Below are positions 1 to 32,541 of a stretch of 32,541 nt of DNA, piece after piece. Positions within the stretch are counted from its first letter, which is position 1. The number at the start of each line of letters is the position of its first letter. The DNA lies in NCBI RefSeq assembly GCF_000378045.1, contig NZ_KB899122.1, forward strand, positions 1-32,541, in the 5' to 3' direction. The stretch comes from Marinobacterium rhizophilum DSM 18822. Lineage in GTDB: Bacteria; Pseudomonadota; Gammaproteobacteria; Pseudomonadales; Balneatricaceae. The notes beneath the pieces are model-generated. The model was given only the letters and a program-made list of their open reading frames with translations. It did no database searches and was not told the DNA's origin. Both the position numbers and the translations under genes were made by a program.

Positions 1-2
1 TC

Positions 3-410
3 ACCAAGAAGCTGCGCGAAAAGGGCGTCAAGGTACGCTTTGGCATCCATCCGGTGGCCGGACGCATGCCGGGTCACATGAACGTGCTGCTGGCCGAGGC
101 CAAGGTGCCGTACGATATCGTTTACGAAATGGACGAGATCAACGCGGACTTCCCGAATGTGGATGTCTCGATCGTGATCGGCGCCAACGACATCGTTAAC
201 CCGGCGGCGCAGGAAGTGCCGGACAGCCCCATCGCCGGCATGCCGGTGCTGGAGCCCTGGAAAGGCAAGACCACCATCGTGCTCAAGCGTGGTATGAGCA
301 CCGGTTACGCCGGCGTCGACAACCCGCTGTTCTACAAGGAGAACACACGGATGCTGTTCGGCGATGCCAAGGACAGCGTCGATGCGCTGCTGAAGTTCCT
401 CAGCACGTAA
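3..410 (+). CDS. pntB: NAD(P) transhydrogenase subunit beta, C-terminal part (5' end outside window)
   Basis: This is the last 135 codons of PntB, the membrane subunit carrying the NADP(H)-binding domain III of proton-translocating transhydrogenase, which couples hydride transfer between NADH and NADP+ to proton movement. The visible part is the Rossmann-like domain III. It shows [18 protein letters not shown], the [12 protein letters not shown] stretch and the [16 protein letters not shown] motif that holds NADP(H), all typical of the family. The frame is open from the first bases of the window and ends at a TAA, so the gene starts upstream. It is GC-rich, unlike the genes from 1.5 kb onward, and I read it as resident chromosome. 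A strong hairpin follows about 50 bp downstream. Confidence 0.97.
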
Positions 411-459
411 TACCGACCAGGATACACACGCTAAACACATCCTTTTTAGACGACCAACA

Positions 460-480
460 CCCCTGGCGATCTGCCAGGGG
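460..480. terminator. Terminator hairpin downstream of pntB
   Basis: A perfect 8-bp stem, CCCCTGGC pairing with GCCAGGGG, encloses a 5-nt loop. It lies 50 bp after the pntB stop and is followed on the plus strand by a pyrimidine-rich run. On the minus strand it is followed within about 15 nt by TTTTTAG, so it could also end transcription of the truncated convergent frame whose stop is at 498. A bidirectional Rho-independent terminator between convergent genes is the simplest reading. Confidence 0.75.
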
Positions 481-497
481 GCTTGGTACCCTTCTTT

Positions 498-695
498 CTA
501 CTTGCGTTTCCCAAACTGCACACCGGAGATCCCCTCCCCCGCAGGCGAACGTTCCCGATAATATTGCCCTTGACTCTCCAGCAGCCCAGCAGGCGCTCGT
601 AATGCCATAAAAAGGCAACAAACCTCCCAAACGGCGCGTTGACGCTGCTCTTGCAATCGCCATTCAAACGTAAAAAAGTGGTGCCCCCACCCATC
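498..695 (-). pseudogene. C-terminal remnant of an unidentified gene convergent to pntB
   Basis: A minus-strand frame ending at TAG (498-500) reads HHFFTFEWRLQEQRQRAVWE and finishes GEGISGVQFGKRK. The composition resembles a real soluble protein rich in charged and glutamine residues, the base composition is host-like, and it stops just before a terminator hairpin. The 5' part is missing: around 690-700 the sequence turns into IS3-family transposase code. I therefore read it as the tail of a chromosomal gene interrupted by an insertion. I do not recognise the family. Frames in the other two registers over the same bases look less protein-like. Confidence 0.4.
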
Positions 696-697
696 AG

Positions 698-760
698 CTC
701 GACTGGGCCATGAGCAAGCGTATAACCGTCGCTTTGGCTCTCAAGATCTGGCGACACTGA
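698..760 (+). pseudogene. IS3-family OrfB fragment (plus strand)
   Basis: A 20-codon stretch reading LDWAMSKRITVALALK and ending in TGA matches the part of the IS3 OrfB integrase core that usually reads 'VVGWAMSxRMTxxLALxALxMA'. It abuts an IS3 OrfB remnant on the opposite strand, so at least two IS3 pieces met here in inverted orientation. It is too short to be functional. Confidence 0.45.
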
Positions 761-1270
761 CTAGCCGCCCCCGTTTTACGGTTGATCGGCAGCCCCGCGT
801 CATGCAGATCCAGGACCAGGCGAGGTACACACGCACGACCTTTGCGTCGGTAAAAGGCTTGCGAGACTCGGTGATCGGTCTCTGCTTGCCGGCGCTGACG
901 CCGCGAAAGCCCTCGACCACGCAGGCACCACGCGTAATAACCGCTGGGAGATACCTCCAGCACACGGCATAGACTGCGAACGTTGAAGGTTTCTGTAATC
1001 ATGAATAAAGCCGTACTTCATTTCAGAATTTAGCGAAATACACCGTAGCCTTTTTTCAATATCCAGCTCCCCGATCAATATACATTCTGTCTGGGGGGAG
1101 ACTTTGCTGATGCTGCCCTTGGTTCGCCTTTGATAGAGCGGGCTTGCGTGGATAAGCTCCCTAGCCGCCGCGGTTACGCCTATGCGGTCTGCCAATGCGA
1201 GCGCTTCATCTTTGTGGGCCTGGGTGTAACGTGTACGATTTTTCTTCATCGGAGCTGCTTGTCTTGCCAT
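761..1270 (-). pseudogene. IS3-family transposase remnant (orfA plus 5' part of orfB)
   Basis: Reading leftwards from an ATG at 1270, the first 40 or so residues are an IS3 OrfA helix-turn-helix: RTRYTQAHKDEALALADRIG followed by VTAAAREL. After an indel the reading becomes unrelated, then resumes in another frame as the OrfB start, FNVRSLCRVLEVSPSGYYAW, with basic residues and an 'R..PRLVLDLHDAGLPINRKT'-like segment down to about 770. The DDE catalytic core is absent. The element is dead, truncated and frameshifted. A sequence resembling an IS3-type end lies near 1296-1310, but no matching partner end is evident. Confidence 0.75.
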
Positions 1271-1547
1271 GGGACACCTCGGTCAGTTTACTACCTTAAC
1301 GATGTGTCCACTGCTACTGGGCAAGATCATGGATCAGATGCTCCGGGCGTAGGATAGGTGCGCCTGCATGTCGGGAAATCCGCATGCAGGTGTGGCGATC
1401 TGAACAAAAAACAGGCGTTCCGGCGACCATGCCAGCTCAAATCAGCGGTAGCTGAGGTATCGGCGACTTATTCGTAGGCTCCCTAGTCGAACCACAGTAT
1501 AGCCCGTTACAAATCAATGGGTTGAAAGTTTTTCAGGGGCGACTATC
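1271..1547. other. Gene-free junction between IS3 remnant and LysR fragment
   Basis: I see no credible gene, RNA or strong hairpin in this stretch. The first 40 bp probably belong to the outer end of the IS3 remnant. From roughly 1500 onward the sequence becomes noticeably richer in A and T, which marks the left edge of the foreign-looking segment. Confidence 0.4.
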
Positions 1548-1772
1548 AATGATTTAGGCATTGCGTAATCAACAAAGATTTTATAACACACTACCTAAAA
1601 AGGAGAACTTATCATCCCATTCGAAATAGACATGCAACTATCTAGAAAACCTGGTTATCGCTTAGTATTACCAGAAGGGCAAGATATAAATAAAGAAGCG
1701 CTAGAACTAAAAAAATGGATTCTAGATTTAAGAAACACGCATATAAACCACCAAAATAACGAAGCCAAATAA
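1548..1772 (+). pseudogene. Frameshifted C-terminus of a LysR-type regulator
   Basis: Three short frames read in succession as the end of a LysR-type effector domain. NDLGIA is followed, after a shift, by VINKDFITHYLKK, and after another single-base slip at an A-run near 1597-1601 by KGELIIPFEIDMQ and GYRLVLPEGQ, ending KKWILDLRN and a TAA. GcvA-like LysR proteins end this way ('G.L..PFxIxx...GYxLVxPE....alxxFxxWLL'). No DNA-binding domain is present upstream. The base composition matches the AT-rich LysR gene that follows on the other strand. It is probably a relic carried in with the island. Confidence 0.45.
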
Positions 1773-1807
1773 AAACTTTCGACAAAACCTGATTGAAATA
1801 ATATATC

Positions 1808-2716
1808 CTATAGATCCAGCTTGTTAATTCCATGATCCGACAAAATTTTATTAATTAAATCAATCGCGCAAAGTGGCAGTGCATTAAGATCTCTAACTAG
1901 AATATATCGATCCCTCTTTGACCAAGGCTCATCTAGTTTTATAAACTTTACGTTTTTAAACTGTTTCTGACGTTCATAAGCTGAATAAGGGACAACTGCA
2001 ACTCCAACGCCGGAATCAACCATGCGAAGAACAGACTCAAAGCTAAAAACTTGTATCCGAAGATCTAAAGCTTCACCAACTTTATTTGATTCACTTTTAA
2101 GAAACTCTACTAATGTACTACCATCATTTAAACTGACCAATGGATATTTAAGAGCACCAATAAAATTAACACTGTTTTTATTGGACAATGGATGATTAGC
2201 TGGTACAACAAGAACCAATTCATCTGACGCAAAACGTATAACTTCTAACGTTTTTGACTTTACATCTCCAGCAACTATACCAATATCACAACCACCCTCA
2301 GAAACAGAACGGATTATTTCAGCATTCTGTTTTTCTTTTAGATCAACGGAAACACCTGGATGATGAGACAAATAGTAAGCAAGTAAATCTGGAAGGTATT
2401 CAGTTGTAGCTGTCGTATTCGCGTAGATTCTAATATGACCAAAATCAGAACTTTTATCTAACGCAAAATCATTTTTAAGATATTCCAACTGGCGTAAAAT
2501 AACTCGCGCATGCTTTAAAAGCTTCTTACCGGAAGCGGTTAATTCAACACCTTTGCTATCTCGATAAAAAAGTCGAGTCTTCAATTCCTCCTCAAGTGAT
2601 TTTATCCTTACGCTGGCAGCCGCTGCTGATAAAAATGCCTTCTTTGCCCCTTGCGTCAAACTAGGTGATTCAGCGATGCAAACAAAAAGATTAAGGTCTG
2701 TTATATCAACATGCAT
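1808..2716 (-). CDS. LysR-type transcriptional regulator
   Basis: A 302-residue protein of normal LysR length. The N-terminal winged helix-turn-helix (about residues 5-65) contains ITDLNLFVCIAES, then SAAAASVRIKSLEEEL and RLFYRDSKGVELTASG. The rest is a periplasmic-binding-protein-like effector domain with 'GHIRIYANTTATTEYLPDLL' and 'VFSFESVLRMVDSGVGVAVVP'. Such proteins bind an inducer, often the substrate of the controlled pathway. It lies downstream of the minus-strand catabolic operon on the same strand, separated from it by two dead transposases, so it probably has its own promoter. It is clearly related along its length to the LysR at the other end of the island. The ATG at 2716 has no good ribosome-binding site; no better start is seen. 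The gene is strongly AT-rich. Confidence 0.93.
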   Translation of the reverse strand: MHVDITDLNLFVCIAESPSLTQGAKKAFLSAAAASVRIKSLEEELKTRLFYRDSKGVELTASGKKLLKHARVILRQLEYLKNDFALDKSSDFGHIRIYANTTATTEYLPDLLAYYLSHHPGVSVDLKEKQNAEIIRSVSEGGCDIGIVAGDVKSKTLEVIRFASDELVLVVPANHPLSNKNSVNFIGALKYPLVSLNDGSTLVEFLKSESNKVGEALDLRIQVFSFESVLRMVDSGVGVAVVPYSAYERQKQFKNVKFIKLDEPWSKRDRYILVRDLNALPLCAIDLINKILSDHGINKLDL

Positions 2717-3041
2717 GGTATTTTAAAAACAAATTTTTTTTGGGTAAATACTTTTAACACACACTTGAGGAAATGTAAACAGCTAGCACTAAAAAGTAGA
2801 TTAGGAATGAAATCATAGATGAGATTGACAGCATTTAGCTGTACTCTCATTTAATTGCGTACGCATTTCACTAAGAAGCAAAAATGCTTCAGGACATAAT
2901 AAATCCGCTTGACCGCTTGCGTGTATTCAAGACAAAGGCACACTGCAATCCATTGAGCCCCCAATTTATTTCACGGGTAATGTTACTTTTAGCCTTTTAG
3001 CCTTCTGGCCTGGGTGTGCGATCAGCGTCTAGGGAAATGGG
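2717..3041. other. AT-rich upstream region of LysR gene with a small hairpin
   Basis: No gene is supported here. The stretch must hold the promoter of the leftward LysR gene. A perfect 6-bp stem, GAAGCA/TGCTTC, with a 4-nt A loop lies at 2875-2890. The same stem with a different loop occurs upstream of the intact IS110-type element at 26356-26371. The right part may be the degraded leader of the adjacent IS110 remnant. Confidence 0.4.
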
Positions 3042-3547
3042 ATGAACTCCCCCTCCTACGGCAACTATGTGCCAGATTGGAAGTTGGCGCAACCAATCGT
3101 AAAGAAGGAGGCTATCATAGAAAAGATACGTATTGGTCTCGACATGGCCAAGAGTATTTTCTAAGTCTTTGCCATTGGTGAGCAAGAACAACAGGTCCTG
3201 CGCAAGACGCTCTAGCGTAGCTAGGTAAGGGAGTTCTTCACCTTCAAAAACGGCCGGCAATTTACGGCATGGCTCGGGCTTGTACCAAGACAGTGGTCAA
3301 CCAGGGGTCAAGCGCGACATGGCCGGATCACCAAACGAGGAGACGTTTATCTGCGAACGCTGCTCATCCATGGGGCTCGCGCTGTAATGCACTACCTGAT
3401 ATGAGTAAAGATGACCGAAAGAGCCAGTGGGTCAAGGCTAGTAGAGAACGCAAGGGCTTTAAAAAAGCAGCAGTTGCCCTAGTGGCAAAGAATGCACGGT
3501 TACTCTGGGCGATGTTGGCGAAGGGATCTGAATACCGGCCAGCATGA
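3042..3547 (+). pseudogene. Internally deleted IS110-family transposase remnant
   Basis: The N-terminus of an IS110 DEDD transposase is visible from about 3126 as IRIGLDMAKSIF, then, after stops, EQEQQVLRKTL. At about 3248 it jumps directly to the C-terminal domain: NGRQFTAWLGLVPRQW, then GRITKRGDVYLRTLLIHGARAVM, and after a frameshift KGFKKAAVALVAKNARLLW, ending at TGA 3547. The whole middle, with the remaining acidic residues, is missing and the reading frame is broken several times. Bases to about 3750 look like the usual IS110 3' non-coding end. It belongs to the same broad family as the intact element at 25-26.3 kb but to a different subgroup. Confidence 0.8.
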
Positions 3548-3870
3548 GTTTGAAAAGTATTAACCGAGGTGAATGCAACGACATTAGTGTGATGGCATAA
3601 CGGGTCGTACTGACGTGAGCAAAACCTGAGTTCACAGCGGGTTCTACGAGACCGGTAGAGAAATGGGGAGCTGGAAGACGGATCTCCATCAAGGTCAGTC
3701 GATAAAAACGGCTCAATTAAAGAGACTGGATATAAGCGAGCAGTAAGACCTTACATGTCCAACATCAAGGATGTTTCAAAACCGGAGAGTCCATACAAAG
3801 ATGCGGCCAAGTCCCCGGCCATGAGAGGATTCCGCGCCTTCAATCGACCGGATCCTGAGGCACGGAACAG

Positions 3871-4398
3871 CAACTGAGCTTCACCGACATCGCGTACTAT
3901 CACGAGCGGCACCGCACGCGTAAGGAATAATACCTCGCCCGAATGGAGGAGTTAGTGCCCTGGCTGCGTTTGGAGGCTGTCATCTAACCGCATTACCCCA
4001 AAACCGGAAATACTCATAGGGCACTTCGGTCGTAGATCCTATCCGTTGATGACGAAGCTGCGCATCCACTTCCATTAGCAGTGGTACAGCATGAGCGATC
4101 CAGCGATGGAAGATACGCTGTACGAAATCGCCTCGATGCGGCAGTTCGCGGGACTCTCGCTAGACCGGCCCATTCCGGATCACACCACGATTATGAACTT
4201 ACGACATTTGCTGGGACGCCATGGGGCTTGGCGCGGAAGATCTTGGAGGCGGTCAAAGAGTGGCTCACAGAGGCCGACGTGCTACTCAAGAAAGGCACGT
4301 TGATGAATGCCACCATCATCGGAGCGCCCTGTTCGGCCAAGAACAAAGCGGGCGAGCGCGACCCCGAGACGCATCAGACCATAAAACAGAAAAATTAA
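3871..4398 (+). pseudogene. IS5-family transposase remnant
   Basis: Starting with QLSFTDIAYYHERHRTRKE, a stop, then ARMEELVPWLRLEAVI, this follows the N-terminus of IS5-group transposases. Further on come [18 protein letters not shown] and [20 protein letters not shown]. After a frameshift the text continues as [21 protein letters not shown], then NATIIGAPCSAKNK and RDPETHQT, which is where the first catalytic aspartate region begins. The sequence breaks off at 4398, only 30 bp from the end of the next gene, so the C-terminal half is gone. Several stops and frameshifts make it inactive. Confidence 0.85.
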
Positions 4399-4427
4399 GA
4401 AAACCCCGTTAAAAGACATATTAAAAA

Positions 4428-5354
4428 TCAATAGTACCAATTCAAGTAATCAGGAACACTAGACTCTTTGTCCAGATTAAGAAGCGAATTAACAATATCA
4501 TGAGATTCATCATCATCCATGCCGATAGAAGAAAGTCGATTCTTTGCAAAAAACAATACATCTTCAACTTGACTTTGTTCTGTACAGGCACTGGACTCAA
4601 CACTCTCTTCTAATGCTTCGTCAGAAAGAATCTTAAATTCATGAATCTTCCAATCCTTCTTTAACATAACATCTAATTCAATGTAAAAATTGTTTGACAA
4701 AGAATACTCATCGTTAATCAACGAAGAGCATGTGTCGAAAAAACTATTCTTAAGTAATTCAGCATAAACAATGCCAGTCTCTGCGGACTTTGCGATCTCA
4801 CATGCTAACAAATCATTATCGAATTTAACGCCATTAGCATTAGAATCAAAGGCTAACAGCTTATTAGTTAGCAGTTCAACATCTTGCTCATTAATGTTAA
4901 ATAAATATGCAGCAGATAAGAACGAACCAATACAGCTAACATAGTAGTCTTTCGCAATATAATTACGTTTAGAACCATCAAAAAACCTTGAGATACAAAA
5001 CATTACCTCGTAGCCGATCAAAATACTTCTAATCAATTCTAATCCAGACTTATTGAATTTAACTGCTACGGACAATGCTGATGAAATAACAGGCAACCCG
5101 ATAGAGCAATAACTTATGGAGTATCTCGACTTACCACCATTCAAAAAAGACTTGAGACATGTAACAAATGCATGGCGACCAGCATCATTACCACAATTCG
5201 AACTCCAATGAGCTAGTGCATTACCTTTTTCCGTATATGAGCCGACCATAGACTCTGTAACAAACTCTAAAATATGAGATTTAACTACATTAAGGTCTTC
5301 TGCCTGATATTTCTTTTGAAACAAACCGCCGATTAGAGAAAAATCATGCTTCAT
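4428..5354 (-). CDS. Divergent, shortened MmgE/PrpD-like protein
   Basis: A 308-residue protein, last gene of the minus-strand operon, starting 27 bp after the thioesterase gene. I recognise it only weakly. The middle shows the helical pattern of MmgE/PrpD proteins: LPVISSALSVAVKFNKSG, LIRSILIGYEVMF, then GSFLSAAYLFNINEQDVE and a second half with AKSAETGIVYAELLKNSF. PrpD-family enzymes (2-methylcitrate dehydratase, cis-aconitate decarboxylase) are about 450-500 residues and carry a conserved His/Asp-rich active-site loop before the 'HP' motif. Neither that loop nor the usual 'GFH' is seen. The C-terminal lid-like part is replaced by an acidic tail. It may be a degenerate subunit, a regulator or a new enzyme. 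The gene is strongly AT-rich with no internal stops, so it seems maintained. Confidence 0.6.
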   Translation of the reverse strand: MKHDFSLIGGLFQKKYQAEDLNVVKSHILEFVTESMVGSYTEKGNALAHWSSNCGNDAGRHAFVTCLKSFLNGGKSRYSISYCSIGLPVISSALSVAVKFNKSGLELIRSILIGYEVMFCISRFFDGSKRNYIAKDYYVSCIGSFLSAAYLFNINEQDVELLTNKLLAFDSNANGVKFDNDLLACEIAKSAETGIVYAELLKNSFFDTCSSLINDEYSLSNNFYIELDVMLKKDWKIHEFKILSDEALEESVESSACTEQSQVEDVLFFAKNRLSSIGMDDDESHDIVNSLLNLDKESSVPDYLNWYY

Positions 5355-5381
5355 TTTCTCAACCCCATACCTAAATAAAGC

Positions 5382-5771
5382 TCAAGAAGAGCCTAATCGT
5401 TTAAATGTTCCTTGAGCATACGCTACTACTTGACCGTGTTCATCGTATACATAGGCCTCAGAAAAATATATTTTACGTCCTCCACCAATTAATTTACCTT
5501 TAGTAAGCACTTTACTAGGAGCAACCGACTTGACGTAATTTATAGTTAAAGATAATGTTGCAGAGTGTAAAATATCACCCTGCCTGTTATATAAGCCAGG
5601 ATAAGCGCATCCAACATCCAGCAAGGTCGCTAATAAGCCGCCATGCATCTTTGCGCTTCTATTTAAATGATGCGGCTGAACATCAACTAAAAACTCAACA
5701 TAACCATCCGTCCATTTAACAAGATTAATACCAAGAAAATCTAAAAATGGGTTATCTACCTTATATTCCAT
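5382..5771 (-). CDS. PaaI-type hotdog-fold acyl-CoA thioesterase
   Basis: A 129-residue single hotdog domain, the usual size for PaaI/YbgC-like thioesterases that hydrolyse acyl-CoA to free acid and CoA. The family signature is clear: HHLNRSAKMHGGLLATLLD (about residues 34-52), where the HGG turn and following Asp form the active-site region. Then come the central strands TLSLTINYVKSV and the final strand VVAYAQGTFKRL. It lies 18 bp after citF and 27 bp before the PrpD-like gene, all on the minus strand. No Shine-Dalgarno is evident before the ATG, so translation may be coupled to citF. In this context it may release CoA from stalled intermediates. The exact substrate cannot be read from the sequence. 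Confidence 0.85.
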   Translation of the reverse strand: MEYKVDNPFLDFLGINLVKWTDGYVEFLVDVQPHHLNRSAKMHGGLLATLLDVGCAYPGLYNRQGDILHSATLSLTINYVKSVAPSKVLTKGKLIGGGRKIYFSEAYVYDEHGQVVAYAQGTFKRLGSS

Positions 5772-5789
5772 AACTAATTAAACATAAGC

Positions 5790-7217
5790 TCACATAACAT
5801 CGTTAGCATAAATATAATCAATCACATTTCCAAATTGATCTTCGATTACTGCTACAATTTTTTCAGATTTTTCAGCTTCCGTATCGTTTTCCAGACCGCT
5901 GGAAGCAAGATCAAACAAGCATGACATATCTACAATATCTATTGAGCAATTGCTTAACTGACGTTTCAAATCCTCTCGCCTTGGATTTATAGCAACACCA
6001 ACGTCCGTAGCAATAATATCTATATATTTACCGGGCGTGACAATTGTATTAACAGACCTGACGATTTTTGGCCTGCCTTTAGCATGTAGCCTAGTCGTAA
6101 CTATCGATATGTCGGAGCCAGCGCATATATCAATATGCCCACCAGAACCTCCACGAATAACATTGTCGAACCCAGTAACAACATTGACGTTAAAATCCAA
6201 GTCGACTTCAGTTGCACCAACGGCAGCAAAATCCAATCTATTAGCGATAGATAATCGATTAAAGGGATTGGCATAATCATGAACAGACATACGAAGATGG
6301 GCAGGGTCTAAGCCATACGAATCAACAGCAGCATTGTCGAAACTCTGAACATTATACAATTTTTGTACTAGACCTTCCCTAAGCATTTGCACATGGGAAG
6401 ACATAATTCCACCGGCTAGAAAGCCTGCAACTACTTGCCTTTCGGTCATTAATTTGCTAAGCGAGTTAATAACATTTAATGATATCCCTCCAGCACCTGC
6501 TTGATAACTAAATCCATTTCTGAATAACGAAGAGTTAGTGATAACTTTCACCACATTATTCGAAATTGCCAATGACTTGCTATCGACTGCTGGGACAGTA
6601 GAACCTGAATTAATTTTATTGGCATCACCGATGCTGGAAACAACCGCAATATAGTCAATATATTTGTGGCTGATTTCGTAGGTATCTTTCCTTTCAGCAA
6701 TCACATTGTCTGTCACTGCGACAGTATATTTAGCATAAAGTGCATCAGTAATCGAGTATCCTAATGGGGCACATGATTGAATACCGCTTGCAAGTACAGA
6801 GCCATTAGAATCAACCGAAGGAGCGGCTACAAATGTAACATCTACCTTAAGTCTCCCATTAACAATTGAGCCTGCACGCCCACCATGGGACTGCATTATA
6901 ACAGGTTCAGCCATTCGTCCCTCAGAGATATATCGAGCGACGTCACCAGTTAGATAATTGGTATATATTTTAGAGACCGTTCCATCAGCGATAAATTCAG
7001 TCAACCTAGCATGAGCTTGCATTATTGCAGTAGGCGCAATCGTAATATTTTTGACACCCAGTTCTTTCAGGGCCTCCAGTACCTGGAGCAATACCAGATC
7101 CCCATTTCGCAGGTGATGCTGAAAGGATATTACTTGCCCATCTTTTACCGATGCCGCCAACAATGCGTCTTTAATAGTTCCGGAAGGCTTGCCTATACTA
7201 GCTCTATTAATATGCAT
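5790..7217 (-). CDS. citF: Citrate lyase alpha subunit-type CoA-transferase
   Basis: A 475-residue CitF-family protein. In citrate lyase, CitF swaps an acetyl group for citrate on the acyl-carrier subunit; free-standing relatives act as CoA-transferases. Visible family features are GQVISFQHHLRNGD near the N-terminus, VIMQSHGGRAGSI, SYQAGAGGISL, the glycine motif RGGSGGHIDICAGSDISIV, and VTPGKYIDIIATDVGVAINP with RREDL near the end. I chose the ATG at 7217 because the longer frame from 7259 would translate through a perfect hairpin. GTTAGG lies just upstream of the chosen ATG. No citD, citE, citC, citX or citG accompanies it; the only CitE-like gene is the plus-strand lyase. I infer a stand-alone acyl-CoA:dicarboxylate CoA-transferase role. 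Confidence 0.85.
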   Translation of the reverse strand: MHINRASIGKPSGTIKDALLAASVKDGQVISFQHHLRNGDLVLLQVLEALKELGVKNITIAPTAIMQAHARLTEFIADGTVSKIYTNYLTGDVARYISEGRMAEPVIMQSHGGRAGSIVNGRLKVDVTFVAAPSVDSNGSVLASGIQSCAPLGYSITDALYAKYTVAVTDNVIAERKDTYEISHKYIDYIAVVSSIGDANKINSGSTVPAVDSKSLAISNNVVKVITNSSLFRNGFSYQAGAGGISLNVINSLSKLMTERQVVAGFLAGGIMSSHVQMLREGLVQKLYNVQSFDNAAVDSYGLDPAHLRMSVHDYANPFNRLSIANRLDFAAVGATEVDLDFNVNVVTGFDNVIRGGSGGHIDICAGSDISIVTTRLHAKGRPKIVRSVNTIVTPGKYIDIIATDVGVAINPRREDLKRQLSNCSIDIVDMSCLFDLASSGLENDTEAEKSEKIVAVIEDQFGNVIDYIYANDVM

Positions 7218-7235
7218 CACGTAACACCTAACATA

Positions 7236-7257
7236 GGCAGGGACTAATATCCCTGCC
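7236..7257. other. Intercistronic hairpin between SDR and citF
   Basis: A perfect 8-bp stem, GGCAGGGA/TCCCTGCC, with a 6-nt loop lies between the stop of the short-chain dehydrogenase gene and the citF start on the minus strand. On that strand no T-run follows, so it is not a classical terminator. It more likely serves as an mRNA processing or stability element. On the plus strand it is followed by AAATTTATTG, a weak T-rich run. Confidence 0.55.
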
Positions 7258-7274
7258 AAATTTATTGAATTTTA

Positions 7275-8027
7275 TTAAATGACTCGACCACCATCAACGG
7301 GGAACTCAACGCCGGTGATGAAATCAGCCTTATCCGAAGCTAAATAAACAGCGGCATTAGAGACATCGGAGCTTTTAGCCAAACGGCCCAAGGGAATTGT
7401 GGTAAGGAATTTTGCCCGGTTCTCTGGAGTATCTTCAACACCCATGAAGTGTTCCAGCAAGCCGGTTTCACCAAGTACAGGACAAATGGCATTAACTCGG
7501 ATCGCATCAGGACCTAACTCTACAGCCAATGAGCGGGAGAGTGTGTTAACTGCGCCTTTAGAAGCATTATACCAAGTGAGACCAGGCCGTGGGCGAATGC
7601 CAGCAACGGAACCCACATTCAACATAACGCCACCGCCATTTTCTCGCATGAGCGGAACAACTGCTTTAACCATATAGAAAATGGATTTAACATTAACATC
7701 AAAAATCAGATCAAAAGTTTTTTCATCAACATTCATCAAAGGCTGGTTCCGATGAGTTGTACCAGCATTATTTACTACAATATCAGGAGTTCCGAAGTTT
7801 TCTACACAGAAGTTCACTAGGCCATCAATATCATCTTTAATTGCGACGTTACACTTAAATGCTAGCGCATTTTCACCAAGAGACTGAGCGATCTGGTTTG
7901 CGCCTTCTAGATTCAGGTCAGCAAGAACAACTTTCGCACCTTCTTCGACATAGTCACGGGCAATCTGTGCACCAAACCCACTCGCTGCCCCAGTGACGAT
8001 CGCAATCTTATTATTTAAAAGACTCAT
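7275..8027 (-). CDS. Short-chain dehydrogenase/reductase (SDR), probably NAD-dependent
   Basis: A 250-residue classical SDR oxidising or reducing a hydroxyl/keto group. The dinucleotide motif TGAASGFG is at residues 12-19, NNAG at 86-89, the catalytic Ser near 140, and the Tyr-x-x-x-Lys pair at 153/157 within YNASKGAV. Asp37 at the end of the second strand (VVLADLN) points to NAD rather than NADP. The C-terminus, GVEFPVDGGRVI, is typical. GGAG sits 8 nt upstream of the ATG. The gene lies between an aldehyde dehydrogenase and citF in the minus-strand operon. I infer an alcohol or hydroxy-acid oxidation in the same pathway; the substrate is unknown. Confidence 0.92.
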   Translation of the reverse strand: MSLLNNKIAIVTGAASGFGAQIARDYVEEGAKVVLADLNLEGANQIAQSLGENALAFKCNVAIKDDIDGLVNFCVENFGTPDIVVNNAGTTHRNQPLMNVDEKTFDLIFDVNVKSIFYMVKAVVPLMRENGGGVMLNVGSVAGIRPRPGLTWYNASKGAVNTLSRSLAVELGPDAIRVNAICPVLGETGLLEHFMGVEDTPENRAKFLTTIPLGRLAKSSDVSNAAVYLASDKADFITGVEFPVDGGRVI

Positions 8028-8078
8028 AGTTACATCTCCAAAAATTAAATAAAAACCAAATTTCCGTTACGATTTTCT

Positions 8079-9512
8079 TTAGCTATAAGAATTTACAACT
8101 GTTTTTGTTTCACAAAACTCATTTAAAGCCTGCAGACCTTTCTCGCGTCCATATCCACTCTTTCTTACACCGCCGAATGGCAATTCAACCCCTCCACCAG
8201 CACCATAACAGTTAATAAATACTTGCCCACACTCAATGCCTTTAGACACTCTAATCTGTCGCGCACCATTCTCTGTCCATACCCCAGCGACAAGACCATA
8301 CTCAGTGCTATTAGCTAGTTCGATTGCTTCTTCTTCACTCTCAAATGTCAACACGGAAAGTACTGGTCCAAAAACCTCTTCCTTTGCCAGAAAATCGTCC
8401 GGCTTTACGGGACCAAATGCTATTGGCGCAACGTAATTACCATTCACATTTGCTGTAGAACAGATTTTACCTTTTCCTATAACCGGAATATCACGAGATA
8501 GTGCGTCATTTACGCAGTTCGACACGAACTCAAACTGTTTTCTAGTAATTATCGGACCGCACGTAGGCGAAGAATTGGAAGGACCAACTTTAGAAGAATT
8601 AAACATTTCGGATAGGCGAGAAACAAATTCATTATAGATTTTCTTCTCAACCAATACACGACTACCTGCAGAGCAGGTTTGTCCAGAGTTCTGTAGAATA
8701 CCATTAACAATACCTGGTACAGCCTTATCTAAGTTGGCGTCGCCGAATACCACTTGTGGGCATTTTCCGCCTAGCTCAAGAACACACCTTACATGATTAT
8801 TGGCAGTAGATTCTTGAATCATCCTACCAACAACTGGAGATCCGGTGAAAGTAAGCATATTAATACCGGAATGGGATGACAAAGCTGCACCAGCCTCGGC
8901 GCCATATCCAGTGACAATATTGAGTGCGCCTTTTGGCAGTCCGGCTTCAAGTGTAAGGGCTGCAAACCGGAGAGACGTAAGACAAGCTTCTTCCGCCGGC
9001 TTAACAACACATGTATTTCCCATGGTCAAAGCTGGGGCAATAGTACGACCAAGCATTTGAGCCGGATAATTCCAAGGAATGATATGAGCGACAACACCAC
9101 AAGGTTCTTTGACAATGCTAACAGAGTATCCATCCAAATAAGGGATTGTTTCTCCATGAATTTTGTCAGCTGCACCACCATAAAATTCAAAATAACGTGC
9201 CAATGCCTTGATGTCAGCTTTTGCCAATTCTAAAGGCTTTCCAGTATCTTCAGATTCGATCGCAGCAAGTTCATCTATGTCGCGTAGTGTCAATTCACAA
9301 ATTTTTGTAAGGATACGGCCGCGTTCCGTTGCAGTTTTTTTGCCCCACTCTCCATTGAAAGCAGAACGTGCAGCAGCTACGGCGCTATCTACATCAGCGG
9401 ACATACCTCTAGGAATCTGTGCGATCTCTAAACCCGTTTCGGGAGATAGTACAGAAATATTTTCGCCACTGGAGGCAGATACATAGACACCATTAATAAA
9501 CATTTTGTTCAT
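8079..9512 (-). CDS. NAD(P)-dependent aldehyde dehydrogenase
   Basis: A 477-residue aldehyde dehydrogenase of full family length that oxidises an aldehyde to its acid. Key residues are in place: Asn148 in IIPWNYP, Glu246 in LELGGKCP, and the nucleophile Cys280 in NSGQTCSAGS. The KEEVFGPVLSV motif and the ending ELPFGGVRKSGYGREKG are betaine/hydroxy-aldehyde dehydrogenase-like. I use the ATG at 9512, preceded by GGAG 8 nt upstream and lying 16 bp after the livF stop. The longer frame from 9596 would overlap livF and has no family support. Together with the SDR it could convert an alcohol via aldehyde to an acid that CitF then activates. Confidence 0.93.
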   Translation of the reverse strand: MNKMFINGVYVSASSGENISVLSPETGLEIAQIPRGMSADVDSAVAAARSAFNGEWGKKTATERGRILTKICELTLRDIDELAAIESEDTGKPLELAKADIKALARYFEFYGGAADKIHGETIPYLDGYSVSIVKEPCGVVAHIIPWNYPAQMLGRTIAPALTMGNTCVVKPAEEACLTSLRFAALTLEAGLPKGALNIVTGYGAEAGAALSSHSGINMLTFTGSPVVGRMIQESTANNHVRCVLELGGKCPQVVFGDANLDKAVPGIVNGILQNSGQTCSAGSRVLVEKKIYNEFVSRLSEMFNSSKVGPSNSSPTCGPIITRKQFEFVSNCVNDALSRDIPVIGKGKICSTANVNGNYVAPIAFGPVKPDDFLAKEEVFGPVLSVLTFESEEEAIELANSTEYGLVAGVWTENGARQIRVSKGIECGQVFINCYGAGGGVELPFGGVRKSGYGREKGLQALNEFCETKTVVNSYS

Positions 9513-9528
9513 TAGACACGCTCCAAAA

Positions 9529-10182
9529 TCAGTTGGTAATTTCACCACGCTCAATATTAAACGTTTGATCTGCGATTCCATGCAGAAGCGCGGCATTAGA
9601 TTCAGTCACAATAATCGCGATATCAGGTTGAGAATTTCTCAAATTACTCAGAGACTCTCCATATTCACGCGCCAACGCGGGTGACAAGCCCTGGAATGGT
9701 TCATCAAGAAGTACAATTCGAGTACCAACCATTAGAGCTCTTCCTAGTGCGACCATCTTACCTTGCCCGCCAGATAGAGCAGCACCAGATCGATCAAGCA
9801 TCGCTTTTAGTTGGGGAACAACATCAAGCACCATATCTATGCGATCTTGCACCTGACCCTTATTATGCCCAACAATTTGGCAAGGAAACATCATGTTTTC
9901 TTTCACGGACATTGTCGGAAATATAACACGTTCTTCGGGCGCCCACCCAATACCTATGTGACTGCGTTCGTATGCTTTTAGATGATTGATCAGTTCACCG
10001 TCAACATGAATAGTTCCGTGTTTGATCTCCACTGCACCCATTATAGTGCGCAATAGAGTAGTCTTTCCTGCTCCGTTTCGACCAATAACAGCAGTTAAAG
10101 ACCCTGCATGCACTTCTCCGGTGACATTTCTTAATACATTGATTCCTGCTACATCTGAGCAAACGCTTTGAAGTTTCAACAT
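9529..10182 (-). CDS. livF: Branched-chain amino acid-type ABC transporter ATPase (LivF-like)
   Basis: A 217-residue ABC ATPase. Walker A is GRNGAGKTT (residues 34-42), the signature is LSGGQGKMVALGRAL, and Walker B is RIVLLDEPFQGLSPA. The pattern 'IGIGWAPEERVIFPTMSVKENM' (compare 'GIGYVPEGRRIFPxLTVxENL') is specific to LivF. It is somewhat shorter than the usual 233 or more residues, at the C-terminus. Its start overlaps the livG stop by one base (TAATG), so the two ATPases are translationally coupled. It powers the LivHM permease at the inner membrane. Confidence 0.93.
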   Translation of the reverse strand: MLKLQSVCSDVAGINVLRNVTGEVHAGSLTAVIGRNGAGKTTLLRTIMGAVEIKHGTIHVDGELINHLKAYERSHIGIGWAPEERVIFPTMSVKENMMFPCQIVGHNKGQVQDRIDMVLDVVPQLKAMLDRSGAALSGGQGKMVALGRALMVGTRIVLLDEPFQGLSPALAREYGESLSNLRNSQPDIAIIVTESNAALLHGIADQTFNIERGEITN

Positions 10183-10979
10183 TACGAAACTCCCTTAACT
10201 AATTTTACAGTATTCATATTTGGTTCAGTCCTGCTGAAGGATTGTCCCAATACTTGCTCTTGAATCACTGGATCATTCAATACCATATCAGGAGCACCAT
10301 CTGCTGCAATGGCTCCTGAAATCCATGCGGCAACTCGCGTTGCATATTGAGATACAATATCAATATCGTGCTCTACGAAAATACTAGTAACCTTATATTT
10401 ATCAAGTACCCCCATCAGTATTCGCATTATTTCGTGCTTTTCCTGTGAAGATACGCCGCTAGTCGGTTCATCCATTATCAATAATCGAGGCCGAAGCACC
10501 AGCGCCATCGCGATATCTAGAAGTTTTTTATGACCTTCCGGAAGAGACCCCGCTAAAACATCGCTGCGGTCCAATAACTGGATAGAGGTAAGTACCTCAT
10601 AGACCTCCTTCTGATCAACACAACTTGATAGTGACTTGAATAAAGAGGTCTTATTATCACGTGCTGCTAACGATAGCTCAATACACTCCCTCACTGTATG
10701 CTCTGAATAAACTTGAGGAAGTTGGAACGACCTGACCATTCCCATTTTCACAATGGCCCTAGCACTCTTCTTGGTAATATCTTCGTCAGCGAAATAAATG
10801 TTACCACTATCTGGACGTATAAGGCCGGTACAGATATTTATAAAAGTTGTCTTACCAGCACCATTCTGACCGATAACAGCAAGCCTCTCTCCTTCCTTCA
10901 AACTAAAATCAATGTTATCAGCAACAACTATAGAACCGAAAGATAGATTTAAATTGGTTGTTTTAAGAAGATCAGACAT
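10182..10979 (-). CDS. livG: Branched-chain amino acid-type ABC transporter ATPase (LivG-like)
   Basis: A 265-residue ABC ATPase. It has Walker A GQNGAGKTT, LivG-specific 'GMVRSFQLPQVYSEHTVREC', Walker B RLLIMDEPTSGVSSQE and the switch His in IFVEHDIDIV. The ABC signature reads LPEGHKKLLDIAMAL rather than canonical LSGGQ. LivG proteins often carry a variant 'L.YG.Q..LEIA' here, so this is a moderate variation and not obviously disabling. It starts 7 bp after livM. It forms the ATPase pair with LivF. Confidence 0.93.
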   Translation of the reverse strand: MSDLLKTTNLNLSFGSIVVADNIDFSLKEGERLAVIGQNGAGKTTFINICTGLIRPDSGNIYFADEDITKKSARAIVKMGMVRSFQLPQVYSEHTVRECIELSLAARDNKTSLFKSLSSCVDQKEVYEVLTSIQLLDRSDVLAGSLPEGHKKLLDIAMALVLRPRLLIMDEPTSGVSSQEKHEIMRILMGVLDKYKVTSIFVEHDIDIVSQYATRVAAWISGAIAADGAPDMVLNDPVIQEQVLGQSFSRTEPNMNTVKLVKGVS

Positions 10980-10986
10980 AATTCAC

Positions 10987-11916
10987 CTATATATATTTCT
11001 TATTCTTCAGCCACCCAGAAATACCACCAGGAGCAAAATATATAATTAAAATTAGAGTACTCCCCAAGATCATATGCCAGTAATCCGTCATTAATATAGC
11101 TGCATACATCTTAAGAAACTCGAATGCCATTGCACCTATGATAGCTCCAAAGGAGTGGGCCACACCACCAAGAAGAGAAATAAATACCAACTCGCCTGAT
11201 TTAAGCCAATAACCCATCTCAGGTGTTACCAGACCCTGAACCAACGCGAATATCGCGCCTGCCAGACCGCAAAGCGATGAAGAGATAACATAGCCCTTCC
11301 AGAAAACAAAGCGTGCAGAAACACCAATATATTCTAGGCGAGTCTCATTAGTTTTAATTGCGCAAAGAAACTTCCCAGCAGGAGAATTAAAGAAGCGTTC
11401 AATAAAATATGTAACCAATAGAATTGATACAGTTGTAGTTATGAGCAGTAGCGTCTCAAACCCATCTCTTTCCAATTCAAATCCGATGAAGCTTGGGCGT
11501 GAAATCATCATCCCATCGCTACCACCAGTGATGTTGTAATATTTGCCAATAACCGCAAATAGTACCATCGATATCGCTAGATTGAGCATACCGAAGAAAA
11601 TCTCTCGATACTTAGAAACGAAAATACCAATAATAGCACCAGCAATAGTACTAATTGCTACGCCACATACAATAAGCACTAAACCATCGATCCCTGGATA
11701 AGCCTTAGCAATGAAGGCCACTGAATAGGCTGCCAAACATACATACATGGCGTGTCCAAATGAAACTTGTCCTGCGCGCATTAGAACTGATATGCCTAAC
11801 GCAGCAAGCCCATAAGATAGCGCAAGTATAATTGGCGTTTTTAAATGAGGCAGTAGAAAAGCAGTTACCACCGAGCCAGTAAGTAATATTATTGTAGCAA
11901 TAATACCTTTCATCAT
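10987..11916 (-). CDS. livM: Branched-chain amino acid-type ABC permease (LivM-like)
   Basis: A 309-residue multi-spanning inner-membrane permease. The family hallmarks are GISVLMRAGQVSFGHAMYVC near the N-terminus (compare 'GxxGxxSLGHAAFxGIGAY'), YNITGGSDGMM, FERDGFETLLL, and GLAGAIFALVQGLVTPEMG with SLLGGVAHSFGAIIGA in the second half. The ATG overlaps the livH stop (ATGA), and AGGAG lies 5 nt upstream, so it is coupled to livH. In LivM-type transporters this subunit with LivH forms the pore for small carboxylates or amino acids. Confidence 0.93.
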   Translation of the reverse strand: MMKGIIATIILLTGSVVTAFLLPHLKTPIILALSYGLAALGISVLMRAGQVSFGHAMYVCLAAYSVAFIAKAYPGIDGLVLIVCGVAISTIAGAIIGIFVSKYREIFFGMLNLAISMVLFAVIGKYYNITGGSDGMMISRPSFIGFELERDGFETLLLITTTVSILLVTYFIERFFNSPAGKFLCAIKTNETRLEYIGVSARFVFWKGYVISSSLCGLAGAIFALVQGLVTPEMGYWLKSGELVFISLLGGVAHSFGAIIGAMAFEFLKMYAAILMTDYWHMILGSTLILIIYFAPGGISGWLKNKKYI

Positions 11917-12815
11917 ATTCTCCTAGCTTTCTCTACCGTGAACAGCCCCTGTGGTTTAAATAGCAGGACGGTACCCATAATCACATAAGGGATAACAACT
12001 TCCAGCTCAGGGTAAAGGTAAATGGAAAGTGATCGAAAGATACCAATGATCAAAGCAGCTATCAGGGCCCCTGTTACTTGGCCCAATCCCGCCGTAGCGA
12101 CGACAGCAAACGAAAGAACAATAATATCTGCGCTGATCCCGGGCACCATTGACGTTGTAGGCGATGCTAGAGCGCCACCAAATGCCCCAAGCAAGCCCCC
12201 AATGATAAAAGTAATCTTCTTTATCTTCTTAGCATCAACCCCCATCCCTACTGCCACTTCCTTATTATGAGTTACCGCAACAATTTTTTTACCAAGGAGA
12301 GAGTGTTTGAGGAACCAATTGAGTATAAAATAAATAATTACTGCTGCGCCTGGTAAGACGATGAGCTGATAGTTGGTATAGAAAACTCCAAGAACCTCTA
12401 CATTGCCCATTTCGCCTACGATTGTTGAGACGAAATATGGGCTGGTACCCCATATCAGCCGTTGCACATCTTCCAATATCATAAAAAACGCGAACGTAAT
12501 TATGAGCTGCAGTATAGGCGGTTTTTTCTCAAAAAATCTAAGCAAATACTCCAGAATCAGTCCAACAATCACACCTACCAAGAGAGTTCCAGCGATTATC
12601 GAAAAAATTGAATTTATTATTCCTCCGTCGTTACCCATCAACCATAACCCAATGCTTGCGGTGGCATAGCCACCGCAAGCATACAAACTACCATGAGCTA
12701 CGTTGAGGATATTTGTGACACCAAAGATAAAGGTCAAACCAAGGGACACTATAAACAACATCCCAGCGTAAGATACCCCATCCAACAATGCTAATGTCAA
12801 AATACCCGAATTCAT
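11913..12815 (-). CDS. livH: Branched-chain amino acid-type ABC permease (LivH-like)
   Basis: A 300-residue membrane permease. LLDGVSYAGMLFIVSLGLTF and GVTNILNVAHGSLYACGGY are the N-terminal LivH signature. GLLGAFGGALASPTTSMVPG and GLGQVTGALIAALIIGIF follow in the second half. I place the start at the ATG at 12815, 2 bp after the stop of the binding-protein gene; the longer frame from 12875 would run back over that gene. No strong Shine-Dalgarno is seen, consistent with translational coupling. Confidence 0.92.
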   Translation of the reverse strand: MNSGILTLALLDGVSYAGMLFIVSLGLTFIFGVTNILNVAHGSLYACGGYATASIGLWLMGNDGGIINSIFSIIAGTLLVGVIVGLILEYLLRFFEKKPPILQLIITFAFFMILEDVQRLIWGTSPYFVSTIVGEMGNVEVLGVFYTNYQLIVLPGAAVIIYFILNWFLKHSLLGKKIVAVTHNKEVAVGMGVDAKKIKKITFIIGGLLGAFGGALASPTTSMVPGISADIIVLSFAVVATAGLGQVTGALIAALIIGIFRSLSIYLYPELEVVIPYVIMGTVLLFKPQGLFTVEKARRI

Positions 12816-12817
12816 AA

Positions 12818-14119
12818 TTATTCTGCCAAGTTTTCTATGTTTTCGAATTTGGTCATATTCAGCGTTTTTACCCACTCGGTTCCCTTACCTGCATCCAAGG
12901 GACGAGCGAACAACGCACCTGGCATGACCATCACATCCTTGAGTATCATGAATGGATATTCTTTGCTCTTCGTTGTCAGCCCAAACAGCTGATCTTCCAC
13001 ACCCTGACCATCAGCCTGAATTGTGACTTCACTGGTGAGACCTTTAAACTTCAAACCTCTGAAGGCTTTCGCCACCTGCTCTTGGCTTGGCCATTGGTCA
13101 TTATTCTCTGCATATGCTTTCTCGTAAGCAGCTTTCAGTCCAGCCAACCCCTGTACCATATGGAATGAAGAGTAGATCGGATAAGAACCTGTCGATTCTT
13201 TATATTCCTTGATGAAACCTGAAAACTCTGGGTCATTCTTGTATTTTGGATGCAAGAAATAGTGATCACCTCGAGCGCCGATTATCACATTTTCAGGCAA
13301 GGCTGTACCCAACCGCTCCAGAGAGCTTTCAGCCAACGGCAAAACTAACTGTGAAGAACGAGTTAAGCCTCGCTGCGCCGCTTGCTGCACAAAGGTATCT
13401 AAATCACCACCCCATGATGTTGAAAGAATTACATCAGGGCGTAGCACCTGCAATCGACTGATTTCGGCTGAGAAATCAGTTGATCCAAATTTTGGGAATA
13501 GTTCCGCGACTACCTCTACATCAGGTTTCATCGCCCGCAACGCATTGATAAATATGTCCCAAGAATCACGTCCCCAAGAATAGTCTTGGTTTACTACTGC
13601 GATGGTTTTAAAGTCCGGATTTACTTTCAAAAGATAGACTACGGATGACAGCATTTCTTGGACAGCATTTGCCTGAGTACGCGCCGAATAAGTGTAGCTA
13701 TCTTCTTCAAAGATCTTTTCAGTTCCACAGTCCCACATTACGTTGACGATTTTGAGGTCTTCCGCAACCGGTACGAGGCTTTTGCAATTACCACTGGAAA
13801 TAGAGGCCATCATAGCGTTTGCTTTTTCCTCCTGAACGACTCGACGGTATTCAGAAAGCAGACGGTCACCACCAACCCCTTCGTCAATGAAGATTGGTTC
13901 GATTTTTACGCCTAGAATGCCACCGTCTTCGTTTAGATGATTGATGTAGAGCTCTGCGGCAGCAGCAGCAGGCTTACCAAAGACAGATGCCGGTCCAGAT
14001 AGGAATGTTGTTATGCCTAGTTTGAACTCGGTTGGAGGGGTTTCAGCTAAGACTGGTTGCGATAGCATCGCAGCCAAACCAAGTGCAATACCTTTCGCGC
14101 GAACGGAGGCTTTATACAT
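12818..14119 (-). CDS. Periplasmic substrate-binding protein of the Liv-type ABC importer
   Basis: A 433-residue type I periplasmic binding protein, first gene of the minus-strand operon. The signal peptide is basic plus hydrophobic and ends QPVLA at residue 25. The mature part begins with FKLGITTFLSGPASVFGKPA, as in LivJ/HAAT proteins. AIVNQDYSWGRDSWD-like text and 'RPDVILSTSWGGDLDTFVQQ' are typical of the second lobe. It captures the substrate in the periplasm for LivHMGF. Such proteins bind amino acids but also amides, urea and aromatic or dicarboxylic acids, so the ligand is open; context favours a pathway substrate. AAGGAG lies 6 nt upstream of the ATG. Confidence 0.92.
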   Translation of the reverse strand: MYKASVRAKGIALGLAAMLSQPVLAETPPTEFKLGITTFLSGPASVFGKPAAAAAELYINHLNEDGGILGVKIEPIFIDEGVGGDRLLSEYRRVVQEEKANAMMASISSGNCKSLVPVAEDLKIVNVMWDCGTEKIFEEDSYTYSARTQANAVQEMLSSVVYLLKVNPDFKTIAVVNQDYSWGRDSWDIFINALRAMKPDVEVVAELFPKFGSTDFSAEISRLQVLRPDVILSTSWGGDLDTFVQQAAQRGLTRSSQLVLPLAESSLERLGTALPENVIIGARGDHYFLHPKYKNDPEFSGFIKEYKESTGSYPIYSSFHMVQGLAGLKAAYEKAYAENNDQWPSQEQVAKAFRGLKFKGLTSEVTIQADGQGVEDQLFGLTTKSKEYPFMILKDVMVMPGALFARPLDAGKGTEWVKTLNMTKFENIENLAE

Positions 14120-14589
14120 GAACTTCTCCTTAATGCTTTGTTGTTATGATCGCTGTGAGCGTCCTACAAGCATCGCACAAGCAGGCTTTAAGGGAATCAT
14201 TGATTGCGTAATACAGCATTTACTTCCGATTAACGCCGCGCACAATGCCTGGTATCGACTGGGAGACGCATGGGTCACGAACGCGCAGTCAAAAGACACG
14301 TGTACCCGTCTCCGTTACCATTTTGGTTTAAGCGTAAAATCCATTTCAGCTTGGTCAGCCTAACGACCTTTGAGCAGGTTTACATGTGTTCACCATACCG
14401 ACAATCTTGCACTCATCCGGCCTATGGCTGCCAGAAGGATACGCCTCTGGCGATTGATACCCCGCATCTCGCGGTGCCTCGCTACATTGTCAAAGGCGTT
14501 CTTGATTCAGCCTTTTAGACTCACCTAGTGACACGGGTCGTACCCTCCAAGTGAAGACAACTTGTATTAGCGACTTCGTGTCGCACTTC
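14120..14589. other. Leader of the minus-strand operon and unassigned sequence
   Basis: The first 50-100 bp should hold the promoter of the leftward operon, whose ribosome-binding site is at about 14126-14132. The remainder has short open frames on both strands (for example a plus-strand 82-codon frame to 14518), but I recognise none as protein. It may be old transposon material related to the IS66 remnant that follows. I could not define a promoter or LysR operator with confidence. Confidence 0.35.
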
Positions 14590-14993
14590 CACCCGATTAT
14601 TGTCGATTCGTAACGCGCCATCATCCAGATAGCGTGTCAGCTCGACCCAGGCGTTTGAGGTTGTAGTCCAAGGCATTCGCTCTCGCTGTTCCGTCTAGCT
14701 CATTCAGTCGGCCCACACACCCATCCATACAGTGTTTTGAGGATCGGCTTCAAGCGCTCTTGCCTCAGTTGCTCCCCTTCAGAGGCTGTTAGGTCTTGGG
14801 TCTCCCGCGCGATGTCGTACAGCTATTTGATGTATTCCACCGCCTGCCCGGCGATCTGACTTTTACGCCAAATGCAACTCGGCGAACTTACCCCGGGCAT
14901 TGGCCAAGCAACCGATCTCGGTCAGCCCGTTTTCGAGGCCTGCTATGTAACCTTGTAGTCGTCGCAAACCAACTGTCCCGGTAGCCCCCCCAT
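14590..14993 (-). pseudogene. IS66-family TnpC remnant
   Basis: Reading leftwards from 14993 in broken frames: GLPGQLVCDDYKGY, LTEIGCLANARGKFAELHLA, QIAGQAVEYIK, LYDIARETQDLTASEGEQLR, then GRLNELDGTARA and the region normally reading 'RYLxDGxLPIDNNxxE'. This is the C-terminal half of an IS66 DDE transposase (the 'cDDY.GY....G....CxAHARRKF' block onward). There are in-frame stops and at least three frameshifts, and no N-terminal part, so it is inactive. Confidence 0.75.
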
Positions 14994-15417
14994 TTGTTAC
15001 GGGGTTCAAAAGTAGACCTCAGGCCGCCTGAGGCCGAACCGGTAACGAAGCTGAAACCGATGACGACACGGAAGCCACTGGGCATGCGTTAACACGAGAC
15101 AAAACGAGTAGCCCTTTGTGTCCTTGGGCGTGTCCTTCGGCCCATCCTGAGTCCCTGGCAGGCCCCACAGTAGTCACGAAGCACGCCCCGGGATACTTCA
15201 TGGACCGACATGCCCAAGGTAACTGAGCCAATGTCGCCGCGCGGACATCCGGTACTTTAGAGGTCAGGCGTACCCATGAAGGCCAATACGGGATAAAAAG
15301 GGCGCTCCAGGCGCTCCAGGCGCCCTGGCGAACAACACGGACCTCGATCTGCTGCAGCCTTATCCGCAGGCCACGAATAGAAAAGCAGTTAACAATAGGA
15401 GTGGATTAACTTATGAG
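14994..15417. other. Unassigned GC-rich spacer between IS remnants
   Basis: I recognise no gene here. Short minus-strand frames exist but look like chance. A 9-bp unit GGCGCTCCA is directly repeated twice at 15301-15318. Near 15017-15035 there is an imperfect GC-rich palindrome around CCTCAGGC. The composition differs from the AT-rich operon genes, suggesting transposon debris of another origin. Confidence 0.35.
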
Positions 15418-15858
15418 AGGATGTTGAACCAGCCCACTCACACCTGTGTGGCATATCCAACGGCATCTCGGCTTGCAATGGTCCGCGATGATGGATGACT
15501 TTCGTCTTAATAAAGGCCAATGATCGTTTCGGTCAAGGCGTTGCCGCACGAGTCGCGGGTTGTACGGTACAAACAGACGCATCTATATCGTCTTCTGCTA
15601 GCCACTCGCTATAGCGGAACGGCAGGTGCTGACTGCCCCAATCACTATGATGAACCAGTCTTTCAGGATGTTTGCGAGCCCACTGCGCTTACCCAGTGCC
15701 TCTGACACCGGGTCCGCCCACATCGACGGCGATACCCATCTACCAAAGATTCAGTGAACATCTCCATCACTGACGAATGCGACTTAGACATAACCTGACT
15801 AGATCGTCACGTTGCCGATCTAAGCTACCCAGAACGGGTTAGGGCCGCGAGTAATCAA
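15418..15858 (-). pseudogene. IS3-family OrfB (integrase core) remnant
   Basis: Reading leftwards from about 15856: FTRGPNPFWVA, then fragments matching 'ITxVxTxxGxVYVAFVxD' and GRWVS, then DWFIIVIGAVST (degenerate 'VHHSDRGSQY'). SCGNALTETIIGLY is followed, after a stop, by DESHPSSRTIASRDAVGYAT and VGWFNI. This corresponds to the IS3 integrase core from the first catalytic Asp to past the Glu region, broken by several stops. It represents the OrfB part missing from the IS3 remnant at 0.7-1.3 kb, although I cannot show they are the same element. Confidence 0.7.
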
Positions 15859-16118
15859 AAGACACTTACAGCTAGAAAGCATTCAGCGATTTGCCGGGGA
15901 GGCCGACAATGAGACATGGTGTTGCCTTTCTGGTGTAAGGAAGATAGGAGTACCCCGGAAAATCGTGCACAGCAAACCGACTCAAAAAGGAAAAGTCCGC
16001 CATTAGCGCATTCGGCGCGTTAACATATGTCGAACGCCGTATTTTAAAATTGCTGATTCACAAACGCCTTAACTATTTGCAGGATATAGTATGTCAACGT
16101 TAAAAAGAGACAAGAATA

Positions 16119-16946
16119 ATGAGCCCTGTAGACGTTACAGCATGGATCGGCCGTTCGGAGAAAGCGTACGACGAAATCAGTTTCGGCAACATCCAAAGAA
16201 TCGCAGCTACCCTGAGCGAAGTCCGTCCAGGTTGGGGCAGTCCTCTTCCACCACTTTGGCAATGGTGCTTTTTTCAGAAAAATGCTCCTGAATCTGAACT
16301 CGGTATCGACGGTCATCCAACAAGAGGAGGTTACCTTCCTACTGTAGAAAACCGAAACAGGATGTGGGCCGGAGGACGTATCGACTTCTATACTCCGTTG
16401 ATCATTGGTACTGCAGCGACGCGCGTAACAACGATTAAGAACGCCCAAGAAAAGGTTGGCAAGGCCGGCAATCTTCTCTTCGTCACAGTTGAACATAAGT
16501 ACATTCAAGACGACATTGTGGCCATTCGTGAGGAGCAGGATATCGTTTACCGAGATCCAACACCTCTTACACTAAAATGCTCAGCTCCAATACCTGATGC
16601 AGACTGGGTTGAAGAAATTAAGCCTACGTCAACTTTATTGTTCCGTTATTCCGCCATAACTTTCAATAGTCACCGTATTCATTATGATTGGCCCTATGCT
16701 ACAGAGTGCGAAGGTTATCCTGGACTTGTTGTTCATGCTCCCCTTATTGCTACGCTGACTCTTCGCGCATTTTGTAGGGCAAACCCGGAAGCAAAGTTAA
16801 AACATTTTTCTTATCGAAGTATCTGCCCCTTATTCTCTCCCGAACCGTTCAAGTTAGGAGGAACCATCCAATCACCTGGCCGAGGTATGATTTGGGCTGG
16901 TTCAGACACTGGAGTTGCTCAACAGGGTGAAGTCATTTTCGAGTAA
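16119..16946 (+). CDS. ich: Itaconyl-CoA hydratase-like MaoC/HTD2-type protein
   Basis: A 275-residue protein of the mesaconyl-C4-CoA/itaconyl-CoA hydratase family, made of two fused hotdog domains. The first covers residues 1-150, with MWAGGRIDFYTPL near 82-94. The second, catalytic domain has the MaoC motif NSHRIHYDWPYA (residues 183-194), with the hydratase Asp/His pair, then EGYPGLVVH (198-206). In Pseudomonas the orthologous enzyme hydrates itaconyl-CoA to citramalyl-CoA. It is the first gene of the plus-strand operon, in the same relative place as in the P. aeruginosa itaconate cluster. The chosen ATG has a weak AAGAGA; a stronger site precedes an out-of-frame ATG at 16091. The IS debris upstream leaves only about 250 bp for a promoter. 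Confidence 0.88.
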   Translation: MSPVDVTAWIGRSEKAYDEISFGNIQRIAATLSEVRPGWGSPLPPLWQWCFFQKNAPESELGIDGHPTRGGYLPTVENRNRMWAGGRIDFYTPLIIGTAATRVTTIKNAQEKVGKAGNLLFVTVEHKYIQDDIVAIREEQDIVYRDPTPLTLKCSAPIPDADWVEEIKPTSTLLFRYSAITFNSHRIHYDWPYATECEGYPGLVVHAPLIATLTLRAFCRANPEAKLKHFSYRSICPLFSPEPFKLGGTIQSPGRGMIWAGSDTGVAQQGEVIFE

Positions 16947-16972
16947 TAAAAACACTATATTGGAGCATAGCG

Positions 16973-18139
16973 ATGTCATATAACCCTCACAACGAAGAGC
17001 TAGATGCTATCCGTGAAGGCGTACGAGGTCTTTGTCGTAACTTCGATGCCGCCTATTGGCGAAAGGTTGACGAGACTAAGGGCTTCCCAGAGGCCTTTGT
17101 TAATGCTCTGACCGAGGCTGGTTGGCTCGCTGCTATGATACCGGAGGAGTTTGGAGGGGCAGGTCTCGGATTAGCTGAAGCATCCGTAATCCTAGAAGAA
17201 GTCAATAGATGCGGTGGGAACTCAGGTACCGTACACGGCCAGATGTATAACATGTTCACCCTCCTTAGGCATGGCAGTCCTGAGCAAAAACAGACGTTCT
17301 TGCCTAAAATAGCTGCTGGAGAACTGCGCCTTCAATCCATGGGGGTTACCGAACCGACGACTGGGACCGATACGACCAAGATTAAAACGACGGCAGTACG
17401 TAAAGGAGATAAGTACTATATCAATGGACAGAAGGTGTGGATCTCTCGAATTCAGCACTCGGATCTGATGATTCTTTTAGCTCGCACGACACCGCTGGCT
17501 GAGGTCGCACGTAAGACTGAAGGAATGTCGATATTCCTGATTGACCTGAAATACGCCATGGAAAATGGTATGAGGGTACAGCCAATCGCGAATATGGTGA
17601 ATCATGAGACTAACGAACTGTTCTTTGACAACCTGGAAATTCCAGCATCGTGCCTTATTGGGGAAGAGGGCAAAGGGTTTCGTTACATTCTAGACGGCCT
17701 TAACGCGGAGCGTACTCTGATCGCGGCTGAGTGTATCGGTGACGGGCGTTGGTTCATCGAAAAGGCCACCAATTATGCGCGTGATCGTGAGGTGTTTGGT
17801 AGGCCCATCGGTAAAAATCAGGGCGTTCAGTTCCCCATTGCGCAGGCCCATATCGATATCGAAGCTGCCGACCTCATGCGATGGAGAGCCTGTTACGAAT
17901 ACGACAACGGTCTCCCGGCTGGAGCAAGTGCCAATATGGCGAAATACCTGGCAGCGGAAGCTTCCTGGAAGGCTGCCAATGTCTGTCTTCAGACGCATGG
18001 GGGATTTGGTTTCGCCTGTGAATACGATGTAGAGCGTAAGTTCCGCGAGACTCGTCTATATCAGGTCGCCCCTATTTCAACCAATTTGATTTTGGCTTAT
18101 ATCGCAGAGCATATTCTTGAGCTCCCACGCTCATTTTAA
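16973..18139 (+). CDS. Acyl-CoA dehydrogenase of the itaconate cluster
   Basis: A 388-residue flavoprotein of usual acyl-CoA dehydrogenase length. It has IPEEFGGAGLGLAEA (residues 56-70), the flavin/substrate segment MGVTEPTTGTD (123-133), KVWISRI, FGRPIGKNQGVQFPIA (275-290) and QTHGGFGFACEYDVER (340-355). Normally an 'I.EGT' motif near residue 368 supplies the catalytic Glu; here it reads YQVAPISTNL. A Glu in GLNAERTLIAAE (about 246 or 253) might act instead, as in isovaleryl-CoA dehydrogenase. Its homologue sits at the same position in the Pseudomonas itaconate cluster. Its role there may be side-entry of methylsuccinyl-CoA-like substrates (inference). GGAG precedes the ATG, 26 bp after ich. 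Confidence 0.92.
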   Translation: MSYNPHNEELDAIREGVRGLCRNFDAAYWRKVDETKGFPEAFVNALTEAGWLAAMIPEEFGGAGLGLAEASVILEEVNRCGGNSGTVHGQMYNMFTLLRHGSPEQKQTFLPKIAAGELRLQSMGVTEPTTGTDTTKIKTTAVRKGDKYYINGQKVWISRIQHSDLMILLARTTPLAEVARKTEGMSIFLIDLKYAMENGMRVQPIANMVNHETNELFFDNLEIPASCLIGEEGKGFRYILDGLNAERTLIAAECIGDGRWFIEKATNYARDREVFGRPIGKNQGVQFPIAQAHIDIEAADLMRWRACYEYDNGLPAGASANMAKYLAAEASWKAANVCLQTHGGFGFACEYDVERKFRETRLYQVAPISTNLILAYIAEHILELPRSF

Positions 18140-18234
18140 TCGACGAGATGCTATGACTAGTTGAGAGCTGGAAGAAGAACACCTCCACATAGCTAACGAC
18201 ACCTGTATTTGATTTAACACTTATTAAAAAGCAT

Positions 18235-18266
18235 TAGGCAGTTCTGTTTAGCTGATGCCTATTTTT
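18235..18266 (+). terminator. Terminator-like hairpin inside the itaconate operon
   Basis: TAGGCA (18235-18240) pairs with TGCCTA (18256-18261) around a 15-nt loop and is followed by TTTTT. The stem is short and the loop long, so it would be a weak intrinsic terminator or attenuator. It lies in the 157-bp gap between the acyl-CoA dehydrogenase and PrpD genes, the largest gap within this operon. Confidence 0.4.
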
Positions 18267-18296
18267 ATGACATTTTAAGCTCGTGGAGATTTTTTA

Positions 18297-19649
18297 ATGG
18301 GTCAAAATAGTCTAAAGCTCGCTCTATTTCTTGAAGTATTAAATTATGAGCAATTGCCAAACCATGTAATCGAGCGTACTGAGGAGCTTTTTCTCGATTG
18401 GCTAGGCTCAGCCCTCGCAAGTAAGGAAGCCCACCCAATCCCCCTGTTTGAACGATATGCAGATTATATGGGCCCTTTGTCAGGACCCGCAAGCATATTG
18501 GTTAATCAGAAAAGTTCCAGCGCTTATTTCGCAGCCCTTGTTAACGGTGCCAGCTCACACTTAGTAGAGCAAGATGATTTGCATAACAGCTCTGTACTTC
18601 ATCCCGCTACTGTCGTCTTCCCTGCTGTTCTGGCAGCAGCCCAAGACCTAAAGAAATCCGGGCGTGATTTAGTAGTGGCATCAGTTGCCGGTTACGAAGC
18701 AGGGATTCGTATAGGCGAGTTCTTGGGTCGATCTCACTATCGTATTTTCCATACCACGGCGACTGTCGGAACAATAGCAGCTGCAGTGGCTGTGGGAAAG
18801 CTAATGAATTTTGACCAATCCCAGTTTCTAAATCTCTTCGGTAACGCGGGTACTCAGGCTGCCGGTTTATGGGAGTTTCTTAAGGACGCAGCAGACTCCA
18901 AGCAACTACACACAGGGAAAGCTGCAGCGGATGGCCTACTAGCAGCTTACATGACTCGCGAAGGCTTGACTGGCGCACAGGATATCCTTGAGGGTGACCA
19001 GGGAATGGCCGCTGGTATGTCCATTGACCCTGTACCAGAACAATTATCGGACCGATTGGGTGAACGTTGGGCACTAGCCGAGACATCTTTCAAGTTCCAT
19101 GCGTCATGTCGACATACACACCCTGCAGCTGATGCACTTCTGGAACTGATGAAATCCAGCGGCATCAACGCTGACGATATTCAATCCGTTACCGCACACG
19201 TTCACCAAGGAGCTATAGATGTACTGGGTCGTGTGGATGTCCCTCGAACAGTACACCAGGCAAAGTTCTCCATGGGCACTGTTTTGGGATTGATCGCTCT
19301 TTACGGTAATGCTGGGCTAAATGAATTCCACAATTTCGCGCTCACGGATCCCCGAATTGGAGAGTTCAGAGAGAAGGTACGAATGGAGTTGGATTCGGAA
19401 GTCGATAATGCCTACCCCAATAAATGGCTGGGTCGTGTTTCTGTGACGACCAGCGGAGGTCATACGCTGACTGGAAAAATAGATGACCCAAAGGGAGACC
19501 CTACTAATACATTGTCTCGCGGTGAACTCGAAGACAAATTTAGACGCCTAACCGAATTCTCACGTGCGCGTAATGCATCAGAGACCACAGCGCTTATCGA
19601 CTTGGTTTGGAACCTACGCCATCTCAAATCATTAGATGGCCTAAAGTAA
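18297..19649 (+). CDS. MmgE/PrpD family protein of the itaconate cluster
   Basis: A 450-residue full-length MmgE/PrpD protein (the family includes 2-methylcitrate dehydratase and cis-aconitate decarboxylase). The N-terminal helical domain contains the active-site loop GASSHLVEQDDLHNSSVLHP (residues 85-103, with His88, Asp93, Asp94, His96 and His102), GYEAGIRIGEFLG, FHTTATVGTIAAA and HTGKAAADGLLAAYM. The smaller lid domain carries SFKFHASCRHTHPAADALL. All motifs missing from the divergent PrpD-like protein at 4428-5354 are present here. In Pseudomonas its homologue lies between the dehydrogenase/small-protein genes and the CoA-transferase. Its reaction there is not settled; hydration/dehydration of a C5-C6 polycarboxylate fits the fold. 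GGAG lies 8 nt before the ATG. Confidence 0.92.
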   Translation: MGQNSLKLALFLEVLNYEQLPNHVIERTEELFLDWLGSALASKEAHPIPLFERYADYMGPLSGPASILVNQKSSSAYFAALVNGASSHLVEQDDLHNSSVLHPATVVFPAVLAAAQDLKKSGRDLVVASVAGYEAGIRIGEFLGRSHYRIFHTTATVGTIAAAVAVGKLMNFDQSQFLNLFGNAGTQAAGLWEFLKDAADSKQLHTGKAAADGLLAAYMTREGLTGAQDILEGDQGMAAGMSIDPVPEQLSDRLGERWALAETSFKFHASCRHTHPAADALLELMKSSGINADDIQSVTAHVHQGAIDVLGRVDVPRTVHQAKFSMGTVLGLIALYGNAGLNEFHNFALTDPRIGEFREKVRMELDSEVDNAYPNKWLGRVSVTTSGGHTLTGKIDDPKGDPTNTLSRGELEDKFRRLTEFSRARNASETTALIDLVWNLRHLKSLDGLK

Positions 19650-19696
19650 GAGTCAATCAAAAAGTGATAATCAATATAGATGGATAGTAATTGGTC

Positions 19697-20896
19697 ATGA
19701 AAAATAAAAGTAATCTGCCGCTTGAAGGTGTAACTATTGTAAGCTTGGAGCATGCTATCGCTGCCCCTTTCTGCACTCGACAACTTGCTGACCTAGGTGC
19801 TCGTGTTATTAAGGTCGAACGACCGGGAACCGGCGATTTCGCCAGAGCATACGATCAGCGTGTTAAAGGTCTTGCTTCTCATTTTGTCTGGACCAACAGA
19901 TCCAAAGAAAGTGTCTGCCTTGATCTTAAAAAGGAAGAGGCAAGAAATATCCTCGACAAGATTCTCGACAAAGCAGACATCTTGGTTCAAAACCTGGCTC
20001 CGGGTGCTGCAAGGCGTATGGGTCTCTCTTTTGAAGCACTGCATGAACGCTTCCCACAACTGATCGTCTGCAACATCTCCGGCTATGGAGAGGGCGGACC
20101 CTATGAGCAGAAGAAGGCTTACGATCTCCTGATCCAGAGTGAAGGTGGGTTCCTATCTGTGACTGGAGGTCCGGGCGAGGGCGAATTGGCAAAGGCAGGG
20201 TGTTCGATTGCGGATATCGCTGCCGGAATGTATGCATACACTGGAATACTTTCGGCACTATTGCTACGTAATAAAACTGGCGAAGGCAGTAGAGTTGATG
20301 TTTCCATGCTTGAAAGTCTAGTCGAGTGGATGAGCTATCCGCTCTACTACGCACATGATGGTGCTCCGCAGCCCCCTCGTGCAGGAGCTGCACATGCAAC
20401 CATATACCCATATGGTCCATTCCCTACCGGAGATGGTCATACGGTTATGCTCGGTTTACAAAATGAACGTGAGTGGGAACTCTTTTGCAAAAAAGTATTA
20501 TGTATGAGCGAGCTCGTTACTGATGAACGATACGTTTCCAATTCAAAACGCTCTGAACATCGTTCTGATTTGCGAGATACAATTATCAGTGTATTCTCTC
20601 AATTAACAGCTGATGAGGTAATCGAACGCCTTGATTCAGCACCCATTGCTAATGCGCGAGTCAATACTATGGCTGAAGTATGGGATCATCCACAACTCAA
20701 AGCTAGAGAGCGATGGTGCAATATTGAGAGTCCGTCTGGCACTATTCCTGCGCTACTTCCGCCAGCAAATAATAGTGCATTCAATCCTCAAATGGGGCCG
20801 GTACCTGCGCTTGGTGAGCACAGCGAAAAAGTACTCCTTGAGTTAGGGTATACACCGGAGTACTTTAATTTTCTTCGCTCAAATCAGATAGTTTAA
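19697..20896 (+). CDS. ict: Class III (CaiB/BaiF) CoA-transferase, probable itaconate CoA-transferase
   Basis: A 399-residue CaiB/BaiF-type CoA-transferase. It begins GVTIVSLEHAIAAPFCTRQL and continues ADLGARVIKVERPGTGDFAR. The catalytic Asp is Asp143 in KKAYDLLIQSEGG (compare 'PAYDxLxQAxSGL'), followed by SVTGGPG, and GCSIADIAAGMYAYTGILSAL is typical. I place the start at the ATG at 19697; a TTG two codons earlier is an alternative. In the Pseudomonas pathway this enzyme transfers CoA from succinyl-CoA to itaconate. The position directly before the CitE-like lyase and after the PrpD gene is the same as in that cluster, which is the main reason for the assignment. Closely related enzymes use other dicarboxylates (mesaconate, citramalate). 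Confidence 0.88.
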   Translation: MKNKSNLPLEGVTIVSLEHAIAAPFCTRQLADLGARVIKVERPGTGDFARAYDQRVKGLASHFVWTNRSKESVCLDLKKEEARNILDKILDKADILVQNLAPGAARRMGLSFEALHERFPQLIVCNISGYGEGGPYEQKKAYDLLIQSEGGFLSVTGGPGEGELAKAGCSIADIAAGMYAYTGILSALLLRNKTGEGSRVDVSMLESLVEWMSYPLYYAHDGAPQPPRAGAAHATIYPYGPFPTGDGHTVMLGLQNEREWELFCKKVLCMSELVTDERYVSNSKRSEHRSDLRDTIISVFSQLTADEVIERLDSAPIANARVNTMAEVWDHPQLKARERWCNIESPSGTIPALLPPANNSAFNPQMGPVPALGEHSEKVLLELGYTPEYFNFLRSNQIV

Positions 20897-20912
20897 TTTT
20901 AGGAGTTATTTC

Positions 20913-21737
20913 ATGTCACGTAGTATTATTCGTACAGCGTTATTTGTTCCTGGCTCCAGACCTGAAAGAATTCCGAAAGCTATTACTGCAGGCGCAGATG
21001 CTGTCATTGTAGACTTTGAAGACGCCGTAGAAGAAGCTCTGAAAGAGGAAGCGCGCAGCAATTTGGATAATTTCCTTAAGACAAACAAATCGGGTCCAGG
21101 AGTTATCGTTCGTATCAATGCAACCAACCACCATCAGCATGAAGCAGATTTAGAGTTTTGCCGCGAACATAGTGGTGTCCTAGGAATAATGCTCCCTAAA
21201 TCGGAGAGTGCTGCTCAGATTGCGCAAGTAGCAAGCTGTAACAAACCCATTATCCCTTTAATCGAGAGCGTTTTAGGTCTTTATAATGTACGTGATATCG
21301 CTTCGGCAACTGGAGTAGAGCGGTTATCATTCGGCTCGCTTGATCTGGCTGCCGACCTAGGCATCAACGCGGAATCAACAGCCGGAAAATGCATACTAGA
21401 TCAAGCAAGATACTCTATCTTGCTTGCATCACGTGCTGCCAATCTCAAGCCGGCAATTGATACCGTATTCCCTGCGATATCGGATGTTACCGGATTTCTT
21501 AAAGCTGCTAACGATGCGAGAGATATGGGATTTGGTGGCATGCTTTGCATCCATCCTAAGCAGATAGCGATAGTACACGAGGCCATGATGCCAAAACCTG
21601 AAGAACTGGATTGGGCAAAAAAAATAATGGAAATAAGTAAAGAAGGTAAAGGAGTATTTGTTGTCGACGGTGCAATGGTTGATGCTCCAGTTATTGAGCG
21701 CGCGCGACGGATACTAGAAAGAGGCTCCCTCAACTAA
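20913..21737 (+). CDS. ccl: CitE-like (S)-citramalyl-CoA lyase
   Basis: A 274-residue HpcH/HpaI-CitE TIM-barrel lyase. The motifs are LFVPGSRPERIPKA (residues 10-23), VDFEDAV (33-39, metal and substrate acids), VRIN (66-69, substrate Arg), MLPKSES (93-99), PLIES (115-119, metal Glu) and SFGSLDLAADLG (139-150, second metal Asp). Free-standing CitE-like proteins cleave citramalyl-CoA or malyl-CoA, giving pyruvate or glyoxylate plus acetyl-CoA. As the last gene of the Ich-Ict cluster it should be the citramalyl-CoA lyase producing pyruvate and acetyl-CoA. AGGAG precedes the ATG, 16 bp after ict. It is the only CitE-type protein in the window, so it might also serve the orphan CitF pathway. Confidence 0.9.
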   Translation: MSRSIIRTALFVPGSRPERIPKAITAGADAVIVDFEDAVEEALKEEARSNLDNFLKTNKSGPGVIVRINATNHHQHEADLEFCREHSGVLGIMLPKSESAAQIAQVASCNKPIIPLIESVLGLYNVRDIASATGVERLSFGSLDLAADLGINAESTAGKCILDQARYSILLASRAANLKPAIDTVFPAISDVTGFLKAANDARDMGFGGMLCIHPKQIAIVHEAMMPKPEELDWAKKIMEISKEGKGVFVVDGAMVDAPVIERARRILERGSLN

Positions 21738-22192
21738 TATCGTGTATTGCGGTTAATTTCGAAAACGACAGCTACAGGTTTTGAGTGGTTTTCCTATCTT
21801 CACCGTCCTGACAGCTAGGGCTTGGCGAGAGCCATAATAGCCTACTCGTCAGTTCATTCTGAAAGGAATGGATCTGCGAAGAACATTTGATATAGGGAGA
21901 GGTGATCTAGTCTGAAACCTCGAAAACACCTCGGGTCCAAGTAGCCCAAATTGATATTATAGGAAAGCGTTCAGTGGATGGTAGCAGGTTACGCAACAGC
22001 CTGTTGGAAGTGTTCATTAGGAAGCGCGAACTATCTATGCTAACCGGCGCTTAGCAAATATAGGCTCGTATGCCACCGTTTTGATTTAAATATCGAGCCA
22101 ATTTGTTGGCCTGCTTTTCGAATGTAGGCCGCTTTATCATCCTAACTAGGCTTGATGAGGATGCAACTTCAATATTCAAGGGAAAACCGCAC
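21738..22192. other. Intergenic region between ccl and the aldehyde dehydrogenase gene
   Basis: About 450 bp with no gene, RNA or clear terminator that I can support. Frames are short and interrupted on both strands. The length suggests that the following aldehyde dehydrogenase has its own promoter and is not simply the last gene of the itaconate operon. Confidence 0.4.
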
Positions 22193-23593
22193 GTGAGCAA
22201 ACTTATCGATGTTCAGGCGCCATTTGATGGGTCACCTGTCGGACAGGTTGCTACAGCAACAGCCGAGGAAGTGGAAAGCGCACTCGTAAAAGCTTACGCG
22301 CTGTATCGCGATCGCCGTCAATGGATACCGAAACAAGAGCGTATCGCTATATTAAAGAGAGCTGCCGTAATCATCGGTGCACGCCGTGAACAGATCGCGT
22401 ATCAAGCGTCTCACGAAGGCGGCAAGCCTCTAAAGGACTCTCTTATTGAAGTTGACCGGGGGATTGACGGTATTCATACCTGCATTGAGGAACTGCGTAC
22501 GAAGGCCGGCAAGGTAGTTCCGATGGACCTGAATGCAACGTCAGCGGGACGGGTCGCCTTCACACAATATGAGCCAATCGGAGTCGTTGTCGGAGTTAGC
22601 GCCTTCAATCATCCCTTCAACCTCGTTGTCCATCAAGTAGCACCCGCCGTAGCTGTAGGCGCTCCGGTAATTGTTAAACCTGCTGCATGCACCCCACTAT
22701 CCTGTAAAACTTTGATCGACATCTTTCATGAAGCAGGACTTCCGCCCGATTGGGCACAAATGGTGCTCCCAGAAAATCTAGAGCTAGCCACCCGTATGGT
22801 CACCGATCCGCGAGTTGGCTTCTTAACGTTTATCGGGTCTGCTGCTGTTGGATGGTCGCTTCGTTCAAAGCTCGCTCCGGGTACACGATGCGCGCTTGAG
22901 CATGGAGGTGTCGCTCCCATCATCGTTTCCCATGATGCGGATCTAGACATGGCGCTGCCACGTATTGCACGTGGCGCGTTTTGGCATGCAGGTCAGGCCT
23001 GTGTTGGCGTACAGCGTGTTTTCTGTCATCAGAGCATCGTTTCGGACGTAGCCAGTGGGTTGGCCAAGATCGGAGAGAAAATGGTGACTGATAACCCTCT
23101 CCTGTTGACTACCGATGTAGGGCCATTGATTACACATAGCGAAGTCGATCGTGTTGGTCTTTGGGTAAAACAGGCTGTAGAAGGCGGTGGATCGCTTATC
23201 TCCGGGGGCAAAAAGCTGTCTCTAAGCTGCTTCGCCAATACTGTATTGCTGGATCCTCCCATGGATGCCAACGTGACCCGCAAAGAAGTGTTTGGACCAG
23301 TAGTATGCGTTTACGGATACGACGACATCGATAATGCGATCGCTATGTCAAACGACCTGCCTTTTTCTTTCCAAGCCGCCGCTTTCACGAGCAATATCGA
23401 TACTGCGATGCACTGCTACCGGCACCTCGATGGCACAGCGGTTATGGTGAATGAAAACACCTTGTTTCGAGTGGACTGGATGCCATTCGCAGGCGCGCGC
23501 CTTTCTGGCCATGGAGTTGGAGGTATCCCGGATACGATGCATGAAATGCAGACAGAAAAAATGATGGTCTGGCGATCATCCGCACTTGAATGA
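22193..23593 (+). CDS. Aldehyde dehydrogenase family protein
   Basis: From the GTG at 22193 this gives 466 residues. That start places the family's usual N-terminal 'APFDGSPVGQV' near residue 10 and has AAGGGA about 9 nt upstream; the open frame extends to a TTG at 22103, so the start is uncertain. Catalytic residues are present: Asn139 in VSAFNHPFN, Glu236 in ALEHGGVAP, and Cys270 in HAGQACVGVQ. EVFGPVV and the ending DWMPFAGARLSGHGVGG are also typical. The motif LEHGGV where most relatives have LELGG[KN] is a mild variation seen in lactaldehyde/phosphonoacetaldehyde dehydrogenase-like groups. Its substrate is unknown. It lies between the itaconate operon and a LysR gene on the same strand, so it probably belongs to the same regulon. 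Confidence 0.9.
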   Translation: MSKLIDVQAPFDGSPVGQVATATAEEVESALVKAYALYRDRRQWIPKQERIAILKRAAVIIGARREQIAYQASHEGGKPLKDSLIEVDRGIDGIHTCIEELRTKAGKVVPMDLNATSAGRVAFTQYEPIGVVVGVSAFNHPFNLVVHQVAPAVAVGAPVIVKPAACTPLSCKTLIDIFHEAGLPPDWAQMVLPENLELATRMVTDPRVGFLTFIGSAAVGWSLRSKLAPGTRCALEHGGVAPIIVSHDADLDMALPRIARGAFWHAGQACVGVQRVFCHQSIVSDVASGLAKIGEKMVTDNPLLLTTDVGPLITHSEVDRVGLWVKQAVEGGGSLISGGKKLSLSCFANTVLLDPPMDANVTRKEVFGPVVCVYGYDDIDNAIAMSNDLPFSFQAAAFTSNIDTAMHCYRHLDGTAVMVNENTLFRVDWMPFAGARLSGHGVGGIPDTMHEMQTEKMMVWRSSALE

Positions 23594-23898
23594 TTCCGGC
23601 CTCTCCTAAATGAAGGTTTCAGCTTGGCCTTGAACTGTCACTAAATTTTTTGCTACTTAATGGAGGTGAAATTTGAAGCTGTTCTACAATTAAGCCCCAC
23701 ACAGAAGAGCGGTGGGCTGCTGTAACATTGAAAATGTGTTGACGACTTTGTGTATTAGCTTGTTAGTTGATGGCATGAACCGGCAGTCTCGTTGCGGAAG
23801 AGAGCGTCATCGTCCATTTAATTATTGCCCTTGGCAAGTACGGCTGAAGATCTCGTGGATGTAAGTAAATTGCACCCATTATGAGGACTAATTAATTT
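23594..23898. other. Intergenic region upstream of second LysR gene
   Basis: About 300 bp without a recognisable gene. It should contain the LysR promoter. A GAGG at 23883-23886 lies 12 nt from the ATG, a rather long spacing. I see no clear hairpin or operator. Confidence 0.35.
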
Positions 23899-24813
23899 AT
23901 GCTGCCTGATCTAGTTTCGTTGAGACTTTTCTTACGCGCTGTCGAACGAAGCAGTCTTTCGCGAGCGGCACGTGACTACCATATTGCACTTGCCGCCGCA
24001 AGTCGCCGTATTTCCTTGCTCGAACACTGCTATGGGCTACAACTGCTGTATCGATCAGCACAAGGCGTTGAACCCACGCCTGCGGGAACTAGCCTTGCAT
24101 ATCACGCACGCAAAATTCTTGATTGTGAATTGCTATTACGCTCTGAGATGTCCGATTTTCTAAAGGGAGTAAAAGGACATATCCGGTTGCAAGTCAATAC
24201 TTCTGCAATTACCCAGTGCCTTCCCAAAGAATTGGCAGAATTCTCAGCTCTCTACCCCGATGTAAAGATTGAGTTGTCAGAGAGCCGCAGCAGCTCGATC
24301 GTCCAAGCGCTACGCGACTCAAAAGCGGACGTGGGCATCGTCATGGCCAGGGTATCTACAGAAGGCTTGAAAAAGTATTCCTATTATCAGGATCAACTAT
24401 CGGCGATCGTTCCCCTGAATCATGAACTAAAGACAGAAAAGACTTCATTTTCTGAGATCATCAAGTTCGATCTGGTAGGGCTCGATGGCGATACAGCGAT
24501 GATGCACCTGCTCTTCGATGCAGCGAATGAGTTGGCTGAACCCCTACGCCTTCGCATTCAAGTCAGTAGCTTTGAGGCGGTGTGTCAGTTTGTCCAAGCT
24601 GGAATGGGGATCGGGATACTGCCCATTCAGATCGCAGAGCGTTTCGGTAGGGCGATGGACTTGCGCGTCATCGAACTGGAGGACGATTGGGCCTCGCGCG
24701 ATATGTTTGTTTGCATCAGGGATATCAAGACTTTGTCGACAACCACGCGAAACCTAGTGGAGCACTTAATTGGGGTAAAGGACCTCAAAAAAGCACCTGA
24801 CATCTCCGATTAG
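23899..24813 (+). CDS. LysR-type transcriptional regulator, probable regulator of the itaconate operon
   Basis: A 304-residue LysR protein. Its helix-turn-helix region contains LVSLRLFLRAVERSSLSRAA and ALAAASRRISLLEH, then GVEPTPAGTSLAYHARKIL. The effector domain has GHIRLQVNTSAITQCLPKEL, ADVGIVMARVSTEGL, and LRIQVSSFEAVCQFVQAGMGIGILP. It aligns over its whole length with the LysR at 1808-2716 (shared blocks include 'LRIQV.SFE.V..MV..G.G.'), so the two are paralogues of one subfamily. In P. aeruginosa a LysR regulator also neighbours the itaconate genes. Here it lies downstream of the operon on the same strand, not divergent upstream. Confidence 0.93.
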   Translation: MLPDLVSLRLFLRAVERSSLSRAARDYHIALAAASRRISLLEHCYGLQLLYRSAQGVEPTPAGTSLAYHARKILDCELLLRSEMSDFLKGVKGHIRLQVNTSAITQCLPKELAEFSALYPDVKIELSESRSSSIVQALRDSKADVGIVMARVSTEGLKKYSYYQDQLSAIVPLNHELKTEKTSFSEIIKFDLVGLDGDTAMMHLLFDAANELAEPLRLRIQVSSFEAVCQFVQAGMGIGILPIQIAERFGRAMDLRVIELEDDWASRDMFVCIRDIKTLSTTTRNLVEHLIGVKDLKKAPDISD

Positions 24814-24952
24814 AACGGATATAGGCAAAAAAAAGGTTCTACAGGGTCTAACAACGAACGACATGAAAACCAAGCTTATAACTATTACGTACTTATAGAA
24901 TGACCAGCACTTAGTTAGACCGAACTCGCTCAATTATCTGACGAATACAATT

Positions 24953-24977
24953 ATTAACCCGTATATGGTCTCCTCCC
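24953..24977. repeat. Left inverted repeat of the IS1111-type element
   Basis: ATTAACCCG plus ATGGTCTCCTCCC separated by 3 bp; both parts match the reverse complement of the right end perfectly. This end lies downstream of the transposase gene. Confidence 0.75.
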
Positions 24978-24984
24978 GTATTGC

Positions 24985-25184
24985 AAGGTTTTGAAGCTTG
25001 ATGCCAGGGACAGGATCGCGTCCGTATATTCGGCCTGTTGGTGAGGCGGCTCAGGAGCTGCCTCTGGCCTCAATGAGATTCGCACGTATCGTCCTTATCG
25101 GCGGAGCGGCCTTGCAGCCTCCGGGTTAGTCAGGTTTTCGATACGTCGGTCTGACCTGTTATGTCATCGTTAACTCAAAACCTT
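24985..25184 (-). ncRNA. Candidate bridge RNA in the non-coding end of the IS1111-type element
   Basis: The 260 bp between the left inverted repeat and the transposase stop contain a long-range stem: AAGGTTTTGA (24985-24994) pairs perfectly with TCAAAACCTT (25175-25184). Inside are a nine-to-ten-bp hairpin at 25043-25064 (GAGGC..GCTC / GAGC..GCCTC, one mismatch) and a smaller GTCAG/CTGAC stem around 25130-25154. IS110-family recombinases use a structured RNA encoded in a non-coding end, with loops that match target and donor DNA. In IS1111-type members it is encoded after the recombinase gene, as here. Exact ends, strand and loop guide sequences are inferred and not determined. Confidence 0.5.
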
Positions 25185-25236
25185 CGCAATCCTCGGCAAG
25201 GTACCTCTGGTTAAACTCTGCCAGCGCTGTCCAGCG

Positions 25237-26253
25237 CTATGCCTGCGTGTAAACAGTGCCTGTGCTTAACACAGCCCATCCCATGCGGGCCATCTTGTTG
25301 GCCAGGGCCACAACGGCGCGATTGACGCCTCTTTCAGCCTTGAGCCGATTGATCCAGTGACTGAGTGGATCCTGTTTTCTGGCCGATTGATTCATCACCG
25401 CTCGCGCACCATGGATCAGTAAGCCACGCAAATAACAGTCCCCTCGTTTGCTGATGCCTCGCAGAACGGCTTTCCCTCCACTGCTGTGCTGCTTGGGTAC
25501 CAGCCCCAGCGATGCCGATACGTCACGTCCCCGTCTGAAGGCGGCACCATTGCCTACGACGCTGCGGAAAACACTCGAAACAATGGGGCCGAACCCCGGT
25601 ATCGTCTGCAACCGTTGGCAGGCTTCATCCTGCTGGCTCAACACCTTCAACTCCAGGGTGTAGCTATCGATATGGGCGTCTAACTCCTTCAACTGCTGAT
25701 AACTGTGCGCCAGCAGTCGTCGGAAAAGTACGCTCAGCCCGTTTGCTGCGTCCTCCAGAATGGTCGGCAACCTTGAACGAATAAAACTAATCCCTTTCGG
25801 TAAAACGATGCCGTATTCCGCGAGCAAGCCGCGGGCCTGGTTACATAGCGCTGTTCTCTCCTTCAGACAGCGTTGCCGCATCCGATACAGGGCCTGCATG
25901 TCCTGTTGTTCTATCGTCTTGATCTCAACAAAATGTATCCTCGGCCGCCCTAACGCTTCCACAATCGCCAAGCCGTCGTTGAAGTCATTCTTGTTACCCT
26001 GAACCAGCGGTGTCACAAAATGGGGTGGAATCAGTTTGACCTGGTGCCCCAGCGCACGCAGTTGACGCCCCCAGTAATGCGCGCCTGCGCATGCCTCCAT
26101 ACCGACCAGGCACGGGGGCAGTTGGTTGATGAACTTCAGCAACTGGCCACGTTTAAGCATTTTTTTCTTTACGATCTGCTGGTGCTGGTCACAACAGACA
26201 GCGTGAAAAACGATCTTGGCTAAATCCAATCCTACGATCACAATGGTATTCAT
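25237..26253 (-). CDS. IS110-family (IS1111-type) transposase
   Basis: A 338-residue intact recombinase. The N-terminal RuvC-like DEDD domain has Asp in IVIVGLDLAKIVFH, Glu in CLVGMEACAGAHYW, and the Asp pair in GNKNDFNDGLAIVEA. The C-terminal Tnp domain has TIPGFGPIVSSVF, ASLGLVPKQHSSGGK, RGISKRGDCYLRGLLIHGAR and RAVVALANKMARMGW, with the catalytic Ser in the 'SSGGK' part. Full length, no stops or frameshifts, in contrast to every other transposase in the window. GGAGGAGACC lies just upstream of the ATG and may also serve as ribosome-binding site. GC content is higher than in the adjoining island genes. Confidence 0.95.
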   Translation of the reverse strand: MNTIVIVGLDLAKIVFHAVCCDQHQQIVKKKMLKRGQLLKFINQLPPCLVGMEACAGAHYWGRQLRALGHQVKLIPPHFVTPLVQGNKNDFNDGLAIVEALGRPRIHFVEIKTIEQQDMQALYRMRQRCLKERTALCNQARGLLAEYGIVLPKGISFIRSRLPTILEDAANGLSVLFRRLLAHSYQQLKELDAHIDSYTLELKVLSQQDEACQRLQTIPGFGPIVSSVFRSVVGNGAAFRRGRDVSASLGLVPKQHSSGGKAVLRGISKRGDCYLRGLLIHGARAVMNQSARKQDPLSHWINRLKAERGVNRAVVALANKMARMGWAVLSTGTVYTQA

Positions 26254-26321
26254 GGTCTCCTCCGTTTTTTGATGGTTCGTACACTTCCATCATGGCGCAT
26301 TCTGACGCCGACTCGGAAAGA

Positions 26322-26351
26322 GGGAGGAGACCATCTCATCGGCGGGTTAAT
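26322..26351. repeat. Right inverted repeat of the IS1111-type element
   Basis: GGGAGGAGACCAT and CGGGTTAAT separated by 8 bp, complementary to the left end. An extra inverted copy of the inner part, GGTCTCCTCC, lies at 26254-26263 directly before the transposase ATG, so the transcript leader could fold over the start site. Confidence 0.7.
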
Positions 26352-26353
26352 AC

Positions 26354-26478
26354 ATGAAGCAAGGATGCTTCATCATTGGCCTCAGGCCAATGCGAACCCC
26401 ACAAAAACCAGCACGTCCGCGCACTTGCGCCTGTTTTTGTGGGGCGACTGGCCAATAGCTGGGGAAGCTATTTGCCAG
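26354..26478. repeat. Array of four consecutive hairpins next to the IS right end
   Basis: Four inverted repeats follow each other: ATGAAGCA/TGCTTCAT (26354-26373, loop AGGA); CATTGGCC/GGCCAATG (26374-26392, loop TCA); CCCCACAAAAAC/GTTTTTGTGGGG (26397-26444, 24-nt loop that itself contains GCGC-ACTT-GCGC); and CTGGC-C-AATAGCT/AGCTATT-T-GCCAG (26448-26478, one mismatch). The block is flanked by direct repeats GGTTAATA at 26345-26352 (shared with the IS end) and 26482-26489. No protein is encoded. The third hairpin could act as a terminator in either direction. The block may be a REP/BIME-like or MITE-like target. Confidence 0.65.
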
Positions 26479-26489
26479 CTAGGTTAATA

Positions 26490-26735
26490 ACGTGGTGAGC
26501 TACTATTTGTTCACACCGTGTATTTCTAGGTATTAATCGATCGGTTGTTTTCGACGATTTCTAGAAGTGAAAGCCAAGACTCTGATATCTGCCCGCCCTC
26601 CCGGTCTTCGAAATTTTCGAATACCCGCTTACCAACAAAGCAATTCCAAGTAGCAAACGATAGCTCCTATACTCAACTGCCTCCAAGTAACGCCACGATT
26701 AGAATATACAAATAATAAATCAGGAGACACCTATC
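26490..26735. other. Upstream region of the aldehyde/alcohol dehydrogenase cluster
   Basis: No gene is seen. The stretch should carry the promoter for the rightward cluster that starts at 26736. CAGGAG lies 8-13 nt before that ATG. TTCGAAATTTTCGAA near 26608-26622 is a 15-bp odd palindrome (TTCGAAA-T-TTTCGAA) and could be a regulator site. Confidence 0.4.
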
Positions 26736-28199
26736 ATGCACAATCAAGCGACTTCGAATGTTTCGTTCAACCTGCACAGCATCCTCGACAACCCGTTCAG
26801 GTTGTTGATTAACGGTAAACTTGTGGCCTGTGATCGTACGTTTGATGTTTTCAACCCGGCCAACAATGAGGTCATTGCCCAAGCGCCTGTAGGTTCTTCC
26901 TCCCAACTCGAAACGGCCATCGAAGCGGCGAAAGCGGCTTTCAGCAATTGGGCCAGCCTCTCCGCCGACGAGCGCGGAGACTATATTCTAAAATATGCTG
27001 ATGCCCTAGAGGAACGTAAAGAGGCACTGGCTGCACTGCTGACGCTCGAACAGGGCAAGCCTTTCCATACTATGGCCACCGAAGAGGTCAACGCCGCCAT
27101 CTACTGGGTCCGCGAGGTGGCCAAACGTCGACTTCCTATTGAGACTATCGAGGATACCGATGACCATGTAGTGGAAGTGCACCATACGCCGCTTGGCGTG
27201 GTCGGCGCAATTACCCCTTGGAACTTCCCGGTACTGCTGGGACTATGGAAAATCGCGCCGTGCCTAGTCACGGGTAATACCATGGTGCTAAAACCCTCCC
27301 CCTACACTCCGCTGACCTCGCTGTTCTTCGGCGAAATCGCAGCAAAGATCTTCCCGGCCGGCGTACTCAACATCGTATCTGGGGGCAACGAGCTTGGCCA
27401 GCAGATGACCGAACACCCTGATATCGCCAAGATCAGCTTTACTGGCTCCACCCAGACTGGCCAGAAGGTCATGCAAAGCGGCGCTACCAATCTCAAACGG
27501 ATCACGCTGGAGCTCGGCGGCAACGACGCGGCCGTGGTACTGGACGATGCCGATTGGGAATCGATCATTCCGACTCTGTTCTGGGCAGCATTCGGCAACT
27601 CCGGCCAGTGGTGTATCGCGGTCAAGCGGCTGTATGTACATTCGAGTATCCACACTCAGTTCGTCAAGGCGTTCGTCCAGTTCGCCCAGGACAAGAAGGT
27701 GGGCAACGGCATGGATCCGACCACTGATTTGGGCCCGATCCAAAACAAGATGCAATACGACAAGCTAGTCAGTCTGTTCAGAGATACCCAGAAACAGGGT
27801 TACAAGGTGCCGCTGGGTGGTGTGATCGACGAATCCCTAGCCGGCAACTTTGTCCCTATCACCATCGTAGACAATCCGCCCGAGGACAGCAGAATCGTTC
27901 AAGAGGAGCCATTCGGCCCGATTCTGCCAATCATCGCGTTCAACGATGTGGACGATGTGGTCGCTCGAGTCAATGCCACTCCTTATGGTCTTGCCGGCTC
28001 GGTCTGGGGACGCGACCGCGCACGCGCCATCGAAGTATCCAAGCGTATCCAAGCCGGTACCGTCTGGGTCAATGAGATCCACATCCACGGTGTCGATATC
28101 CCCTTCGGTGGCCACAAGATGTCGGGAATGGGGGTCGAAAACGGCCACGAAGGTCTGTGTGAGTTCACCAATACCAAGACATACATGTTCAAAAAATAA
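26736..28199 (+). CDS. NAD(P)-dependent aldehyde dehydrogenase
   Basis: A 487-residue aldehyde dehydrogenase with all catalytic parts: Asn163 in AITPWNFPV, Glu259 in TLELGGNDA, and Cys293 in NSGQWCIAVK. EEPFGPILPI and the ending VDIPFGGHKMSGMGVENG fit a broad-specificity aldehyde dehydrogenase. A good ribosome-binding site (CAGGAG) precedes the ATG. It is the first gene of a rightward cluster with a DUF1097-like membrane protein, a periplasmic GMC alcohol dehydrogenase and cytochrome c. The likely job is to oxidise the aldehyde produced by the GMC enzyme to the acid. It is GC-rich and host-like in composition, unlike the island aldehyde dehydrogenase at 8-9.5 kb, and the two are not recent duplicates. 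Confidence 0.93.
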   Translation: MHNQATSNVSFNLHSILDNPFRLLINGKLVACDRTFDVFNPANNEVIAQAPVGSSSQLETAIEAAKAAFSNWASLSADERGDYILKYADALEERKEALAALLTLEQGKPFHTMATEEVNAAIYWVREVAKRRLPIETIEDTDDHVVEVHHTPLGVVGAITPWNFPVLLGLWKIAPCLVTGNTMVLKPSPYTPLTSLFFGEIAAKIFPAGVLNIVSGGNELGQQMTEHPDIAKISFTGSTQTGQKVMQSGATNLKRITLELGGNDAAVVLDDADWESIIPTLFWAAFGNSGQWCIAVKRLYVHSSIHTQFVKAFVQFAQDKKVGNGMDPTTDLGPIQNKMQYDKLVSLFRDTQKQGYKVPLGGVIDESLAGNFVPITIVDNPPEDSRIVQEEPFGPILPIIAFNDVDDVVARVNATPYGLAGSVWGRDRARAIEVSKRIQAGTVWVNEIHIHGVDIPFGGHKMSGMGVENGHEGLCEFTNTKTYMFKK

Positions 28200-28207
28200 T
28201 CGCCGTA

Positions 28208-28233
28208 TGTGACACCGCCCCGTCGGTGTCACA
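28208..28233. other. Intercistronic hairpin after the aldehyde dehydrogenase gene
   Basis: TGTGACACCG pairs perfectly with CGGTGTCACA (10 bp) around a 6-nt loop, starting 9 bp after the stop codon. It is not followed by a T-run but by AAATACAAAAATAATAAGGAG, the ribosome-binding region of the next gene. I read it as an mRNA stabiliser or partial terminator within the operon. Confidence 0.55.
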
Positions 28234-28260
28234 AATACAAAAATAATAAGGAGACAAAAT

Positions 28261-28776
28261 ATGGTGGCAATTTATGCCTACGCATTGACTGGTGCAGTCA
28301 TCGCCTCGCTCGCAACCTGGGCCTTTCTGAGTTATCCCGGCCTGCTTATATGGTCCGCTTTCATCGGCTGGGCCGGCTTTCTCCATTCCGGTGGAGGAAA
28401 AGACGTGGTTCGTTCGGTTCTTACATCGATGTATTTCGGGGCATTCATGGCCTGGCTTTTTGCCCTGCTTATCACAGGCGGAAATTTCCAGATCCCGTTA
28501 CCGGTAAGCGCCGCTGTAATCGTTGCAGTAATGGCACCGATTATGATAATTGCCTCGAAAATGTCTTTACTAAGCGTCGTACCGGCAACCTTTTACGGAT
28601 TTGCTTGTAGCTTTGCTTACCTCGCACAGACACCAGGAATGTTCACATTCGAAGCGCTCACGACTGTGACAATTTCCAACGTTATATTCGTTGTTCCCTT
28701 TTCACTAACCATCGGTGTTTTACTCGGCTCACTACAGGTATTCATGTCCACTGTACTTACTAGTGCCCCTGAATGA
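28261..28776 (+). CDS. DUF1097-like integral membrane protein
   Basis: A 171-residue protein consisting almost entirely of membrane helices, about six. The segment LIWSAFIGWAGFLHSGGGKD resembles the DUF1097 family motif with its GGG after helix two. No function is established for that family. AAGGAG lies upstream of the ATG. Its position between an aldehyde dehydrogenase and a GMC dehydrogenase gene suggests transport or sensing of the alcohol, aldehyde or acid of that pathway, which is inference only. Confidence 0.75.
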   Translation: MVAIYAYALTGAVIASLATWAFLSYPGLLIWSAFIGWAGFLHSGGGKDVVRSVLTSMYFGAFMAWLFALLITGGNFQIPLPVSAAVIVAVMAPIMIIASKMSLLSVVPATFYGFACSFAYLAQTPGMFTFEALTTVTISNVIFVVPFSLTIGVLLGSLQVFMSTVLTSAPE

Positions 28777-28866
28777 GTGGTACTCAGGCCATAAAATAAG
28801 CGTATCGATATTGCCGACAAGGGTCTCCAGTTCGAGAACAGCTTCAAGCAATATTCCCGTCTCAAC

Positions 28867-28886
28867 ATCCGATCCCCTCATCGGAT
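28867..28886. other. Hairpin upstream of the GMC dehydrogenase gene
   Basis: ATCCGAT/ATCGGAT, a 7-bp perfect stem with a 6-nt C-rich loop, lies 50 bp before the GMC start in the 159-bp gap after the membrane-protein gene. No T-run follows. It could be an operator or RNA structure. Confidence 0.4.
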
Positions 28887-28935
28887 CTGAACGTCCACGC
28901 ACATAAAAAAGTTCCAATTCCGGAAAGGAGACAAC

Positions 28936-30651
28936 ATGTCACTCGATAAAAAGACGCTCGCCAGTATTCTGCGAGATTACAGCGAAGGCGACTTGGGGCG
29001 GCGTGACTTTCTAAAGCGCGCTTCCCTGTTGGGGATCTCGACCGCAATGGCAGGCTCCCTGGCGACGGTCTATTCGAACAGAGTCTTCGCCGCGTCAACC
29101 AAAGAAGTCGATTCCATTGATGATGGCTACGACTACATTATCGTCGGTTCCGGCTCAGCTGGTTCCGCCTTGGCATACCGCCTTGCCACTACCACCGACG
29201 CCCGCATTCTAGTGCTTGAGGCAGGAGGCATGGACGATGTTCCGGAAATTCACGATCCGCGTAAGTGGGCCCAGGTGCTGGGCACACGTGCGTCCAAGTG
29301 GTTCCGCACCACCAAACAGGGATACACCGCGAACCGTGAGCACAGCTGGCCACGAGGCAACGTCATTGGCGGAACCAGCTGTCTGAACGCAATGATCTAT
29401 GCACGCGGTCACCAAAGCGATTTTAATAGCTGGGCGTACGATGGTTGCGTTGGCTGGGATTACCAGTCTGTGCTAGCTGACTATAAAGCGCTTGAAGACT
29501 ACGAGGGCGGAGAAAACGACTATCGAGGGACCGGTGGGCCATTGCCGGTGACGCGCCCTCAACCTAACTTGCGTCATCCAGGTGGGCAGATGTTCATCGA
29601 TGCATCGAAGGCACTCGGGTTTAAAGAAACCGATGACTTCAATGGGCCTCAGATGGAAGGTCCGAGTTGGGTCAATTTCACCATCAAGGACCAACGGCGA
29701 CAGTCCACTGGCGTGGCCTTCCTCAAGCCTGCGATGGAGCGCAAGAACCTGACGGTTCTGACCGACGCACCGGCACTACGTATTGTTACCGAAAATGGCC
29801 GCTGTATCGGCGTGGAGTACCTGCATGCGGGTAAACCACAGCTGGTACGTGCCGACAAGGAAGTGATCCTTTCTGCCGGTGCCATCGATTCGCCGCGCCT
29901 TCTAATGCATTCAGGTATCGGTCGTAGCGCCGATCTGAAGGAGGCTGGTATCGACCCGATCGTGGACCTGGCCGGTGTCGGACAGAACCTGCAGGACCAC
30001 GTGCTGGGTGGAGGGCCGAACTATGAATCGCCAATTGCCGTACCGGAGTCCAACTATAACGCTTCGGAAGTCTATATGTGGGCTAAGTCGGACAACCGGC
30101 TTGCTGGTCCGGACATGATCACCCTCTATCTCAGCGTCCCGTTTTCAACACCTGCGCTGCCGATGAAGGGCATCAAGAACGGCTGGTCTATCCTTTCCGG
30201 ACTTGCACGACCAACCAGCACTGGATCGATTCGACTCAAGTCGAACAAGATAAACGATGCGCCAATCATCAACCCGAACTATCTGGCCACTGAGCATGAC
30301 CGTCGGGTGTTCTCTCAAGCCACTGAACTGGCCCGGGAGACAGCCCTTCAGTCAGCATTTGCCCCGGTTCGAGCGAAAGAATGGCTCCCCGGCCCTACTA
30401 TCAAATCCGGTAGCGTAGAATGGGATGAGTTCATCGCCAAAAGCGCTAATACCTTCTTCCATCCGACATCCACCTGCAAGATGGGCGTGGACGACATGTC
30501 CGTTGTCGATCCAGAGCTTCGTGTATACGGAATTTCCGGTCTACGCATTGCCGATGCATCGATCATGCCAAATATCACGACCGGCAACACTAATGCGCCT
30601 TCTATCATGATCGGCTGGAAGTGCGCTGAACTAATTCGGGGCGCAACCTAA
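28936..30651 (+). CDS. Tat-exported GMC-family alcohol dehydrogenase
   Basis: A 571-residue FAD-dependent GMC oxidoreductase. The N-terminus has a twin-arginine signal, RRDFLKR (residues 22-28), followed by a hydrophobic stretch and an 'FAAS' cleavage area near 51-54. The mature protein begins with the FAD motif YIIVGSGSAGSALA (67-80) and LEAGG. WPRGNVIGGTSCLNAM is the GMC signature, ILSAGAIDSPRLLMHSGIG is the second, and the C-terminus carries FFHPTSTCKMG with the active-site His, then NTNAPSIMIG with the partner residue. Tat export implies FAD insertion in the cytoplasm and action in the periplasm, with electrons passed to a carrier rather than NAD. The cytochrome c gene next door is the obvious acceptor. 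The alcohol substrate is unknown. Confidence 0.94.
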   Translation: MSLDKKTLASILRDYSEGDLGRRDFLKRASLLGISTAMAGSLATVYSNRVFAASTKEVDSIDDGYDYIIVGSGSAGSALAYRLATTTDARILVLEAGGMDDVPEIHDPRKWAQVLGTRASKWFRTTKQGYTANREHSWPRGNVIGGTSCLNAMIYARGHQSDFNSWAYDGCVGWDYQSVLADYKALEDYEGGENDYRGTGGPLPVTRPQPNLRHPGGQMFIDASKALGFKETDDFNGPQMEGPSWVNFTIKDQRRQSTGVAFLKPAMERKNLTVLTDAPALRIVTENGRCIGVEYLHAGKPQLVRADKEVILSAGAIDSPRLLMHSGIGRSADLKEAGIDPIVDLAGVGQNLQDHVLGGGPNYESPIAVPESNYNASEVYMWAKSDNRLAGPDMITLYLSVPFSTPALPMKGIKNGWSILSGLARPTSTGSIRLKSNKINDAPIINPNYLATEHDRRVFSQATELARETALQSAFAPVRAKEWLPGPTIKSGSVEWDEFIAKSANTFFHPTSTCKMGVDDMSVVDPELRVYGISGLRIADASIMPNITTGNTNAPSIMIGWKCAELIRGAT

Positions 30652-30669
30652 AAATTTACATACGCATTG

Positions 30670-30706
30670 CGAGGTGACAGCACCATGTCACCTCGAATTT
30701 TTCTTT
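30670..30706 (+). terminator. Rho-independent terminator after the GMC gene
   Basis: CGAGGTGACA pairs with TGTCACCTCG (perfect 10-bp stem, 6-nt loop) and is followed by AATTTTTCTTT. It starts 18 bp after the GMC stop and lies directly before the cytochrome c gene, so it would reduce read-through into that gene. Confidence 0.8.
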
Positions 30707-30721
30707 AATAGGGTACGATTT

Positions 30722-31120
30722 ATGATTTTCCGACTAACTCCAAGAACCTATCGTTCATTTGCCATTACTCCCGTTCTGTTTTGCGCTATCGTCTCACCAG
30801 TACAAGCAATGCAACCCGACGCTCAGCGTGGCCGGGAAGTTTTCAAACAGTGCGAGGGGTGTCACTCGATGGAAGCGGACGTTCATCTTTACGGCCCCTC
30901 CCTACATGGTGTGGTTAACCGCCCTGCCGGCAAACTTGAAAGTTACGATTATTCTGATGCGCTTGGCGCGGTAGATTTTCAGTGGACCTCTGGGCACCTG
31001 CAACAATGGCTACAAGACGAGCCAAAGAACATGGTTCCTGGTACGCGCATGGAATTCCCAGGCCTTCCAGATAAGCAGAATATCGACGATCTGATAAAAT
31101 TTTTGGAATCTCCACAATAG
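30722..31120 (+). CDS. Periplasmic class I cytochrome c
   Basis: A 132-residue protein with a Sec signal peptide (hydrophobic to about residue 26, ending SPVQA before M30). The haem-binding motif is CEGCH (residues 44-48). The distal ligand is probably Met110 in the MVPGTRMEFPG segment, as in small cytochromes of the c550/c2 type. I place the start at the ATG at 30722, with AGGG upstream; the longer frame from 30674 runs through the terminator. As the gene after a Tat-exported GMC dehydrogenase, it most likely takes its electrons to the terminal oxidase. The terminator between them suggests lower or separate expression. Confidence 0.92.
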   Translation: MIFRLTPRTYRSFAITPVLFCAIVSPVQAMQPDAQRGREVFKQCEGCHSMEADVHLYGPSLHGVVNRPAGKLESYDYSDALGAVDFQWTSGHLQQWLQDEPKNMVPGTRMEFPGLPDKQNIDDLIKFLESPQ

Positions 31121-31697
31121 TGACATTGGCAGACGCCATATTAGACGGCATATCATGCTGAATTAAGTTCACGGACTAGGCAACCGTAAACAGCGATTAT
31201 TGATCGATGGGGAGCCTGAAGATTCGCTCTCTTCCTCAAAGCGGGACTGGCGCCTGCATCAGTCCCGCGCAAGACACAGTAACCTCTGAATAACCTCTCT
31301 GAAATTTAAATCGTTTTCGATATGGATAAGGTTGGAGACACGTCACTCATCGCTAAAAATTAGTACGCAAAAAATCTTTTTTCTATTATGACCAGCTAGT
31401 TACGTCTTTCTGACTGGAAAGAAAACAACCTTGTCTCCAGCTGCAAACCTGTTTAATAACACAGTCTCCCTGACAAGACATTAAAGCCCATCATTACTAA
31501 CTACCTACCCCATATTATTTTTTACCTTTTAAAATACATAACGCTTACAAAGTCCTCGACAAGAACAAGCAACGCTACTTCCTTCCAGTTTCCCTAGATT
31601 TGTGTTTCTAAGCCCATTGCAGTCTATACTGTTAGCATAGCGTTAGCATTTAGGTTCTATCCAATGCTTATTGACGATAACCAGAGAGATTATAACT
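31121..31697. other. Intergenic region with one hairpin and a short direct repeat
   Basis: No gene is seen in 577 bp. GCGGGACTG/CAGTCCCGC (31241-31268, 9-bp stem, 10-nt loop) could end transcription from the cytochrome gene, although no T-run follows on the plus strand. The sequence becomes AT-rich from about 31350. TATACT at 31625-31630 is a possible -10 element for the next gene, followed by two GTTAGCAT copies at 31631-31638 and 31642-31649 (11-bp period, about one helical turn). Confidence 0.45.
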
Positions 31698-32168
31698 ATG
31701 TCTTCTGTTGATTTGGACTCAACGTTGCAACTATATCCACTGGAATCCCTGAGGCAGATGTCTACATTCGGAGCCGTCTCGGATGCCTTCATTAAGCAAG
31801 CTCTGTCACTCAGCCAGATCATTAATCTAAAAAAGGGAGAAATCCTGTTTAAAAAAGGGGACAATCCTGATGAATTTTTCATTGTCCTTGAAGGAAACAT
31901 CACTGTCTACGATACCACAAATACTGGTCAACATATAATACGTACAACTGAAACGGGAGAAAGTATAGGCTTCTCTTCCATGATAGGGCTTAGGCCTCGG
32001 CTATTCAGTGGTGCGGCCAGTTATAAATGTACCGTGTTGCGAATTTCCAGCAGAGCGTTTGCAGAACTATATGATTGGGACCTACAGCAATTTGCTATCT
32101 TCTTTATGAACCTATCGCGAGATATGAGCCGTTTTCTTCGAGACAGCACCTACAGCAATGAAAAATAG
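31698..32168 (+). CDS. Cyclic nucleotide-binding domain protein without DNA-binding domain
   Basis: A 156-residue protein made of one cNMP-binding/CRP-like beta-roll. It shows LKKGEILFKKGDNPDEFFIV and LEGNITVYD, then ETGESIGFSSMIGLRPRLFS where the phosphate-binding cassette lies, and a C-terminal helix CTVLRISSRAFAELYD. CRP/FNR regulators add an HTH domain after this; here the protein ends with a short helix, so it cannot bind DNA in the CRP manner. The cassette lacks the usual 'GE.[AG]L...PR[AS]A' arrangement, so cyclic nucleotide binding is doubtful. I use the ATG at 31698 (GAGAG upstream), not the TTG at 31671. No partner gene lies nearby. Confidence 0.85.
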   Translation: MSSVDLDSTLQLYPLESLRQMSTFGAVSDAFIKQALSLSQIINLKKGEILFKKGDNPDEFFIVLEGNITVYDTTNTGQHIIRTTETGESIGFSSMIGLRPRLFSGAASYKCTVLRISSRAFAELYDWDLQQFAIFFMNLSRDMSRFLRDSTYSNEK

Positions 32169-32541
32169 AGATATATTTTTAGGGGTATTAATATTTTTTA
32201 TATAAGCACGTCTCGGACCTAGAAATCAACTTTAAAGTGTGACGCACGCCTATGCTGCCTGTAAGTATACCTAGAATAACGATTATGGGCATGTTCAGTT
32301 TATACTCAATGAATTAAACATTGTTTAATCAAAGAATTGCAAGTTTAAGGTTCGACTACTTGGGGCCACAGCGACTAGGAAGGTTGCTACCGGCACAGGC
32401 CGTGTGAAAACTCTTGTGATTAGGAAATCGTACCGGCAGGAAAGTATACAAGGCGATTACGAGCCGTGTCAGTGACCCTCCTTCATATCATCCCAGAAAC
32501 TTTCGAATACGCCCGCTGGAAAGGTTGGCGCTTTTCAGCGG
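32169..32541. other. Gene-free right end of the window
   Basis: I see no credible coding sequence on either strand up to the window edge. The stretch around 32393-32412, GCACAGGCCGTGTGAAAACT, resembles the ends of some insertion sequences, but a partner end is not in view. Confidence 0.35.

Follow-up and report, generated by a model that had tools for sequence, protein, structure and literature searches.

Itaconate/methylsuccinate genes beside a Liv-type importer and alcohol and aldehyde dehydrogenases in Marinobacterium rhizophilum: a possible wider route for branched C5 compounds

Results and discussion

An itaconate/methylsuccinate operon

The window, by which we mean the whole 32,541-nucleotide stretch of Marinobacterium rhizophilum DSM 18822 analysed here, carries ich, mcd, mmgE, ict and ccl (5/5) together on one strand (plus, 16119-21737), the gene content of clusters of the Pseudomonas aeruginosa type. 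The product of ich (16119..16946), by homology an itaconyl-CoA/mesaconyl-C4-CoA hydratase of that type, matches the Pfam family FAS1_DH_region (PF13452) only below threshold; it is named from gene order and from relatives in G007 and G054, which adjoin mcd/ict and share 39–48% identity with it. Its neighbour mcd (16973..18139) has acyl-CoA dehydrogenase domains, is 74–84% identical to its counterparts in the same two clusters, and is assigned as methylsuccinyl-CoA dehydrogenase by homology to the enzyme described in PMC12290011. The predicted (S)-(R)-methylsuccinate isomerase mmgE/msi (18297..19649; MmgE_PrpD N and C domains) contains, with identical numbering, all of the isomerase residues named in that source (H88, E91, H102, Y148, H152, K202 and K266). 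Cis-aconitate decarboxylase was rejected as its identity, since these residues and the position of the gene suit an isomerase better. The remaining genes are ict (19691..20896), a predicted family III itaconate/methylsuccinate/citramalate CoA transferase (CoA_transf_3, CaiB-type) 60–67% identical to counterparts in the G162, Methyloversatilis, Rhizobium, Cupriavidus N-1 and Acinetobacter loci, and ccl (20913..21737; HpcH_HpaI), a predicted CitE-like (S)-citramalyl-CoA lyase. The top NCBIfam match of Ccl, RipC_Ccl, scores 167.6 bits against an equivalog cut-off of 375, and its probable identity rests on position and similarity.

A sequence-only reading had listed the same plus-strand genes, and all five lie where it placed them, with the expected family matches (sub-threshold for ich). 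It had also noted the lack of a C4-dicarboxylate-type transporter, in agreement with which the 20 ORFs scanned and three further window ORFs gave no match to TRAP or C4-dicarboxylate carrier families. Judged by gene content, the operon is the published cluster, described in 2025 for itaconate and methylsuccinate (PMC12290011); the core itself is thus not new, and novelty is confined to the upstream part. Among the papers listed in literature searches on the C5 acids, 2-methyl-1,4-butanediol, tulipalin, Liv-type importers and CitF, none was recognised as describing the composite.

A divergent operon with a Liv-type importer

Genes in the order SBP-LivHMGF-ALDH-SDR-CitF-thioesterase-ORF run along the minus strand from 14119 to 4428, and fit a single operon because gaps between them are short or the genes overlap. 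The first encodes a Liv/HAAT-type periplasmic binding protein (SBP, 12818..14119; Peripla_BP_6), with 51–58% identity to the SBP that heads this operon at each of four further loci, and is followed by the permeases LivH (11913..12875, likely start 12815) and LivM (10987..11916; both BPD_transp_2) and the ATPases LivG (10182..10979) and LivF (9529..10182; both ABC_tran), completing an ABC importer within one operon. All five importer proteins score under the curated cut-offs of the branched-chain amino acid and urea equivalogs, for which reason amino-acid uptake was dropped as a function, and no ligand is proposed for the binding protein because its PDB matches are weak (best 2e-15). Further along the operon are the aldehyde dehydrogenase aldhA (8079..9596, likely start 9512; Aldedh) and the SDR with which it is paired, a predicted alcohol dehydrogenase (7275..8027; adh_short_C2) that served as marker for the neighbourhood search.

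A stand-alone family II CoA transferase, CitF (5790..7259; CitF Pfam, 393 bits), a hotdog thioesterase (5382..5771; TIGR00369) and a 308-aa ORF (4428..5354) complete the operon. The importer, ALDH, SDR, CitF and thioesterase of the sequence-only reading were borne out, but its second PrpD-like protein is a weak case: the 308-aa ORF matches MmgE_PrpD_N over 72 residues only, at 25.9 bits against a gathering cut-off of 32.1, and has 17 of 68 residues in common with the window MmgE. Its single-sequence structure model (mean pLDDT 39) is too low for use, a comparison with 226 loci that did not count its own copy gave no match, and the ORF is probably diverged or inactive. The thioesterase, an accessory gene, has one 42% match among the same loci, its own copy likewise left out.

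Flanking genes and base composition

The relevant gene set extends to about 31.1 kb, past the region considered earlier, which had missed a GMC/ALDH/LysR block at 23.9–31.1 kb. On the plus strand, aldhB (22103..23593; Aldedh) resembles an ALDH that Rhizobium pRLG203 carries downstream of ict-CitF-fumarase-pyc, with 71% identity across 192 aa. The regulator LysR_b (23899..24813, plus) has relatives in GMC/CitF clusters (61–67% identity in Methyloversatilis and G162), and aldhC (26736..28199, plus), an aldehyde dehydrogenase paired with an alcohol dehydrogenase, has relatives in six loci (66–81%; G162, Methyloversatilis, L023, G776, Acinetobacter and Klebsiella). On the same strand follow a DUF1097 membrane protein (28261..28776; PF06496; 58% identity in the G162 cluster), a predicted GMC alcohol dehydrogenase (28936..30651; GMC_oxred N and C; 74–79% identity in G162, Methyloversatilis and L023) and a c-type cytochrome (30674..31120; PF00034), 44–56% identical to genes adjoining GMC in G162 and Methyloversatilis and likely the electron acceptor of GMC. 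The GMC protein has an N-terminal RR motif, which we take to be an export motif, and is probably periplasmic; its PDB matches comprise several alcohol oxidases and choline dehydrogenases, with no single substrate picked out. At the other end of the window, LysR_a (1808..2716, minus) shares 44–48% identity with the LysR that adjoins ich in each of G054 and G007.

Insertion-sequence remnant makes up part of the 2 kb inter-operon stretch (14120..16118), with an IS66 transposase match in 14524-14694. The stretch has one promoter-like site, below the average of 2.1 for shuffled sequence. GC content steps from 35–46% in the minus-strand operon to 45–50% across the core and as much as 56% at GMC/aldhC. 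These steps, together with the insertion-sequence remnants between blocks, suggest that the pieces may have arrived separately.

Recurrence in other genomes

The seven-gene order SBP-LivHMGF-ALDH-SDR recurs in Chelatococcus plasmid pCO-6, G257, G617 and Pseudorhodobacter at 44–65% identity; in two background operons, L112 and L018, identity to the window's Liv and SBP genes is 24–32%. The sequence-only reading would have been refuted had the two operons never co-occurred elsewhere, but in pCO-6 and G257 SBP-LivHMGF-ALDH-SDR has ich, mcd and ccl near it, along with a CoA transferase of the CaiB type; at the other two loci it stands without them. In both G162 and Methyloversatilis thermotolerans, ALDH-SDR-CitF is accompanied by ict-ccl, LysR_b, GMC, cytochrome c and aldhC, without a relative of the window's ich. 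G776 has the order OMP-GMC-ALDH-SDR-aldhC-ict-ccl and Palleronia ALDH-SDR-fumarase-ict-mcd-MmgE, and on an Acinetobacter plasmid two alcohol/aldehyde dehydrogenase pairs accompany all five core genes (ADH-aldhC-ict-ich-ccl-mcd, SDR-ALDH, MmgE, MFS, pyruvate carboxylase). Two Cupriavidus plasmids have CitF adjoining ich-mcd and ict-ccl, and one Rhizobium plasmid has it adjoining ict. Of the nine linked loci (window counted), eight have an aldhA relative next to the SDR, the exception being G839, which has core genes and SDR but no such neighbour; SDR identity is 71–72% in G162 and Methyloversatilis and 57–65% in the remaining linked loci. Among the loci examined, the window alone combines Liv, CitF and GMC with the full five-gene core.

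As independent genomes link Liv-ALDH-SDR or ALDH-SDR-CitF to ict/ccl, with or without ich/mcd/mmgE, we conclude that the genes belong together. This supports the association proposed earlier as regards Liv, ALDH, SDR and CitF, but not as regards the thioesterase and the second PrpD-like ORF, which are in none of the composites found elsewhere. A chance mosaic, in which insertion sequences juxtaposed the itaconate/methylsuccinate operon and an unrelated Liv-ALDH-SDR operon acting on different substrates, would account for the IS66 and DUF772 transposase remnants and the IS110 gene between or beside the blocks, for the steps in base composition, and for the absence of core genes from roughly 18 kb around two of the five Liv-ALDH-SDR operons. 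We nevertheless consider it quite unlikely, the modules being linked independently and in differing gene orders in Chelatococcus, G257, G162, Methyloversatilis, G776, Acinetobacter and Palleronia.

SDR relatives are mostly unlinked: at least two core or CitF genes lie nearby in 3 of 60 genome loci, and a Liv operon in 2. These 60, of which 7 are shorter than 15 kb, came from a genome SDR search and left out the window, G162 and a second copy in G481; 12 rows chosen by similarity or annotation brought the total to 72. The L105 locus was excluded (SDR identity 31%), and 9 of 55 records on the plasmid SDR list were inspected. On the SDR tree the labels cluster weakly, with 7 changes where shuffling gives 8.6 on average and 29 of 500 shuffles are as low. 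This analysis used extra Chelatococcus queries, so that ict, ich, ccl and mmgE of the Chelatococcus locus are self-matches. With window queries alone that locus is matched at 42% for ich, 64% for mcd, 41% for mmgE and 36% for ccl, the transferase falling below the 45% cut, and all nine linked rows keep at least two of the genes.

A stand-alone CitF

The window CitF scores 415.8 bits against a citF equivalog cut-off of 501.45, and in a tree that excluded the split CitF of Cupriavidus N-1 it groups with four other stand-alone CitF, apart from four canonical ones. Three of four canonical loci examined read citC-D-E-F-X-G, the fourth being annotated with citX fragments only. Neither the window genome (G000) nor G162 has a match to the CitD acyl carrier protein (PF06857; E. 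coli control positive), and the one match found in Methyloversatilis, like the one on a Cupriavidus plasmid, is distant from CitF; a 204-aa ORF upstream of the Cupriavidus CitF has no Pfam match. A stand-alone CitF in genomes with no ACP family match may use free CoA esters, and we propose that it acts as an acetyl-CoA:citramalate CoA transferase. The window resembles citramalate/citrate lyase (CitDEF with CitC, CitX and CitG) in having CitF and a CitE-like lyase (Ccl), which overall could turn citramalate into acetate and pyruvate, but it differs in that its genome has no ACP family match and in the sub-cut-off CitF score. The CitF transferase family is described as naturally ACP-dependent in PMC9813914, and an ACP-independent member, if true, would be unusual. 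A single-protein scan of genome contigs for CitF (29 stretches) found no relatives, and 4 of 6 matches from a class-level search (about 80–105 aa at 29–33%) were excluded as CitF.

Proposed pathway and uptake

Similar gene combinations in distant bacteria suggest a wider pathway from a C5 alcohol or hydroxy-acid. We think it fairly probable that the window is one catabolic island with two functional parts, oxidation of a C5 diol or omega-hydroxy-acid and then cleavage of a C5 dicarboxylate; SDR and ALDH are broad families, which counts against a single pathway. The alcohol or aldehyde precursors envisaged in the sequence-only reading appear to fit best, given the ALDH-SDR modules linked to ict/ccl elsewhere. 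In the scheme whose direction, substrate, dehydrogenase and CitF roles and common regulation we infer, the Liv-type importer would take up a branched five-carbon diol or omega-hydroxy-acid, and two pairs (GMC and cytochrome c with aldhC; SDR with aldhA) would oxidise its ends to a branched C5 dicarboxylate at the methylsuccinate, mesaconate, itaconate or citramalate level. Ict and CitF would make the CoA ester; from methylsuccinate and itaconate, Msi, Mcd and Ich would lead to (S)-citramalyl-CoA, which Ccl would cleave to acetyl-CoA and pyruvate. Mesaconate could be drawn in by the class I fumarase that the genome encodes. Published work describes what Ict, Ich, Ccl, Mcd and Msi catalyse (PMC12290011, PMC9875883), as well as the mesaconase activity of class I fumarases (PMC4682846). 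More tentatively, the genes may constitute a mobile pathway in which both ends of the branched C5 diol or omega-hydroxy-acid are oxidised and the itaconate/methylsuccinate core is joined by an ACP-free citramalate lyase made up of acetyl-CoA-using CitF and Ccl. Example substrates for such a pathway are 2-methyl-1,4-butanediol, (E)-2-methyl-2-butene-1,4-diol and a related lactone.

As described in PMC12290011 and PMC9875883, the P. aeruginosa and C. necator clusters share ich, mcd, mmgE/msi, ict and ccl with the window, whose operon ORFs lack a TRAP carrier and a PA0880-type gene and which adds the adjacent Liv importer, alcohol and aldehyde dehydrogenases and CitF. The P. aeruginosa TRAP carrier IctPQM (PMC12599236) likewise lies beside itaconate genes with a probable role in C5 uptake, but belongs to a different family from the Liv/HAAT-type ABC importer. 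The latter might simply replace it, carrying itaconate, methylsuccinate or citramalate, with SDR and ALDH serving other compounds or clearing side products. We give this little credence, even though TRAP genes are unmatched in the scanned window ORFs and an adjacent carrier is not universal in the family, C. necator being without one (PMC12290011), because SDR and ALDH come after the importer in all five Liv loci, and the G162, Methyloversatilis, G776 and Acinetobacter loci pair dehydrogenases with ict-ccl and have no matching Liv operon. Under the preferred diol or hydroxy-acid pathway, the Liv-type system would be a second kind of importer for itaconate/methylsuccinate degradation. The recurrent upstream oxidation module would indicate a further source of methylsuccinate, a C5 alcohol or hydroxy-acid; where methylsuccinate comes from in the environment was unclear, according to the authors of PMC12290011, until a gut-bacterial itaconate reductase was reported.

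The product of oxidation could instead be citramalate, formed from a tertiary-hydroxyl substrate of the 2-methyl-1,2,4-triol type, in which case ich/mcd/mmgE would reach the same ester by a route of their own. GMC/ALDH pairs of tert-butanol degraders act on 2-methyl-1,2-propanediol, and G162 has GMC, both ALDHs, SDR, CitF, ict and ccl without a match to window-type ich. We regard citramalate as a rather unlikely product, however: fumarase lies within the Palleronia, G839, Klebsiella and Rhizobium loci, and class I fumarase is present in all five genomes searched (G000, G162, G257, G776 and Methyloversatilis), so that mesaconate would serve equally. Citramalate is also the intermediate in common with mesaconate utilisation via class I fumarase as described in PMC4682846, from which the window differs in that its genome's fumarase sits outside it, on another contig.

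Core operon and divergent Liv operon

The plus-strand operon ich-mcd-mmgE-ict-ccl (16119-21737), delimited by open reading frames (ORFs) and family matches, has the content of the five-gene cluster of Cupriavidus necator and Pseudomonas, described as three itaconate enzymes, a methylsuccinyl-CoA dehydrogenase and an (S)-(R)-methylsuccinate isomerase (PMC12290011). All seven isomerase residues named there occur at the same positions in the window MmgE. The P. aeruginosa set moved into Pseudomonas putida is reported to give growth on itaconate, (S)-citramalate, mesaconate and methylsuccinate (PMC9875883). Because its content matches the published cluster and this gene transfer conferred growth, the operon is the already-known half of the pathway, and the sequence-only reading of ich, acyl-CoA dehydrogenase, prpD-like, ict and ccl genes as an itaconate core is borne out.

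The minus-strand operon encodes SBP, LivH, LivM, LivG, LivF, an aldehyde dehydrogenase (ALDH, aldhA), an SDR, CitF, a hotdog thioesterase and a 308-aa ORF, in that order, with small gaps or overlaps between genes. The observation of two gene sets stands overall, with ORFs and families as described, and their proposed union into one enlarged pathway is partly supported, through recurrent dehydrogenase-core linkage in other genomes, but loses its second PrpD enzyme. The 308-aa ORF behind that claim has a sub-cut-off MmgE_PrpD_N match across 72 residues, is identical to the window MmgE at 17 of 68 residues, yielded an unusable structure model and has no match in 226 loci (own copy excluded); it was not counted as a PrpD enzyme. 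Its neighbour, the thioesterase, has a single match in those loci (42%), adjoining a Salipiger SDR.

The core of the pathway is known; the proposed enlarged pathway is the new part, with good comparative support from gene neighbourhoods. Substrates would enter via the Liv importer (for comparison with P. aeruginosa uptake see PMC12599236). Protein families and recurrence suggest oxidation by the GMC alcohol dehydrogenase/cytochrome c with aldhC and by the SDR with aldhA, after which, as known for homologues, Ict would activate the product with CoA, Msi, Mcd and Ich would convert it and Ccl would cleave it, with CitF a putative further participant. From pathway chemistry, we take the candidate substrates to be 2-methyl-1,4-butanediol, (E)-2-methyl-2-butene-1,4-diol, 4-hydroxy acids and lactones.

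Linkage of the Liv operon and SDR to core genes

The SDR query was run on 398 phylum genomes and 369 class genomes, 60 SDR places from these searches were fetched and scored, and plasmid loci were added. The window's order SBP-H-M-G-F-ALDH-SDR recurs on Chelatococcus pCO-6, in Pseudorhodobacter turbinis and in two of the 60 genome loci (G257 and G617), at identities of 44-65%; the Liv and SBP genes of two background operons (L112, L018) reach 24-32%. The predicted Liv-core neighbourhood is found in Chelatococcus (MmgE, MaoC-type ich, mcd, CaiB transferase and ccl) and in G257 (mcd, ict, ich and ccl), but no core genes were seen within ~18 kb in G617 or Pseudorhodobacter, giving three core-linked operons in five loci, window counted. 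A metallo-beta-lactamase-fold hydrolase lies between SDR and ccl in Chelatococcus (L109 12837-13820); if a lactonase, it would fit a lactone precursor.

At least two of ict, ccl, ich, mcd, mmgE and citF were nearby in 9 of 72 SDR entries. Three of these (G776, G839, G257) come from the 60 genome loci; the remaining six, which include the window, come from the 12 entries picked on similarity or annotation. The window's SDR clade (support 92/94) holds 8 linked entries in 23, versus 1 in 49 elsewhere (Fisher p 0.0003, for a clade picked post hoc). Clustering against shuffled labels is weak, with 7 changes on the tree versus a shuffled mean of 8.6 and 29 of 500 shuffles as low. Linked and unlinked SDRs are intermixed, so the SDR by itself does not define the pathway: a Paracoccus ALDH-SDR stretch has no core genes, a Vibrio SDR relative sits in a pantothenate-like cluster, and ALDH-SDR of Diaphorobacter adjoins a mutase cluster. 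The argument for the link is its repeated independent occurrence.

GMC block and probable assembly of the island

A form without Liv genes occurs in G162 and Methyloversatilis thermotolerans 3t, where ALDH, SDR and CitF stand together with ict and ccl in clusters that also hold LysR_b, aldhC, an outer-membrane protein, GMC and cytochrome c. In the window, relatives of LysR_b, aldhC, GMC and cytochrome c lie at 23.9-31.1 kb, beyond the span first noted, as does a DUF1097 gene with a relative in G162. Among the best 80 of 435 confirmed GMC relatives, two exceed 70% identity (L023 74%, L024 79%) and the remainder reach at most 48%, so the subfamily looks rare. L023, which belongs to a Planctomycetota-labelled MAG as one of its contigs, carries aldhC, outer-membrane protein, GMC and ccl, and G776 has the order OMP-GMC(50%)-ALDH-SDR-aldhC(73%)-ict-ccl. 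The window ich query had no match in the G162, Methyloversatilis or L023 genomes, the latter two searched without a positive control of their own and the same query detecting the window genome's copy in the G162 search. Downstream of cytochrome c in the window is a cyclic nucleotide-binding domain protein (31671-32168, plus strand).

GC content runs from 35-46% in the minus-strand operon through 45-50% across the core to as much as 56% at aldhC/GMC, and ich and CitF are absent from six same-genus genomes. An IS110 family (RNA-guided) transposase gene (25237-26253, minus strand; above the curated cut-off) between LysR_b and aldhC interrupts a gene block that in G162 is unbroken. Insertion-sequence remnants with weak HTH_Tnp_1, DUF772 and IS66 transposase matches lie at 697-1017 (minus), 4079-4300 (plus) and 14524-14694 (minus); the IS66 and DUF772 remnants and the IS110 gene fall between or beside gene blocks. 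We infer that the island was built by stepwise horizontal assembly. Such an assembly is also the main argument for the rival reading that the blocks are unrelated to one another, against which stands the recurrence of dehydrogenase-core linkage in other genomes that favours the enlarged pathway.

Stand-alone CitF

CitF has itself as sole match in its own genome and, in a set of 57 relatives, is missing from the 56 others; among 369 class genomes a second full-length match occurs only in G162. Ninety plasmid records match it, the best at 43% (Rhizobium, Cupriavidus). On the Cupriavidus plasmids CitF is flanked by mcd-ich and pyruvate carboxylase-ccl-ict, and on the plasmid from Rhizobium it comes after ict. 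Of four further CitF loci inspected, three hold the full citC-D-E-F-X-G operon and the fourth is annotated with citX fragments only. In a nine-row tree a fully supported branch separates five stand-alone from four canonical proteins (one a 428-aa piece), the window CitF forming a long branch. No PF06857 protein was found in the window genome or G162 (positive control, E. coli), and Methyloversatilis and one Cupriavidus plasmid each have one distant from CitF, which may be a malonate decarboxylase subunit. Since CitF-family transferases, naturally acting on acyl carrier proteins, accept CoA esters in vitro (PMC9813914), acetyl-CoA and citramalate are plausible substrates of the stand-alone CitF, for which Ccl would serve as the lyase. 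In Cupriavidus necator N-1 pBB1, CitF is two overlapping ORFs in different frames (L016 11878-13417), reflecting either disruption of the gene or a sequencing error. Directly 5' of CitF on both Cupriavidus plasmids is a ~200-aa ORF (L016 11242-11856, with no Pfam match; L015 11222-11830).

Other dehydrogenase-core loci

A third form is seen on an Acinetobacter pittii plasmid, where ADH-aldhC(75%)-ict-ich-ccl-mcd is followed by SDR(65%)-ALDH and, after these, by genes for MmgE, an MFS carrier and pyruvate carboxylase. Palleronia has ALDH-SDR, fumarase and ict-mcd-MmgE; in G839 an MmgE-like gene occurs with mcd, fumarase, ccl, ich, SDR and ict, but no aldhA relative is in the locus. A Klebsiella plasmid carries ALDH-SDR-ADH-aldhC-fumarase in a stretch with no match to ict or ccl, and AtuA-family and DUF4387 genes head this cluster (L104 7241-8960). 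Linked loci other than G839 share a predicted route to citramalyl-CoA and one or two alcohol/aldehyde dehydrogenase pairs. Class I fumarases, which hydrate mesaconate to (S)-citramalate (PMC4682846), are present in all five genomes searched. Pyruvate carboxylase recurs beside clusters of this kind (L103 23956-27393, L014 16435-19899, L016 13462-16911), as if refilling oxaloacetate from the pyruvate formed.
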